A stretch of 64,000 nt of DNA from Symbiodinium sp. CCMP2592 (Eukaryota; Sar; Dinophyceae; Suessiales; Symbiodiniaceae). Positions 1 to 64,000 of the stretch are shown one piece after another; the stretch's first letter is position 1; the number at the start of each line of letters is the position of its first letter. Position numbers and translations under genes: made by a program. A model generated the notes under the pieces. That model did no database searches. It worked only from the letters and a program-made list of their open reading frames with translations, and had not been told where the DNA came from. The stretch is taken from assembly GCA_905221615.1 (NCBI GenBank), contig CAJNDT010003857.1, positions 367,501 through 431,500 of the forward strand, in the 5' to 3' direction.

Positions 1-448
1 CCTAAAATCATAATGAACATAAAAACAGTACCAATTTTTTGAACGAGATAAGACGAGATGGGACACGTCAAACCAATACAAGAGAACATAAAATACTATC
101 ATTTCGAAAAAGACTAGCAAGCCGCAAACGTGAATACTTACGCACGAACATTGGGTAAAGGTCTAAATACATAAAACACAGCAGAAATAGACATAGAGCA
201 TCAATACTCGAATATGTATGTGCATGTATACATATCTGCATATATATATGAATATGTATATATATATATATATAGATTCATACACTCATCCATTCCTTCC
301 GCCATCCATCCATATATCCGGGCAGGCAAGCAGGCATGCACGCACGCATGCATGCACATATGCCGGCACAGGTTGAGGGCACGGAGTCCGTGTACTTCTG
401 GTCGCCGTTCATGGCTTGGGAGCCTCGGCTAGTTCTCGATCAGGGCTA
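1..448. other. Non-coding flank with microsatellites
   Basis: No gene is seen. The first 200 bases are AT-rich and featureless. From about 225 to 360 there is a run of TA/ATG dinucleotide-like repeats followed by CATC and GCATGCAC-type short repeats. The small ORFs crossing it are simple translations of these repeats. Confidence 0.6.
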
Positions 449-675
449 TATGGGAGTTTCCGAAAATGGGGGGCTCTTATACAGTACCCTAAACATTGGA
501 TACTGCCCCCACTCAGTAACAGTTGGATAATATTCTTTATATAGATATATTAGGACCTCAATAGTAGCCCGATTATAGACTGTTACTGTATGGGGGCAGT
601 ATCCAACCTAAATAGTAGTATCCTTATCATAAGGACCCGAAAAGAAGGTACCCCTAATTTTGGGAAACTCTCATA
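449..675. mobile_element. MITE-like inverted-repeat element
   Basis: A ~227-bp segment bounded by imperfect ~24-bp inverted repeats (left begins TATGGGAGTTTCC, the right reads TATGAGAGTTTCC on the other strand). A second inner pair of inverted repeats lies at about 493-526 and 579-611, sharing GGATACTGCCCCCA. It has no coding capacity. The structure fits a miniature inverted-repeat transposable element that would depend on a transposase elsewhere. A target duplication is not clear; TA on each side is possible. Confidence 0.6.
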
Positions 676-2920
676 TGTGTAACGGCAGTGCCAGCTAGAG
701 CCCTTGGGGTATGTGTGCTGCTTCCTCCTGTCCTAGGAAACAGCACGTGTTGCCCGCTGCCAAGTTGCTCTCTGTGTAGTCAGGGCAGGCGGACAAGTGG
801 CGGATGGTACCGAGGTCACACCTCAGTTGCCAGCAGACTTTTACGACGAGCGGCAAAAGCCTGCACCCAAAAGCTCTGCAAAGCTTCACAGAGCCTTCAG
901 GCGAGGCGGCCCCTGGTCCTAGAAACCAAGGCCACTGTGGACAGTTCATGCGGTTGCCTGGGACAACGACTCCCAGGACAGCTTCGGGCTTGTTAAGTAA
1001 CTGTTAAGCTTTCAATTTAATGCATTACCAGAACACGAGGCTTGAGCAAAGCCATGCTTTTGGAGGACTTGGCAGCCTTGCTGAGCAATCGCTTTCTCGT
1101 CTTCTGGCGTCTGCGGAACCGGGACAAGGCTGGGACTTTCAAATCAGTGCAGCCAGCATATATCAGCATATCACAGCTTCTCTCAGCATCCCGCCTGTCT
1201 GCGCAATGCTGTCAACTACTACGCCCATCGAACGCAGGGCCAGTTCCAGCAGAAGAAGGAGTTTCGCTTTCATGCCACGCGGTCTCAGGACGCTCGAGAG
1301 AAGGGCTAGGTACCACCGTTTATTGTTGCAGTTACAAGTGGGACACCATGATCAGCACGCAGGGCCGCAACTCCTCTACGCATGAAATCAGCCAATGGGA
1401 GGCAGATCCTTTGAGGGTTGCCTTGCGTGGCTGTGAAAGCTGCGCCGCGCATCTTTGCCGTGACGAGGTTCACCTGCGCACGCTCGATCCCAAAAACGGG
1501 GCCGCGAACTCATATTGCTTTCGCAGGGAAGCAGCTGAGACACAGCCTGATGTCTATACGTCAGTTCTGCTAGCATGAGAAGATACCATTGGGGGTTGAG
1601 ACAAGGATCTCCTCCGCGATCCGCCCAGCGGGAAGGTGCCTTCAGAGAGCGACGCTCGGGGAAGGGGATGGACCCGGGTCAGCCATTCCGTGTGGACAAG
1701 GTTTCGTTGGATCTTCCCATGAAAAAGACGCATAGAAGCGGCCTGAGCTGGCAGAATGTGCGAGATGCCAGGAGCCTTCGGAAGCTGGGGCGCGGCGCGA
1801 CAAGCGCGAGGAGCGCCTTGCCTAGATTGCAAACGCCACGAAGCTCCTCTGTGCACTGCAGCACAGCCTGGGTGCCCCTCTGCCAGGCCAGCACTGGCAA
1901 AGTGTCGAAAAGGGCAGCTTGAAGTTAGGAGTTGCACAATTCGAGAGCCTCTGAAGGGCTTGCTTTTGACGGGGAAAAAGGGTAAACGGTCCAAGAAACC
2001 AAGGCGCTTCGCAGCAGAAGCAGCCCAGCAGCTGGATATCTGGTGGAGTGCCGCTGCCTTGGACCATTGGAAGCCCGTCTGTAGCTTATCCCTGTATGGC
2101 CCAAAACCAACAAGCCTTGATGCAAGGCCAGCATGAAGGTCTGGGTGACGGCTGACTACAACGGCAGGCCGGTCGCTTCGTGGCCACGAAGAAACGCCTT
2201 TTTTCGAGCTCCGCAGCCCTCCGCAGCACTCCGCAGGTTTCTGTTGTGGGATTTGCGCGAACACAGCATCGCGACAACCATCGCACCGACAAAGGCCGGT
2301 GGCTAGCACAGAGTCGGTGGCTTGCATCTGTTGAGTCCATGTGGGGATTCGTGGACTGTTCACTCTGTCGGCTGTCTAGCAGGTTTTGCAGGCTCACAGC
2401 AAAGTGGCACGGGCGCCCAGTTGCAATCGGAGCCTGCAGGTTGTAGACGGGAGGATAACAGTTGGCCATGTTATGGGCCATGCCAGAAGCCAAGCTCGAG
2501 CCCTCACTCCGCCTGCAGAAGGAGCGAAGCCTGGAGATAGCCAGCCCCAACGGCCGAAGCGAATCCGAATCGCTCTGAGATCACGACTTTCCTGGAGCTT
2601 AGCACTTTCAAGTTCACCACTGGCAGTTTGGATCGGTCGGCTGGGTGCCCAGAAACGGGGGACTTGTGGGAGGCTCTGAGAGGTCGCTTCGTCGAACGCT
2701 GGTGCTCTTCAGTCTGTGTCAAGTTTGCTTGATTCTGCTTGTTTGTGCTGCGAACATGTAGAGCCGGGTGAAAGCCGCTGTGAGGCCACCAGGGCTCTCT
2801 CGTAAAGCATACAGAAGCTCCGACTCTAGGCTAGTGCAGACCTGGGCTAAGACCTTGCCTAGGCTCTAGGCCAGCGTAGGGGTAGGCCTTGGTAGGTCTA
2901 GCGCCAGGCGAGGGGTAGCC
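676..2920. other. GC-rich stretch without an assignable gene
   Basis: Many overlapping open frames exist on both strands, as expected for GC-rich dinoflagellate DNA. None shows a family I recognise. Peptides that look least random on the plus strand are near 1,050-1,146, near 1,215-1,307 (a Gln/Lys/Arg-rich segment) and 1,331-1,575, with a TTGTTGCAG acceptor-like site near 1,330, so a short multi-exon gene is possible. From 2,820 to 2,910 the sequence is rich in CTAGGC/TAGGCC words. Confidence 0.3.
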
Positions 2921-2935
2921 GTGTCTGCTAAACCC

Positions 2936-3182
2936 GCCCCCTCATTTGGCGATTCCGGTGCAGCAGATATCTTAAACACACCCCCCCATCTGGCGATTGC
3001 GGTTCGCCACAATATACCTTAGACCTCATCTGGCGATTGCGGTTCGCCATAATATATCTTAGACGCTCTCTCATTTGGCGATTCCGGTTCACTATGTCTG
3101 TTAAACACACCCCTCATTTGGCGATTCCGATGCAGCACATATCTGAAGCATCCTGCCTTATTTGGCGATTCCGGCTCAGCAG
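2936..3182. repeat. ~45-bp tandem repeat, about six copies
   Basis: Six degenerate copies of a unit with the core CATTTGGCGATTCCGGTTC start near 2,940, 2,987, 3,027, 3,069, 3,114 and 3,160. Spacing varies from 40 to 47 bp. Copies differ by T/C in ATTTGG/ATCTGG and C/G in ATTCCG/ATTGCG. The array ends about 100 bp before the start codon of the PP2C-like gene, so it could include its upstream region. The spacers are not unique sequences, so this is a minisatellite and not a CRISPR array. Confidence 0.85.
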
Positions 3183-3282
3183 ATTTCCAACACAAGGTGA
3201 CGTCTTCCACATGATGTCATGGTGCTTTCGTGTACGGTGCAGGTTCGGCTCAGCCCTTGATTCGCCCAGCAGAAAAGTCGCC

Positions 3283-4198
3283 ATGGGAAACCTGTGTGAG
3301 TGTTGTGGAATCAGAGACAAGGGGCCGACGGGCCTGCCCCAGTACGGAAGTGGTGGCAATTCCGAGCATGGATATGCGATGGCAATAAATGACAGGGCCA
3401 CGATGGAGGACGCCATCGCCATCCGAGAGAATGTCGCTGGGTACACGTGCCTTGCCGTCTTCGATGGGCATGGTGGTGACACAGCAGCCAGACTGGCGCA
3501 GTCGTACGTGCCAAAGTAGCTGGACCAGCATCTTGAGCAGACCACCGACAAAGAGAAGGCCGTGATTGATGCCTTCCACGCAGTGGAAGAGCTCATGCAC
3601 GCAGAATTGGCCGGCGAGGCCAGCATGCTGCCTTCCGGAATATCGTCAGGAACCGTCGCATGCGCGGCTCTTTTCAAAGACAAGGAGGTTATCTTGGTCA
3701 ATTTGGGAGACTGCCGTGCGGTGGTCTGCGAGTCCTCGAAGGTGGCCACTAAACCACCATTCGCCAGAAAAGAGCGAACAAGAGAAGAGGAGGCTAGAAG
3801 AGACCGGAGTGAGCGTGGAGTACGGATACGTGGACGGCAAGGTGCAGGTCTCCCGTGCCTTCGGTGACATAACGGGTAAGACGGGACGAAAAATCCAAGG
3901 CCTTTCGTGCACACCGGAGGTCACCATAGTCGAAGTCAAGGAGACGACGGAGTTCCTTGTCCTGGCCACAGATGGGATCTGGGATGGAATCTTAGATCAG
4001 ACAGCGATCACCACGGCCAGGAAGGTTCTTCGTGAGACACGGTCTCCAGAAGCGGCAGCCAAAGCAGTGGTTGCCGCCGGCAAGGTCACCAAGGCAGACA
4101 ATGCCGCGGTGATTGTCTTAGCCCTCAACGTGCCGGAGCCGCCCCCTAAAAGGGATGCGGCCCAAAGCCGATTCCGGCGAAGCTCCAAGACGGAGTGA
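3283..4198 (+). pseudogene. PP2C-type Ser/Thr phosphatase, broken copy
   Basis: The reading frame has the ordered motifs of the PPM/PP2C metal-dependent phosphatase family: an acidic start (TMEDA), VFDGHGG, SGTVACAALF, VNLGDCRAV, then VSRAFGD, LATDGIWD and DNAAVIVL. The DGHGG, DGIWD and DN aspartates are the expected metal ligands. Translation from the ATG at 3,283 stops at TAG (3,517-3,519), continues in the same frame to about 3,750, then needs a frameshift between about 3,745 and 3,765 to reach the C-terminal half, which ends at 4,198. There are no introns, which is compatible with a retroposed copy, although many dinoflagellate genes are naturally intron-poor. I infer a pseudogene; sequencing errors or recoding are alternatives. 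Confidence 0.85.
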
Positions 4199-4770
4199 GC
4201 TATCGATTCATTTTGCAAGTGCATGTGCTAGATGTCTCGCCGGTTCTTGCCGGCTGTTCCAAGAGGCGCCGCTCGCTTACATTTGAAGCGCTTTGAAGAA
4301 AAGAGGCGCTCCTCCATGTATGATCCTCCTCCACGGACTCAGATGCGGGTTTGATATATGCAGTCTTTAGGTCACATGGTCTTGGTTCGTGGGCGTCTAT
4401 AAACCGCCAGTCACCGTGTCTGCGTCTCAGTAATAGTAGTGGTAGTCGTAATAGTAATAGCAGTAGAAATACTGATCGTATTCGTACGAGTAATAGCAGG
4501 AGTCTTAGTAATAGTAATAGCAATAGTTTGACTAGTAATAATCATAGAGCTAGTTCTAGTAATTCGTAGTAGTACAGCCCCCCTGACGCCTGCCCGTGCC
4601 CTAGCCCTAGGCCTACCCGTAGGCCCTAGGCGGTGCTAGACTCTTGGTGCTGAGCCTCTGCGTATAGGCTGCCCTCGACCCTACCCCTAGGCCTACCCTT
4701 AGCCTAGAGGCCTGGGCGTCTATGCCTCGTAAAGCTGCTCGAATCTGTTCTGTTCTCAGGTTTACTTGTA
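4199..4770. other. Spacer with AGTAAT microsatellite and TAGGCC words
   Basis: From 4,429 to 4,572 there is a degenerate AGTAAT/AGCAGT trinucleotide-type repeat. From 4,600 to 4,720 there is a CTAGGCCTACCC-rich stretch that is an imperfect inverted counterpart of 2,820-2,910, so the PP2C copy sits between two inverted GC-rich blocks. A pyrimidine tract ending in TTCTCAG near 4,758 could be a splice acceptor for the next gene. No gene is seen. Confidence 0.45.
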
Positions 4771-5007
4771 GCCAGCGTTGACGCCTGACATCCCTGCTCT
4801 GAAGCACCAGACTTGGCAGCTGGAGCGAATTCAGCCTGCCCTCGCCCCCGAGGTGTGCCTCTGGGACCACCGCAACCTCTCTGGCCCCGAGGTGAAGTTG
4901 GAGGACTGGGCAGCCCCAAACCAGAGAACGAACACGCGGAGGCCTCGGAAGACATCCCTGAACGGGTCCCCACCCATAAGCCTCCTCAAGCTGTGCGCTT
5001 ATCAGCC

Positions 5008-6225
5008 ATGAAGCCCCGAAGGATGTACAGTGTGAAGGTCATCCGACCGAGCCTGCGTAGTTTCCTTCTCTTTTGCCTTGTCTGCTCTGTGGCTTTCTCT
5101 CTGGCTGGGGTGAAGCTGGTGACCCTGGAGCACCAAGAGCCACTGTGTACGGATCTCCTGGACGGTGAAAGCTATGATGGCACAGTGGGCATCGGCGACG
5201 ATTCCGTTCATGTGGTGACCTGGGCAACCTCTGATTCGGGATACTTGCGACGGCTCAAGGCTTCAGCTGCTTGGCAGGGCTATGCTCCACTGACAGTCCT
5301 AGGCTTGGGCACTTCCTGGCGTGGTCCCTTCTATTCGAAGCTGGTGCCTTTAGTTTCCTTTCTCCCGAAGCTGGGTGATCAACTTGTGCTTGTGTTGGAC
5401 TATGACGCCTTCCTGCAGCAGGGCCCGAGTGCCCTGAAGGAGGCCTACCGCGCCAACGCCCGTCCCGGCAACGTCTGGATCAGTGCGGAGTCTTTGTGTA
5501 ATGGTAGCCCGGAGCTGCTTGTGGAGCAAACGAAAGCCTCGGAGCGGAACTCGCATGGTTTGAGCTGCTACCCTTTCAGAAGCCAGCGGCCAAATACACA
5601 CGGCTCTGGTGAGGCGGGTGAAAACAGGTTTCTGAACACAGGCTTTACAGTCGGGCCCGCCGACAAGGTGCTGCGCTTCTACCAAGCCGTTCAGGATGCC
5701 GTTCCTTGGTGGGATCAGTATGCCTCCGGTGTGGAGCAGTGGTGGGCCGGACGCTTGCATGCCACAGCCGCATGGGCAGACTTGGTAGATCTGGACTCTC
5801 AACAGCGAGGCGCTGGCGTGGTGCTGGGCACCGAGCTTCTTCACAACCACAGTGACACCTTCGGTGTCTCATCTCAGCGTACAGTGGTTTGGGGCAACTG
5901 GATCTGGCACGATGGTCTGTTGCAACATCGAGACGGCCACGCGCCGATAGCCGTTCATTTCCCCAACCAGAGGCGTCGCGAGAAGGTGTTCGAATATTGC
6001 ATGCTCTGGAAGCTTCTGGCCGCAGAAAGAGGGCCAAAGTCGACGGTGCAGGCAGCACCGCTCCTCATAGCTTCGGGCAGTCGTAAAACCCGCGGGGACA
6101 GGCGCCTGGAGAGGAGTCTTGAGATTTGTGGAGTTATGTTTGTGGAGTTATGCCAGGAGCACACGGGCTCCATCAGAGCACAGGCGACGATTGGCTGCAA
6201 TGAGTTCGGGCTTCATCGCTGCTAG
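5008..6225 (+). CDS. Type II membrane glycosyltransferase-like protein (PLOD GT-like)
   Basis: An intact 405-aa frame from the ATG at 5,008. It begins with a short basic tail, then a hydrophobic segment (residues about 14-35, SFLLFCLVCSVAF...) that fits a signal anchor, so the protein is probably a Golgi/ER type II membrane protein. The lumenal part has VHVVTWATSDSGYL followed by VLVLDYDAFL, then NTGFTVGPADKVLRFY and a late AVHFPN. This order resembles the glycosyltransferase domain of procollagen lysyl hydroxylase/galactosyltransferase families, where the acidic D-x-D-like segment binds metal and nucleotide sugar. The frame is also open upstream to 4,813, but that stretch is low in hydrophobics and the Met before the anchor is the better start. 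The last ~50 residues look unlike the family and may be read-through. The sugar and acceptor cannot be told. Confidence 0.6.
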   Translation: MKPRRMYSVKVIRPSLRSFLLFCLVCSVAFSLAGVKLVTLEHQEPLCTDLLDGESYDGTVGIGDDSVHVVTWATSDSGYLRRLKASAAWQGYAPLTVLGLGTSWRGPFYSKLVPLVSFLPKLGDQLVLVLDYDAFLQQGPSALKEAYRANARPGNVWISAESLCNGSPELLVEQTKASERNSHGLSCYPFRSQRPNTHGSGEAGENRFLNTGFTVGPADKVLRFYQAVQDAVPWWDQYASGVEQWWAGRLHATAAWADLVDLDSQQRGAGVVLGTELLHNHSDTFGVSSQRTVVWGNWIWHDGLLQHRDGHAPIAVHFPNQRRREKVFEYCMLWKLLAAERGPKSTVQAAPLLIASGSRKTRGDRRLERSLEICGVMFVELCQEHTGSIRAQATIGCNEFGLHRC

Positions 6226-9200
6226 GAGTCTGCGCAAAACCAGCCGAGGTACTTGCCATTATTCTCCAGCCTTGTTACAGTGGGCCCGATGCTCACGTGT
6301 TGTCAGCCAGCATGCTCAGAAGCCGCCTGAGCCCTCTGCCTCGAGACCTTCTCAGGTTGTGAGAAACGGGTGTTTGTATGGTCGATCGATTCGACAGCCT
6401 ACCGAGGCGTCCGGAGGCTCAGTTCAGCTTCGTAAGCAAAAGTGTAGAACGACCCCTGTGGAGGAGAAAATCCAACATGTTTACTTCCTGGGACGACATT
6501 CGGGGTTGGGACGGCGGCGCAACCCACCCTAAACCATCGTGCTGGGACCGTCTAGAATTTTGTCGGTGGATCGGTCTGTGTGTCTGTTTGCCTGCCTGCC
6601 CCTTCAACGATCAGGTAAGGGCGAAGCTTTCCGCACACCAGTCCAACCTCTCAGGGGTGGGAGCCCCAAGTTGAGCTCGTGAACGAAGCTGCGTGACTTT
6701 GCACTGTTCCACCCGATGTTCTTCACAGGTTTCAGCCGGCCAAAGAGTTTTCGTAACCTTGGACGAGGCTTCAGTTGCGTCGTCACAGCCAGAAGTCTTG
6801 GAAGCAACACCACCAAGAGGACATGCATGGTTTGCCAGGCGTGTATCTTCATCCTCTGGGATGGTGCGACTCTAGCCGCACTCCAGACGTGCCTGGGATG
6901 CAAGATGCATCTGAATGACTTTGACGGAGCTTGGGCCTTCCCAATTTTTTTCGCTGAGTTTCGGAAAAGCGTGATTTGTAATAGAACTGCAAAGCTGCAA
7001 AGCCTCGGGGATGCTGCGATGATGATGCTTTGCTGTTAGCTGCTGTTGACATGCGCTGCCTAAGGACAAATTGCTTCACCCTTGGGCCTCGCCATGTGGT
7101 GGTGATGCCCTCGCCCGGAACCGAATAGGTCCAATTTCATATCGGTGCGGAAAGTGCGGTGTCTGTGTCTTTGAGGCTCGGACGCATTTGCTTGGCAGGG
7201 CGGAGGCTCAACTTCTTTGCCTCGGCCTTAGCTCGGACGACCTGTGACGACGCCTCGCCACTCGCCTCTCCTTAGAGGAAGGCAACGAGCAGGGCTCCAT
7301 TGCACTTGGTGCAGCGCCGACGAAGGACCCCCATGCACATCCTAGTTCCACAGTGCAGCAGTGGCAGGGGTGGGAACGTGGCTAGGGACAGCTGCTTCAC
7401 CCTGGCGGCTCTTGCAGGAGCAAGTTGCCATAGCAAAACGTCGCATGCCCAGGAAGAACATGACTCAATTGTGTACATTCTCTCACAGACTACACCCTCA
7501 TTCGCCCCCCTCCTCCCGATATCTCCCGATCCTCCGCTCTCCATGATCATCACCCCGATCGTTTGATTTCCATGACCAAGGTCGGGAAGCCGAGGGTGCG
7601 AGCCTGAAGGACGCACGGGCTGTGGGGTAGCTGCGGCAGCTTTTGGGGTGTGGCAGGTCCAGCACATCTGACGTCTGAGCCTCTTCTTGTAGCGGTTTGC
7701 GATCCTGAGAGACGGGGAGCAGGGGTGGTTATGATGGATCAGCCATCAGCCGTGGGTGCGTTCGCAGGACCGCGCAGCACCGAAGTGGTCGCAGCCCCGA
7801 GTGATTTGTCGCCATGCTGCAGGTGTCGTGTCGGAGAGTGTGCTGGCGCAACTCGGGCAGGTGTGGCCTGGGTCCATCACGAGGCCACCGCTGCTTGATG
7901 TTCAGTCGGATGTCTCAACTTGGTGCATCTGCCGTTCTCTACCGTTTGTCTCTTTTAATCGCCCTTTTCCCGCTGGCAAGATTCAGGATCGAGCGAATCA
8001 AGTCGTATTTTTGTGATTTCGGTTCAAAGCTGCGAAGGGCTTTTCAGTGTGTTTTCATGCGTGAGGAGTCTTGCTGTCGGCGACCGAAGCCGAGGCTCTG
8101 CGTGCGTTTACATCCGAGAGATTACGCGTTTCGGACCGGATCCAAAAGCTTGGCAGGCTTTGGTTGAAGAGTTTCATTCATCTCCCACCACTATTTGGCT
8201 CCAAGCAGACGTTAATGCTGTATTGAGGCGCAGGCTTGCGTTTGTCAGCCTGCGCCGGTCTTCAAGCACAGTTGTCCGGCTACGGCGCCATGTTCTCACT
8301 TGGTTCCTCCACGGAGCGGGTAGCTTTCCGCACTCTTCTGCGGCTCTCCCGTGCTGCTGGCAGGCATCCGAGGTGCGCAAAGTGATTCATTGTGGCTGGT
8401 AGTTGCTTGCCAGTTGGTGAGTTTGAGGCGCCTGGCAGCTCTGCTCGGCCGTGCGCCTCGGATGTGGGATCCACAGGCTGGGGGAGTGGCTGCAGGTACA
8501 GCAAGTATGGCATGCCAAAAGCGACATGACAAGCTGAAGTGTCCGGACTCTGTGAGCCCTTGCCAGAGAGCCCAAGCAGTGCCATCGTCGACAAGCGAGT
8601 ATCCCTGGGTGGACGAGGCCTGCAGAGTTTGTCCGGGCTTGACTGAGCAGCGTTGTTCTTTATCCGCTTCTTGACGGAAGACTACAGCTGGACACAAAAC
8701 TTTCACTCGATCTGAAAATCGTTCTGGGGCTTGGCGCGCGGAAGGGCTGCGGAAGGGGTTGCTCCGCTGAAGGGCGCGGAAGCAACAACGTCTGGATACG
8801 TAAGCCACCGTGTTAGAAGAATACGTCCGTCGAAGGAGACATACAATATCATAGCTATTCATGGCTTGAACTCCAAGCAGTTGCTGCACCCTGCAAGCCA
8901 GTCCATCCCCAGCTGTGCTGTCAAGACCCTTGTAGAGTGTTGCCGGGGCTCAGTTCAGAGGTTCAGGTTACCGTGAACCTCGAATGCAGTCTGGCACGGC
9001 AGCCGAAGCGATCTGCCTGCCAGCGCATTTTTTCTGCTCATTTTCAACAGTTGAAGATAACAAAAACTGCTGAGACTCAACACCCAGAAGCCGAAACCCT
9101 AAACCTTAAATCCGAAAGCCTGAGCCCCACTTACCTGAAAATTGATAGGCGCTTCGCGCCGCCGCCGGCGGCTCCACAGAGTTTGCACTTCCGCGCCAGG

Positions 9201-9500
9201 GCCGCGCGGCGGTGCGGTGGGGTTCCCAGAAAAGTGCCGAAAAAGAAACAGAGCAAAGATTGCAACCACAAACATACATACATATGTGTATATATATATA
9301 CACACACACACAGGCGAGGGCTTAGGGCTTACGAAATTGTAGCATGCTAACGCCCTTGGCAAACGGTTTGTCACAGGATTTTGTGGGTTTCTTGCGAGTT
9401 ATCACAGATTAGACCTCCTGGAAAGCGCGAAGACGAGGGTGGAGCTTGCATGCTGCATGCAGAACTGCAGAACATGGCTGTCTGAAAATTTACGCTTCAA
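6226..9500. other. Long stretch with no assignable gene
   Basis: Both strands carry only medium-length overlapping frames with no recognisable family. The plus-strand peptide from about 8,095 to 8,290 (with PDPKAWQALVEEF and TTIWLQADVNAVLRRRL) has a balanced composition and could be a real exon. A (TA)n/(CA)n microsatellite lies at about 9,276-9,313. I see no RNA gene. Confidence 0.35.
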
Positions 9501-9527
9501 TCGGCTTTTTTGTCACTGTGTCCATCT

Positions 9528-9790
9528 TCAGGGCTATGCGGTGGCACTGGACTTTCACACAGATGCTTGGTTTGCCGTACCTCCCACAGGCGCACACCCG
9601 CATGAGACTCTGGGAGTCTCGGCAGAGCACACGCATCCGAAGTATTCCGAAGTCCTGGAGGCATCGGAGATTCGCCATCGACTGGAGCAGGCACGCTCTG
9701 CTGCAGTGCGATTGGGCACCTTGCCGTGGACCCAGCGTTACCCAGCGGTGCATGCATTCCTGCCTGGGCTCAGCGCGCCAAACTTGAGAT
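9528..9790 (+). CDS. Candidate exon of an unidentified gene
   Basis: A plus-strand open stretch with protein-like composition (ALDFHTDAWFAVPP, then SEIRHRLEQARSAAVRLG and WTQRYPAVHAFLPG). It is preceded by a pyrimidine-rich TCCATCTTCAG acceptor-like site ending near 9,530. It lies ~900 bp upstream of the AlgH-like exon on the same strand and could belong to that gene. I do not recognise the family, and the borders are approximate. Confidence 0.3.
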
Positions 9791-10660
9791 CAAACCGACT
9801 GATCGAAAGGTCTGTCCCGTCCTCTCGGATGTTGGACATGCCAACGTGCGGCTGGCGAATTGAAGCGAGTTTGGGGCACGATTTCCTGCGTCTTTGCAGT
9901 GAAGTGTGGCGTCTGGGAAACACGCCAGATGGAACTAGTAAGACTGCTTTGGCGACACACCCGTGGAGCAAGGTCAACGCCAGAGTCCCACATCTCATCT
10001 ACTCGTCTGATGTTGGTCTGTCTGCTTGCCCTTGCCACTTGCAGCAGATGCAGCGGAAGTGCAGAAGGGCAGAAGCAGCAGTGGTGGCCGAGGAGCCGGA
10101 GTAGTCCTAATAGCAGCGGGAGGAGGAGGAGGAGGAGCAGGAGCAGGAGCAGGAATGAGCAGAAGCAGAAAGGAATTGCTAGCAAGAAGGGCTATAACAA
10201 GAACACTGACTGCTGCAAATGGAACCTTCCCCAAGAGCACGATAATTACAACAACACAATCACACCAACCAGAAGCGCAAGAGAAGGTAAACGGCCATGG
10301 ATAGTAAGGGGAAGCTCATTTCATCCTAACGTAATGCACTCCGACATGGTTCTGTGTACACTTTTCGAACGAGCTTCTTCAACCGGTCGTACCGAGTCGT
10401 ACCGCCGAAACCGCAACAATGCAGCGTCCACGTGCGTAAGTGTACCACCCTACACTACTAGGCTCGGTAAGAATCGCATGGCATGTCGTGGCAGGTCTGA
10501 CTTGGAGCAGATGCAGCTGGGCCAGGGAGTGCAGGCGAGGAGCCTTCCTCATCTCTCGGTCCGTCCTCATTTTATAGTCTTCGGCACCTGCCTGTATATA
10601 CCTGCATCTTTGCAGTAGTTACTCAGTAGTTGAGGTCTCGTGTGTCGCCTCTCTCTGCAG

Positions 10661-10930
10661 GAGGGCGATCTGCTGCTCACCCACCCGCTGTCGGGTTTGT
10701 TTCAGCCAGTGCCGGAGACTGAGCCTTCACGGGCTGGTCTCACAGTCAAGTCGAGGGCCCTCGTGAGGTTCGACCAGTCTCTCATACTGATCGTCAATGT
10801 TCAGAGAGCCCCTTGGCAAGCAGATGTGCGTTCGGGTGTTGATCCCCATCTTCTTGTTTTTGAGTTTGCGACATCTCAGGATAAAGACTGGGTCCATGGA
10901 GTCGTTGTGAACAAGGCAGTTTGTGCATGT
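10661..10930 (+). CDS. UPF0301/AlgH-like exon, left of the insertion nest
   Basis: An open stretch right after a strong CTCTCTCTGCAG acceptor. It starts EGDLLLTHPLSGLFQP and later has RFDQSLILIVN and GVVVNKAV. UPF0301/AlgH proteins open with G-x-L-L-x-x-x-P, then F-x-x-S/T-V-x-L-L and G-x-V-x-N-K/R, so the order matches. The donor is not certain. The frame runs towards the 263-bp repeat at 11,022 that begins the mobile-element nest, and a peptide matching the next AlgH segment (GGPV...WLH) appears at ~53,402, right after the nest. I infer one gene split, probably in an intron. The biochemical role of this family is not well defined. Confidence 0.45.
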
Positions 10931-11021
10931 GAGCATGTCCGAAAGCGAAGCCAGAGCAGGACACACATGTGGACACACACACACATAAAAACACTTCTTT
11001 CACATATATACTGTATATACT

Positions 11022-11284
11022 ATGTGACCAATCCAGCTGCGCTCTTGCACCCAGGAACTGGTCGCAGGTACGTTTACCTGTCCATATGACAAAGAGCTTC
11101 GTTGGCGCGAGCTTTGTCAAAGGACCTCGCGCCCCCTGCAAACTTAAAAACGAAAGGAGCATGAAAACAAGAAAAATCCATGGGTCAAAGCATGTACCTA
11201 CAAAGGTTTGCAAACAGAAACACCAAAGAAAAGTGGACATGTGAATGCAGGTTGGTCGCATGTACAGCAGAATAACACAAACAG
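11022..11284 (-). repeat. 263-bp terminal direct repeat, left copy (3' end of the retroelement)
   Basis: Nearly identical to 52,088-52,350; I see differences at two positions (C/T near 11,111 and G/T near 11,255). It contains a foldable segment with GACAAAG pairing with CTTTGTC (about 11,089-11,118). On the minus strand the inner part starts TGTTTGTG and ends GTCACA, so an LTR-like TG...CA reading is possible. No polypurine tract precedes it. Confidence 0.9.
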
Positions 11285-11298
11285 GCCCCCGAAGGGGC
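11285..11298 (-). other. C(UUCG)G hairpin at the element's 3' internal border
   Basis: On the minus strand a five-base-pair stem GCCCC/GGGGC closes a TTCG loop, i.e. an exceptionally stable C(UUCG)G tetraloop in RNA. It directly abuts the 3' direct repeat, where an LTR retrotransposon would carry a polypurine tract. It could be a structural mark for reverse transcription or RNA 3' processing; that role is inference. Confidence 0.5.
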
Positions 11299-11359
11299 AC
11301 AGAAGCTTCAAGGTGCACGTCTTTTGCGACTGTTCCCAATCATCGTGTTAGCAGCAAGC

Positions 11360-11710
11360 CTATTCACGTCTACGCTTCTTGATGGCTCTCTCACTGCGGT
11401 CAATAACCTGGTGGTAATAGCATCGGCAATGATTGTGACCTTCGTCTGCTCGAGCACATACCCGGCCACAGTTCGTATGAGAGCACAATCCTGAGCATCG
11501 TGACATCCTTTGTTGAAAATCCGAAGAATCACGTAGGATTTCGACAACACGAAGCATCAACCGAATAAGGTCTTGTGGGTGGATGTCGTTAGAGCGAAGA
11601 GCATCGAGGGCATCGGCAGCTGATGTTTGCACAATATCCTCCAAATTGTCATCGCTGGCTCGCCTCGACCCTGGTTCATAACGAAGAGTACGACGACCAC
11701 TGGACGACAT
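11360..11710 (-). CDS. Small Cys/His-cluster protein of the retroelement
   Basis: A 116-aa frame from an internal ATG at 11,710 (the frame is open upstream to 11,782). The first half is charged and helical-looking (LEDIVQTSAADALDALRSN, then LIRLMLRVVEILRD). The second half has a dense cluster with spacing C-x3-C-x2-(T/N)-x-C-x3-C followed by H-x-H-C-x-C-x2-H, ending in a basic tail (KKRRRE). This looks like a zinc-binding, possibly nucleic-acid-binding module, comparable in role to the zinc knuckle of Gag-type proteins. It is the last ORF before the 3' repeat. The family is not recognised. Confidence 0.6.
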   Translation of the reverse strand: MSSSGRRTLRYEPGSRRASDDNLEDIVQTSAADALDALRSNDIHPQDLIRLMLRVVEILRDSSDFQQRMSRCSGLCSHTNCGRVCARADEGHNHCRCYYHQVIDRSERAIKKRRRE

Positions 11711-11861
11711 GATTACACACTGAGACTTCAAAAAGCTTGAGCACTGCGCATCAGCACGAGAGAAGGCAAAACCTAGGGCCACATGTCAAGACTCGCATGA
11801 CAAAGGACACCATTTATTCTCATGTGGCGTGATCCACTCAAGTCCAGGTCGTATCTACACT

Positions 11862-12212
11862 TTACAGTGGGTGAACAATGCGGCGCACATTAAGATCATC
11901 GATGAAAGCCGATCCAATACGCACTCGATCTTCATTGGAGTGGTGAATCCATTCCACATTTGCATGGCGCACTTGGGCAAGACGCCAAAGCTGCTGAATA
12001 TTGAAGAATGTGCGAGCGCCAACCAATCGGATAATAGTGTAATACCATTCTTTGCAAACGGACGCAAACACCACAATATGAGGTAATGCGGGAGCTTCAC
12101 ACGTAATCGGCGTGTACACGCTGGGTCCTTGCATAAAGAACTCCCATACTTCAGCACGAAGATCCATACCTTCTGTTCTGCATTGTGTAACAAACTGTTC
12201 AAGATCATACAT
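11862..12212 (-). CDS. Small ORF of the retroelement, unknown
   Basis: 116 aa starting at a Met within a longer open stretch. The composition is protein-like, with alternating hydrophobic residues (HIVVFASVCKEWYYTIIRLVGAR) and a short charged end. A preceding minus-strand stretch at about 12,264-12,440 (PSEGCRHFLDAMWELTVL) is in a different frame but similar in style, so the gene may have an intron or frameshift near 12,260. No family is recognised. Confidence 0.4.
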   Translation of the reverse strand: MYDLEQFVTQCRTEGMDLRAEVWEFFMQGPSVYTPITCEAPALPHIVVFASVCKEWYYTIIRLVGARTFFNIQQLWRLAQVRHANVEWIHHSNEDRVRIGSAFIDDLNVRRIVHPL

Positions 12213-12524
12213 CGTATGGAATCCATGTCTGCGAAGAGTAACATCCAGAGTCTCAAGTGGATCTCATGGTGGAAAGGTGAAGAAGAAAATAATATGGCGT
12301 CGGGTGCTGATGAAAGTCAGCACTTTCTCGGTCAGAACAGTAAGTTCCCACATGGCGTCGAGGAAATGTCTACAACCTTCAGAAGGCACTACGAAAGCAT
12401 TCGGGCTCACATCCTGCAGTAAAAGAAGGACAACTTGTAGATTGCAAAAGCAACAAAAACTCATGAGCTCGCATAACGAACCGCAATACAGCATTTATTT
12501 CTTTGATCAGCACACTGCTCAAGT

Positions 12525-12857
12525 TCACCACGATGATTCGTGTGGCCAGGTTCTCACAAAGTGAACGGACTGCGTAGTATGCGGAAAGGCAGCAACTCGA
12601 GAAATCGAAGATGTGAATGGTAAATGTTGACCAAATTGCCTTAATTGGAAGGCGTTCAAACGGGGTGGAATCCCCGTACGGTTCGCAAGCTCATCGCACA
12701 CCTTCCTCTTCAGGTCATCAATCGTAGAATCTGTAGGCAAAGAGAGCCAGAAACCCATCTCACGTCCGCCAGAGCATATATCCGGAGGTATAACAACTGG
12801 AATCCTGACCATCGGAGCTGGGGCCGGAAGGGCCGCCATACTTGCTGTTCGCTTCAT
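12525..12857 (-). CDS. Ubiquitin-like-domain protein of the retroelement
   Basis: 110 aa from an internal ATG at 12,857 (open upstream to 12,971). After a short N-terminal tail rich in Ala, Pro and Val (VRIPVVIPPDI), the protein has LPTDSTIDDLKRKVCDEL, then NRTGIPPRLNAFQLRQFGQHL. This follows the ubiquitin pattern: a strand, T-I-x-x-L/V-K-x-K-x helix, GIPP turn, then Q-x-L/F and G-x-x-L. No C-terminal GG for conjugation is visible, so a non-conjugated ubiquitin-like fold is more likely. A ubiquitin-like protein in a retroelement is unexpected and might act on host protein turnover; that is inference. Confidence 0.6.
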   Translation of the reverse strand: MKRTASMAALPAPAPMVRIPVVIPPDICSGGREMGFWLSLPTDSTIDDLKRKVCDELANRTGIPPRLNAFQLRQFGQHLPFTSSISRVAAFPHTTQSVHFVRTWPHESSW

Positions 12858-12980
12858 CTTACAAATTGAGCCGTACGCAACTTCGAAGTGTGATGCTGCT
12901 AGGATGCACAACACATGTCTGCGACTCAGAAGTTGCAAGCAAGTTCGGGACAACAGTTTTGTCTTCCTCATACGTCCGGC

Positions 12981-13565
12981 TTACCTGATATGACGAGAGC
13001 CTCCAAGTGAAACAGTGGTGCTTGATCTTGACCTAGATCTCGAACGGGATCTCTCTCGGACCTCCGATTCACTCATGGATCTGCTTCTCCGAGCAGCAGG
13101 AGCAGTCTGTTGCCGTCGACGGGGCAATGCACCGCGCTGTTGAGGATCCGAAAGAGTCGATCCATCCATGACAGTCGGTGCAGCGTCACTCGAAACAGCT
13201 CCAAGAGAGGCATCTGGAAGAGAGGGAGACGGAGAGAAAGGAAAACGGCCAGAAGCAGAGAAGGACACAGGAAGGGGAGGAGGAAAAGCAGGAGGGGGAG
13301 GAGGAGGAGGAGGGAGGGGAGAAGGAGAAGGAGAGGGGGCAAGAAAAGAAGACAACGAAGGCACAGAGGACACAGAGACAGAGTGGGAGGGAGCGCCAAG
13401 ATGTTGTGCAACAAGGGCATCTGCATCGTTCTGAATCCGGCGTCGAAGATGAGAAAGAAAGACTGCCCTCTGGCGGCGATCTCCCAAGATCTGAAAAAGA
13501 GCCGTGACTTGATCTCCATCCAGACTGCTGATTATGTCATTGCAGCTCAGCAAAGAGCCAGACAT
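12981..13565 (-). CDS. Pro-rich and Arg/Ser-rich protein of the retroelement
   Basis: About 194 aa from ATG 13,565 (open upstream to 13,643). The N-terminus is a compact helical segment (DIISSLDGDQVTALFQIL, then QRAVFLSHLRRRIQ). The middle is a long Ser/Pro-rich linker with an eight-proline run. The C-terminus is basic with SRSMSESEVRERSRSRSR repeats, i.e. an RS domain as in splicing factors. In a mobile element this suggests binding of the element RNA or recruitment of splicing/export factors. The strand is clear because the opposite strand only gives low-complexity Glu/Gly/Arg peptides. Confidence 0.6.
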   Translation of the reverse strand: MSGSLLSCNDIISSLDGDQVTALFQILGDRRQRAVFLSHLRRRIQNDADALVAQHLGAPSHSVSVSSVPSLSSFLAPSPSPSPLPPPPPPPPAFPPPLPVSFSASGRFPFSPSPSLPDASLGAVSSDAAPTVMDGSTLSDPQQRGALPRRRQQTAPAARRSRSMSESEVRERSRSRSRSRSSTTVSLGGSRHIR

Positions 13566-13659
13566 TGATACGTTAACAGCGGTGCATAAGTACTTGAACC
13601 AACGTCTGCCAAGACTCACATTTTTGCAAACTGATGCACACAAATGGACAGAACATTGG

Positions 13660-14180
13660 CGGACACTTTTTTAACCTCAAAGCCGCCTATATGACTCTAA
13701 CATGCGCGACAGGAAATTCGCACGCCGAGAACGTAACTTGGTGAAGTTGGCACCAACATGTCTCGATACACATGAGCTGGTATGTACAAGAAGGCTTCAA
13801 TCGAGAACCATGGCAAACTCGTAATCGCATCAGAAACTTGATATGTCGCAATGTCAGAGTGCGACACTGCACTGACAGGCACAGGAAAGACTCACTGCAT
13901 CGTGGAAGAAGATGTGTAAAATTGAAAGTAGCAGAGTCATTGGACAGTCCATGGTAATTGTGTGCTTGAAAACATCGTCCCAACCCGTGTATCAACCATC
14001 GCTGCCACTGGATGTGCTGCTGGCTTCGGCAAGAATCGGGATTGTCACATCTCTGTGTGCTGACATGCACACTGCTACGTACCATAAGAAAAGAGAATAT
14101 GCAGAATCGGGGCGCATCCTCCATCCAAACATCACGGAACTGGCAACGGGTCATGGTCTATCGAGTGGTGGAGCATACTT
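13660..14180 (-). other. Retroelement stretch with only short frames
   Basis: No single convincing frame. The minus strand has several short peptides, one with good composition at 13,697-13,882 (ITSLPWFSIEAFLYIPAHVY) and one membrane-like peptide upstream. This may be a degenerate ORF of the retroelement. Confidence 0.4.
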
Positions 14181-14287
14181 CTTGAGCACATGCAGCAAAA
14201 TTGCCTGAAAACATGCAAGCCACCCAATGCCAAGAGAGTGAGAGACATACGATGCGAGTGCACGAAGCGAACCTAAGACAGTCTTTT

Positions 14288-15373
14288 TTATGCGTCAAGT
14301 GACATGTCACTCTGGCATTGCTCGTCGGAATCGTCGGCATTACAATCAGAGAAAGAAACAACAAAGGAAGAGCAAGAAGACCCAGGAAAGGAGGAGCAAG
14401 ACCAAGACCGCAGAGAGGAGGAGCAGGAGGGAACAGAGGACACAAGGAGAGGACCAAAAGAAACCGACGAAGACACGAGGGAAGCAACCGAGGAGGCAGG
14501 AGAGAGAGACAACAACGGAGGACGAGCAGACGGACGAGCAGGACCAGACAAAAGAGGAAGAGAGGAAGAAGGAGAAGGAACCGACGAAGACAAGGAACGA
14601 CCAGGCGAGGAGAAAGGAAAGGCAGACAAAGACAAAAGAGGAGAAGAGAAGAGAGGACCAGAGGGGACAGACAAGGAAAGAGAGGAACGGACAGGAACAC
14701 GAAGACCAAGAAAATGCGCAAAGGAAAGACAAGAGGCATGGGGTGAAACGGGAACATGTTGCTTGACACAGAAAAGAACCATCATGATGCGAGTTCCAGT
14801 GAAAGGCATGGTGGCATGAATCACATTTCCATCAAAGCAGCAAGGTTGTCTGACATCCAAGAGTCTGCCTTTCAAGTGAGCACCATGCGATGCAACATTG
14901 CAATTGAAATCATCAACTGTATATGTAAAGCGACCTCGGTCATCCACGACAAATAATTCTCCACCTGTCCAGTCTCCAATGGCCCAGCCAATACTTGGGC
15001 CATGGTTGTTTGAATCTTTGTGTGGAATAGTCCGGACATTGCGATTGATCTGTATACTGGTAACTGCCAGATCCGAGAATTGGGAAGCATAATGTAGCAT
15101 TCGGACAATCAACTTAGTAAGGCCAGGGAACCGGAATGTGTTCTTTGTAAACTGCAATCTTCCTCGAGACTGCACGCCAGAATACAAGCCAAGCAATATC
15201 TGATCTGCATGTGCTTGGTCTGTAGATCGCACCTTCTTTCGACTGTAACTCAACCACATCCGTCGAGGAATACCATCAAGAATACGAAATAGATATGCAG
15301 CCAACTCGTCCTGTGACTGAAAATTGAAACCATCCGCATCTACATCAAAAGGGCTACGCTCTATGGTTGTCAT
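14288..15373 (-). CDS. 2-oxoglutarate/Fe(II) dioxygenase-like protein of the retroelement
   Basis: 361 aa from ATG 15,373. The core (residues about 80-205) has IPHKDSNNHGPS, then GDWTGGELFVVDD, then FDGNVIHATMPFTGTRIMMVLF. This is the H-x-D...H facial triad of 2OG/Fe(II) dioxygenases, with an Arg ten residues after the distal His to bind 2-oxoglutarate. The GGELFV and FDG-x-x-x-H patterns resemble TET/JBP-type and related oxygenases more than prolyl hydroxylases, but I cannot fix the subfamily. The C-terminal ~140 residues are a Ser/Pro/Leu-rich linker ending in an acidic tail. The substrate could be a nucleobase (DNA or RNA) or a protein. It lies between the 553-aa ORF and the RS-domain ORF on the same strand. 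Confidence 0.75.
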   Translation of the reverse strand: MTTIERSPFDVDADGFNFQSQDELAAYLFRILDGIPRRMWLSYSRKKVRSTDQAHADQILLGLYSGVQSRGRLQFTKNTFRFPGLTKLIVRMLHYASQFSDLAVTSIQINRNVRTIPHKDSNNHGPSIGWAIGDWTGGELFVVDDRGRFTYTVDDFNCNVASHGAHLKGRLLDVRQPCCFDGNVIHATMPFTGTRIMMVLFCVKQHVPVSPHASCLSFAHFLGLRVPVRSSLSLSVPSGPLFSSPLLSLSAFPFSSPGRSLSSSVPSPSSSLPLLSGPARPSARPPLLSLSPASSVASLVSSSVSFGPLLVSSVPSCSSSLRSWSCSSFPGSSCSSFVVSFSDCNADDSDEQCQSDMSLDA

Positions 15374-15609
15374 GTTGACATGGGACTGAGCAAAAGTTCG
15401 GCACGCAAGACGAAATGATGCACAGAGCGCTGCAATGCATTAGCCACTTGAGACTGTAAACCCTAGCATCCGGACAGTTTAGTTTTCAAGCGTACGGTCC
15501 ACGGCGGAGTGCAACACTCAGAATGTGGGCAAGCGATTGATCTTATTCACTCTGTAGCCGGAAGAAAACAAGCGAAGACATCCGGGGGTGAGGAGGCAAC
15601 AACAGTCAC

Positions 15610-17271
15610 TTATGCATCACGTGCCCACGATGTCCAAAAGACAGCAGTGCCGACTAAGACACTCCGACTGGAACGAAACATCCAACGACCATCCTGGCCG
15701 TGAATCAAATCGCCGAAATGTCCGAATGTTTGATCGGAGGCGTTGACAGCCTTAAAATGATTGTGTTGCCTCACAAAGGTCCAACCTAGCGCCGCACATG
15801 TACGAGAATCAACTTGCTTTCCTCCGAAGCGGCGAGCCCCCAACATCGAATTTCTCATAGCGATCAAATGCTCCGGCTGGGATCCGTCAAGCTTTGGAAG
15901 CCGAATAGCAGGTTTCGGCCAAGACATGCGGCCATAAAAGCCGGTAGATGGGACCCATGTGCGGTCCGCCCTATCGAAGAATGATGGTCTCACAACTTCC
16001 TGATTGATGATCGAGGCCAAGTCCTGAGGGACTGTATTGTGAACAAAGGGCACAGCGAAACAGGTGGCAGGATCATCCGGAAGCCTCGTTGTTGAAATAA
16101 GGAAAACTCCTTGCGGAGCTTCATGTGAACCATCATCAGCAAGGCCCGTGTCCGGGTCCGTGTTTCCCGGGAACAACCAATAAGATCCACGGCCGGCCTG
16201 GAGATCTTCTCGAACAAACGGACGAAGGCGAGACACGGATGATAGAATACGGGCAAGGCTCTGAATTTGCTTTTTGGCATCCGGGCCCATAGCGAAGTAA
16301 TCCTGGGCATCCGACCATGAGTAGTTGGCATGATGGTCGGCACCTGCCAAAATGGTGGCTATCCATCTCTCCTGGAGATCGAAGGGTCCAGTCGGAAGGA
16401 CTGGAACAACAATTTCGGCCGCACTTTTGATACGATTGACGTCCTTCATGATCGCAGTCCGGTAGTGTAACAACACCCGTTCAATTTGAGACCAATACTT
16501 CTTCTTTTCTTTTTCGGAGGCGGTGGGATCGAAATTCCACACATTCATTCCTGCGACAGCCCGAATGGTATAGAATTGGGGCCACATCGAATGTTGAACA
16601 TCAGGCCTGTCCAACTTTGTAGGTTCCAGAAATTGGACCCAAATCGGTGGTCCGGAAGAGGGCTGAACACAAACCCATTCGGTCGAGGGAGCTGGAAGCT
16701 CCGGTCCATCCGGAACTGCATACTTGTCGAGGCTGGCGTCAACAATAGCAAGCTGAGCAGAGGATGACGGCTTGTCTTCAATAGGTAGGCGTTCATCACC
16801 GGCCAGCTGACGACGCTTTCTTGGGAGAGGCGGGCACGGCTTCAAAACCGGGCTCCTTGAACGATCGTCCCGATTATTGCCAAACAACCGAACAGAGGTC
16901 AGGCTTTCAATAACCCGATTTGCCATACCTTCGTCATGAATCTGAATAGACTGGGCCGAAGATCCACTACCTTCAGTGAGAGTCAGAAAAGGCGAAGGGG
17001 GAGGAGCTCGGGGAACCGCGGCATCCACATGAACTTGAGGGAGCGAAGGAGTCGAAGAAGAAGGAGGGGCAGGTGGAGCAGGAAGAGCGCGGCGGCCTCC
17101 GGAAGCACTTCCGGTCGGCTGTGCCCATTCTGGAAGTGTGTCTGGCGGTGCAAGGGCTCCGTTCACCTCTTGTGCAACCCTCTTTCGAATATACATTTCC
17201 ACGGAGCCACTTACAGGGCCAGGAGGGCCCGAGGACTTCGGGAACAGATTTAGACTGTCTTCCGCGGACAT
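15610..17271 (-). CDS. 553-aa ORF of the retroelement, unknown
   Basis: Starts at ATG 17,271, 137 bp downstream of the stop of the RT gene. The first ~180 residues are Pro/Ser-rich and disordered-looking, with basic patches (PLPRKRRQLAG). From residue ~190 the protein looks folded: PSSGPPIWVQFLEP, NVWNFDPTASEKEKKKYW, HANYSWSDAQDYF, then GVFLISTTRLPDD, VHNTVPQDLASIINQEVVRPSF and STGFYGRMSW. The late segment weakly recalls ADP-ribosyltransferase or KptA-type folds (a His, then L-x-x-I, later G-F-Y), but I would not assign it. It is intact, so probably under selection in the element. A structural or Gag-like role is equally possible. Confidence 0.6.
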   Translation of the reverse strand: MSAEDSLNLFPKSSGPPGPVSGSVEMYIRKRVAQEVNGALAPPDTLPEWAQPTGSASGGRRALPAPPAPPSSSTPSLPQVHVDAAVPRAPPPSPFLTLTEGSGSSAQSIQIHDEGMANRVIESLTSVRLFGNNRDDRSRSPVLKPCPPLPRKRRQLAGDERLPIEDKPSSSAQLAIVDASLDKYAVPDGPELPAPSTEWVCVQPSSGPPIWVQFLEPTKLDRPDVQHSMWPQFYTIRAVAGMNVWNFDPTASEKEKKKYWSQIERVLLHYRTAIMKDVNRIKSAAEIVVPVLPTGPFDLQERWIATILAGADHHANYSWSDAQDYFAMGPDAKKQIQSLARILSSVSRLRPFVREDLQAGRGSYWLFPGNTDPDTGLADDGSHEAPQGVFLISTTRLPDDPATCFAVPFVHNTVPQDLASIINQEVVRPSFFDRADRTWVPSTGFYGRMSWPKPAIRLPKLDGSQPEHLIAMRNSMLGARRFGGKQVDSRTCAALGWTFVRQHNHFKAVNASDQTFGHFGDLIHGQDGRWMFRSSRSVLVGTAVFWTSWARDA

Positions 17272-17408
17272 TGTCGAGTTTACAGGAAGCTACAGAATAT
17301 ACAAGGCACAAAAGCTCTCGAGCAAAGGATACATGGCAAGCAACCAGCTCAATGGTACATGGACTGAGACACTGTGCAAGCGCGGGCATCAACGAAGGCA
17401 AAGTCTGT

Positions 17409-20234
17409 TTACACTGCAGTCGGGCGAGCGCGAAGATTGTTAAACTGTAGCCTAACACGTTTCAGAATGGGGTGCATCATCAACGGATCGAATCCCTGTC
17501 GTACATAGGACTGTAGTAGCTGATCAAGATCGGCCTCACGCTGCTCCAACGGCCAAGAAGCACGTGCAATCAAGTGAGCTCTGGATCGAAAGCTGCTTAA
17601 CAGTGTCCGTGTGTTGGCGGCAGAGTTGGGGTGTAAGAACTTCCAGGTCTCAACAGGCTGGACATACTGTACTCGTAGTTCCTGTACATCCACATGAAAA
17701 CCCAAGAAAAGGTCTCCATCCTCATACTCAAGTACGATGGGCGGTATGTATACATCCTGGTGCAGAAACGCTTGCACAGCAGCATAGTTGGCCTGGCGAT
17801 CAAGAATCAAGCTCATCCGATTGTCCACGTATCGAACCACAAGGCCGAAGGTTGGCAAGCGAGAAGACTCTAACAGACATTTTCCAAAGTACATGTGCTC
17901 GTATAGGCTTACCACGGCATGGCAAGCTGCCGGAGAGAAATGGCTTCCCATCGGTGCACCTCGGATTTGTTGAATGGCCTGCTGACCCACCATGAATAGA
18001 TTGAACTTGAAAGACACCTGTACAGCCTCCAGAAATAGGTCCATTGGGACGGCAACTCGTTTGTCATTCAACAGGCAATGCCGACCACGGATAGTTTTCA
18101 TAACCGACATGTTGTTTTCCAAGTCCACAGTCACCACAACGCCTTTCAAGGCATGATCAAGATCCGCATCCGAGACGTCGTAAAAACGACAAAGCAATAT
18201 GCGAAAGGTAATCATGAACCGCTCCCTTGGAATGCTCACGAAAAAACCTGACAAGTCTTGATTGTGCATGGCAAGCTTCTGTCTGTCTTGATCAGAGCTG
18301 TGACATCGCTTCTCAAAGAAAGCGTGTATGTTCTGCCAAAGCAAGATTGCATCGTTGTAAGATCGGGTGTGAGGACACACCTCAGCAACAAGCATCTCTG
18401 TGACTCGCGCCATCACAACCAAGAACTGGCGAGCCGGGTGAGAGGCAAAACTAACGATTGGCCTGCCTCCTTTCCATTCTTTCTTGAACTTGGGGAGAAT
18501 GTAAGCCCATGACACACGGGCAGCACGAGATCCAAAACGGAAGGGAAAGGATTCAAGAATCCGAGGTGGCACTGCATGTTCCATCTGAACCATAATCGTC
18601 GAAGGATTTAACGACAATGGCTTGAAGACCGATTCAGCAGTAAAAGTGTTCTGGAGCATCATCCAATACTTCACAGGGCAAAAAACATGCGCATGCGAGC
18701 CTTCATGATCTCGGACATGCCACACCAATCCTTTGGTCCTTTTTCGCAACTCACGAACCTGATCAACCGACCAATGTGTTCCGACGTGTTGTGAGTGCAT
18801 CTTCCATGCCTTCTGCCACACACTTCGAATATCAATAGTCGGATAATGCATCAAGCCATGATAATCGATCCAATGCCTCACGTCTTCAAGAAACATCGTC
18901 CAATGATCCGTGGCGTTCATGAATACCGGATTGGAGCAACTGGACTGGGCCAACTGAGTCAAATCAGGTGGCAGGGTCAGCAACGTGGCAGAAGAAGCAA
19001 TGTGACCCTGGACAACAGTCAGGTGTGGATGACGTCGAAGAAGTTCGTGGCAGCAACATGTGACACCAGCCTGTTGCGGCTCCTCATGCGGGTCCCACGA
19101 CTGCAAGATTGGTTTATGCGAAAACAACACATCTTTGATTTTAGGGTGACTTTTGGCAACGAGCGAGGTCGCTGGAATGTGGTACGGCAGCAGTCGATCC
19201 GTCGATACATCCAAAATATCTCCCAACATGCCACGAACCAAGCGTTTGAAGCCTACTTCAGGCAGCAAGAACGGAGTGGAAAGGGGGCGGCATGTAGTTG
19301 GGCACCTCAACTGTCGAAATTGCAGCACAGTGTTCAATCTGGACCTGCAGATCGTCTCATAGAACGGGTCACCCAGATGAGTGGCCATCCTGAATAATCT
19401 GTAGAGAAAATCCGAGTCAACTCGGTTGCTGCGCAGATATTTTTGGGCAAGAAAGGACTTCAACCCGTCAGAAGCTAAGTCAAACAGAATCTGATAACTG
19501 TATACAATGTTCTGAACAATGTGTGTCGAACGGAAGACCGAAGGAGTCAGTCCAGTGAGCTGGAAATTCCGACGTCGAAAGCGTCGAAAGGTTCTCCACG
19601 AGGTCACAAATCTGCGAACACATCTGACTGGATCCGAGTTGGCAATCTGTGCATGTTTTGCTCTGACAAGAGAGCGAACCCAAGGAGCATTGAGGTGAGG
19701 CTGTAGCAAATTGATAAATGTCTGTTCAATTGTGTGCAAACAATCGACCTGTGGGACATGCATGATCAACAGAGGAATGGCCATGTGATAATTCTGTCGT
19801 CGATAATGCCAAAACAGCGAAAGTTCACCGCACACTGACTTGCCGGCCCTGATCTGTTGGAATTTCCCCCATCTTGTACGCTCACGGTCGCCCAGTGTTT
19901 GGGATGATGATCCGACATACATGAATTTCTGCTGTAACTCAGGCTGGAGAAAGATGCGACAATAAATCACCGACTGCGTCTGAAAGAATTTCCAGGTGTA
20001 GCTGGAGCATTTTAAACGTAGCTGAGAGGTCAATGGCGACTGTACAAGCCCGAACTCACAAGCAAGCAAAAGGAGTTTTCCACGGATCCAAATAACAATG
20101 TCCATGCACTGTCGTCCGGACATGGTAGGTGTCTCGTAGAGACCTTGGAAAAATAAATGAGCATTCCGAAGTAAATCCACTTCACTTCGGTGCCGTTTCC
20201 ACCAACCTTGTGGCGGATTGTCGTTGCGATACAT
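17409..20234 (-). CDS. GIY-YIG endonuclease plus Penelope-type reverse transcriptase
   Basis: 941 aa from ATG 20,234. Residues 89-182 match a GIY-YIG nuclease: VIYC, KFMYVGSS, a following Arg-rich stretch, Glu170 and LQPHLN. The RT core lies at about 600-840: motif A DLSGFFVSIP (Asp660), motif B IRGAPMGSHFSP, motif C YVDN (802-805), then LFLGFHVD. The GIY-YIG domain is N-terminal, the permuted order known from Naiad/Chlamys-type Penelope-like elements; classic Penelope has it at the C-terminus. Motif C has Asn where most RTs have a second Asp. The protein would cleave target DNA and reverse-transcribe the element RNA in the nucleus. It follows the 401-aa ORF by 27 bp. Confidence 0.9.
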   Translation of the reverse strand: MYRNDNPPQGWWKRHRSEVDLLRNAHLFFQGLYETPTMSGRQCMDIVIWIRGKLLLLACEFGLVQSPLTSQLRLKCSSYTWKFFQTQSVIYCRIFLQPELQQKFMYVGSSSQTLGDRERTRWGKFQQIRAGKSVCGELSLFWHYRRQNYHMAIPLLIMHVPQVDCLHTIEQTFINLLQPHLNAPWVRSLVRAKHAQIANSDPVRCVRRFVTSWRTFRRFRRRNFQLTGLTPSVFRSTHIVQNIVYSYQILFDLASDGLKSFLAQKYLRSNRVDSDFLYRLFRMATHLGDPFYETICRSRLNTVLQFRQLRCPTTCRPLSTPFLLPEVGFKRLVRGMLGDILDVSTDRLLPYHIPATSLVAKSHPKIKDVLFSHKPILQSWDPHEEPQQAGVTCCCHELLRRHPHLTVVQGHIASSATLLTLPPDLTQLAQSSCSNPVFMNATDHWTMFLEDVRHWIDYHGLMHYPTIDIRSVWQKAWKMHSQHVGTHWSVDQVRELRKRTKGLVWHVRDHEGSHAHVFCPVKYWMMLQNTFTAESVFKPLSLNPSTIMVQMEHAVPPRILESFPFRFGSRAARVSWAYILPKFKKEWKGGRPIVSFASHPARQFLVVMARVTEMLVAEVCPHTRSYNDAILLWQNIHAFFEKRCHSSDQDRQKLAMHNQDLSGFFVSIPRERFMITFRILLCRFYDVSDADLDHALKGVVVTVDLENNMSVMKTIRGRHCLLNDKRVAVPMDLFLEAVQVSFKFNLFMVGQQAIQQIRGAPMGSHFSPAACHAVVSLYEHMYFGKCLLESSRLPTFGLVVRYVDNRMSLILDRQANYAAVQAFLHQDVYIPPIVLEYEDGDLFLGFHVDVQELRVQYVQPVETWKFLHPNSAANTRTLLSSFRSRAHLIARASWPLEQREADLDQLLQSYVRQGFDPLMMHPILKRVRLQFNNLRARPTAV

Positions 20235-20261
20235 GTCCCTGGCATCCAGTATGGCCTGTAG

Positions 20262-21467
20262 TCAAGCCACAAGAATTGTTCCGGCAGCAAGAATACGGAG
20301 CAGAGAATTCGCCTTAAGCTTGGGAATATCACGGATGGGTACGCCCCAGTTGGCAACAACCTGATCCAATTCGGCCTGTTCATTGGAAGGAAGGTCCGCA
20401 TGCCATCGTTGGACATGAGCTGTCCATGTCTGGAGCTTCTGTCGATTGTTCTTGCTCAAGTTCAATCCTTCAATCCACGTCGATACTTCTTTGTCCGACT
20501 TGCAAGCCTTCCAACTGCGACTCAAGAAGTGACGTTTGCTTGGATCCGCGAGAACAATCTTCACAACCTGTCCAACATGCGAGGATGTTCCATACTCAGG
20601 CTGAGGAGCAGAACTCGAATTTCCTGGGCTGCGACCCTGGGTCTCAGCTTCATCGGGCTCAACATTCAAAGGTTCTGCATGATTCCCCGATGGTTTGCCT
20701 TTCTGGAATGCCTGCATGAGACTAGTTTTGGGCTCAGCCGTCTGACCACGAAGAAGGCGAGTGGCACCATCCGGAACTTTCTGAGCTGAGGGCGCGGACT
20801 CCGTCACACGTCCTGGGGGGCTTTCTTCAATCGGCAACGTTTTCGGAACTGCAGTCTCTTGATTAGAAGAGCGGGAGGGGGAAGCATTCTCGAAATTCGC
20901 AAGTTGTTGTTGAAGAATCTGGATCTGATTTGCCATGGCTGCCTTCTCTGTGTCAACAGAGGCCTGAGGATACAGACCTAGCATGTAGTCAACAACCTTC
21001 TGTGCCAACAAGTGTGTGGCCTGTGACTTGGAGTCCGAACCGCTGCTCTTGGAAGCGGGGTCACTGGTACCAAGCACAATAGAAGCAAGCTCATCCAAGT
21101 CGACTTCTTCATCTCGCAGCTTTCCAAACAAGGCGTGGCAAAATACAACTTCACCGATCGACTTGAAGCCTGCAAAGAAAGTCGGCTTTCCTTCGGTAAT
21201 ATGGCGCACCCAATACGAATTCCAACCTTGATAGAGCAACGAGTGAAGCGGTATCATATGGGTCGGACATCCATCAATCTGCTTTCGAACTGTCCAGTCA
21301 GTCTTCTTTACCCAACGAGCCAAGTTCAAGCCTGCAATACAACGGGAGTCCAAATAGTTCGGGTTCTGGCAAAACTCAGCGGGCATCATCGGGCCGAAGA
21401 CTCTCGGGGAGTTTGCAGCAGGTGGGGATGGGAGACCTGGAATGCGGGGGGTTGGCGAAATGTTCAT
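20262..21467 (-). CDS. 401-aa ORF upstream of the RT gene, Gag-like position
   Basis: Open from beyond 21,536; the first ATG is at 21,467. The N-terminal part is Pro-rich, then residues ~45-150 look folded (NLARWVKKTDWTVRKQI, HSLLYQGWNSYWVRHI, GFKSIGEVVFCHALFGKL). After this come a coiled-coil-like stretch (MANQIQILQQQLANFENA), a Ser/Pro/Glu linker and a helical C-terminus (HFLSRSWKACKSDKEV, IEGLNLSKNNRQKL). It is the first large ORF of the element and ends 27 bp before the RT gene, so translational coupling or reinitiation is possible. Function unknown; a nucleocapsid-type role is a positional guess. The DNA transposon entered ~55 bp upstream of the open frame's annotated end, in its leader. 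Confidence 0.6.
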   Translation of the reverse strand: MNISPTPRIPGLPSPPAANSPRVFGPMMPAEFCQNPNYLDSRCIAGLNLARWVKKTDWTVRKQIDGCPTHMIPLHSLLYQGWNSYWVRHITEGKPTFFAGFKSIGEVVFCHALFGKLRDEEVDLDELASIVLGTSDPASKSSGSDSKSQATHLLAQKVVDYMLGLYPQASVDTEKAAMANQIQILQQQLANFENASPSRSSNQETAVPKTLPIEESPPGRVTESAPSAQKVPDGATRLLRGQTAEPKTSLMQAFQKGKPSGNHAEPLNVEPDEAETQGRSPGNSSSAPQPEYGTSSHVGQVVKIVLADPSKRHFLSRSWKACKSDKEVSTWIEGLNLSKNNRQKLQTWTAHVQRWHADLPSNEQAELDQVVANWGVPIRDIPKLKANSLLRILAAGTILVA

Positions 21468-21592
21468 AATCTGAGCAATACGTGGATTGGGTTGCCACGT
21501 GAGGTTCTGTGGCTGAAGCACTGCCGGTCTGTTCACTGGTGGGGCAGGTCGGGGTGCAGGGTGCTGCCAACTCTCAGGGGTAATGTTGGATA

Positions 21593-21660
21593 CCGATTAA
21601 CAAACCCCCCCCCCCCCCCAAGGTTGGCCCGCTTGAACTTGTTCATGGGTTCAAGTTTTT
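21593..21660. repeat. Left end of the DNA transposon with C-runs
   Basis: Starts CCGATTAACAAA followed by a run of about 14 C. A second C-run ending in CCGATTAA lies at 21,665-21,679. The right end reads CCGATTAAGATA then seven C on the opposite strand. Outside the first eight bases the two ends are only partly alike. Confidence 0.6.
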
Positions 21661-21677
21661 ACCGGCCCCCCCCCGAT

Positions 21678-21778
21678 TAAGTAGTAGTACAGTAGTACAG
21701 TAGTACAGTAGTACAGTAGTACAGTAGTACAGTAGTAGTATTACAGTAGTATAATAGTAGAACAGTAGTTTAGTAGTA
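21678..21778. repeat. GTAGTACA short tandem repeat
   Basis: About ten copies of AGTAGTAC/ACAGTAGT (unit ~10 bp, degenerating to AGTAGT) just inside the left transposon end. Confidence 0.85.
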
Positions 21779-21794
21779 GTATTGAAGTCTAGTA

Positions 21795-21866
21795 CTATTG
21801 TAATAATACTATACTACTGTACTGCTTCTATAGAAGCAGTACAGTAGTATAGTATTATTACAATAG
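21795..21866. repeat. 72-bp perfect palindrome
   Basis: Two 36-base arms (21,795-21,830 and 21,831-21,866) are exact reverse complements with no spacer, centred on TTCTATAGAA. The arms reuse the ACAGTAGT words of the neighbouring repeat. It can extrude as a cruciform or fold as an RNA hairpin. Confidence 0.9.
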
Positions 21867-21889
21867 GGGGTTGGGGGTTTGAAGGGGTT

Positions 21890-24480
21890 CAAGGACTTGA
21901 GGGGGTTGAGGGGTTTGGGGGTTCAAATGTGGCCGGCCATGAGCTTGCCATCAGCTCAAGAGTGCCCGCATAAGCGCCGCATCCCCAGCCATTGGCCATG
22001 AGCTCCAACATGAGCGGCAACGAGGGAACCATGGGAACCATGGCTGAGAGACTGGGGCATGATTGGCAATTGTGAGTAATTACTTGGTTAATTACGTAGG
22101 ATTGGGTCATTAGTAATTCATTAATTATTTGGAGCCGAGGATGGGCCAGCTGATGAGTCAGATCCATGGGTTGCTCCATAACATGGAGCGGCGAGCCGTC
22201 ATGGGCCGGATAAGTAAGCATCTTTTGTGTTTTAAATTATTTAGTTAATGAGGTATTACAGGTTTAATTACATTTGTCTTGAGCCAAGGACGAAGTCCAT
22301 GGCAGTTTCCGCGATCGCCTCCGCCATGTTGCCACCAGGCTCATGGCGGGGCGATCATGGGTTTTGGTCAATTGGCAGTGGCTCGGACCGTCAGTAGTAA
22401 TTAATTAGTCATAATAAGAATGTAAATTACATATTTTAAGCTCTGAAGCCCATACATGAGGGAATGGCGCTGCGATCAGTGGATGAGAGATGAGCTCCTC
22501 CACACATGGATGCTCTATGCTCCTCGCCTGGTATTAGTGTTTTTTAAATAATAAGTAATTAATTAGGGTTTAGGGTGCAATTAGGATTGGGTTTAGGAGT
22601 GCTTGGGGTTTGAGTTCGTGCATGAGGAGTACGACATCGTCATGAGCCACCCCATGCTGCATCGCCATTGGCCCATCATTTGCACGGTGGCATGGGTCGA
22701 GGCCCCTGCCGAAACCCTAAAAACCCCTAAACAAAACCCCCTAACCCCTGTAAACCCTAACCCCACAACCATAACTAATTATCCCTAAACCCTAAACCCT
22801 GCAGGTGAGCCTGGCATTGTTCCGGACCCATGAGTATGACAGCGATGAGTCTGGATGCTGCAGTAGTTCGTTTTTTTAGATTAGGGTTTAGGGTTTAAGG
22901 TTTAATTAGGGTTAATTAAACCCTCCTAAGTAAACCCTACTTAACCCCTACTTTAATTAACATAATTAAACCCTAAGCCCTAAACCCAGGCTGTATGATC
23001 CTCGCAATGATGTGATCAGCGATAAGCACATGGTCATGAGCGAGGTGACGCAGAACATGGAGTCCGCCATGAGGACAGCCTTCATAATTGAGAGTAATTA
23101 GAGCCCAAACCCCATAAGGCCCAATTAACCCCCCCCTTTCAGGACGGAGATCTTTGAGCTGGCATCATGGGAGACTGTGTGGGGCGACATGAGAGGCAGC
23201 TCAGGGAATAATTTAAGTATCAATTTTCCATAATTTGTTACGGTTAATAGATTATTGAGAAATAAGTTCTGGTTTTTTATTAGTTAGCTAGTAATAAGAT
23301 TCAGCCGAGGCAAGCATTGGCTGATCAAAAGCTGGCACGGCATGGGCCGTTCCCAGCATGAGCCGGCCAAATTCAGAGCATGGGTTGAGACCCATGGGCC
23401 AGAGCCCAAAGCGATCATGCGGTCCTTCCATGGGCATTTCATGCCCATTGAGGCGGAGGCATGAGCCCTCAGCCCGGCCATGAGTCCATGAGGAGATGGG
23501 CTCGTATATGAGCCATAAGGCTGTAGATCCCATGAGGAGATGGGCTTTTTTAAAAGCACCCATGACGCCAGCCATGAGCTGCATTAATTAGTTCAGTTAG
23601 GGATAAGATTAGTCTTTGGGTTTGTTTGGGGTTTAATTAAGGTTTAGGGTTTAGGATCAGGTTAAGCTCGGCATAGCGCCGCATGAGTAAGTAATCAATG
23701 CATGAAGCAGCATGGCATTTTTCATGGGTGCGATGAGGGGATGGCTTTCTGATCTTCGCATGAGAGCAGCGAAACACATGGGGAGGGTTGGGCCCTTACT
23801 TAAAGGATCATGGGACTTAGTAATTAACTAGGGTTATAATTAGGGTAATTAACTATACTTATAACCCCAGTTAGGGTACTTATAACCTTACTTACTAAGT
23901 CCCATGATCCTCCAAGTAGTTAATGCCAAAACTCCAAACCCCATACTGCCCTTATCCCTAAACCCTTTAACTACACCCTAGACCCTCAACCTTAAACCTT
24001 AATTAAACCCTTTTAACTTAACCCTAAACCCTAAAACCCTAAACCTTAAACCCTTCGAAATAAACCCTACACCCTAAAACCCTAAACCTTAAACCCTTCG
24101 AACTAAACCCTAAACCCCAAAACCCTAAACCTTAAAGCCTTCTAACCAATAAACCCTAAAACCCTAAAACCCTAAAACCCTAAACCTGAAACCCTTGTAG
24201 CTAAACCCTAAACCCTAAATCCCTAAACCTTATATAAATCCTTGAAAATAACCCCTAAACCCTAAAAGCCCAAACCTGACACACTGCTGCGGGCATGAGC
24301 TGCATGAAGCCGCACAAATGCAGTGACTTAGATGAGCTGTGGGCATGAGCTGCATGACACCGCTTGCATGCAGTGCTTTCGATCAGCTGTGAGCATGACA
24401 AGCATTGTGGATGAGCTGTGGGCATGAGTTTTTGATAAAATGTGATTTTGAGCTTTAGGCATTTGTTTCATTAAGTTTCA
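21890..24480 (+). CDS. Cluster of small exons with AT-rich telomere-like introns
   Basis: Islands of GC-rich, ATGAG-rich sequence (about 21,930-22,070, 22,130-22,215, 22,275-22,395, 22,440-22,530, 22,600-22,710, 22,805-22,860, 22,990-23,085, 23,290-23,580, 24,290-24,430) alternate with AT-rich stretches of TTAATTAA and TTTAGGG/CCCTAAA-like repeats. GTGAGT- and AG-like borders are seen at several island edges (e.g. near 22,070). I read them as exons of the 5' part of the transposon's plus-strand gene, but I could not join a continuous frame. The longest CCCTAAA-type run is at 23,940-24,270. Confidence 0.35.
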
Positions 24481-24499
24481 CATTGTGCCTTTTTCATGA

Positions 24500-24778
24500 C
24501 ATAGGTTTTCAAGTGAGTGTGCATCTGTATCACGCCATGGTGTGGAGCATCAGTCTTCGTGAGCAGGTGACATGCCACAACAGGTTTGCCATCCTGTCGC
24601 AACCAGATGAGGATGAAGATGAGCTCATTGCTTTGAACGACATGTTCTTCGACTGGGATGAGCTGGAGAACAGGTGGAATGAGATGAATGAGCCTTGGGA
24701 GCTTCATGATTTTTCCTTCATGGGGAGGTTCTCATGGTCTGATGAGTCAGAGAAGACTGGGGTTGCTCAGCATGTTTA
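24500..24778 (+). pseudogene. Transposon exon, left part, interrupted by the virus
   Basis: Open frame with an acidic stretch (QPDEDEDELIALND) and an FFDWDELENRW motif, ending AQHV plus two bases at the insertion point. The frame continues exactly at 44,429 after the right GTTTA copy, where two further FDWDEL motifs occur. It is part of the DNA transposon's plus-strand gene, split by the Polinton-like insertion. FDWDEL repeats are not a family I recognise. Confidence 0.7.
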
Positions 24779-24939
24779 AGTTAGGGATAGCCATATGTAA
24801 CTCCCGCGCCCACCCGCAAACGCCTTACACGTTTTATACCAAGGGTCCCCCCTATACTTCCCAATATTCCTTATCAAAATCCCCGTTTTTGACATCCCCG
24901 CCTCGCCCGATCCCCTAGCAAATCTTTCCCTAAATCTTT
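24779..24939 (+). repeat. Left terminal inverted repeat, 161 bp
   Basis: Base-for-base reverse complement of 44,263-44,423. It starts AGTTAGGGATAGCC and includes a GTTTTATACC segment, i.e. a TATAAAAC word read outward on the minus strand. Identity ends at 24,939. Confidence 0.97.
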
Positions 24940-25004
24940 GGTGCTCGGTATCAACATAATTTATCTTTACAAATATTATTGAAAAGATAAATTAAACGAG
25001 CTTC
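24940..25004. other. Short spacer inside the left terminal repeat
   Basis: AT-rich spacer holding the end of the first minus-strand gene; no other signal seen. Confidence 0.5.
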
Positions 25005-25280
25005 CTATTCTTTAACCTTCTTCACCATATATGCATCTCCGTCTTTAGTGATTTCGTAATATTCTAAGGTGCTTGGTTTGGGTTCTCTGATTTCTCCATT
25101 GTTGAGCTTGTTGATATAGGTGTTTCTTTTGTTTATGTATGTTGTGTCTTTAATCGTAGGCGGTTTGTTTGTAAAAGAGTTTTGATTATATTTACTGTTG
25201 ATTGTATTGACTAGCTTGATGTCTAGGTTTTGTATAGTGTTGGTCAGGTCTCTCAGTGCAGTTTCTAAGCTTTCGTACAT
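25005..25280 (-). CDS. Small viral ORF, helical/charged
   Basis: 91 aa beginning MYESLETALRDLTNTIQ, with a likely N-terminal helix, an Asn/Lys/Thr-rich middle and a Lys-rich end. It is preceded on the minus strand by the AT-rich TATATA-type sequence that precedes most genes of this virus. It is the last minus-strand gene before the left terminal repeat, behind the polymerase gene. No family recognised. Confidence 0.6.
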   Translation of the reverse strand: MYESLETALRDLTNTIQNLDIKLVNTINSKYNQNSFTNKPPTIKDTTYINKRNTYINKLNNGEIREPKPSTLEYYEITKDGDAYMVKKVKE

Positions 25281-25316
25281 ATATACATAAACTAGATATT
25301 TTTTAAAACTTTTATT

Positions 25317-28300
25317 TTAAAACTTTTCTTTGTTGCTCGCCGCGCAGTTACAGCTCTTACAGTATGCTAGACAGTTCTCTATGGTGTGACACATATCGTT
25401 ATTTATTCGTTGAGCCGTCAAATTCGTATGTATGTTCCCCTTTATCATTTTCAAACTAAACTCTATCCCGCATTTTACACAACAGCCGCTTAACCTTTCC
25501 ATGAGCCAGTCTGCCGTTATAAAATGCTTATGTTCAACCTTTCTTTTTCCCGCGTGGTCTTGCTCTTTGTATCCCTTAACCTTTCGACACATATAGTTAT
25601 AAACGCAGTTTTTGTTGAATATGTCCTCTTTCACATCCGAGCTATACTTAAAGAAATATACCTTATTTAAATCGGTACTCCTCGTTATCGCTGTGTATAT
25701 CCACTCCTTGGTCACCAGCCAGTGATTATAATCAAATATCGTTATGGCCTCATCTATGCTACTGCCTTGGACGCTGTGGCAGGTATAGCAGGAAGCGAAT
25801 ATGAAGTGCTTCCTCAAACTATCTATCGGTACCTCTTGCGGTTTCCCCTCCGCCTCATCGCATAAAACCACTGTTTCGGGATTTATGTTTTGGATGACAT
25901 ACCTAAAATTCACATTAAACTTATACCTCGTCGTTTTTAAATACTCCCTGCATATCATCACCTCGCCTACCTCGTATTCGGCGGTTCTGTTTTCTGATTT
26001 CCTTATCTCCCTCGCTACTTCCCTGCAGGTGTCGTTCAGATATGCTATGTTGTTTTTATTGAGGTTTATCGCCTTCGTGTATTTAAAATATCGTTCTATC
26101 AGCTCCTTCGGTTTTACGTTGTTTATGAAGATGTCGTCATAGATGTTAGCCAGTTTTTCTTTATCCTCCTTGGTCTTTAGCCTCTTGCATTCCTTAAGGT
26201 AAATACCGTATTTAAAAATCTGGTCTATACACGAGTTCATATAATGTTCATGTTCCTGTATGTTGGTAAGCTCATTCACCGGCTTTAATTGCTTACCGTC
26301 CCCGGTTCCTATGATTATCAGTTCGGGGTGTTTTTCCACAAACTCCCTTATTCTGTTTAACACCCCGAGCCCATTAAAATAAACCTCGTCGAATACTATA
26401 GCATCATATCCTCTATGATCTATTGCCTCCAGTTTTTCCTCCCCAACTGCTATACCGAAAAACTTATTAACCGTAATCGCCCCCTTCCCGTATTTTTGAA
26501 CCAGCTTGTTAGTGGGACAAACGAACAGCACCCTCATACCCATCTCTCCCATTCTCTCGCATATATACGACTTGCCCGACCCAGCATATTTAGCCCTTAT
26601 CATAACATGTTTCGCCTGCGTTATTTTTCCTATGATGTCTGGCATATCGTATTCGTCCTGTATCTTCAGCTCTACATTTTTATGTGTTGCTATTCCTACT
26701 GCTTCGTTTGTTTTTGGCTCGTACATTTCGGATGGGAGCAACACCCCTTCGTCTTTGCTTATCCTCCAGTTCCCTATTCCCCCCTGTTCCGTTTTTAATA
26801 TTTCTTTTGCCTTCTCCTCTTGGTTTTGGCTTATTGTAAAAGCATCTGTTTTTACACTATAAACCTGTATCCTGTTATTAAGTAGCCTATGATAATCCTG
26901 ATACATTTTAAAGTTGTGCCCCTGTAGCAAAAGCTCTTTTATGTAAATAAAGCCGTTTTTAAGTCTGGATTTATCAGATATATTCACTATGTAATATGCT
27001 TCTCTTTCTTCTTCTATGCTGTTGCTCACCAGAGCCTCGTCTTCTGTTTCGTAAAGCTCCTCTGATAATTCGTAATCTGTGAGCTTGTGTATTTTCCCCC
27101 CGTGTTTAGATTGAAAATCGCAAGCCTCGCCGATGTTTTTAAATACTATGCTTTTCTGGTCCGTGCTCCCTGTCTTCTCCAAAAGCCCTATATTAACATT
27201 TGCGATTAGCTTCTTTACCAGTTTGTCGAGATGCTCGTCGTTGCTTATTTTCTTTCCCCACAGTTCCCCGATCAGTTCTTTGTAATTGACCCTGTGAATG
27301 AACGAGGGGACTTTATAATACATTATTTTAATGCCTGTTGTGTTAAGTTGCTTAAGATACTTCCCATAAATTAAGTTGAACTTCTTGTTAAGCATGATTT
27401 TTAAATCGCCCCGCGCTTCTACGAAATACAGCGTGTAATCAGATAGCTCCATATAATCCACATGCTGGTATATTTTCCACTTGTCGAATTGGTTAAACAC
27501 TGGGACTTCTTCGATATCCCTAAGTCTCCCTGTGAATGCTTTTGATATATCGGCTTCGACTACTTTTTCAGGAAAGCCTTTTCTCTTTATAAACAGTCCC
27601 GACGGTACTATGGTTTTTGCCTGTTCGTAAATGTTGAGGTCCTCCTCGTTATAAAATGACTTGTGTAATGGATTGAAAAGGCTTTTATTAAACTCGAACA
27701 TCGCCCTGTTCATATTGTTATAAGTCTCCTCGTCGTCTATTGTTATGTTTCCGTCTGCCGAGTCTCTTATTAAGTTCTGGGATTTTATTATAAATCTCGT
27801 CCTGTTGAAACGGGCTTTTATTTGAGTCACTATCCCCGCCTGTAATGTTATTGATGGCTCGTATCCCACCCCGACCATTTCAAAAAATATTTCTGTCAGG
27901 TTGTTGTTTTCGGGTATCATGTATTTCGTGACGGTTTCTTTTTTCTCGCCTTTCGCTTTCGGTGGCTCTACATGTTTTAGCAGGTCGTCGGCGCATCTAA
28001 ACATTTTGTATTCAGGCGGTTCTTCTTTTTCGTTTAAATGGTAATCGGTGGTTGCTTTAACCATCAGGTTTTTCCCTTTCCCTCCGGTTTGCTCTAAGCT
28101 TTTTATTTCTTCGTTGAATGTGTAAATGTGGCTGTTCTTCACCATTGCGAAAAATGGTTTGATATTATATTTTGATGTTTCGGGGTCGTGCTTGTAAATG
28201 ATATTTAAAAACTGGTCGTATATTCTAGCCGGTATGTTAAACTCCCTAAACACCTTGTCCATATCCGATATACTAGCGCCTTTGCTGTAAAAATCGTCCC

Positions 28301-29201
28301 TCCCTGTGATTTCCATAATCCTATTTACCGTTAATCTCTTCCTTCTACGATCGTCCATTAGAGTATCACCGTAAAAATCAACGAGGGCGTTTTTCCAACA
28401 TTGGTTTTTCGTGTGCTCTGTTTTTTCCATAGCTCCCTTTAAGTATCCCATACTGGGCTTTATCTCTGTTAAAACGTACCTGTGATAAATGCTTATATTT
28501 TCCCCTGCATCGGTTAAGTCTTGCTTCATTATGTCGATTTTCTTCCCGTTTTTCTTTACCTGCTCGACACCTTGTATTTTAATAGCATCGAAGACATGGT
28601 CATAGTATGCCGATAATTGTTCCATCAGTTCCTTAAAATCCTTGTCTGTGCTCATGATTTTAATCAGTTCGTTAAATTCGGGGTTTGTGACTTTTTCTAC
28701 AGTCTTGTAGTTTATAGTCGGGTGGTTTTTGAATTTTTCGTTCAGTTCGTCAAAACCTTCTTCTCCCCTATAAAAATGTCTAAAAATCATTTTTTTAATC
28801 CATGATTTATTAAAATCCTTTGCTTTTACTGTAGCCTGTCTTATGTCAAAGTTTTCTATGTAATAATGCCTTCCTCCTTTAATAAAAGCTGGTTTAATCT
28901 TCATTTTTTTAGGGTCTCTTATGTTATAGCACTGGAAATTAACCAAATATGTGTTTCCCTTGTTTTTCAATTCTTCTAATATCTCCATGTATCTCTTTAA
29001 GGCTTTGTCGTAAATCTTTTTGTTTTTTGAGGTCAGCCCCTTTATCAGATTTTCGGCGGTTGCTATGTTCATAATCATCCTGTCCCCATACAGTTTTATA
29101 ATGTGTTCTATCCTCTTCTTTGTTGTTTTATTTACATCTTTGGTTGTCTGCTCCTTGAGCTTGTTGAGATTGTTAAGGTTACTCCGGATAAACTTGTTCA
29201 T
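25317..29201 (-). CDS. DNA polymerase B-SF1 helicase-zinc/HNH-like fusion protein
   Basis: 1,294 aa, the replication protein of the virus. Polymerase B motifs of the protein-primed type: motif A EADISKAF (Asp551), motif B KKLIANVNIG, motif C VKTDAF. The helicase follows: Walker A AGSGKS (Lys877), Walker B VFDEVY, GTGDGKQLKPV, then SCYTCHSVQGSS and YTAITRS (about 1,170), matching RecD/Pif1-like SF1 enzymes. The C-terminus has CCVKCG (about 1,237), RINND, H and C-x2-C pairs, resembling an HNH or recombination-endonuclease zinc module. The N-terminal half contains NQCWKNALVDFYG (Cys268) and KNSHIYTF, a possible Cys/His protease-like fold or a remnant exonuclease region. Such Pol-helicase fusions occur in Polinton-like viruses; the third domain and N-terminus are less clear. 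Confidence 0.88.
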   Translation of the reverse strand: MNKFIRSNLNNLNKLKEQTTKDVNKTTKKRIEHIIKLYGDRMIMNIATAENLIKGLTSKNKKIYDKALKRYMEILEELKNKGNTYLVNFQCYNIRDPKKMKIKPAFIKGGRHYYIENFDIRQATVKAKDFNKSWIKKMIFRHFYRGEEGFDELNEKFKNHPTINYKTVEKVTNPEFNELIKIMSTDKDFKELMEQLSAYYDHVFDAIKIQGVEQVKKNGKKIDIMKQDLTDAGENISIYHRYVLTEIKPSMGYLKGAMEKTEHTKNQCWKNALVDFYGDTLMDDRRRKRLTVNRIMEITGRDDFYSKGASISDMDKVFREFNIPARIYDQFLNIIYKHDPETSKYNIKPFFAMVKNSHIYTFNEEIKSLEQTGGKGKNLMVKATTDYHLNEKEEPPEYKMFRCADDLLKHVEPPKAKGEKKETVTKYMIPENNNLTEIFFEMVGVGYEPSITLQAGIVTQIKARFNRTRFIIKSQNLIRDSADGNITIDDEETYNNMNRAMFEFNKSLFNPLHKSFYNEEDLNIYEQAKTIVPSGLFIKRKGFPEKVVEADISKAFTGRLRDIEEVPVFNQFDKWKIYQHVDYMELSDYTLYFVEARGDLKIMLNKKFNLIYGKYLKQLNTTGIKIMYYKVPSFIHRVNYKELIGELWGKKISNDEHLDKLVKKLIANVNIGLLEKTGSTDQKSIVFKNIGEACDFQSKHGGKIHKLTDYELSEELYETEDEALVSNSIEEEREAYYIVNISDKSRLKNGFIYIKELLLQGHNFKMYQDYHRLLNNRIQVYSVKTDAFTISQNQEEKAKEILKTEQGGIGNWRISKDEGVLLPSEMYEPKTNEAVGIATHKNVELKIQDEYDMPDIIGKITQAKHVMIRAKYAGSGKSYICERMGEMGMRVLFVCPTNKLVQKYGKGAITVNKFFGIAVGEEKLEAIDHRGYDAIVFDEVYFNGLGVLNRIREFVEKHPELIIIGTGDGKQLKPVNELTNIQEHEHYMNSCIDQIFKYGIYLKECKRLKTKEDKEKLANIYDDIFINNVKPKELIERYFKYTKAINLNKNNIAYLNDTCREVAREIRKSENRTAEYEVGEVMICREYLKTTRYKFNVNFRYVIQNINPETVVLCDEAEGKPQEVPIDSLRKHFIFASCYTCHSVQGSSIDEAITIFDYNHWLVTKEWIYTAITRSTDLNKVYFFKYSSDVKEDIFNKNCVYNYMCRKVKGYKEQDHAGKRKVEHKHFITADWLMERLSGCCVKCGIEFSLKMIKGNIHTNLTAQRINNDMCHTIENCLAYCKSCNCAASNKEKF

Positions 29202-29281
29202 ATAATAACCTATATATATATTATACTATATAATTTTTTCTTTAAATACTTTTCTAAAGATTTTTTTTAAATATTTTTATT

Positions 29282-30208
29282 TTAAACCTTCAAAAGCTCA
29301 AAGCGCATATATGGGCGACTGTTCCCTTTTACATAAAATAAACTCGTGTTGTTCTTCTGCTCTATTCTTTCTATTTCTTCGGTTTGTTGTAACCATTGGC
29401 TCACCCTTTCTTTTTCCCCAGGTTTCCTTTTCCTGTAAATTCTAACCTTATCACCGACAGATATATTAGGATATTTTCTAGTTCTTACCGCCTGTTGGTG
29501 CATGTTGTTTCTTGCTTTCAGTTCGTTCTTCTCCTTCATCGCCTCCTTCGGTGTCATTTTAATTGCTGAGTGTTCCATTTTATTATTGTAGGTGAGCAAC
29601 ACCTCAAAAATATAATCTATCCATTGAATATTTGCCTTTCCCTTTTTTTCGTCGGCTTCAATTCTTTTATAAAGCATGTCCTTAAAGGTTCTAATGGCTC
29701 GTTCGCTGTGGTTTGCATGTGCTCTCGTTCTGTGGTGCTGTATGTTTTCCTTTTCCAAATATTCCTGTATGGATTTTGTATTCAATGCGCCTTCGTCGTC
29801 TGTAAATAGTATTTGTGGTTTCCCTCCCATTTTGTTTAAAGCCTCAATCATACCAGCCGCGATATTGCCCTCGTCTTTGCTTTTTATTGGGACGACTGTC
29901 ATAAAACGACTAAAAACATCAATCATAATAACACCGGCCCTAAATTTTTGATTTTTCAAGTCGTTGATAAAAAACAAATCCATCTGAAACTCGTAAAATG
30001 GCTCCGGGGCGACAAAGGTATTGCGCCCCCTTATCTGTTTTTTCTGCTCCACGTTCTGACTAAAGAATTTATCAATGTCGGCCATCGTTATAGATTTATC
30101 TTTTTCTCTTGCATCTTTTAAGGTTTGCTTTTTGCTTCCGAAACCTGCTTTATCAAAATAAATAGCATTTATTATATCATTCTTTTTATTATCCAACTCT
30201 TCGCTCAT
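29282..30208 (-). CDS. rve-family (retroviral-type) integrase
   Basis: 308 aa. The catalytic core has FQMDLFFI (Asp77), IDVFSRFM, ILFTDDEGA (Asp137) and HANHSERAIRTFKDML (Glu169), the D,D-E pattern of retroviral/Polinton integrases, with YNNKMEHSAI and the M/L-TP-x-E/K-A segment that follow in the family. The C-terminus (VGDKVRIYRKRKPGEK) is an SH3/chromo-like DNA-binding tail. The N-terminal zinc-binding HHCC is not obvious; the first 60 residues are charged. It would join the viral ends to target DNA, making the GTTTA duplication. It lies 80 bp downstream of the next minus-strand gene and upstream of the polymerase gene. Confidence 0.95.
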   Translation of the reverse strand: MSEELDNKKNDIINAIYFDKAGFGSKKQTLKDAREKDKSITMADIDKFFSQNVEQKKQIRGRNTFVAPEPFYEFQMDLFFINDLKNQKFRAGVIMIDVFSRFMTVVPIKSKDEGNIAAGMIEALNKMGGKPQILFTDDEGALNTKSIQEYLEKENIQHHRTRAHANHSERAIRTFKDMLYKRIEADEKKGKANIQWIDYIFEVLLTYNNKMEHSAIKMTPKEAMKEKNELKARNNMHQQAVRTRKYPNISVGDKVRIYRKRKPGEKERVSQWLQQTEEIERIEQKNNTSLFYVKGNSRPYMRFELLKV

Positions 30209-30227
30209 AATAAAAAGGATGAGATTT

Positions 30228-30728
30228 TTATGTTAATGATACTAATCTCCTAATGTATTTCTCCATAAATAAGGCGTCTTCCTTTTTCATTTTTCTATTA
30301 CAAACCTCCGTGTAAAAATCAACGAAAAAGGTTTTTAAGTTTATCTCGTATTTTACCTTCGTAGTGCTTTTTATTCTCTCTTCCCATTCTTGTTGGTATC
30401 TCTTTATGTTGTTGTCATAAAATCGCCCTCCCTTGTAAAAGCTGATGCAGTGCATTATGTACCTGATATATCCCAGAGAGATTTTATTTAATTGTTGCTT
30501 TGTTTTTGTTGTTTTTAAATGCTGTTTGATATCCTTTATATTGTAGCTCCATATAATATTATGTATGTTATAGTCTCTGTTTATTGTGATAAATCTTTTA
30601 TGATGGTAAAACTTGCACCTTTCGCATGTTAAATAAGGTTTAAAATTATTTTTTAAATGTTCCGGTAAAAGCGTTCTACACAGCAGGTCCAAAGTGACAT
30701 TATGGTCGTTACACTGGTCGCACACCAT
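30228..30728 (-). CDS. Zinc-ribbon-like viral protein
   Basis: 166 aa with MVCDQCNDHN at the N-terminus and LTCERCKFYHHKR about 30 residues later, i.e. two C-x2-C pairs that fit a zinc ribbon. The remainder is helical and basic (KQHLKTTKTKQQLNK, RYQQEWEERIKSTTK). It ends 20 bp from the integrase start. A DNA-binding or transcription role is suggested only by the ribbon; family not recognised. Confidence 0.65.
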   Translation of the reverse strand: MVCDQCNDHNVTLDLLCRTLLPEHLKNNFKPYLTCERCKFYHHKRFITINRDYNIHNIIWSYNIKDIKQHLKTTKTKQQLNKISLGYIRYIMHCISFYKGGRFYDNNIKRYQQEWEERIKSTTKVKYEINLKTFFVDFYTEVCNRKMKKEDALFMEKYIRRLVSLT

Positions 30729-30807
30729 CTAACATATATAAGAAATATTTCTTTAAATACTTTTCTAAAGAATTTTTTTAATATATTTTTATACTAAAAA
30801 ATACACC

Positions 30808-30899
30808 CATCCACCCCCGAACTGGATGAGCATCCACCCCCGAACTGGATGAGCATCCACCCCCGAACTGGATGAGCATCCACCCCTGAGCTGGACGCG
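30808..30899. repeat. 23-bp tandem repeats, four copies
   Basis: Three exact copies of CATCCACCCCCGAACTGGAT plus GAG (30,808, 30,831, 30,854) and a degenerate fourth. They are followed at 30,937-31,000 by inverted words GGATGCTCATCC and GTGGATGCCCATCC. It is the largest non-coding gap in the AT-rich half (30,729-31,070) and far more GC-rich than its surroundings. A replication or regulatory region is possible. Confidence 0.8.
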
Positions 30900-31070
30900 A
30901 CCATTTACCATTAGAACCGCCTCTATCCACTAAAAATGTGGATGCTCATCCACTTGTTTAGTGGATGCCCATCCCCGCTATTGGTGGATGGCTGTCCCTT
31001 TGAGCTCCAAAAAATCAAAAAAATTAAATTTATTTTTACTAAAAATATTGATATTTTAGTAAAAAATAAA

Positions 31071-31499
31071 TTATTGCTCCTCTTTCTTTGCTTTCTTGGC
31101 CCTTGGTTTTTTGGCGGGCTTCTTCTCTTCTTTCGTCTCCCCCTCTTTTTCTTCTTTAATCTCCTCTTGGGCTTTCTCTTTCTCTTTTTCCTCTTCTTCT
31201 TCTTCGGATACAGTTTTTAATAAAACGGCTTTGGCCGCGGGAATAATTTTTCTGCCCTTCTTCTTTTTGTTATTTTCCAATTCTTCAAGGTTCAAATTAT
31301 CTAGTTTAATTCCCTTGTCGTTTTCCTCTAATATTTTGTTTAATATCTCTCTCTTCTTACGTTGCTCGGCGCTTTTCTTTTTTGCTTCCCAATATTGGGT
31401 TTCCTGTTTCTTTTTGTGATAGTAGAGCCTTTGGTATATGGCTAGTTGCTCTTTTATCTCCTCTAATGTTAGGTCTTCCGGTGACTTTGACATGGACAT
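31071..31499 (-). CDS. Highly charged Lys/Glu-rich viral protein
   Basis: 142 aa. Residues 8-60 look coiled-coil (LTLEEIKEQLAIYQRLYYHKK). The second half is almost only Glu and Lys and ends in a Lys/Ala/Pro-rich basic tail (KPAKKPRAKKAKK), as in histone-tail-like or DNA-condensing proteins. It could be a virion core protein; that is inference. Confidence 0.6.
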   Translation of the reverse strand: MSMSKSPEDLTLEEIKEQLAIYQRLYYHKKKQETQYWEAKKKSAEQRKKREILNKILEENDKGIKLDNLNLEELENNKKKKGRKIIPAAKAVLLKTVSEEEEEEKEKEKAQEEIKEEKEGETKEEKKPAKKPRAKKAKKEEQ

Positions 31500-31567
31500 A
31501 TTATACTATATAATATTATACATAATATTTCTTTAAAACATTTTTTCTTAAAACAGTTTTTTAAATA

Positions 31568-31798
31568 TTATTTTGTGTTTTCTAGGCTCTTTTTAACGAA
31601 CCTTGCCTTACTGGGCCCGTTGTTTTTAGTTAAACAGCTCCTGCATATTTTGTTAAGAGTTTTTTTATTCATAATGCTGATATATTGTTCTTTGTCTCGT
31701 AGTTGCCAACATTTAGCGCACAATTTGCAATTATCTAAATCCACCTTTTCCTGTTTTTCAGATGGCTCGAAGGTTACCTTTATTCGGTCCGAAAACAT
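31568..31798 (-). CDS. Small zinc-binding viral protein
   Basis: 76 aa with CKLCAKCWQLRDKEQY and, after ~20 residues, KICRSCLTKNN: a C-x2-C-x2-C...C-x2-C arrangement like a small treble-clef or zinc ribbon of HNH/VRR-associated type. An AT-rich TATATATA block directly precedes the start codon. Function unknown. Confidence 0.65.
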   Translation of the reverse strand: MFSDRIKVTFEPSEKQEKVDLDNCKLCAKCWQLRDKEQYISIMNKKTLNKICRSCLTKNNGPSKARFVKKSLENTK

Positions 31799-31869
31799 AT
31801 ATATATATTAATAAACATTTTTCATAACCTAAGGGGCATGTGTTACGAAAAACGTTTGCACAAACTAAT

Positions 31870-32037
31870 TCAGCGACAGCTTATGTGTGCTATTGAATGT
31901 GTCGCGATACTTCCCTTTCTCGCGTTCATCCAATGTGAAACGCTACTGTAGGGGGATTGGGGGAATTCTTCTCTCCTTCTTCCGAGGGTTGGCGTGTTTG
32001 ACTGTACCGAAAAACCTGATGGTCTTCTATCTGTCAT
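31870..32037 (-). CDS. Tiny viral ORF, 55 aa
   Basis: ATG at 32,037, stop TGA at 31,872-31,870. The peptide starts MTDRRPSGFSVQSN and is basic and Ser-rich (RRREEFPQSPYSSVSH). It is preceded by TATATA-type sequence like other genes here, and the gap would otherwise be empty. Short length keeps confidence low. Confidence 0.4.
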   Translation of the reverse strand: MTDRRPSGFSVQSNTPTLGRRREEFPQSPYSSVSHWMNARKGSIATHSIAHISCR

Positions 32038-32064
32038 AATAGTATATATTTTACTTTTTAAATA

Positions 32065-32232
32065 TTATTCTTTTTTCTTGGTATTTTTAAAGTTTTTTAT
32101 GTTTTGTAAAAAGGTTTTCAATATTTCTAATGTTATGGTACAACATCGTCTGTATTTCGGTTGTTTTATTATTGCTTTTTCAACAGCCTCCAAATTCTCA
32201 ATAGCTTCTATGTAATCGTCGTAAGAGTTCAT
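32065..32232 (-). CDS. Tiny viral ORF, 55 aa, acidic N-terminus and Lys-rich C-terminus
   Basis: ATG at 32,232, stop TAA at 32,067-32,065. It begins MNSYDDYIEAIENLEAVEK and ends in a Lys-rich tail. It is divergent from the packaging ATPase with only 38 bp between start codons, and that gap contains the TATATTTATCTA promoter-like stretch. Likely real because start, spacing and composition agree. Confidence 0.55.
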   Translation of the reverse strand: MNSYDDYIEAIENLEAVEKAIIKQPKYRRCCTITLEILKTFLQNIKNFKNTKKKE

Positions 32233-32270
32233 ATATTAAATTACGATATATTTATCTAGGTAGTTTTATA
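32233..32270. promoter_or_regulatory. Divergent promoter region, tiny ORF / packaging ATPase
   Basis: 38 bp separate two opposing start codons; the whole interval is A/T-rich and contains ATATATTTA. Most genes of this virus have such a TATATA-like stretch within ~25 bp of the start codon. Confidence 0.5.
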
Positions 32271-33041
32271 ATGAGCGAAATTCCCATCGTAAAACCAATA
32301 GACATACCGGAATATAAATATAAACATTCAAAATATGATATGATGCCTTCTTTACCCTTTCGTGGTATATTGGTTGCCTCTTCTACCGGAGGTAAAACCG
32401 TTCTGATTCAAAACCTGATTTTGAACATTTACAAGGGTTCGTTTGAGCGAATATTGATTTTCAGTCCGAGCGTTCATGTCGATGACACTTGGAACAGCGT
32501 AAAAACATATATAAAGGAACAAATGAACGTCGATACGGAAAAGGAAAAAACCTATTTTGAAGAATACAACCCCGAGGCTTTGAACCAAATAATAAGCACC
32601 CAGCACAAGGTCATCGACTACCAGAAGAAGAACAAGCAAAAAGGCTTACATTCTATTCTCATCGTTATCGACGATTTCGCTGACGACCCTAAATTCGTGC
32701 GCTACTCTAGTATCTTACATAGCCTTTTTACGAGAGGTCGGCATAACGCTATTTCGGTTCTCTTATCCACTCAAAAATACAATGTCTTAGCTCCGATCGT
32801 TCGACTGAATGCTTCTGCTTTGTTCATCTTCAGGCTTAAGAATATGAACGAGGTTAATAGTTTTTTGGAAGAAAACTCGGCTCTTGTGAATAAGGACGAA
32901 CTCTACGAGATGTATAGATTGGCAATAAACGACGCCCCTTATTCGTTCTTATACATAAACACCAACGCCAAGGATATTAACAGGATGTTTTTTATACGAT
33001 TTGAGAAAGCTATGACTATATCAGATCAGAATAACGAATAA
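32271..33041 (+). CDS. A32/FtsK-like genome-packaging ATPase
   Basis: 256 aa. Walker A is ASSTGGKT (residues 36-43), Walker B is LIVIDDFADD (Asp134-Asp135), and the sensor strand reads LLSTQKYN. The order, with FRGILVASSTGGKTVLI at the start and the Thr-Gln sensor after a RGRHNAIS segment, fits the FtsK-HerA packaging ATPases of Polintons, virophages and nucleocytoplasmic viruses. It would pump DNA into the preformed capsid. It is the only plus-strand gene in the left two thirds of the virus; its 3' end overlaps by 16 bp the convergent small ORF. Confidence 0.93.
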   Translation: MSEIPIVKPIDIPEYKYKHSKYDMMPSLPFRGILVASSTGGKTVLIQNLILNIYKGSFERILIFSPSVHVDDTWNSVKTYIKEQMNVDTEKEKTYFEEYNPEALNQIISTQHKVIDYQKKNKQKGLHSILIVIDDFADDPKFVRYSSILHSLFTRGRHNAISVLLSTQKYNVLAPIVRLNASALFIFRLKNMNEVNSFLEENSALVNKDELYEMYRLAINDAPYSFLYINTNAKDINRMFFIRFEKAMTISDQNNE

Positions 33042-33244
33042 TTACACAAATTCACAGGTGGTAATTTGTAATAGATTTTATCGCTCTTCTTTTCCTTTAT
33101 TTCTTTTATGTCCCTTATCATTTCTTTCAATGCTTTAATTTGCAATCTGTCGATGTTACTCAGATCCAATTCGTTTTCGTTGATGTCGTTTATTTGATTA
33201 ATACTATCGTTCTGATTATCGTTTTTTGACATTCTACCGCCCAT
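33026..33244 (-). CDS. Small acidic viral ORF
   Basis: 72 aa starting MGGRMSKNDNQNDSINQIND, Asn/Asp-rich, with a helical end (LQIKALKEMIRDIKEIKEKK). Convergent with and overlapping the ATPase by 16 bp. No family recognised. Confidence 0.5.
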   Translation of the reverse strand: MGGRMSKNDNQNDSINQINDINENELDLSNIDRLQIKALKEMIRDIKEIKEKKSDKIYYKLPPVNLCNYSLF

Positions 33245-33291
33245 GTATATTTATTACTTGAGTTTATTTTTAAACTAAAGTAATAAATCTT

Positions 33292-33471
33292 TCATTTAGG
33301 TTTTTTGTTATGCTTTTTATACACACTATCCCAAAATTTCGGATTGGCATTATAACGAGCTTCTACTAGCTTTTGGTGTTCTTTGGTGTTTATATGTTTC
33401 ATATTTTCCTTTTCTGTTTCGTCCGTTGGTCTCTTCAATCCACATTTACACATATAATATTTTCTTCCCAT
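33292..33471 (-). CDS. Tiny viral ORF with CKC motif, 59 aa
   Basis: ATG at 33,471, stop TGA at 33,294-33,292. Begins MGRKYYMCKCGLKRP, then charged helical residues and a Lys-rich end. The CKCG start looks like half a zinc site. AT-rich sequence precedes it as for other genes of the virus. Confidence 0.5.
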   Translation of the reverse strand: MGRKYYMCKCGLKRPTDETEKENMKHINTKEHQKLVEARYNANPKFWDSVYKKHNKKPK

Positions 33472-33490
33472 GTATTACTATTAATTAGAT

Positions 33491-35800
33491 TTATTTTTCA
33501 TGAGATTTCTTAAGCTTTGTTAATTCCCCTTTTATATAGGTTATGGACCTTTTCATCTCCTCGTTCTCTTTTATGGTATGTTGCAAAGCGGACCAAAGAA
33601 TGGGCACGCACATAGAATAGTCAAACCTCAGATATCCATCTTTTCCCTTTATAACAACGTTGTCCCACTCCCCCGGCATCTTCTCGGTTAAAAAGTCGTT
33701 GGCGATGAAACCGCAATGGGACTTGTCGCCGTGCTTCTCTTTATCTATATACTTATAAGTTTTGGGAACAATGTACTTTATCAGCTCAATGGCTTTTTTG
33801 GTTTCTAATTCTTTGATGTTTTCTTTAAGTCTTTTATCGGACGAGGGTCCTATGGAACCGGAGTAAGTGATGTTCCCTATAACATCGATCCCTGCGTCAG
33901 CCACAGTCAAGACGTTTTTAGTCCCTATTTCTAGTATCGTGTCTCCGTTAGTGTCAGGATTTCTAAAAAATATTTGGTCTATGGGTCCTGCTAATTGTGT
34001 ATGTGTGATACTTGCTTTTTCAAAGAAATTAACAGAACTGCCTAATACTCTGAATTCGGGCGTGCCGGTTGCTCCGATATCCACATCGAAATCACCTTCG
34101 GATGTCAATTTGCCTATTGTATTAACTGTGTCATTAAATACCGTTGCTTTATTTAATGTTATTCCTGCTACATCGTTTAATTGAATAAAAATATCAGATG
34201 GTGTCGGATCGGCTAACCTGTTAGATTGGATACAAAAATTCTGCTCGATTGTTGCAATATGATTTAATGAAAAATTGGCGTTTGATTGTTGGTATATTCT
34301 TCCTCTACTATTTATTAAAACATTATTGTTAAAGGTGTTATTCGTTCCGTTAAAATTACAATCTCCGCTAAAATTAGCAGAACCACCGCCCGCTACGTTT
34401 AATCTCGTTGCTCCTCCTGCTATTGCTCCAATACCTAAATTATTACAATACACCGCCCCTCCCGCTGTTGCTGTATTCAATAATAATAAGCTCTGGCTAT
34501 CATTTGATGTATTGTAAGCATTGATATTAAACGAATGCATTTTGATATAGCCTTGTGCGTTTTTCACTTGTAAAACTGCCGACGCGTCTGTAGTATTTTT
34601 AAATATTTCAATACCATTGCCATTAGTTGATGTTATGGTATCTCCGTTCATTGTAATATTATTATCAACTTCTAAACTATCAACTTTCGTAGCTCCTCCT
34701 ACCGATAAAAAGTATCCGCTTTCGTTTGCTTTACCTATTCCTACTTCTGCACTTGTCAAGCTTCCTAGTCTCATCCGGTTAGAATTATTCACCGCTGAAT
34801 TATCGTTTAAAATCATAACGTTACCGTCTTCGGTATTGGCATTGGTGCATTTTAAATTATTATTAACATATATCCATTGGGCCGTCCCGTCTCTAATTCT
34901 TAGCGTTGGATTTGTATTATTAGACACTCTCCATAAAGAAATACCATTGGTAGAAACTGGTAATAATATTGTATCGTTATTAAATGACGTAGCACCGTTG
35001 ATAAACAACTGCTTAAAAAATGTCGTTCCGTTAGTTGTGTTATTACATTCTATATAAGTGTTTGTGTCGGTGTCGTCATTAGTTCCGTTAATTAATCTTA
35101 TGGCGCTTGCGGTTTCATTTATTGATAAATCTAATGAAACGTTAGCTTTTGTAGCGTTTGTGTATCTTTCAATACTTGTGTTAGCATCTACTAATTCAAT
35201 AGGATTGCTAACACCACCTCCTCCTCCGCTTACTCCTGCTATTAATCCATCCACCTCGCCCTTATTGTAAAAATTCGTTGTCAGTTGCGAAGTAGTCTGA
35301 TAATTTGCTGTTAGAGTTGCCGTTGTCGCGTAAGGAGCCAAAGCCGTTGCATCAATCCAGTTATTGGCGTCTATCTCTGGTTTTGTGTAATAGTCATTAT
35401 TTAACTGTGTGTTATTTTTATAATTTGCAGTTAGCGTTGCCGTTGTTGCATAAGGAGCCAAAGCCGTTGCATCAATCCAGTTATTGGCGTCTATTTCGGA
35501 TTTAGAGTAGAAATTAATATTCAATTGTGCGGTTGTTTGGAAATTATTAGATAAATTATTGTTGATATCGGTAATAACCAAATCTTGACCTGCGACATCT
35601 GCTATAATAGGTGCTAATTGCGTATCTAACTGCGCCTGAGTTATCCCGCCTCCTCCTCCTCCGCCAACTTCAATATTCGCTATTTCGTTATCTACATAAT
35701 CTATTGTTGCGTATTGATCGCTTAATTCGGATACGCCTGTGGTAAATATTTTAAATATTTGATTTGCGTAGATCGTTTTCAGGTTATTTACAGTAGCCAT
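33491..35800 (-). CDS. Fibre protein with C-terminal S74 chaperone domain
   Basis: 769 aa. The N-terminal ~180 residues contain two near-identical repeats (WIDATALAPYATTATLTANY) and Gly runs (VGGGGGGG), typical of a trimeric shaft. The middle is a Thr/Asn-rich beta-structured region. The C-terminus from residue ~650 has SSDKRLKENIKEL, then HCGFIANDF and LRFDYSM, the peptidase S74/intramolecular chaperone of endosialidase-type tail fibres, which trimerises the fibre and then cleaves itself off (the Ser and Lys of SDKRLKEN are the cleavage residues). It is probably the receptor-binding vertex fibre, encoded next to the capsid gene. A 120-bp duplication in the DNA underlies the shaft repeats. 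Confidence 0.88.
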   Translation of the reverse strand: MATVNNLKTIYANQIFKIFTTGVSELSDQYATIDYVDNEIANIEVGGGGGGGITQAQLDTQLAPIIADVAGQDLVITDINNNLSNNFQTTAQLNINFYSKSEIDANNWIDATALAPYATTATLTANYKNNTQLNNDYYTKPEIDANNWIDATALAPYATTATLTANYQTTSQLTTNFYNKGEVDGLIAGVSGGGGGVSNPIELVDANTSIERYTNATKANVSLDLSINETASAIRLINGTNDDTDTNTYIECNNTTNGTTFFKQLFINGATSFNNDTILLPVSTNGISLWRVSNNTNPTLRIRDGTAQWIYVNNNLKCTNANTEDGNVMILNDNSAVNNSNRMRLGSLTSAEVGIGKANESGYFLSVGGATKVDSLEVDNNITMNGDTITSTNGNGIEIFKNTTDASAVLQVKNAQGYIKMHSFNINAYNTSNDSQSLLLLNTATAGGAVYCNNLGIGAIAGGATRLNVAGGGSANFSGDCNFNGTNNTFNNNVLINSRGRIYQQSNANFSLNHIATIEQNFCIQSNRLADPTPSDIFIQLNDVAGITLNKATVFNDTVNTIGKLTSEGDFDVDIGATGTPEFRVLGSSVNFFEKASITHTQLAGPIDQIFFRNPDTNGDTILEIGTKNVLTVADAGIDVIGNITYSGSIGPSSDKRLKENIKELETKKAIELIKYIVPKTYKYIDKEKHGDKSHCGFIANDFLTEKMPGEWDNVVIKGKDGYLRFDYSMCVPILWSALQHTIKENEEMKRSITYIKGELTKLKKSHEK

Positions 35801-35861
35801 TATTAAATTAAGTAGATTATATTTAATTTAATAATGCTATAATTTACTCCATCAAATTAAA

Positions 35862-37324
35862 TCAGTCTAAAACCGTACTAGCACTTTCCGAGAGCTCGAA
35901 TACATGCTCGCTCACCATGGTAACAAACACACGTTCGATACCTAAGGCGAAATTTTGGTTGGCTCCTTTGATTTTAAAAGTGATTAAGCTGCCCATTTTA
36001 GTGTTAGATCCAGTAAAATTAACGTCCGGCTGCTTATCGAAATTTATACCTCCGATGAACTTGTCGTTGGCGTAACGATAAATATCAATGCTGAAACCGT
36101 CGTAATAAGGGGACATCACATTTACGGCCCTTCGTAAGAAATACATAAACTCGGCGATGCTCGTGATTTCTTGCTCTGGAAACTTCTTGTTGGCTATTTG
36201 GATTTGTGCCGAAATTTGCCTGTTGCTGTCGATGACGCCTTCCAGGTTGTCGATCGTCACAGCCATAGGGTGAAAAAAGTAATTCCACTTCTTCCGGTCG
36301 TAGTTTCCCGCGGTGTTGTCGTTGTCGATGTTGCTGTTACTGAAGGTGAAGAACATCTGAGACAGGCGGGTAGAAGATTTGACGATGTTCATGTTTATCT
36401 CGGTGTTTCCATTCGAGAAGGTTTGTGAAAAACTGTGATAGGCGGGATAAACCATCCTGAGCCTACCCCCTTTCAATAAATGGGAAACTATGTTATTATT
36501 GACGGTGTTATCCACCTGTACCAATTCGCAGCGAAGGATCGCGTTTTGAATGGACCAGCTAGTTGTCGTGTTTCTTTCGGTAAAATATTTTCCGTTTTCG
36601 TCGTCCGTCGCTTGGTCTGCTCCGTTTGCCGCCGGTCTGATCACGGGTTCGGACGCATCGGAAACGATTTCGAAGATAAATTCGATCGGACAATACCGAA
36701 CAGGCGGATAATACCCAGATTGAACGTAGCCGCAGCATGGCTTGTGTCCCATCCGCACGAATTTTCCCTGTTCCTTCCCGTGGTATTTAATCTGGTCAGT
36801 TTAGGCAAAACGATACCTCTGTCGTTTCTACTGGTGTTTGCTGTCGCATCGTGTCCTTCTATGCTGTAAGCATAAAGTCTGTTAATTCTGCTGTCGTATC
36901 GTGTCAGGCAACCTTCTTGGACGTCGTCCAGATTTCGCACTTCTTCGGATTTAAGAGATTTGAATTGTTCGCATACCTGATTGTAGTTGTCTATATCGTT
37001 CAACTGCTGTCCCGCTCCGTTGCATCTGTAGCGAGTGAAGAAGGCGTGGCTTTCACCTAAGGGTCGTAAATATTTAGCCGCGTCAGTGTCGGTATTGACC
37101 AAGTCGAAGAATAAAGAGACGCTGGATAAATCTAAATAATTGTTGTCCTCTCCTGTGATCACGAACTTTAAATATTTGTTTCCATTGGAGGCGCTAAAGA
37201 TGTTTCCGGATACGCTGGGGAAATGCACTTGCTTTCGATCGGTGATGTAGGCGGCGCTTTCGGGAAGCCCGAACTGGAGGGAATTTATCATATTGGGCTC
37301 ACTTTCGGCTATAACTAAATCCAT
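35862..37324 (-). pseudogene. Double-jelly-roll major capsid protein, split by a frameshift
   Basis: Two overlapping minus-strand frames together give about 487 residues, the normal length of Polinton-like virus capsid proteins. The first (37,324-~36,800) has the expected start (SLQFGLPESAAYI, YLKFVITGEDNNYLDL, GQQLNDIDNYNQV). The second (~36,800-35,862) has RYCPIEFIFEIVSD, then RLRMVYPAYHSF, NYFFHPM and late FKIKGANQNFALGIERV. The shift (-1 sense) is needed between about 36,760 and 36,810; beyond it each frame runs into unnatural sequence. Placement between fibre and lipase/penton genes supports the call. It may be a true inactivating indel, an assembly error or a recoding site; I see no classic slippery heptamer. 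Confidence 0.85.
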
Positions 37325-37335
37325 TTGTATATACT

Positions 37336-37590
37336 TTATTTAGATTTTTTATTATTATTATTATTTCCATTATTATATTTTTTATGGGCGATCAAATTTT
37401 TGTCCGTCTTCTGGGATGGCGTTGTCAATTGCGGTTGTTCCACGGCTTGATCGTTTGTTTCAACGATGCTCCTTATCGCCTCGTACCCCGAATTGTTCAT
37501 TTTCCGAACTATACTGTTTTTAAACCTGAGAGTTTCGGGAGGTTTCCCCACTCTCGCGATTTCCTTCTTGCGTCTCTCTTTGTTCAGCAT
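37336..37590 (-). CDS. Small basic viral ORF
   Basis: 84 aa, Lys/Asn-rich. Begins MLNKERRKKEIARVGKPPET and ends in an Asn run and KKSK. Located just upstream of the capsid gene on the same strand. Could be a minor DNA-binding or scaffold protein; no family recognised. Confidence 0.5.
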   Translation of the reverse strand: MLNKERRKKEIARVGKPPETLRFKNSIVRKMNNSGYEAIRSIVETNDQAVEQPQLTTPSQKTDKNLIAHKKYNNGNNNNNKKSK

Positions 37591-37618
37591 AATATAAAGT
37601 GCTTAGATTATATTAATA

Positions 37619-38164
37619 TCAGGCGTATTCCCCGGCGGGCAAGGTTTCGCTCACTCCTTCAAAGGCGTCTATATCGTGATTTTTCAACGGGTTTAAGGTA
37701 TCGGTATAAACGTTGATGGCTCCACCGTCTAAGGCACTCACGACATCCCCGACCTTTCTGAACCTCTTGTGCTGTTCCGTGTTGGGTTTAAAGCCCATGC
37801 TGAAGGTGGGGCTGTTGTATGTCCTGGTTTTCAGGTTACGATCGGGAAAATCTTTAGCCAAGGTCAAAACAACAGGACCCGCTTGACTGTGCCCCACCAG
37901 TTCCGAAACCTGCGGGTTCTCTTTGAGTATTTGTTCGGCTGCTATGTATCTTTCCATATCGCGAACCCCGCCCAAAACACCGAAGGGGAGCTTCGTGAAA
38001 TTCTCCAACCAATTAACGGCGCTGGTGGTTCCACCTACATACATTTTATTACCTCTGACATAGATTTTATTGTCAGTGCCGTAGGCCATCCTGAGACCCT
38101 GAGTGTTGGAGAGCTTGTTGTTCTCCTCTAGCATTTTGTTTATTTTGGTTTCTATTTTGCTCAT
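37619..38164 (-). CDS. Lipase-like alpha/beta hydrolase
   Basis: 181 aa with the nucleophile elbow ELVGHSQAGPVVL (GHSQAG at 91-96, Ser93), followed by RTYNSPTFS, as in class 3 lipases. Candidate acid and base residues lie later (VGDVVSALDGG and NHDIDAF). The N-terminus (GLRMAYGTDNKIYVRGNKMYVGGT) gives the first strands. Polinton-like viruses and giant viruses carry such enzymes; a role in membrane breach or release during infection is inference. It is divergent from the penton gene with 53 bp between starts. Confidence 0.7.
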   Translation of the reverse strand: MSKIETKINKMLEENNKLSNTQGLRMAYGTDNKIYVRGNKMYVGGTTSAVNWLENFTKLPFGVLGGVRDMERYIAAEQILKENPQVSELVGHSQAGPVVLTLAKDFPDRNLKTRTYNSPTFSMGFKPNTEQHKRFRKVGDVVSALDGGAINVYTDTLNPLKNHDIDAFEGVSETLPAGEYA

Positions 38165-38217
38165 CGTGTGTTTATATAAATAGAGTATAATTTTAATCTT
38201 TTGTTAATATATACAGT
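38165..38217. promoter_or_regulatory. Divergent promoter region, lipase / penton
   Basis: 53-bp A/T-rich gap between opposing start codons, containing TTTATATAAATAG and TAATATATACAG, the latter right before the penton ATG. Confidence 0.5.
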
Positions 38218-39093
38218 ATGAGTTTTAGACCGCTTACATACAAAAAAATATATGTAAATTCGAAGTACCGGACCAACGACAGCAAGACGTCTTCCAACTT
38301 TCAGATAGAGTTAAGAGAAAATTTTGAAATCCCCGACGGGACGATAGCCCAAATACACGAGGTAGCAATTCCCAACACGTGGTATAGCATAAGCAGCAAC
38401 AACAACAATTTATACTGGAGGCATCAAGTTTTACCGCCCGCGACGCCGCAGGGCATCACCTACACGAGAATAGTCATTCCCGAAGGCAATTACACGGCAC
38501 CGGAACTAGCCACCGAAATAGCCACGCAATTAAACGCCGTCTTCGATAATGTAGGAGTTAGCAGAACCAACAGCTACAGCGGAACATACAACAACCTAAC
38601 GAACAAAATCACAATATCATCGAATTATACCGAAGTCATCTTCGTTCCTCTAACAGACGCGGATGTTCCCGGATTTGTTGGGTCCTTCTCCAATTCGGTA
38701 GATCTCAATAATCTGAACAGCATAAACGAGGTTTTGAGCTTTACCGAAACCGTCGGCGACAGCTTTACTTCGGTCAATCCGTGGGTGACGGGATTTATTA
38801 TTTTGCTGCCCTACCACGATCTCTACATATCGTGCCCCGAGCTTTCCAACAACAATTTTCACAGCCCGACGAGTTTCACCAACGCCATAGTCAAGAAGGT
38901 CCCCGTGAATGCCCCCTTCGCCGGTATCGTTGCCGACAGCTACGGTATCACCGATTACGATTACATCAACGTCTCTAGGCGCTCTATAAGGCGACTAACT
39001 TTTAGGATAACCGACGAGAGGGGCAACTTCATAAACCTAAACGGGGCCAATGCCAGTTTTAGCATCCTCTTTCATAATACGGATATGATGTGA
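38218..39093 (+). CDS. Penton / minor capsid protein (single jelly roll)
   Basis: 291 aa. Starts FRPLTYKKIYVNSKYRT with NFQIELRENFEIPDG and EVAIPNTWYSIS, the pattern of virophage/Polinton minor capsid proteins; then IVIPEGNYTAPELATEI and LYISCPELSNNNFHS, and the C-terminal SIRRLTFRITDERGNFINL and GANASFSILF. In the family five copies form the vertices of the icosahedral shell, where the fibre attaches. It heads a plus-strand block of four genes. Confidence 0.9.
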   Translation: MSFRPLTYKKIYVNSKYRTNDSKTSSNFQIELRENFEIPDGTIAQIHEVAIPNTWYSISSNNNNLYWRHQVLPPATPQGITYTRIVIPEGNYTAPELATEIATQLNAVFDNVGVSRTNSYSGTYNNLTNKITISSNYTEVIFVPLTDADVPGFVGSFSNSVDLNNLNSINEVLSFTETVGDSFTSVNPWVTGFIILLPYHDLYISCPELSNNNFHSPTSFTNAIVKKVPVNAPFAGIVADSYGITDYDYINVSRRSIRRLTFRITDERGNFINLNGANASFSILFHNTDMM

Positions 39094-39126
39094 AACCCCG
39101 AAGAAAATATATAGAATATTATATAG

Positions 39127-39696
39127 ATGACCGAAGAAACTAAGGAATTAGCCCCCGTTGATGAAAACCCAGAACCCGAGGAAGCAAAACCCGAAGAGGC
39201 GCCCAAAGAAACCACCGACACCAAGGAAGAACGGAAGCGAGTTAAAATCACAGAAGTCGCCAAACAAAAGGCAGAATGTAAGGACTGTAAGAAAACGATG
39301 TGCATGAAATCTCTCAGGTATTCTCACCCTTCGAAATGCGAAGGGAAGCCGAGCGACATATTACAAAAACCCGTTAGAAAAAACAACCTGAAACCAAAAA
39401 TTAAAGTCCAGAATTTAGCCCCCGAGCCGGAAAACGACAACGAGATTTTCACCAACGAGCCACAGCAAAATCAACAACCATCGAAGCCTCTAACGAAAGC
39501 TGTTGTGCCAAGTGTTCCAACGCCTAAAACAACCATAGTACAACAGCCTGTTAATCCTTATGCCAATCTTAGCCAAAGCCAACTATTACAATTGCAACTG
39601 AGATCGATGAATTCGGAAATTCAAAGGAGGAGACAGGAGAAGGCCGAGATGTTGGGAAAAGCTATGTTTTCTTCAAGAAGTAAAAAATCTAAATAA
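39127..39696 (+). CDS. Zinc-finger-like, Pro/Glu-rich viral protein
   Basis: 189 aa. Acidic Pro/Glu-rich N-terminus (residues 1-40), then CKDCKKTMCMKSLRYSHPSKC, a C-x2-C...H-x3-C arrangement that fits a zinc finger, then a Pro/Gln linker and a helical basic C-terminus (SEIQRRRQEKAEMLGKAMF). The ATG follows GAATATTATATAG. Position after penton suggests a virion or assembly protein; no family recognised. Confidence 0.6.
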   Translation: MTEETKELAPVDENPEPEEAKPEEAPKETTDTKEERKRVKITEVAKQKAECKDCKKTMCMKSLRYSHPSKCEGKPSDILQKPVRKNNLKPKIKVQNLAPEPENDNEIFTNEPQQNQQPSKPLTKAVVPSVPTPKTTIVQQPVNPYANLSQSQLLQLQLRSMNSEIQRRRQEKAEMLGKAMFSSRSKKSK

Positions 39697-39714
39697 ATAA
39701 TATATATATAATAC

Positions 39715-40056
39715 ATGGTCTTATTTAACAGGTACAAATTCGCGCAACAAAAGAAACAGAAAATGAAAAAGTCCCTGGACAATCCCGTAGTGGAAGACGT
39801 GGGCGGAGCCTCTTTTAATAAACACAGCCTAGACTATCTTATGAAGCTCAAAAAAGAACTCGAAGGAAGAGAGGCGCAGGTAGCGAACATGTCTTTGAAG
39901 CGGAGACTGTTAGAGGGACAGATGAAAGCAAACTACGAGATCGAGTTGAACAGATTGAAAGGGGAGATGCACAACCCGAGAATACCCGAGACTTCTCTGG
40001 AACATCTGAAAAAAAGATCCGAGATGTTAGAAAAATTGAGCGATGCAATTTTCTAA
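39715..40056 (+). CDS. Coiled-coil viral protein
   Basis: 113 aa, mostly a predicted long helix: LDYLMKLKKELEGREAQVAN, then RRLLEGQMKANYEIELNRLK and LEHLKKRSEMLEKLS, with leucines at heptad-like spacing. The start follows a ten-base TATATATATA block. Likely a structural or scaffold protein. Confidence 0.55.
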   Translation: MVLFNRYKFAQQKKQKMKKSLDNPVVEDVGGASFNKHSLDYLMKLKKELEGREAQVANMSLKRRLLEGQMKANYEIELNRLKGEMHNPRIPETSLEHLKKRSEMLEKLSDAIF

Positions 40057-40074
40057 ATAAAGATATAATATAGA

Positions 40075-41391
40075 ATGGAAGTTAAACAAGCGAGACGAAA
40101 ACCACAAAAAAACTTAACCAAAACCGAAAAAATACAATTTCACAGGCGGTCGCGATACGAAGACATTATAGATTTGGTGAATGACAACGAGGAGGCCCTA
40201 AAACCCTTTCCTAACAGAGACGCCGTATTCTTCAAACAGAGCAACAAGGGGACCCGTTTTGATGGCAAAGATCATTTGGATAAGCTTAAGGTTCAAGAAA
40301 AACAGATCGCCGACAGAGTGGCGAGAGAGCTGATGTTACGACAATACGCCTCGGACAACGAATTAACACACAGAGCCTTATTTACGCAACACGACAACGA
40401 AGGACCTCAGGTATTCAGCATGGAAACCAACGACGCCGCCACCGAAGATTTCGGAAACGGCGACGATTTCATGGATCCGCAAGAAGGGGACCCGAGTTAC
40501 ACGAACGCACAATTAACGGAGCTAATACAAAGAGCCGAAGACGCCAGACGCAACAGCAACCAAGCGATAACCGAAGCACACGCCCAACAAATGGAGGTAG
40601 ATCAACAGGGAGGCGACGGCGTTTTACACAGCTTAGGCAGAGGTTTAGCGAGAGTGGGGCAAAACATAGCTTCGGGAGTGGCGGCAGGGCAAGATTTGCG
40701 AACAGCGGCAATAACTGGAGTAGCAGAACCACTGATAAGCGGCGTAGGGGACATGGTAATGAGACGAATATTGCCACAACCCCGCCCCTTGCTGGACATC
40801 GACCAAGCCGTTAGAAACGCAAACGCCCAACGACCCGCACTGCCACCGAACGGTAATATTTTAAGCCCTTCCATAATCTTACAACCGCACCAGCCCAACC
40901 TAGGAGCAACGCAGCAACCTTTACCACCAGCCGCGGCACAACCGGCATTGCCAGCACCAGCACCAGAACCGGCACCACCGCCGCGACCAGCACCGACGCC
41001 GAACTTTCAGCAAGGCGGTTCATCGAGCTCAAGCGGCAACGCAAACACGCAACAACCGCCACAACAGGAACAGCAAGAAGAAACCAGACCCGCCCCCAAA
41101 CGACGAATGACAAAGAAAACCAATTTGAAAGAAAGCGCCAGAGCCGACGCCACCGAAACCAGAGAAGAACAAAACATGAGACCCGCCATTATCCCCAGTA
41201 AAATAGGAATACAAAGGCTTAGAGAGGTATTTGAAGACGCCAACAACAAAAAGACAATAACCGGCGCCACTTACAGAAAGTTCAGGAGTGGCTATAACGC
41301 GTGGATAGGAGCGAAGGGAGACCCGGCGATGAAAAAAGCCCACCTAAAAGAATTGCAAAAACTCTATCGGGATACAGTCTATGGGTCTTGA
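40075..41391 (+). CDS. 438-aa probable virion core protein
   Basis: Basic N-terminus (VKQARRKPQKNLTKTEKIQ), a helical segment (DKLKVQEKQIADRVARELML), then a Gly/Ala/Val-rich amphipathic region (residues ~182-232, HSLGRGLARVGQNIASGV) that resembles membrane-active internal virion proteins in style. A long Pro/Ala/Gln linker follows, then a basic folded C-terminus (RKFRSGYNAWIGAKGD). It is last in the plus-strand structural block. Function is inferred from place and composition only. Confidence 0.55.
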   Translation: MEVKQARRKPQKNLTKTEKIQFHRRSRYEDIIDLVNDNEEALKPFPNRDAVFFKQSNKGTRFDGKDHLDKLKVQEKQIADRVARELMLRQYASDNELTHRALFTQHDNEGPQVFSMETNDAATEDFGNGDDFMDPQEGDPSYTNAQLTELIQRAEDARRNSNQAITEAHAQQMEVDQQGGDGVLHSLGRGLARVGQNIASGVAAGQDLRTAAITGVAEPLISGVGDMVMRRILPQPRPLLDIDQAVRNANAQRPALPPNGNILSPSIILQPHQPNLGATQQPLPPAAAQPALPAPAPEPAPPPRPAPTPNFQQGGSSSSSGNANTQQPPQQEQQEETRPAPKRRMTKKTNLKESARADATETREEQNMRPAIIPSKIGIQRLREVFEDANNKKTITGATYRKFRSGYNAWIGAKGDPAMKKAHLKELQKLYRDTVYGS

Positions 41392-41719
41392 GCCAAAGCT
41401 TGAGCCAGAGCTTGAGCCGAATTATCTTTCTTCTCTTCTTTCTCCCGAACCACTAAACCAAAAAAAAAAAAAGCCTAAACCCTAAACCCTAAAAAGCCTA
41501 AACCCTAAACCACAATAAAAAATTCAATCGGTATAAAAATATTTCAATAAAATTATATCCTTTATTGAAATATTTTATTCTATTTCGCAAATATATATAT
41601 ATATATATATGTTATAAAAAAATATAAAATACAAACCCTTCGGGCCCCTTCCTTCGTTTTGTCGCCACGATCGGAAAAGCTCGTTTCACAGCGCCCAGCG
41701 TCCTCACCTTGGATAGTTG
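41392..41719. other. Spacer with CCTAAACCCTAA words and TA run
   Basis: Starts with three GCTTGAGCC-type repeats, then an A-run followed by CCCTAAACCCTAAA telomere-like words (41,473-41,515), then a (TA)n run at about 41,591-41,612. It marks the switch from the AT-rich viral block to the GC-richer block on its right. No gene seen. Confidence 0.5.
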
Positions 41720-42147
41720 TCAGGTTTCGAGGAAGGGGTAAATCAAAAGACTATTTAAGTCAAGGTGCTCTGTTGTCTTGGGTTTTTTAGCAGAGCCACC
41801 ATTCAGATCGTCTCCAGACGCCAATAGATGCGGTGCTATGCTCGGGCGAGGCGTCTTTCGGTTTTTCTGCCGCTCCGCTATATCTCGAACTTCTGCCCAT
41901 TTCTGATACTCGTAGTAATCCTTGTCGGGGATCACCTGAGATGAAAACAAATAAGACAGTTAAAGACAAATGAGTGAGAGAGTGAGAGAGATAGTAAGCA
42001 CAAGCAAGCACAAGCGGCAAAGAAGTTGAGTTTATCCAACTCCTCGCATACTCCCATCTTATTCAGGATCTCATCAACGGTATCGCTCCCCGAAGCGGCG
42101 ACATCGCCCTGTTTGCCATTCGGCAAACGATATGTGAAATACACCAT
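41720..42147 (-). CDS. Two-exon small gene inside the virus
   Basis: Exon 1 (42,147-42,016) starts MVYFTYRLPNGKQGDVAA and contains SDTVDEILNKMG; exon 2 (41,935-41,720) starts VIPDKDYYEYQKWAEVRD and ends LLIYPFLET. The 80-bp intron reads GC...AG on the minus strand, with a pyrimidine-rich tract and TCTCAG before exon 2; both exons are whole codons, giving 115 aa. GC-AG borders are common in dinoflagellates. The first 40 residues weakly recall a ubiquitin-like strand-strand-helix. An intron-bearing gene among compact viral genes suggests host capture. Confidence 0.55.
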
Positions 42148-42406
42148 TTCTATCTACGATCTTCGAACCAGCTGACACACTCCAACACATGCACATCTTC
42201 TGCCTTACCGCATGGACCAACACATTCCAATCACTTCGGCTCAGCACTTGCAATCTCAGATTTTTTCAAGCCCCTCGTGTCCCTGCATCTGTCCGCGGCT
42301 TCTGTGCATCACGGGGGCGTTTGAACTGGGCACAGTTGTTGCACCCAGCTAAAACTTTCATTAAATTCTACTTTTAATTACCATATCATCATCACAGGGG
42401 CGGTTT
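42148..42406. other. Spacer in the GC-richer viral block
   Basis: No gene seen. It should contain the promoter of the two-exon gene and the 3' end of the AT-hook gene. Nothing repeated. Confidence 0.4.
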
Positions 42407-43270
42407 TCAATTCTTTTTGGGCCTACCTACGGGCCTTTTAGTTGCGGGGGCTTCGGAACTAACACCGCCCCCGTTAGCATCGTCACCACCAAGGCTTAAT
42501 TCATTGATAGGGGGCATTTCTTCATCAGTCCCGGTATTCCCACCTATATAATAGTGCTCAAGCCTCTCTTTCTTATCCTTACCATCATCGTTATCATCAT
42601 CACCACCACCACCACCGCCGGCACCACCACCGGCACCCATCGGACCAGCTCCGGTGTTAGATGGAGGAATAGTGATGCGGGACCTATCTAAGGGGATTTG
42701 AGATAAGGTGCTGTAGAGGTCGGTCCAAGAGATATTACCGGAGCTGTCACCGAAAAGATTAACCAAAACCCCTTCCATAGTCCTAAGTTTTAAGGCCTCC
42801 ATAGTCTTAATAAGGGTTTTTAACTCGGTTAAACCATTATCCACATCACCACAAAGCATATCGCACAAGTGACCTAACCTTACACTAATATTGTTATTAC
42901 TCCCTAAAACCCCGACCGCATCAGAAAGCTCTTTATCTCCTACGTCCTTAAATAGCTTCAGGAAAGTCTGAGTGTTAGGGGTTTTTGATGCGGCCAGAGT
43001 TTTTTTAAGATCGGCGACGGGATCGTCGAACACAGGGCCCAAATTAGAATTTTCGATACGGGACAATAAAGATTTTAGTTCTTCATCTATAAGGCGGTCC
43101 CGTTGCCGTTTATTAGAATAACCCGTAACCGGCTTAAACCCACCATCACCGCCACCTTCACCCCTGCCCCTTTTCTTAGGAGCTCCTCCTACCTGTTCTA
43201 CTATGAAACAGGGGCGGCTCTCATTGTCGTCCTCCTCTTCGCTGCTGCTACTGCTGGCGCTGTCCAGCAT
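42407..43270 (-). CDS. 287-aa protein with C-terminal AT-hook
   Basis: Acidic Ser/Glu-rich N-terminus, then a basic Gly-rich segment (PKKRGRGEGGG). A helical middle (residues ~60-190) reads LIDEELKSLLSRIENSN, TFLKLFKDVGDKELSDAVG, ELKTLIKTMEALKLRTMEG. A poly-Gly/Asp linker follows, and the end KRPVGRPKK is a canonical AT-hook, suggesting DNA binding in the minor groove. Composition is GC-rich compared with the left viral genes. Family not recognised; it could be a chromatin or genome-maintenance factor. Confidence 0.6.
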   Translation of the reverse strand: MLDSASSSSSEEEDDNESRPCFIVEQVGGAPKKRGRGEGGGDGGFKPVTGYSNKRQRDRLIDEELKSLLSRIENSNLGPVFDDPVADLKKTLAASKTPNTQTFLKLFKDVGDKELSDAVGVLGSNNNISVRLGHLCDMLCGDVDNGLTELKTLIKTMEALKLRTMEGVLVNLFGDSSGNISWTDLYSTLSQIPLDRSRITIPPSNTGAGPMGAGGGAGGGGGGDDDNDDGKDKKERLEHYYIGGNTGTDEEMPPINELSLGGDDANGGGVSSEAPATKRPVGRPKKN

Positions 43271-43343
43271 AAGGTCAAGCGACGAACGAACCTTAGATAT
43301 TTAGAATATTAGCTTATGCTATAAAACATATACCAAAAAAACC

Positions 43344-43628
43344 TTATTGATTTAGAAAAGCATCTGTCCAAATCTGATCGCGAACACCGATGCTCGTGTC
43401 AGTCGCGATCCTGTCTTGGACGTCCCCGATCGTCTCCGAGAGACCGACGTCAAAATTCAGCATCTCCGTCAATGTCCTGACACCGATAGACTGCGTCGGA
43501 GGAGGTCGCGGTGTTGTGCTTGTGCATGTGTCGCCACTATTGGACGCCGAAGAAGACGGCGAGGGCACCACAAAAAAGTCACTGCCGCCCTCGTAAGAAC
43601 GATCGCTTGGAGTGTCCTTAGAAAACAT
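43344..43628 (-). CDS. 94-aa ORF with partial ubiquitin-like pattern
   Basis: After a Ser/Thr/Pro-rich first half, the end reads LTEMLNFDVGLSETIGDVQDRI then GVRDQIW. The SETIGDVQDRI helix start resembles the ubiquitin segment between its second strand and the helix, but the domain is too short to be complete, so a further exon may be missing. An AT-rich start region precedes it. Low-to-moderate confidence. Confidence 0.4.
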   Translation of the reverse strand: MFSKDTPSDRSYEGGSDFFVVPSPSSSASNSGDTCTSTTPRPPPTQSIGVRTLTEMLNFDVGLSETIGDVQDRIATDTSIGVRDQIWTDAFLNQ

Positions 43629-43689
43629 AAATAAGATGGACTAAACCAAAAACTTTATAACTATCAACCTGCCAAAAATTTATAATTAC

Positions 43690-43925
43690 TTATTACAAGG
43701 GTCGGTCATCGCTTCTGAAGAGCACGAAGAGGCACAAAAACGCACGAGAGCTGTTGAGCACAAAAGGGCTTCACCGAAAATCATGTCGCTCATGTCTTCG
43801 CTTGCCGCAACCATCAAGAAACACGACATGGTAATGTGCAACAGCTGCTTCATTTCACACCAACCAAGGCAACAGTTCAATACATTCTGTGAAACATGCC
43901 ACCTACTGGTATTGGATAGTGGCGT
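43690..43925 (+). CDS. Candidate plus-strand zinc-finger exon
   Basis: Open plus-strand stretch after an ATTACAAG acceptor-like site: SEEHEEAQKRTRAVEHKRAS, then MVMCNSCFISHQ and TFCETCHLL, i.e. two C-x2-C pairs. The frame stays open to 44,328 but that part is antisense to the next gene and looks unnatural. Borders uncertain. Confidence 0.35.
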
Positions 43926-44166
43926 CTTTAGCCATCTGGTCGGCTTTGATGTCAGCCGCATCTTGACCGTGACGCTTTGCATGTTCATCTTCGGCGATTT
44001 GGGCTTCCATCACAGAAATCCACAAACTCAACTCGGTCTTCATGTGACGAAGGTTGGCGACTGCGATCTTGATTTCATCCACGTCGCCTTTCTTGAGTAT
44101 CTCGTGAAGTCGCGGATGAAGAGAAGCAGGGTAGTCCAAGCTCTGGTTCGTAATGTTTGCCGCCAT
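43903..44166 (-). CDS. 87-aa helical viral ORF
   Basis: MAANITNQSLDYPASLHPRL followed by two helices (HEILKKGDVDEIKIAVANL and MKTELSLWISVMEAQIAEDE). Well-balanced charged composition argues for real coding. It ends convergent with the zinc-finger candidate and starts ~100 bp inside the right terminal repeat. Function unknown. Confidence 0.5.
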   Translation of the reverse strand: MAANITNQSLDYPASLHPRLHEILKKGDVDEIKIAVANLRHMKTELSLWISVMEAQIAEDEHAKRHGQDAADIKADQMAKDATIQYQ

Positions 44167-44262
44167 GACAAGGAGGAGGAGGGAATGAAATCACCTACCT
44201 TCAAGTCTCGGGCCTGTAACTTTGCACAAGCTCTCATGATTTCACAAACAAGAACCCTAGCA

Positions 44263-44423
44263 AAAGATTTAGGGAAAGATTTGCTAGGGGATCGGGCGAG
44301 GCGGGGATGTCAAAAACGGGGATTTTGATAAGGAATATTGGGAAGTATAGGGGGGACCCTTGGTATAAAACGTGTAAGGCGTTTGCGGGTGGGCGCGGGA
44401 GTTACATATGGCTATCCCTAACT
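44263..44423 (-). repeat. Right terminal inverted repeat, 161 bp
   Basis: Perfect reverse complement of 24,779-24,939. It ends CTATCCCTAACT and is followed by the second GTTTA (44,424-44,428). It contains GGTATAAAACG on the plus strand, pointing outward into the interrupted exon. Confidence 0.97.
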
Positions 44424-44428
44424 GTTTA

Positions 44429-44875
44429 CCAGCACGAGCATGTCAACAGCATGAGCCGCAGCAGCAAGGGCATGAGAGAAGTGAAGAAGCATGCTGTTGT
44501 GAGAGACAAGAAAGCAGCATGCAGTGAGCCCATGCCTCAGATCATGACAGCTCCCATTCGAGATGAGGGCTTGCGGCAGAGGCTGCATGAGAGCATTCTG
44601 AGCATGCAGTTGACAAGGCATTCGCAGTACCATGCGATTCGCAGCATCATGAGAAAGGCATTCAAGACGCATGCGAAAAAGGAGCGACGACTCAAGCGCC
44701 AGCATGAGCAATTGAAGACCTCTGCATTCTTCGATTGGGACGAGTTAGATGCTGCTGAAGACAATGAGCTGAGCAAGCGATCAAACTCATGGTTCGATTG
44801 GGATGAGCTGAGTTCTGCTGAAGCCATCAGCAAGGCCAGCATGGGGAAAGCATGTAAATGTGCCTGTGATGAACA
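44429..44875 (+). pseudogene. Transposon exon, right part, interrupted by the virus
   Basis: Continues the frame left at 24,778. It is rich in His-Glu, Met-Arg and basic residues (RKAFKTHAKKERRLKRQHEQ) and carries two FDWDEL motifs (SAFFDWDELDAAEDNE and SWFDWDELSSAE). The exon end is unclear, near 44,850-44,880, before the repeat-filled intron. Together with the left part it belongs to the DNA transposon's plus-strand gene, probably the N-terminal part of the transposase. Removing the virus plus one GTTTA gives an uninterrupted frame. Confidence 0.65.
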
Positions 44876-44887
44876 TGTTTTCCGTCT

Positions 44888-45225
44888 CTGATATAACTAT
44901 TCTCCAATCCTCATTCCTTATATCTCTGATATTCTCCAATCGAAATTCCTTATATCTCTGATATATTCTCCAATCCTCATTCCTTATATCTCGGATATTC
45001 TCCAATCGAAATTCTTTATATCTCTGATATATTCTCCAATCCTCATTCCTTATATCTCTGATATTCTCCAATCGAAATTCCTTATATCTCTGATATATTC
45101 TCCAATCCTCATTCCTTATATCTCGGATATTCTTCAATCGAAAATCCTTATTTCTTTGATATATTCTCCAACCCTCATTCCTTATATCTCTGATATTCTC
45201 CAATCGAAAGTCCTTCTATTCCTGA
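44888..45225. repeat. ~65-bp tandem repeat, about five copies
   Basis: Alternating half-units TATTCTCCAATCCTCATTCC and TATTCTCCAATCGAAATTCC, each followed by TTATATCTCTGATA, give a ~65-bp period. It lies in the presumed intron right after the FDWDEL exon. Confidence 0.9.
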
Positions 45226-45230
45226 TATAT

Positions 45231-46612
45231 TCTCAAAGCCTCGGGCTTTCTAGGTCAAAGCCAAGGGCCTGCAAATCCCTGGTCCCGGGCCGGACCCTGT
45301 TAATCGGGGGGGGGTTTCCTGCTATTCTGGGGGGGGCGGGGCCTGCAAAGGGGTAGCCTTGGAAAACTTGACAAACCTATTCTTTTTATATACGGTTTAA
45401 TTAGGGAACCACCTGTTTCTGGCAGCAGAAGATATCACCCAAATCCCAGGGATCCCAAGGCCAGGGATCTCTGACCCTTCCATCTCAAAGCTTCGGGCTT
45501 TCTAGGTCAAAGCCAAGGGCCTGCAAATCCCTGGTCCCGGGCCGGACCCTGTTAATCGGGGGGGGTTTCCTGCTATTCTGGGGGGGGCGGGGCCTGCAAA
45601 GGGGTAGCCTTGGAAAACTTGACAAACCTATTCTTTTTATATACGGTTTAATTGGGGAACCACCTGTTTCTGGCAGCAGAAGATACCACCCAAATCCCAG
45701 GGATCCCAAGGCCAGGGATCTTTGACCCTTCCATCTCAAAGCTTCGGGCTTTCTAGGACAAAGCCAAGGGCCTGCAAATCCCTGGTCCTGGGCCGGACCC
45801 TGTTAATCGGGTGGGGTTTCCTGCTATTCTGGGGGGGGCGGGGCCTGCAAAGGGGTAGCCTTGGAAAACTTGACAAACCTATTCTTTTTATATACGGTTT
45901 AATTAGGGAACCACCTGTTTCTGGCAGCAGAAGATATCACCGAAATCCCAGGGATCCCAAGGCCAGGGATCTCTGACCCTTCCATCTCAAAGCTTCGGGC
46001 TTTCTAGGTCAAAGCCAAGGGCCTGCAAATCCCTGGTCCCGGGCCGGACCCTGTTAATCGGGGGGGTTTCCTGCTATTCTGGGGGGGGCGGGGCCTGCAA
46101 AGGGGTAGCCTTGGAAAACTTGACAAACCTATTCTTTTTATATACGGTTTAATTAGGGAACCACCTGTTTCTGGCAGCAGAAGATATCACCCAAATCCCA
46201 GGGATCCCAAGGCCAGGGATCTCTGACCCTTCCATCTCAAAGCTTCGGGCTTTCTAGGACAAAGCCAAGGGCCTGCAAATCCCTGGTCCCGGGCCGGACC
46301 CTGTTAATCGGGGGGGGTTTCCTGCTATTCTGGGGGGGGCGGGGCCTGCAAAGGGGTAGCCTTGGAAAACTTGACAAACCTATTCTTTTTATATACGGTT
46401 TAATTAGGGAACCACCTGTTTCTGGCAGCAGAAGATATCACCCAAATCCCAGGGATCCCAAGGCCAGGGATTTCTGACCCTTCCATCTCAAAGCTTCGGG
46501 CTTTCTAGGTCAAAGCCAAGGGCCTGCAAATCCCTGGTCCCGGGCCGGACCCTGTTAATCGGGGGGGGTTTCCTGCTATTCTGGGGGGGCTTCCTGCCTG
46601 CTATTCTGGGCA
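45231..46612. repeat. ~250-bp tandem repeat, five and a half copies
   Basis: Units start with CAAAGC(C/T)TCGGGCTTTC at about 45,234, 45,486, 45,737, 45,987, 46,237 and 46,489, >95% alike by eye. Each contains CTGTTAATCGG followed by a G-run, resembling the transposon's own TTAATCGG end, a TTTTTATATACGGTTTAATTA segment and CCCAGGGATCCC. The array fills the intron between the disrupted exon and the transposase exon. The small ORFs inside repeat with the unit and are not genes. Confidence 0.92.
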
Positions 46613-46656
46613 GAGAAAAAGATAATTAATAAATTCTCTTGCTTCTGCTTGTGCAG

Positions 46657-49503
46657 GAGAAGGCAGAAAGGGAGTACTGGCGAAGCATGATGCGAATGAG
46701 GGGAGGCGGTGATGAGTCGCAGCATGAGCAGGAGCAAGAGAATGAGGAGACAGCCATAGTCCTGGACGATGAGGACAAAGCCCTCTCCCAGACTCCTGTG
46801 GCAAAGAAAGAAGCGGATGAGAGCATGAGCCCACCCACGGACCGTGTCAAGCGACAGCTGAGCTTTGGATCGGCTTCATCAGCCGAGTCCAAGCAGTCAA
46901 GGCTGCATAAGTTCTTCCGGTCTCCGTCATCCTTCTCTGACGACAGCAGCATCCATGAGACGCCCAGTCCGCCGCCCAAGAGGCCAAGACATCGCATGGA
47001 AGACACTCTTCGTGAGATGTTGAAGAGTGGGCAGCTGTCGCTTGATGGGAAGAAGCTGACCCTGACAGCCCATGAGGATGTCATCCCAACGCTGCAGCAG
47101 GAGGTGGGCAAGAAGTTTGGGAGGTTCGGAGGTCGGCCCATGAAGCCGGTCAGCGAAAGGAGAGGGATCATGGGTGGCCAGAAGTCCAACCGGAGAAAGG
47201 CCAATGAGAAACCTCGGCAGTTTGAGTTGCCTGTGTCCATGAAGAACCGCATCTGCCAGCAAATCTATGAGACCCGTGGGCACCATCCCGCTGAGCAAGA
47301 CATGCTCAAGGCCTTTGCAAAGAAGAGCAAGATGAGGTTGGACAAGCTGCAGGACATCTGGGCCAACAGGAGCGCATGGGCTCAGCTCGAAAAGAAGGAC
47401 CATGGCAACATGATCGGTGGGGAGCATTCCAAGCAGAGGCCAAGGATGAGAGCAGAAGGTGCTGGTGCCAAGCGACAATTCCCTGAGGTCGTCCAGAAAC
47501 TTGGCCATTGGCTTGACAAAGAACGAGCCCATGGTCATCAGGTGCTGCAGCGGCACCTGGCATGGCAGTATGAGCTGCTCCTTCAGGAACACATGGTTGA
47601 GCTTACGGAGCTGCTTGAGTCTGAGAAGAGTAAGGACATGAGCACAGAGGAGCGGCAGCAGCATGAGGTGAAGCTAAAGCTTGCAGAGAAGCAGATTGAG
47701 GCCATGCATGGGAGCGAGAAGCTGATGAACAAAAGGGCAAAGACATTGGCCACATGGCTTGGGGCTGAGACGAGGGTTCCACACCTCGTGACCCAGATCA
47801 GTTCCGTGGAGCAGCAGGTGAGGGCTGAGCTCTCGTGGCAACACCATGACTGGTGCATTCACAAGGTGGCATCAGCAGATGAGGACTTCATGAGACAGTA
47901 CTTTGCCAGGCCCAATGAGATCACCCCAGCCATTAGAAAGGCATGTGTTCTGGGCTTCTCCGATCAGGTGCCACTCTGGCTGAAGTCTGGGTCCAAGAAA
48001 GAAATCATGGCTTCATGGGAAGTAGCAGGCCTCAAGAAGAAGAAGCAGCATCCGCACCTGCATGAGCCGCAGCAGACCGCAGATGAGACACACCCGGCAG
48101 CTGAGGAGCCTCATGAGGAGTCGAAAGCTGAGGAGCCTCATGAGGAGTCGAAAGCTGAGGAGCATCATGAGAAGCAGCCACATGAGCAGGAGGAACCAGG
48201 TGATGAGTGGAAGCTCGCCATGCCAGATGAGAAGCATGAGATGGCCCATTTGACCACCCGTCGGCAAGAGAAGGCCGATAGGTACAGGGTCACATTTGAG
48301 GCCATGCAGCTCGTGAGTGGCTTCTTCGACCATGAGAAGACCCCCGAAGGCCACTGCATGAGAGGCATTCTGATAGTTCCCGGCCAGCATGCACGGTTGG
48401 ATAACATTGACGAGCATGGGAAATGGAAAGAGGATGAGACATTCTTCTACATGGGTCAAGAGAGACGCCACATCGGAGGTGAGAGCTGCGGCCGAGCTCT
48501 CATCAGCTGGCGAAAGCTGCGAGATGAGATGCCACAAGCATTCCGGCATTTCTCCGTCATGAGCCAGCCTGCATCCAACAGCGATGGGATTTGCTTGCCA
48601 TGGGTCATAAAGGATCAGGCTAGGCAGTTCCCATTGAGTGTGTGGATGAGGGATGCGTATGGGCCTGCATTCACATCAGATACGGTCAAGACCCTCTTCA
48701 TGGGGCATCAGGTTCAGTCGAGCATCATGCCGAAGATGACATCAGCATTACAGCTCACTGATACAGATTTTTCACATGCCTTTAAGGCATCAGTGAGAAG
48801 AGCCATCGATGAGCAGAGCATGAGGCAGGCGGCTCGCCGGAATGAGGAGGATGGGCACCATGAGCAGCAGTTCCCGAAGATGGGCATCAAGGAGATGGCA
48901 TTGGCCATCGACGCTGCCATGGAGCACATGATCCAGATGAATGAGAAGACGGAATGGGTCCTGGCTGGGCTCCGCCGCAATGGGTTCTTGGCCCTGAGAC
49001 CTGATGAGCATGGCAAGATGAGGAAGTGCGATCACGAGGCATGGGCCAAGGACAAGCCATTGGGCTGCAAGAGGATCCATCCGACATGGGTCGCCAATCG
49101 GTATCAGCATGAGAACAATGGAGACATTGAGAAACCCAATTGGGCTCGCATTGAGGGAGCCACTGAGTTGAGTGACCTGGCCCATTGGCACTACAACGAT
49201 GGGTTCAAGGATGCCCCAAGCTGGGAGGACATCCCATTTGATGAGCATTCCGAGCCTGAATGGCAGGCATGCGCCAAGTTCCAGATGCCATTAGACCTGA
49301 GAAGGGCCATGCTGGCAAGAGAGGCGACCATGAGCGATCAAGCCAAGGCAAAGAGGGAGAGGAGAAGAGAGAAGAATAAGACCAGGCGGCAGAAGAAGCA
49401 ACAGGAGCATCAGCTCACGGATGAGGCCCGGGAGGAGCTGAGAGCAAGCATGCAGGAAACCTCCAGGCTCCTCGCCCTTCCTACTTGCCCTAAACCCCCA
49501 TGA
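46657..49503 (+). CDS. pogo/Tc1-mariner-type DDD transposase (main exon)
   Basis: Follows a TTGTGCAG acceptor at 46,656; open to TGA 49,501. Residue numbers count from the frame opening at 46,639. A basic N-terminal region (MKNRICQQIYETRGHHPAEQ and CGRIFGGRP-like basic stretches) may bind DNA. The catalytic core is suggested by CVLGFSDQVPLWLK (Asp442, like the N-M-D-E/Q-T-P motif), WMRDAYGPAFT (Asp672) and MTSALQLTDTDFSHAFK (Asp708, like T-S-x-L-Q-P-L-D...FK of pogo/Tigger/jerky proteins). Between the first two lies a ~230-residue insert with HEESKAEE repeats, unusual for the superfamily. It would cut and paste the surrounding element at TA. Upstream exons are at 44.4 kb and probably 21.9-24.8 kb. 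Confidence 0.65.
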   Translation, partial: EKAEREYWRSMMRMRGGGDESQHEQEQENEETAIVLDDEDKALSQTPVAKKEADESMSPPTDRVKRQLSFGSASSAESKQSRLHKFFRSPSSFSDDSSIHETPSPPPKRPRHRMEDTLREMLKSGQLSLDGKKLTLTAHEDVIPTLQQEVGKKFGRFGGRPMKPVSERRGIMGGQKSNRRKANEKPRQFELPVSMKNRICQQIYETRGHHPAEQDMLKAFAKKSKMRLDKLQDIWANRSAWAQLEKKDHGNMIGGEHSKQRPRMRAEGAGAKRQFPEVVQKLGHWLDKERAHGHQVLQRHLAWQYELLLQEHMVELTELLESEKSKDMSTEERQQHEVKLKLAEKQIEAMHGSEKLMNKRAKTLATWLGAETRVPHLVTQISSVEQQVRAELSWQHHDWCIHKVASADEDFMRQYFARPNEITPAIRKACVLGFSDQVPLWLKSGSKKEIMASWEVAGLKKKKQHPHLHEPQQTADETHPAAEEPHEESKAEEPHEESKAEEHHEKQPHEQEEPGDEWKLAMPDEKHEMAHLTTRRQEKADRYRVTFEAMQLVSGFFDHEKTPEGHCMRGILIVPGQHARLDNIDEHGKWKEDETFFYMGQERRHIGGESCGRALISWRKLRDEMPQAFRHFSVMSQPASNSDGICLPWVIKDQARQFPLSVWMRDAYGPAFTSDTVKTLFMGHQVQSSIMPKMTSALQLTDTDFSHAFKASVRRAIDEQSMRQAARRNEEDGHHEQQFPKMGIKEMALAIDAAMEHMIQMNEKTEWVLAGLRRNGFLALRPDEHGKMRKCDHEAWAKDKPLGCKRIHPTWVANRYQHENNGDIEKPNWARIEGATELSDLAHWHYNDGFKDAPSWEDIPFDEHSEPEWQACAKFQMPLDLRRAMLAREATMSDQAKAKRERRREKNKTRRQKKQQEHQLTDEAREELRASMQETSRLLALPTCPKPP

Positions 49504-49543
49504 GACTCTCCTCCTGTCATGCCACCAGCCAAGGTATGCCGCC

Positions 49544-49855
49544 ATGAGGGATCTGCCAGCATCGGCCTCGAAGAAAGGCAAGGCGAAGGCCAAGGCGAAG
49601 GCCCAGGCCAAGGCCGAAGCCAAGGCCAAGGGCATGAGCTTGCCCAAGATGGGCAAGATGGCCAAAAAGCAGCATAAGAAGCAGCTCAAGAAAAACGCAT
49701 TGAGCAAAGCGGTGGATGAGCTCCCTGAGCCGCCATTGCCTCCGCCACCCGGCCCACCAGCTATGAGTGCTGACACTGGTGAGCATGACATGACCAAGGG
49801 CACATGGAGGATAGTCAATGAGGCCTGTGGGTTCGAGAGAAAATTAGCTGGTTGA
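49544..49855 (+). CDS. Lys/Ala-repeat exon upstream of the protease
   Basis: Plus-strand stretch with KGKAKAKAKAQAKAEAKAKG, a basic helix-forming repeat, then PEPPLPPPPGPPA and TKGTWRIVNEACGFERK. It follows the transposase stop by 40 bp and precedes a TAGCCGCAG acceptor at ~49,889. It could be the first exon of the protease gene. Such Lys/Ala repeats resemble histone-H1-like tails. Borders uncertain. Confidence 0.45.
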   Translation: MRDLPASASKKGKAKAKAKAQAKAEAKAKGMSLPKMGKMAKKQHKKQLKKNALSKAVDELPEPPLPPPPGPPAMSADTGEHDMTKGTWRIVNEACGFERKLAG

Positions 49856-49889
49856 GCAAAGCCCATCATAAGCTCTCCCTAGCCGCAGG

Positions 49890-51340
49890 ACGCTGGCATT
49901 TCGCTGTATGGGCGGCATGGGTCCATTCTGGGTGTCGGCCGTCAGAACTGCCACATGCTGCTGGAGAAGGACCATTTCTTCCCCAAGCAGCAGAAGGCAT
50001 GGGTCAGCAAGAGCCATTGTGAGCGATTGCCAGAGGGTGAGCATAAGGTGTGGAAGTGGGCCCAGATGTCCTTCTACCGGGCCTGGAAGCAGGAAATGCT
50101 GCTTGACATGGGGCTCTTGAGCCAGGACCTGGATCAGCTGGATGGGCTTGAGCAGGTTCACATCCTCCCATACCCAGCCATTGAGGCCGGCGGCATAGAG
50201 CTGCAACAGCTGCATTTGGGCTGGCGAGTCCTGCTTTGGCACATGCTCCAGAGCTCAATGCCCTGCAAGAGCATGGGCTTCATTAGTCCTGGATGGACAC
50301 AGCCACTATATCTGCATCATGACAATGCCAAAGTGGATGTGGATGCATTCATTGAGTGCATCAAAAAGCAGATGAGTGCTCATACACTGAACTTCCTCCC
50401 CCTGGGGTCTGCTGGGCACTGGGTTTTGCTCGTCATAGATGCGACACATGAGTCTGAGACTCCCAAAGTGAGGCACACCATGCTTTTTCCTCCTTTTCCC
50501 TATTATAAGGTAGAGTTGTGCATGGGGACTCCTTATTTCGCATTCGCACGCAGAGCCAGCCCTGAGGTACTATGACTCCCTGCCGGATGAGTCCCAGCGA
50601 TGCAGGGACTACGCTGAGAAAATCTTGGCATCCCTGCTCTCCATGGGCCTGGTGCATGAGGCGGTGCTGCCTCCTCGCAGGAACAAGGTCTTCCAGGGAG
50701 TCGATGAGTGCGGATTGCATGTTCTGGCTGCCATGGAGCAAGAGGCCGCAAAGGCCATGGGGTTTGGAAAGGCCAGCACTGGGTGGCCTTCGCATTCGGC
50801 GAAGAAGTGGCATGAGCGGCTGCATAAGGTCACAAATGCTCTCCGCACTGAGCAGACCAAGCGACTGGATGAGCTGAAACAGCATAAGAAGAAGGAGGAG
50901 GCCTTGGGAATCAAGATACTCGGACCTTTAGTATTTAGGCCCATTTTCCCTTTTGTAATTAGTCTTAGACATACAGGGACCCTTTTCTTCCTGGGCTTCC
51001 CAGGATGAGAAAAGAGCGAGAGCACATGGCGGCCATGGCTGAGAAACGCATGAGCAAAGGCCTTGAGCTGACTGCGCTTCAGAAGATGGCCCATGAGGTC
51101 ATTAGCCAAGGCAAAGTCCTTGAGATCGAGGACATGCCCCAGGCATACTGGGATGAGAGAAATCGAATCGAACTCCATGAGATTGGAGTCTGCAGCCGCT
51201 GCCGGCATGCCTCAGGCTGCCTGAGCTGCGATGAGGGTAAGCTCCTCGCATACTGGATGAGGAGGGAAGCCCGCAGATTGGGCAGGAACATTGCCCCTAA
51301 GTACAAGCTTAGCTCTGCTGGACATGAGCTGGTCCAATGA
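49890..51340 (+). CDS. Ulp1/C48-type cysteine protease of the transposon (three exons)
   Basis: Exon 1 (~49,890-50,472) ends in LPLGSAGHWVLLVIDATHE; exon 2 (~50,567-50,893) starts RYYDSLPDESQRCRDY and contains NKVFQGVDECGLHVLAA; exon 3 (~51,005-51,340) has CSRCRHASGCLSCDEGK and a stop. HW, the D of YYDSL, Q of FQ and C of DECG are the His-Asp-Gln-Cys set of Ulp1/SENP (C48) proteases, in the right order. The first intron has AGG at both borders (a GC-AG reading), the second ends CTTCCCAG. Ulp1 proteases are known passengers of several eukaryotic DNA transposons and may remove SUMO from host proteins or the transposase. The third exon adds a Cys cluster not typical of Ulp1. Confidence 0.75.
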
Positions 51341-51584
51341 GGAAAAGTCTGCCATCATGAGTTCTTTACGGTTTAGGCTTCAGGGTTTGGGGTTTAGGGT
51401 TAAGTCATAAGCCTCTAAATCCCCTAAATCCTTATTTCGGGGATTTTCGGGGATGGCCCCGTCTAATCGGGGGGGGGTTTAAATGAGCTCCGGTACTATA
51501 GGGGTGGGGTCTAATGGACCTCTTCATTAAGCCCATGAAATGCCCGGGACCGCCCCGTCTAATCTGGGGGGGTATCTTAATCGG
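51341..51584. other. Right subterminal region of the DNA transposon
   Basis: No gene. It contains GGTTTAGGGTT words, two TCTAATC(G/T)GGGGGG segments (51,461-51,480 and 51,558-51,571) and the terminal TCTTAATCGG. The G-runs mirror the C-runs of the left end. The element ends at 51,584, followed by TA. Confidence 0.6.
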
Positions 51585-51586
51585 TA

Positions 51587-52087
51587 AACGACATTAGGTG
51601 GGACCAAAGCAGGCAAGGAGGAGCTCCAGAAGGGGTTGCGGCGGGGGGAGCGTTCACGATCCATGGCGGGATATGAGAACAGCAACTGACTGCAAAGCTC
51701 AAGCCGGAATGATCTCCAGAAGCAACTCCGGAATGCGACTCCGATCTGATTTCCAGAAATGTGATTTCCACTCAGTGATCTCCACTTGAACATGTTGTGA
51801 AACGGAATTGATTTCCGGAGCTGCTAACACAAGAACCCCGGTGGGCCGGCAACTTCGCCGAATAGCGACAAGGCCCTCGTGAGGGAGCTCTTGCCGAACA
51901 CAACTGGAAAGGCTCCCACTGACCCGCCTTCTGGATGTTCTGATCGTCCAATGCAGAGACTCTCATGATTATGCACAGACAGATTGCAGCAACCGTACAA
52001 AGCTTCGAGAGACATGTCCGAGTTTTCAGAAAGCAAAGTAAGGTAAAAAGTTTTGAACAACTGCGAAAATCAATATGATGGTTTCAA
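51587..52087 (-). other. Leader of the retroelement
   Basis: Minus-strand leader between the 5' direct repeat and the point where the DNA transposon entered. Small minus-strand frames exist (e.g. 51,772-51,966) but none is convincing. On excision of the transposon this region would join 21,590 and lead into the 401-aa ORF, with a stop in the joined frame, so that ORF starts downstream. Confidence 0.5.
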
Positions 52088-52350
52088 ATGTGACCAATCC
52101 AGCTGCGCTCTTGCACCCAGGAACTGGTCGCAGGTACGTTTACCTGTCCATATGACAAAGAGCTTCGTTGGCGTGAGCTTTGTCAAAGGACCTCGCGCCC
52201 CCTGCAAACTTAAAAACGAAAGGAGCATGAAAACAAGAAAAATCCATGGGTCAAAGCATGTACCTACAAAGGTTTGCAAACAGAAACACCAAAGAAAAGT
52301 GGACATGTGAATGCAGGTTTGTCGCATGTACAGCAGAATAACACAAACAG
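52088..52350 (-). repeat. 263-bp terminal direct repeat, right copy (5' end of the retroelement)
   Basis: Same orientation and nearly the same sequence as 11,022-11,284. Matching starts at ATGTGACCAATCC and stops at ACACAAACAG in both copies; flanks then diverge completely. Confidence 0.9.
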
Positions 52351-53390
52351 AAAAACGAATAGCCCAAGGAACGTTCACCGAAATACACACACATCAGGTC
52401 AATATAAACAAATGAGCACATAGATCGAGATGTACATATATGTTGCATTACACATAGTTTTGTAGATATGGTTACTCTACATACACGCGGTAGTTTTCCA
52501 ACCGGTTTCTCGCATCTTCAAAGGATAGGTCAATCGGTGGATGACTTTGCCTTTTATCTACTCGTCCTGGGATGGGGTCCAGGCCCTGTGACAGTTCAAT
52601 CGCGCCTGACCAAGAACGGTCTGGTCATGTCGTTGTCGGGGCTGGCTCTGCTACCATTGATTGACTGTGCCCAGTCTTGAGCCCGGCCCCCATCCACGAC
52701 AAGCTGTCACAGCAACTGCAACAAGTGTCAACAAGTGTCCACAAGTCGGCATACCAGTTATTCACAAAGGCGCCCAGGTAATGCTCAAAGGTGCATTTAC
52801 ACTTGTCTTCGTGAATGGAAGACCAGTTCACATGCACTCCCAGCCCCTGCATCACCCGTCAAACCCAAGCGATGTTGTCTGCGACTTCTGTGATCCCTCG
52901 TGTTTATTGGGTTTTGTCACACATACATACCTACATACCCGCAGGCATGCATGCATACATACATGCTTAATGCTTACGTACCGAGATGAATGCATGCATG
53001 CAGGTTATCAGCTAGAGGCATGAGCCATGCATGTTGAGCTCACACGCTCCCCAAAGCCGCTTGCTTTGCTACGTGGGGTTTACTTGGCATCGCTTTCTTC
53101 AGCATGGGAGTAGGGTTGGCGTCTTTGACTATTTGGCAATGGCTGGCTTGTCAGGAGGCAGAGGAGACGATCTCTCAAACCCTTGTGGAGAAGCCCACCA
53201 ACTTGCTGTCGAGGCGCTTGTGTCGATTTGGCTGTTTGCTTCATACTCTACGACGATGGGTGCGTAACGATTGGTAATCTTCCTGGGACCTGACACTGAC
53301 AATCCAAGGCCGGATACTCGCGGCACAGACTGGAATGCGTTGGCATTTGGACCGTTGCAGCCTTTGCTGGAGGAGAAGGTCTACAAAGGC
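52351..53390. other. Host flank, no assignable gene
   Basis: Contains CATA/CATG microsatellites at about 52,918-53,010 and short open frames without recognisable families. Probably intron sequence of the AlgH-like gene if the two exons belong together. Confidence 0.35.
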
Positions 53391-53401
53391 AGGGCAGGCT
53401 C

Positions 53402-53506
53402 AGAATGTTGTCTCTGTCCGACCTGCCCCCAACAGGTGGACCCGTTACTGCCGATAGCCTCGATGAGAACATGCTTTGGCTTCACAGTTTCATTGGCGGC
53501 AATTAA
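53402..53506 (+). CDS. AlgH-like exon, right of the insertion nest
   Basis: Plus-strand peptide LSDLPPTGGPVTADSLDENM followed by LWLHSFIGG. In UPF0301/AlgH proteins the GVxxNK segment is followed by a GGPV and a LLH segment, so this matches the next part after the exon at 10,661-10,930. It follows a GGCAGGCTCAG acceptor-like site and stops in-frame right after GGN, near a likely donor. A third exon may lie at about 53,612-53,650 (DDGIPGYEDVPGAKV). Borders are approximate. Confidence 0.42.
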   Translation, partial: RMLSLSDLPPTGGPVTADSLDENMLWLHSFIGGN

Positions 53507-54215
53507 GATCGCTGCCAGGACCCGTGCAGTTGCAACAGCAGGTAGTGTATGGTTGGAGTCGCAACAGCACTGGCATCGAGAGAAGTGCGTTGACTTGAAA
53601 AGCGGCAGACCATTGTGATGATGGCATTCCAGGCTACGAAGATGTGCCTGGTGCAAAGGTGTGTGGGACTTAGGGTGAAGTCTGAAAGGAGCGGAGAGAG
53701 ATTCTGCCCCAGCCAGCCCTCGTCCTCAAAGCCAGGCTCCACCAGGGCCTCGCTGTTGGCGGCGACCTCGCCGCCACTGCGGAACGCGCGAAGGAGAGCC
53801 CCAAAGGGATGATGAAGATCATCAAGGCCCGCTTCTGGCAGAAGTTTGCGTGTTTTCCGTGCTGACTCTGTCAGGGCTTCTCTGGCTGGGGGTTCCAACA
53901 GCTGAAGCTTGAGCTCGAGCGCGGAGTCTGGGTACACATTCGAGGCAGACAATTTCAGCACTTTCTGCAGTGTTCAATGTGGCACTCAGACTCTGATAGC
54001 CAGGCAGCGCATCCGCAGTACATCAACTTGTCTCGAGCCTAGAAAGGCGAAGATAAAGACTACGGCCGAGCAAGTAGAGACTTCTCCATGCGATGGCAGA
54101 CTCAGACCGCCAAGGTCATGGCTGAGGGCGCTGCTCCATGGGGCTCTGCGCTGGCTGGCTGTGGTCTCGATTCGCGCCTCGGATACCTCGCTGAGAGGTC
54201 TTGAGAAGCCCAGAA
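53507..54215. other. Host stretch without assignable gene
   Basis: Several overlapping frames, none recognised apart from the possible third AlgH-like exon near 53,612-53,650. Confidence 0.3.
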
Positions 54216-54220
54216 TACTC

Positions 54221-54250
54221 TATCTCTGTCTGTCTGTCTGTCTGTCTGTC
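54221..54250. repeat. (CTGT)n microsatellite
   Basis: Six to seven copies of CTGT followed by TATATACTTCTATA-type sequence. Confidence 0.9.
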
Positions 54251-54404
54251 TATATACTTCTATAACAGACAGCCTATACACTGTATAGACTGTATGATGT
54301 ACTATATACTACATGCGTCAATCTTCGACTGGGGAGCTGCGCATGAAGACCGAGGCTTGCAGAGTTCCCGCGCAGCCCGGAAGCTGACACGATCCTCAAG
54401 GAAG

Positions 54405-54715
54405 AGGGTTTAGGGTTTGAGGGTTTAGGGTTTCAGGGTTTAGGGTTTCAGGGTTTCAGGGTTTAGGGTTTCAGGGTTTCAGGGTTTAGGGTTTCAGGGT
54501 TTAGGGTTTCAGGGTTTAGGGTTTTAGGGTTTTAGGGTTTCAGGGTTTCAGGGTTTCAGGGTTCAGGGTTTCAGGGTTGCAGGGTTTAGGGTTTCCGGGT
54601 TTAAGGGTTTAGGGTTTCAGGGTTTAGGGTTTAGGGTTTAGAGTTTAAGGTTTAGGGTTTCAGGGTTTCAGGGTTTAGGGTTTCAGGGTTTCAGGGTTTA
54701 GGGTTTAGGGTTGCT
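54405..54715. repeat. TTTAGGG/TTTCAGGG interstitial telomere-like array
   Basis: About 300 bp of GGGTTTAGGGTTTCAGGG units, mixing the plant/dinoflagellate-type telomere heptamer with an octamer variant. Shorter runs of the same type occur at 58,450-58,560 and 60,650-60,712 (reverse orientation). It may be a repaired break or a remnant of telomere seeding. Confidence 0.92.
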
Positions 54716-56590
54716 GGTGTGGGGTAATTGTGGTAGAGGGGTGCTGAGAGTCTTTGGACCCTGGACCCTGGTCGAGAGGACTACGTCAGCGCTCACCAGC
54801 GGGCCTGCGCGATGGAGTTCGTAAAGCTGCAGGAAGCAATGAAAGCTGCAGAAAAAGACCGGACCCAGATGGTTTCCTCCAAGAGTTGCATCGTTCGTGG
54901 TTGGGGCACAAGGAGTCGCAAATGCCTCGCCGTTGTTCAGGTTCGACTGCATAGCCGCATTTGTCCGAGCCAGTGGGCCTCGTCATGGTTTCCGATCTGT
55001 GACTTCACAGGCTACGGCTAGAAAGTGTGTATGTGGGCTTTTGCCAGGTCTAAAGCACTCTTCAATGCGCCCGAAGGGGACACAATCAGCCGGAAGCTCA
55101 TCTCAGCAAGGGCCCGACAAGTCTCAGCCTCAAGCTGCGTGCGTTTCGTCCCTGATCCGGAGCTAGCTGAGAAAGGGCTGGCTTGCTTGCCAGTTGCCAG
55201 GGCTCTGGCCATCACAGTTGTCGGCCGCGTTCTACCCTCTTAGCTTCTGCTGTTGCCTTGTTTGGTGCTGCTGTATTGGCTTTAGCAGTGGGATCAGACC
55301 ATTTCAAGCCCTCGACCAGTCTGCCTTGTCACATCGCTGCCCATATCTGCCAACGCTCGAATCGACGAAGCACGGGCTCTCGGAATTCTCAGAAAAAGCA
55401 GCCAGAGCTGGGGCGTTGCGATCCATGGGAAAAACTCGCCGAGACCATGGGCGGGAGACCGCTGGCCAAAGGGCGCTCACCGGGGAGGCCTCGGCCGAGT
55501 TATCATAGAGTCCATAGTGATACTATGGACTTACATTACAGTCATCGTAGTTATTATCGAGGTTCTGAATATTCATTCTGGTATATCACTGCTATTATAT
55601 GAAGCCTTGTTTTGCTTTTTGAGGCTCCTCCCTTAAGGGTTTTTGGCTTCGTTTGTTGTTGAGGGTTCGTATTGAAGCTTTTTTGTGTGGAACTACATAG
55701 ATACGCTACCTGAATTACGAGTATGCGTCGGAGTTACGAGTGTGATCGGTATTTTGGGAGGTTGTGCTCAAGATGTTCGGTGCCATCTCGCAAATTCCCG
55801 CTTCCCTGCAAGGGATTCTCATCTCGTTTGATCTCGTTTCAAGCGCTCACCAGGTTTGGCATCGTGACCGATGTAGCATTTAGCAGGTTTCAGGATTTCA
55901 GCTCCCGCTTGCCTAGGACGTCCAAGCCGAGTGGTCCCGGGCAGCCGAGAGCCGCTTCCATGCATTGGCTAGGGGCAAGGGGGAAGAAGCCAACTTTAGC
56001 AGTCGGCCGTGGTAACCTCTGATCTAGATTGAGAGAAAGCCCATCTCCGTCCGAGTTGTTCCGGCAGAGGCGGTTTTAACAAAATGCAGCTTACATAGGC
56101 CAGGTCTAACAGATGGGATGAGCATGATGAGCCCAGGCGCACCGAAGAAGATGCAACGCTGGGAGGCCCTGGCCGCCCTTTCTGAAGCCAGTGACGTGGT
56201 AGTCAAGGAGACTTGGTAGGAGACTTGGTCGATTCGGGTGCTTTCGGATTTCGGGGGCCCAGGAGTTTTAAACAATGAGCCTTGACTCAAAGCCGTGGCT
56301 GCTCTGAAGCAGTTTGTGTGGGGCTCGACATCTGCGACGTTAATACAGTCAATTCTTAGCCTCTACACCAAGACGTCACCTCGAGATTTGAGTTCCGCGC
56401 AAACTCGTGCCAGCAATGCCCTTTGGTCAACAGGAGGCGTGGGATGAAAGCACCTTCCGAACATCTGCCCCGGGTGGCGATCTCTACACGCCCACGCCTC
56501 AACTGGCATTGGTAGGCTTGAGGCTTCCACTGCCTGGTGGCTGGGGAGGACGGGTTTGTCTGACCGAGTGCTGCAGGCAGTGGCATCGGC
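54716..56590. other. Host stretch, no assignable gene
   Basis: Open frames overlap on both strands. The most protein-like peptide is at about 54,810-54,910 (EFVKLQEAMKAAEKDRTQM), which could be an exon. Nothing recognised. Confidence 0.3.
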
Positions 56591-56593
56591 TCT

Positions 56594-56863
56594 TTGCCTG
56601 TGGCACGCTGCCAGATGGCCAGCAAGCAGCGCTGGAGCCGCATGGCTGAAAGGGAAGCAGCGATGCCTCGAAGTGGAGAGATTGGGCAGGGATGGTGGGA
56701 CGGGATGGGAAGAGAGCCGAGGCTCCACTGGTCCGAGGAGGACGGCTACGGCTACAAAGTGATTTGGGTCAAGGGATGGATCGGGCCAATGTCGCCTAAG
56801 GATTTCACAACCACTCGTGTAAAACGAGACTACATCTTCAGCAACGCTGCTTGTGGGCTTCAG
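56594..56863 (+). CDS. Candidate exon, unidentified
   Basis: Plus-strand peptide with natural composition in its second half: GWWDGMGREPRLHWSEEDG, YKVIWVKGWIGPMSP and TTRVKRDYIF. The stop at 56,864 may be real. No family recognised. Confidence 0.3.
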
Positions 56864-56899
56864 TGACCCTTCATGCTGGTGCCGTGCCGGCAATGCGTA

Positions 56900-57830
56900 T
56901 CAGCCAGTTGTCTTACTGAAACACTCACTTGGGATGCGGGCTGTCAGCTGCGGTCAGACTGCTGTATCCCTTGATGGGCTTCGTCTTGCATGACTTCGAG
57001 TCCTGTCCATCGGGAGTTTGCTTCACTCCTTGGATGGTGAGCAGTTCAGACGCCGGGCCAAGCAGATCGCTTGTTGGGACCGTTGCCTGGTTGCCCTCTG
57101 AGGGCGACGTGTCCAGAGCAGTCACACGCCGGTTATGGTTTGTGGGGGTTCCCACGCAGTGCGTCGAACTGTTGGCATGCTGCAGTGTGAAGTGGGATCT
57201 ATAAGTGTCGAGCGCCTGTGTGATGCAGTCGACATGTGCACACTGCATGTGCACTTGCCGTTTCGTGCTGTTGCCACGCAGCAGATTGCAGAAATGGTTG
57301 TGGTTCCGTAGAGATGATCCGGGCTTGGTGACAGTGCGCCAGAATCAGAGGCGGCCGCACGATGACACAGGCAGGCCGTGCGCCAACCGCAAATACAGAC
57401 ATGTTCTTCATCGCGGCCGTGCCAGATCGTTGATCGTTGGATTCAATCAAGACCGTGAGAGCTCTGCGGTACCGAAAAGAACGAGCACTCAAAGCCGTGG
57501 TTGCTCCAGGACGGTTTTAGACAAGTATCCATGTGCAGAGCTTCGGACATTTTCTTCTGGTTCCCTTGCACTTTTTATCTGAGTCCCCACTTCGTCGACC
57601 GTGCGTGTGGTTTCGTCATGATTCCGAATCCGGTCGGAGCTTCCTCACGAATTTTCTTGGGTAGTTGTCAAAATTATGTCCCCTTTTTTGGGTACCCTAA
57701 ATCATAGGAGTGCCGTATTTTAATAGGGACCCAAACATTAAAAGGGACCCTAATTTTATTATGTCCCCTATATTATGGTACCCTTATAGATCCCTTATAG
57801 ACCCCTTTAAAGGAATCCTATTCTCATCAT
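56900..57830. other. Spacer with AT-rich GGGACC/GGTACCC repeats
   Basis: No gene seen. From 57,660 to 57,830 an AT-rich block has repeated TATGTCCCC, GGGACCC and GGTACCCT words in both orientations, resembling the non-autonomous element at 449-675 in style. It may be a decayed MITE. Confidence 0.35.
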
Positions 57831-57856
57831 TAAGTACAACCACCGCTTCCTGAGCT

Positions 57857-57990
57857 CCAAGGCGCTTTCTGCGCCTGCGACTCGCAGTCCTACTCGGTGC
57901 TCGGGACGGCCAAAGGCGGAATCTACTTCTTGAAGTGCCCTTCTTTGCTGCCGAAGGGTCTCGAGATCTCAGAAGAAGCGCATGTCATCT
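57857..57990 (+). CDS. Candidate C-terminal exon, unidentified
   Basis: After CGCTTCCTGAG, a frame reads LQGAFCACDSQSYSVLGTAK then GGIYFLKCPSLLP and EISEEAHVI with stop TGA. Composition and the clean stop suggest the last exon of a gene. No family assigned; upstream exons were not located. Confidence 0.4.
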
Positions 57991-57997
57991 GAGAAGA

Positions 57998-57999
57998 TC

Positions 58000-58033
<34 letters not shown>

Positions 58034-58038
58034 CAGAT

Positions 58039-58119
<81 letters not shown>

Positions 58120-58130
58120 CAGATTAGTAC
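57998..58130. repeat. (GTA)n microsatellite
   Basis: About 40 AGT/GTA triplets in two blocks interrupted by AGCAGATTAGTA. The tyrosine-run frame on the minus strand is its simple translation. Confidence 0.97.
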
Positions 58131-61120
58131 TAGTAGTTCTGGGGAGTTCGTCTTCCGAGGTACCGAAGCGGCTTCACCTTGCGAGCCTACCAGAGGAGGA
58201 CCCGGGACTGAAGAGCTCGTGGAAACAGCTCTTTCTTGCAGAGAAGCATCCCTTCTTCTGCTTCTTCTTTTGGTTCTTGTTCGTACCATGTATTGCATGT
58301 AATGTGTTATATGTTATGTAGTGACTCGTGTTGTTAGTACGATTCGCATTATCGATCTTCCCTCAGCATCGCAATGAAGCTCTGGGAGGCGGGAGGACAT
58401 CGAGGAATGGCCCTCGGCAGCAGGCGCTTTGACTGCTTTGGGAAGGGTTGGCGGTTTAGGGTTTGGGGTTTTGGATTCAGGGTCTAAGGGTAAGTTTAGC
58501 GTTTAGGGTTTACTGTAACTGTGGGGGGCACAGGGTTTAGGGGTATAGGCTTGGGATTTAGGAGGGTTGTTGCTTGTGGTCTTGCATGTGCAGTCGTCCG
58601 GAAATTGACATCGAATGTTTGACGGAGTGCAACTTCGTCTACTTTGGCGTTTCGGTCGGGCCGATGCACCAAGTTGCGCACAACGTGCGCCTTTCGCGCA
58701 AAGGATGTGTTTTCCTGGTTCAGTTCAGCATATTGGTGAACCAGGTTCACCTATTGTAATGTTGGACGTCTGATATGTTGCAGCGAAATCGCAACTTGAT
58801 ACGTTGAGCATGATGTTCTAGAGCACTGCGCAGTTTCGTCAGGAGGGCCGGCTGCCAGCTCCAGCTCGGTGCGCTTCCCCAAAGCCTTTTTTGGGTGGAA
58901 GGGCGCTGGGACATGTTAGATGTAATAAACTGGTACATCTGTTGCATCACACATGAGAAAACGTGATGCAAGTTCTGAAGAGCTACATCTGTTGCAAAGC
59001 ACAGCCTAGTGCATCATATTTCTTGAGCAAGCAATACCATAGAGCATCACAGTGTCCATGCAGGCAAAGAAAAAACACCCAACTGTACAGCAATCCAGTG
59101 CAGCAGGGTTTCGTATAGTATATAGGGTTCTCCAGTACAGACATGTTCCAGCGGACCATGTCACACAGTGAAGTGCTGCACAACAGTACTCATGAGTTTG
59201 TACGATTTCGCAGTATCGAAGAACACACGGCGTTTTTGATGGCGGTATGCAGGCTCCGGGATTCAGCTCGGAGATCGTCGCCTTCGAGGGTCCGCCGAGC
59301 CCGGGCGTCGCGGGAGGCGACTGATGAAGAATCCTTTCGAGCATGGCATGTCCCAGTCGGGGCAGGAGACTTAGATGTTTCGAAATCGCGTGTAGCTACG
59401 TTGCAGGGAGTTGCCTCTGCTCCAGACGCTCTCTTGTGAACCTTGTTACATCCGCGAATGCATTCGCCATGCAAGATAAGACACTGCTTCCACTTGCGCA
59501 CCGCCATTTGTGGTTACCCGTTGCCCACAGCCCCAGTTGAAGAGGAACCTGTTCCGAGCAGCTGTTTTACAGACGCAGGAAGCTCCATGGAGCGTATCGG
59601 CAGCCAATGGCCAAGCTGCTCGCCTCCGCGGATGGAGTCTCGTTCTGCGCATTCCTCCAGCTACCTGACACGCTCAGGCCCGCCGAACAGTCAACTCCCC
59701 AGCAGTGTGAAACTGACGGAGGTTTCAGTTGAACTGCGAGCCACCGGCGAGGGGCATCAGCAGCATGATTGCAGGCTTTGAGCACTTGATCCGTGTGTTC
59801 CGCAGCCCCCTTACTTCACGCAGACCATCCTCATGGCCCATGTCAACTCTACCTCAACAAGGTTGCCTATGCTTCAGGCTGCTGGCACAAATTCCATCAA
59901 CCTAACAAAGCACTGCAGCTCAGAAAGTTGTGAATACCCCCCCAAGTAGTGGGGACCGGCAAAGTGGCTCCACGGCGACAGACCCAAAGCTTAGGCTAAG
60001 GGTGGTGAAGGCCCAACACTCTAGCGCATACACTTGCATTGCTGTGATATGCGGCGATACGGAGTAGTGAACAGTGGCGCACGTTCGTGGCTTTGGCGGC
60101 GGGCCAAGGCCATCAGCATGTAACCAAACATGACCTGTCGGCCAGCGTTTGGCAGTGCCTATGCCACCATAGGTTTCTGAGCCAGCCATGCCGGCATACT
60201 CCAAGCGTGCAAGGTCCCAGCTGTCTGTGCCTGATTCTTGGTCTTCTCAGGTCCGATTAGAGGTGTTGCAGGAAGCTGCTCTCTGTGGTCAAGATCAGTC
60301 TGGACATCTTGAGACAATATGCTGCTGAAGCTGCGGCTTGCTACTGTCACCACTCTATGTAGTCGTGACTAGCTACACCAGAGATGTCGAGCTCTGAGCA
60401 ATCGCAGAACGAGGCTGCGCCGGAGGCCGTTGAGTACCGTTCAGGTCCTGAGCCACCTGGCCGGGGCCCTCAAACTCTTCGAACTTGCTCTAATGACTCT
60501 AATGCTTGCAGAATTCATGAGTGAGTCCTTGTTCGGACACCGTGCCTTGTCGGAAGCAACCGAGCAATGCGTCCGAGGCCACTTTCTACTGCATTGGATG
60601 CTTCGCTGCGCGACGCTAAGAAATGTCGGGGAACCGGCAAAGTGCAGCGAATCCCTAAACCCTAACCCTAGCCCCACACCCTTAACCCTGAACTAAAACG
60701 AAAACCCTAAACTTTTCGAGAGCCCTCAGAATCGCTGCACTCGGCTTTAGAATCGCTCGCAGAGGGATTGGTGGTCCCGGCGTGGTGCAGCGGCGGGGCC
60801 GATACCTGGGGCCCGGTCATGGTGCAGCCGGCTGAAATTCATGAGGGCCTTCTTTCTGCTTCCTTGTCGGCCTTGAGGGCTGGTTTCATCCGGCTAAATT
60901 GAGAAGACACCTAGCAGATTAGCAGCTTAGCATGGTTGACTCCAGCATTCTATCCTTCCCTTAGCCTGAACCGTCGCGATACCACAAAGTGCGAGTGCAA
61001 GGCGTGTTTTTCAAATCCCGGAAGTGAGAGCCCGGGGGTCTAGGCGCGGGGTTTCGCCGGTGCATGCTTCAAAACAAACGCTTCAGCTTGGCTCGAGAAT
61101 TCTCCGTTTGATCGGATCCT
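58131..61120. other. Host stretch without assignable gene
   Basis: Holds short telomere-like runs (58,450-58,560 and 60,650-60,712) and overlapping frames with no recognised family. I see no RNA gene. Confidence 0.35.
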
Positions 61121-61127
61121 TTAGGAG

Positions 61128-64000
61128 ATGCTTGGCAGCTTTGGCAGATCGGAGGTGCGTTGGCTTCAGGCTGAAGGGCTCTGGCAGCAAGGCCTCAGTC
61201 TCCTGGAGAATGCGAAGTCAGAACGCAAACACGTGGATGCCATCACCTACGGTGCGCTCGTGGGTGCGTGTGCCAGGGGACAGCAGTGGAGGCCCGCCGT
61301 GGCATTGCTGTCGGAAGCCGAGAGCTTCAGGCTGCACTTGAACGTGGTAACCTGCAACATGGCCATGGGCGCCTGTGCGGCGGCAGCAGAGTGGCAGGTG
61401 GCCCTTGGATTGCTCTCTGATGTCGTGGCCTCTGCACAGCCCGACCTGGTGACTTACAATGCTGCGATCAATGCCTGCAAGGAGGCAAGTACTTGGCACA
61501 GTGCCATGGAGCTCTTCGAGGATTTGCAGGTAAGCCGGTTCCAGCCGGATGCCTTCACACTCGGCGTCGTGGTTAGTGTCGCTCCGAAGCACGCAGCACG
61601 AGTATCGAATAGTGCATGCAGTGCCTGTCTTTCGAGATGTACTTAGTAGGAAGCTTTTTCCAAAACGCTTGCTGCTATCCAGTCTTCAGGCGTGCGAGAT
61701 GGGAAGTCAGTGGCCACAAGCAGTGGAGTTGCTGTCCAGGCTCCCAGAAGGCGTGAACTGTATCAGAGCAGCTTCTTCCAGGTTGTAGCTTTGGTCCTGG
61801 GGGGCGTAGGGGGGCTCGGCTCGTCTTGGAAGCTTTCGGCAGACTCTGACTTAGGTGGCTAGGATAGAGAAGAACCTTTGAGTCAGCACGTGCAGCTGCG
61901 CTTGCCGAGACGTGCAGTGGTTGTTTCAAAAAAGCTTGAGAGGCGCCGGTGGAGATGCAGCCGTGGCATACAACAGGGCCGCCTATGCCTGTGCAAAAAG
62001 CGATGCGTGGGAGCAGGCTCTTCAGGTGCTATGCACGAACACAAAGAAGCAGGTCCGGAGCTACAGCAGCACTTACAATGCGTTGATAGGTGCCTGTGCG
62101 AGGCAGAGGCAGTGGTTGCAAGCTCTGGGTTTGCTCTCCATGGCGCGGGAGCAGCATGAGGGTCCCGATCTATTGGGCTGCAACATTGCCATGGCTTCAT
62201 GCAATCAGTGTGGGCGCTGGGAGCAGGCCTTAGAATTGAGTCGGATGCTGCTGCGACAGCGGCTGCATGAAGATGCCACCACGCTGCAACTTGCTGTGAG
62301 TGCTGCCGAGCTGGGTAGTCTGTGGCTTGAGGCACTTCAGACACTTGGTCCTGTCGGTAGAATTTGCTGTTCAGTATTTTCTCGTTTTGCCGTGTAACTC
62401 GTTTGCAGCACGACGCTTGGTTCGTATTTAGTCTGACCAGGCTTGTCGGCGACTTGACGAGCAGACGGCTGGAATGCCCTGCTTTGACCTGCGGCCAGGC
62501 CATAAGCACATGCGCATCACAAGCCGCCTGGCAAGGTGCACTGTATGTGTTGCGGATGCCAGAGGCAGAAGTACGAGGCTCCGTCATCGTGCAAACCAAA
62601 GCCATATCTGCATGTGCCCGAAGCCTTCTGTGGCAGCGAGCTTTGTCTCTCGGCCATAATGACTCCGACTTAGATGACCCTGGCGGTCAGCCAGACATGC
62701 TAATGTACATGACCTGGATGGGTGCCTTGGAGAGGGAGGCTGAGTGGCAGCAGGCAGTGCTTTTGCTGGACGGCCTGGTCCATCATCGGCTGGTTCCGGA
62801 TACCCTCTTGTGGTCCAGCTTTGTGAAAACCTGCGAGAATGCTGGCCCACCAGCATTGTCGTTCTTATCACACGTTGATAGGTTAGACGGCGACGATGCC
62901 ATGCTTAGAATGGCCATAACAGCAATGGGCAGGCCCGGCAAGTTTCTCGTTGATTATCTTCACCCAACAGTAGAACCCATCTTTTGTTATTTGTGTCCCT
63001 GAGGACAGGCGAATGGGAGCAGGCTCTGCACGTGCTTCATCGACAGGTGGCCGGAGCAAATACAAGTGTACACAATGCTGCCATGTCTGCTTGCTCTGCG
63101 GCTTCTCAGTGGGAGAGGGGCCTGCTACTCTTTGCGTCGATGAGTGACAAGCAGGTGAAGATGGATGCCATAACGTTCGGAGCAGCAATGCGAGCTTGCT
63201 CCGAGGCTGGTGATTGGCAGCTCGCGCTGGAGATTTTTGGGCAGATGGATCAGATGCAGGTGAAGAGGGATGCAATAAGCTTCAATATTGCTATGGGCGC
63301 CATGCAACCTGCTGGACAGTGGCAAAGGGCTTTGACTTTGCTTTGGGATTTGCGGGCTACGACCACAGAGCCAGACCAGATCGCGTATGCGTCATGCGTT
63401 CGAGCTTGTGCCGAAGACAGCTGCTGGCAAAGGGGACTAGAGCTGCTGTTTGAAGCTGGTCTAGTTGACCTCGAGGAATCTCTTCGGAATGCAGCAATCA
63501 GTGCATGTGGCAAGGGTGGCCAGTGGCACGTAGCAATGCAGCTGTTGGCAGATGGCCAGAATCATCCGGGCAGGGTCAGTCTTCTGACCTACAATGCAGT
63601 CATGAGTGCATGTGGGGTCGGTTTGGAGCCATCGAAAGCTATGGCTCTATTCGAGCGCCTGCCTGAGCAGTCACTCCAGCCGGATGAGTTCACTTATGCC
63701 ACGGTAATGGAGGTGTCGGGTGCGAGTGCATTGGGCTTGCTGAACCAGCTCGAGATGGATCACTTGCAGCCTAGCTCGGTGGTATGCACAAGCGCCATGC
63801 AGGGCTGCAGCAGGGGGTTACGGTGGCAAGAAGCGGTGACGCTATTTTCACGAATGCAAGAGACAAGCTTACAGACAAACTTGATCACCTTTAACACGCT
63901 GCTCGATGCGTGTGCGAACGGTGGGGAGTGGCAGGGAGCACTGCAAGTGCTTAGCCAACTCCGAGATGCGATGCTCGAGGCAAGCGGTTGCTTGCCTGCA
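61128..64000 (+). CDS. Pentatricopeptide-repeat (PPR) protein, multi-exon, runs off the edge
   Basis: At least five open stretches on the plus strand (about 61,128-61,571; 61,660-61,780; 61,915-62,358; 62,420-62,945; 63,009-64,000) carry ~35-residue helical repeats with VTYNAAINACKEASTWHSAM, STYNALIGACARQRQWLQAL, SVHNAAMSACSAASQWERGL, LTYNAVMSACG and ITFNTLLDACANGGEWQGAL. This is the PPR pattern with the plant-like/dinoflagellate variant T/S-Y/F-N-A-x-I/M-S/x-A-C...W-x-x-A-L. PPR proteins bind organelle RNA base by base and act in plastid or mitochondrial RNA processing. Introns separate the blocks; acceptors such as TGAGGACAG near 63,008 are visible. The gene start was not found; the last exon is open at the window end. 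Confidence 0.85.

Follow-up and report, generated by a model that had tools for sequence, protein, structure and literature searches.

A Polinton-like virus inside a DNA transposon inside a retroelement, within an AlgH-like gene of the dinoflagellate Symbiodinium

Organization of the locus

The window, a stretch of 64,000 nucleotides from Symbiodinium sp. CCMP2592 (contig CAJNDT010003857.1, positions 367,501 to 431,500), contains an AlgH-like gene and three mobile elements lying one inside the other. The host gene and the element borders are the following:

10661..10918, plus strand, AlgH-like N-terminal coding segment, probably two exons (~10661-10789, 10880-10918) with putative splice sites
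10977..10986 and 52385..52394, left and right copies of the candidate target-site duplication ACACACACAT, with only these two copies in the window
10987..52384, minus strand, retroelement, probable full extent (10,987-11,021 and 52,351-52,384 are putative extensions beyond the direct repeats)
11022..11284, minus strand, 263-bp direct repeat, 3' copy of the retroelement
52088..52350, minus strand, 263-bp direct repeat, 5' copy of the retroelement
21591..21592 and 51585..51586, left and right TA target duplication
21593..51584, plus strand, Tc1/mariner-pogo-like DNA transposon, 10,347 bp when the virus is excluded
24774..24778 and 44424..44428, left and right copies of the virus target-site duplication GTTTA, from the comparison with the relative P0007
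24779..44423, Polinton-like virus, 19,645 bp, with 161-bp identical inverted repeats
53602..54039, plus strand, AlgH-like C-terminal exons with putative borders, PF02622 28.3 bits

One of the three element families carries the database name Bbs2.

The right AlgH-like exons exceed the cut-off of the family model PF02622 (27 bits), also with one further exon (28.2 bits). The left segment, whose frame reads GDLLLTHPL...FDQSLILI and VHGVVVNKA, has no Pfam match alone; joined to the right exons after removal of its putative intron, it raises the score from 28.2 to 36.1 bits. The reversed left exon, used with the right exons as a control, gives 26.6 bits, and the left frame with the putative intron kept gives 26.7 bits. 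The AlgH-like exons that the preliminary description had placed on both sides of the nest are of different strength, firm on the right and supportive on the left, and the nest is probably located in an intron of this gene.

The Polinton-like virus and its insertion site

The innermost element encodes the following products:

25317..29201, minus strand, 1294-aa replication protein with PolB-like motifs, SF1 helicase and HNH-like end
29282..30208, minus strand, retroviral-type integrase (rve), PF00665 E 6e-10
32271..33041, plus strand, A32-type packaging ATPase, PF04665 E 1e-10
33491..35800, minus strand, tail-fibre-like protein with S74 chaperone domain, PF13884 and phrog_1980
35862..37324, minus strand, putative major capsid gene in two overlapping frames (36641-37324, 35862-36758)
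38218..39093, plus strand, DUF5901 protein, putative minor capsid/penton, PF19254 E 3e-7

The long terminal inverted repeats (24779-24939 and 44263-44423, 161 bp, 0 mismatches), the 5-bp duplication GTTTA on both sides, the rve integrase and the A32-type ATPase are the features by which the element is assigned to Polinton-like viruses, and the repeats and the duplication bear out the borders proposed earlier, 24,779-44,423. In the 1294-aa protein, which has at least 63 relatives, the helicase part is detected by profile (RecD, E 1e-6; also Pfam) and the PolB-like part by motif; in an alignment of 27 of the 64 available proteins two Asp are found in 27/27 and the Asn in 25/27. The gene at 35862-37324 is taken by us to encode the double jelly-roll major capsid protein typical of Polinton-like viruses on account of its position and resemblance, and its candidate ORFs gave no convincing family match in profile searches; a capsid role is likewise our assumption for the DUF5901 protein.

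The virus interrupts a gene of the transposon at position 24778, between the following segments:

24537..24778, plus strand, first coding block of the P0007 model, cut by the virus (P0007 residues 1-80)
44429..44876, plus strand, continuation past the virus (P0007 residues 80-230)

P0007, a transposon protein predicted from a computed gene model in Symbiodinium sp. CCMP2592, is the only one among 11 relatives that spans the virus site, with a sequence continuous across it. In particular, its residues 1-80 are 100% identical over 24537-24776 and its residues 80-230 are 99.3% identical over 44424-44876; matching up to 24776 and again from 44424, it reads across the virus site and provides, at the codon level, an empty site together with the target duplication GTTTA.

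The DNA transposon

The remaining transposon sequence comprises the following regions:

44898..46597, plus strand, tandem repeats with 66-bp and 251-bp units, within the interval 44877-46656 skipped by the P0007 model
46657..49500, plus strand, transposase-like region, from identity to P0007 and P0008 and weak fold matches
49883..51337, plus strand, segment aligning to the C48 (Ulp1-like) protease part present in relatives, with C-terminal exons, from the P0008 exons

The sequence TACCGATTAA occurs exactly at 21591-21600 (plus) and 51577-51586 (minus) and nowhere else in the window, so that the element corresponds to 21593-51584 between two TA; the matching ends beside TA agree with the transposon borders given in the preliminary description. 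Allowing one mismatch raises the number of matches to 5, where 2.49 would be expected; 6/100 shuffles reach 5, and the ends alone are for this reason modest evidence. A further motif, TAATCNGGGGGG, is present in 8 copies where 0.02 would be expected, always within 21593-51584 and never in the virus, with 5/8 occurrences in a single tandem array.

The transposase-like region is 98.3% identical to P0007 over 948 aa and 99.0% identical to P0008, another copy of the transposon protein, over 935 aa, and gives weak fold matches to SETMAR, Mos1 and CENP-B. A duplicated TA target, short inverted ends and the weak Mos1/CENP-B fold match indicate that the transposon is probably Tc1/mariner-pogo-like. 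This superfamily is characterized by a DDE/D RNase H-fold transposase with an HTH/CENP-B DNA-binding part, for which the transposase-like region is a candidate. The element shares the TA target and the short inverted ends with the Mos1 and CENP-B types and differs from them in its size of 10.3 kb, the introns in its gene models, the tandem-repeat arrays and the Ulp1-type-aligned region. In this last region the protease model PF02902 is found in the relatives P0011-P0013 and is absent from P0007 and P0008; the profile A2 matches ChlaDub2 and SENP1, and no C48 match was obtained for the window's own pieces in the Pfam scan.

The outer retroelement

Between the 263-bp direct repeats, outside the transposon, the following ORFs are found:

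14288..15373, minus strand, 361-aa ORF with an HxD...H pattern, no match in searches
15610..17271, minus strand, 553-aa ORF, no family match
17409..20234, minus strand, 941-aa ORF with N-terminal GIY-YIG-like part and putative reverse transcriptase, motifs conserved in relatives
20262..21536, minus strand, ORF1, 424 aa from GTG (first ATG 21467), no family match

In the 941-aa protein and its relatives the first GIY-YIG-like blocks are present in 6/7 aligned proteins and the E..N block in 7/7, and the reverse-transcriptase motifs in 5/7, P0004 and P0006 being without them. No model exceeds its cut-off for these two parts: RVT_1 remains below it in 1/3 segments (that of one relative, E 0.0032) and in 1/7 whole proteins (E 0.055), and GIY_YIG_2 in 1/3 segments scanned (the window's own, E 0.12). 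The HxD...H pattern of the 361-aa ORF presumably resembles that of 2OG-Fe(II) dioxygenases.

The direct repeats, with 2 mismatches in 263 bp, are of the pseudo-LTR kind expected of Penelope-like elements and, together with the order of the two parts, suggest a Penelope-like element of permuted (N-terminal GIY-YIG) plan. A hammerhead ribozyme is common, not universal, in the repeats of Penelope-like elements; none was found here, since Rfam has no match in the window at the gathering cut-off and, on 10950-11450 with E up to 5, gives just a chance-level PhotoRC-I match (E 0.2).

No duplication directly abutting the direct repeats was found. The word ACACACACAT lies 34-35 bp outside them and is a candidate outer duplication, in which case the element probably extends from 10,987 to 52,384; a 10-bp word is shared by 63/19,865 random flank pairs drawn from the whole window and by 88/19,652 from the host flanks. 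The repeats named in the preliminary description as the retroelement boundary are thus present, and the element itself probably ends about 35 bp further out on each side.

Reality and order of the insertions

The nest of a virus inside a cut-and-paste transposon inside an unusual retroelement, in an AlgH-like gene, is confirmed as real, and the three-level arrangement of the preliminary description is upheld by the repeats, the TA and GTTTA duplications, the virus-free transposon relative and the AlgH-like exons on both sides. The first level, virus in transposon, is documented at the codon level by the predicted protein P0007; the second, transposon in retroelement, holds on the TA, the matched ends, the border motifs and the other copies of the transposon protein; the third, retroelement in gene, holds on the direct repeats, the candidate duplication and the exons. 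The boundary pairs, from which both order and relative ages were to be read, give the order of insertion; the ages are not readable from them because 2/263 mismatches in the direct repeats against 0/161 in the virus inverted repeats gives P=0.53.

A misassembly joining repetitive blocks of different loci, with no such nest on one chromosome, is very improbable: the evidence is indeed assembled sequence, but the junctions carry the duplications expected from inserting enzymes (GTTTA, TA), the transposon gene runs on in frame past the virus in agreement with P0007, and the left and right AlgH-like exons have the same orientation, none of which mis-joins are expected to produce. P0007 itself could fail as an empty site if its model had spliced out a virus at the same site as an intron, virus and transposon having moved as a composite; being computed, the model does skip another 1.8 kb (44877-46656). 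This reading is extremely improbable, as it needs an intron ending in AC, CT, TG, GT, TT or TA: an AG-ending intron is absent in 7/7 equivalent placements at the junction (derived by hand), and dinoflagellate introns generally end in AG. Moreover, P0007 differs from the window at ~16/948 residues, which makes it another copy.

As regards the outer level, the 263-bp repeats might be two copies of some unrelated dispersed repeat; the reverse-transcriptase block would then be host sequence or have inserted on its own, leaving two sure levels. This is distinctly unlikely; it agrees with the lack of an abutting duplication and of convincing Pfam matches in the other retroelement ORFs (one searched also against PDB), and is opposed by the near identity of the repeats, by the minus-strand orientation of all four ORFs >350 aa between them, transposon excluded, and by a 10-bp word exclusive to the two outer flanks. 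More weight, still on the unlikely side, is given to an LTR retrotransposon or tyrosine-recombinase retroelement in place of a Penelope-like one, a class consistent with terminal direct repeats with TG...CA just inside, the multi-ORF plan and the missing hammerhead. Against it stand the GIY-YIG-like blocks (YVG, R, then E and N) ahead of the reverse-transcriptase motifs, the absence of a split-repeat plan among repeats of at least 40 bp, and the lack of integrase, RNase H, aspartic protease or recombinase matches in the retroelement ORFs scanned with Pfam, a silence that means little because Pfam misses the reverse transcriptase too.

The locus is very probably best explained by three insertions, one after another, into the genome of a dinoflagellate that is most likely a Symbiodinium. 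An ~11.3-kb GIY-YIG reverse-transcriptase element, Penelope-like in plan, would have entered an AC-rich stretch of an intron of the AlgH-like gene, antisense to it, with duplication of ~10 bp; a 10.3-kb Tc1/mariner-pogo-like transposon, whose family proteins carry a Ulp1-type protease part, would then have inserted into a TA of the retroelement 5' leader, upstream of its first ORF; finally, a Polinton-like virus of 19.6 kb, itself encoding an rve integrase, would have inserted into a coding block of the transposon gene, duplicating GTTTA.

Relation to known elements

Penelope-like elements with an N-terminal GIY-YIG (Hydra/Naiad/Chlamys) were reportedly described by Craig et al. 2021. The element studied here shares with this group a GIY-YIG-like part before the putative reverse transcriptase, the pseudo-LTRs and the AC-rich target, and differs in its length of ~11.3 kb, its several further ORFs, the lack of a detected hammerhead ribozyme, the YVDN at the catalytic motif and the alveolate host. 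Chlamys is described in Ectocarpus (PMC12477816).

Nests of this depth are already published: according to the sections of PMC8547959 available, in the EMALE / Ngaro nests of Cafeteria burkhardae one virophage lies inside an Ngaro4 element, and two Ngaro1 insertions have struck that virophage. Virus-retroelement nesting and depth are common to both cases; there, the innermost layer consists of retroelements and those sections describe no DNA transposon layer, whereas here the Polinton-like virus is innermost, followed by the DNA transposon and the GIY-YIG reverse-transcriptase element. Cryptophyte Polinton-like viruses, in the portion of PMC12220804 available, also have inverted repeats, 5-6-bp duplications, an rve integrase and nested mobile elements; in them retroelements interrupt viruses, whereas here the virus interrupts a transposon.

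In dinoflagellates, the accessible texts report endogenous Polinton-like elements in Polarella and a 'Dino group' (PMC10120064), Maverick elements in Breviolum (PMC11071213) and OmPLV, a Polinton-like virus of Oxyrrhis (PMC12721341). The accessible part of the last source gives OmPLV a fused helicase and PolB, akin to the helicase and PolB-like parts of the 1294-aa protein. In OmPLV the helicase precedes PolB, and a tyrosine recombinase is present while no rve integrase was detected; the virus described here has instead the order PolB-like, SF1 helicase, HNH-like and an rve integrase. The same part describes Tlr1 of Tetrahymena (pPolB-helicase-GIY-YIG), whose order is like the present one, with HNH here in place of GIY-YIG.

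Implications

The GTTTA duplication flanks a virus that encodes an rve integrase, and the transposon around this virus has a close relative that lacks it; this is consistent with the viral integrase having acted on a recently moving transposon. The transposon with the virus inside could be a composite carrying a complete virus along on jumping. The outer retroelement seems to belong to a type with few reports from this region of the tree of life, and the locus points to a Penelope-like group in alveolates. The order in which retroelement, DNA transposon and virus were inserted can be read at a single locus, where target duplications are visible around the two inner elements and a candidate one around the outermost; the locus also supplies ends for three dinoflagellate element families.

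Borders and order of the nested layers

The borders placed on the three layers in the preliminary description, from the sequence alone, were recovered by repeat search and sequence reading when the window was examined for repeats, open reading frames (ORFs) and base composition.

Features of the nest in the window
11022–11284 and 52088–52350: direct repeats of the retroelement, 263 bp, 2 mismatched positions
21591–21600 (+) and 51577–51586 (−): transposon ends, TACCGATTAA
24779–24939 and 44263–44423: inverted repeats at the virus ends, 161 bp, identical
10661–10918 (+): left AlgH-like segment
about 53602–54039 (+): right AlgH exons
14288–15373 (−): retroelement ORF with an HxD...H pattern
17409–20234 (−): 941-aa retroelement ORF
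25317–29201 (−): 1294-aa replication protein of the virus
35862–37324 (−): putative major capsid gene of the virus
Virus: 19,645 bp, G+C 0.405
Transposon without virus: 10,347 bp, G+C of the arms 0.455 and 0.534
Direct-repeat block without inner layers: 11,337 bp, G+C of the retroelement 0.499 and 0.486
Outer flanks: G+C 0.548 and 0.536

The two transposon ends are the only exact matches to TACCGATTAA in the 64 kb; when one mismatch is allowed there are five matches against 2.49 expected, a number reached by 6 of 100 shuffles. Telomere-like AAACCCT/AGGGTTT arrays are present in the left arm of the transposon (24003–24277), in the virus (41470–41511) and in the right host flank (54405–54712).

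The order of insertion can be read from the nesting, as had been proposed, with the retroelement followed by the transposon and then by the virus. The relative ages, which had been considered equally readable, are not, and the dating of the layers by repeat mismatches is ruled out, since the divergence of 2/263 is not different from that of 0/161 (Fisher P 0.53). The inverted repeats of the virus may have been made alike during replication.

The virus within the transposon

With the transposon protein as database query, 7991 candidates were scored and 11 relatives obtained, including P0007 and P0008, both named Symbiodinium sp. CCMP2592, which are identical to the window at 98.3% over 948 residues and 99.0% over 935 residues, respectively. 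Among the 11, the virus site is covered by P0007 only: its residues 1–80 correspond to window positions 24537–24776 at 100% and its residues 80–230 to 44424–44876 at 99.3%, and between these two blocks the window carries exactly the virus. Taking out the virus together with a single GTTTA and joining the short flanks restores the P0007 reading. P0007 being a gene model, intron placements were tested, and the seven that yield the same protein, derived by hand, end in AC, CT, TG, GT, TT, TT and TA. Since none of them ends in AG, this protein-level gene model is best read as a virus-free copy of the transposon, with GTTTA (or TGTTTA) taken to be the duplicated target of the virus. P0007 and P0010, relatives of window 46639–49503, carry the database name Bbs2, a probable annotation error. 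The transposase alone, compared with the PDB by sequence, gave just two ribosomal-protein matches (E 0.26 and 0.64), judged to be due to chance.

Virus genes and relatives

The virus encodes an rve integrase and an A32 ATPase, together with a fibre protein of the S74 kind and a DUF5901 protein. Its putative major capsid gene extends across two overlapping frames and lacks a convincing family match, and for this reason it may be broken and the virus copy not intact.

For the replication protein, at least 63 relatives were obtained, one of which, P0025, is 95% identical to it over 55% of its length. In an alignment of 27 of the 64 proteins, query included, the layout consisting of PolB-like motifs, an SF1 helicase and, at the C-terminus, an HNH-like part is kept throughout; two PolB-like aspartates, the Walker lysine and six HNH-like positions are conserved in 27/27 proteins and a PolB-like asparagine in 25/27. 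A profile search (RecD, E 1e-6) confirms the helicase part. The replication protein alone gave eight IMP dehydrogenase matches in the PDB, with E from 0.0025 to 0.93, judged to be due to chance. The domain order is similar to that of Tlr1 of Tetrahymena, with the difference that the virus has HNH where Tlr1 has GIY-YIG.

Single-protein scans of IMG/VR (n = 5) revealed no exogenous relatives; a profile scan revealed at least one related locus, L001, which at 10001–16155 encodes a replication protein and an integrase of about 35% and 38% identity, respectively, in genes near each other. The other 13 virus ORFs found no match in this locus at E below 0.01.

Comparison with described nests

An equally deep virus–retroelement nest is described from Cafeteria (PMC8547959); in cryptophytes, Polinton-like viruses with retroelements nested in them are reported (PMC12220804), as are Polinton-like elements in several dinoflagellates (PMC10120064, PMC12721341, PMC11071213). 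According to a 2025 paper, Penelope-like elements were unreported in TSAR before the brown-alga elements that it describes (PMC12477816). A literature search, with most subscription papers outside its reach, returned no Polinton-like virus lying innermost within a DNA transposon, no Penelope-like elements in dinoflagellates and no GIY-YIG reverse-transcriptase element in an alveolate.

The retroelement

The possibility that the transposon interrupts retroelement ORF1 is rejected: the joined site carries an in-frame stop immediately upstream of the junction. As this stop precedes the junction and the first ATG of ORF1 is at 21467, the sequence places the transposon in the retroelement leader, unless splicing matters.

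The 941-aa ORF has six relatives of 48 to 80% identity and reaches the cut-off of no Pfam model. Its motifs are read here as those of a reverse transcriptase and as GIY-YIG-like blocks. The reverse-transcriptase motifs (QDLSGFF/QDLAGFF, RGAPMGS, RYVDN) occur in 5/7 aligned proteins, being absent from the relatives P0004 and P0006; the N-terminal GIY-YIG-like blocks (VIYCRIF, YVGSSSQTL, R) occur in 6/7, being absent from the relative P0005; and the E..N block (EQTFINLL.P.LN) that follows them occurs in all seven. RVT_1 was found at E 0.0032 in one of three reverse-transcriptase segments and GIY_YIG_2 at E 0.12 in one of three N-terminal segments, both below the Pfam cut-off. GIY-YIG ahead of the reverse transcriptase is the layout of permuted Penelope-like elements. 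The catalytic motif, at about residues 800–805, is YVDN, not YxDD, in all five aligned proteins having it. The reverse transcriptase found nothing in the PDB by single sequence or by profile, and its predicted structure (pLDDT 34.9) was left out of fold searches.

The HxD...H pattern of the ORF at 14288–15373 resembles that of 2OG-Fe(II) dioxygenases, a likeness that no search supports: Pfam gave no match for this ORF, and the PDB none by sequence for the 383-aa frame at 14291–15439.

A target duplication directly abutting the direct repeats was sought and none was found. The word ACACACACAT occurs at 10977 and 52385, with no other copy on either strand of the window. Because 35 and 34 bp separate these copies from the direct repeats on the outer sides, the element ends are put at 10,987 and 52,384, to which the retroelement probably reaches. 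The word is of low complexity and was picked post hoc; among random flank pairs, an equally long shared word occurs in 63/19,865 taken across the whole window and in 88/19,652 taken within the host flanks, the denominators being the draws that entered the comparison. Such elements show a preference for CA repeats. Rfam detected no hammerhead ribozyme in the window or in the repeat region searched separately, and the direct repeat extended by 36 bases shows no folding advantage over shuffled sequences (z −0.87; 37/200 at least as good).

The AlgH-like host gene

The right-hand exons match AlgH (PF02622) at 28.3 bits, and the left segment, without a Pfam match when taken alone, reads like the AlgH N-terminus once an inferred short intron is taken out. 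The two sides joined score 36.1 with this intron removed, compared with 28.2 when the left part is omitted from the same set; with the intron retained the score is 26.7, less than the right side alone, and a reversed-left control joined to the right-hand exons scores 26.6. In PDB comparisons by sequence the left frame had no match and the right exons just two at E 4, the level of chance, and no middle AlgH exon was identified. On this evidence an intronic position of the nest, antisense to the AlgH-like gene, is the most likely one, and the gene that carries it may still work.
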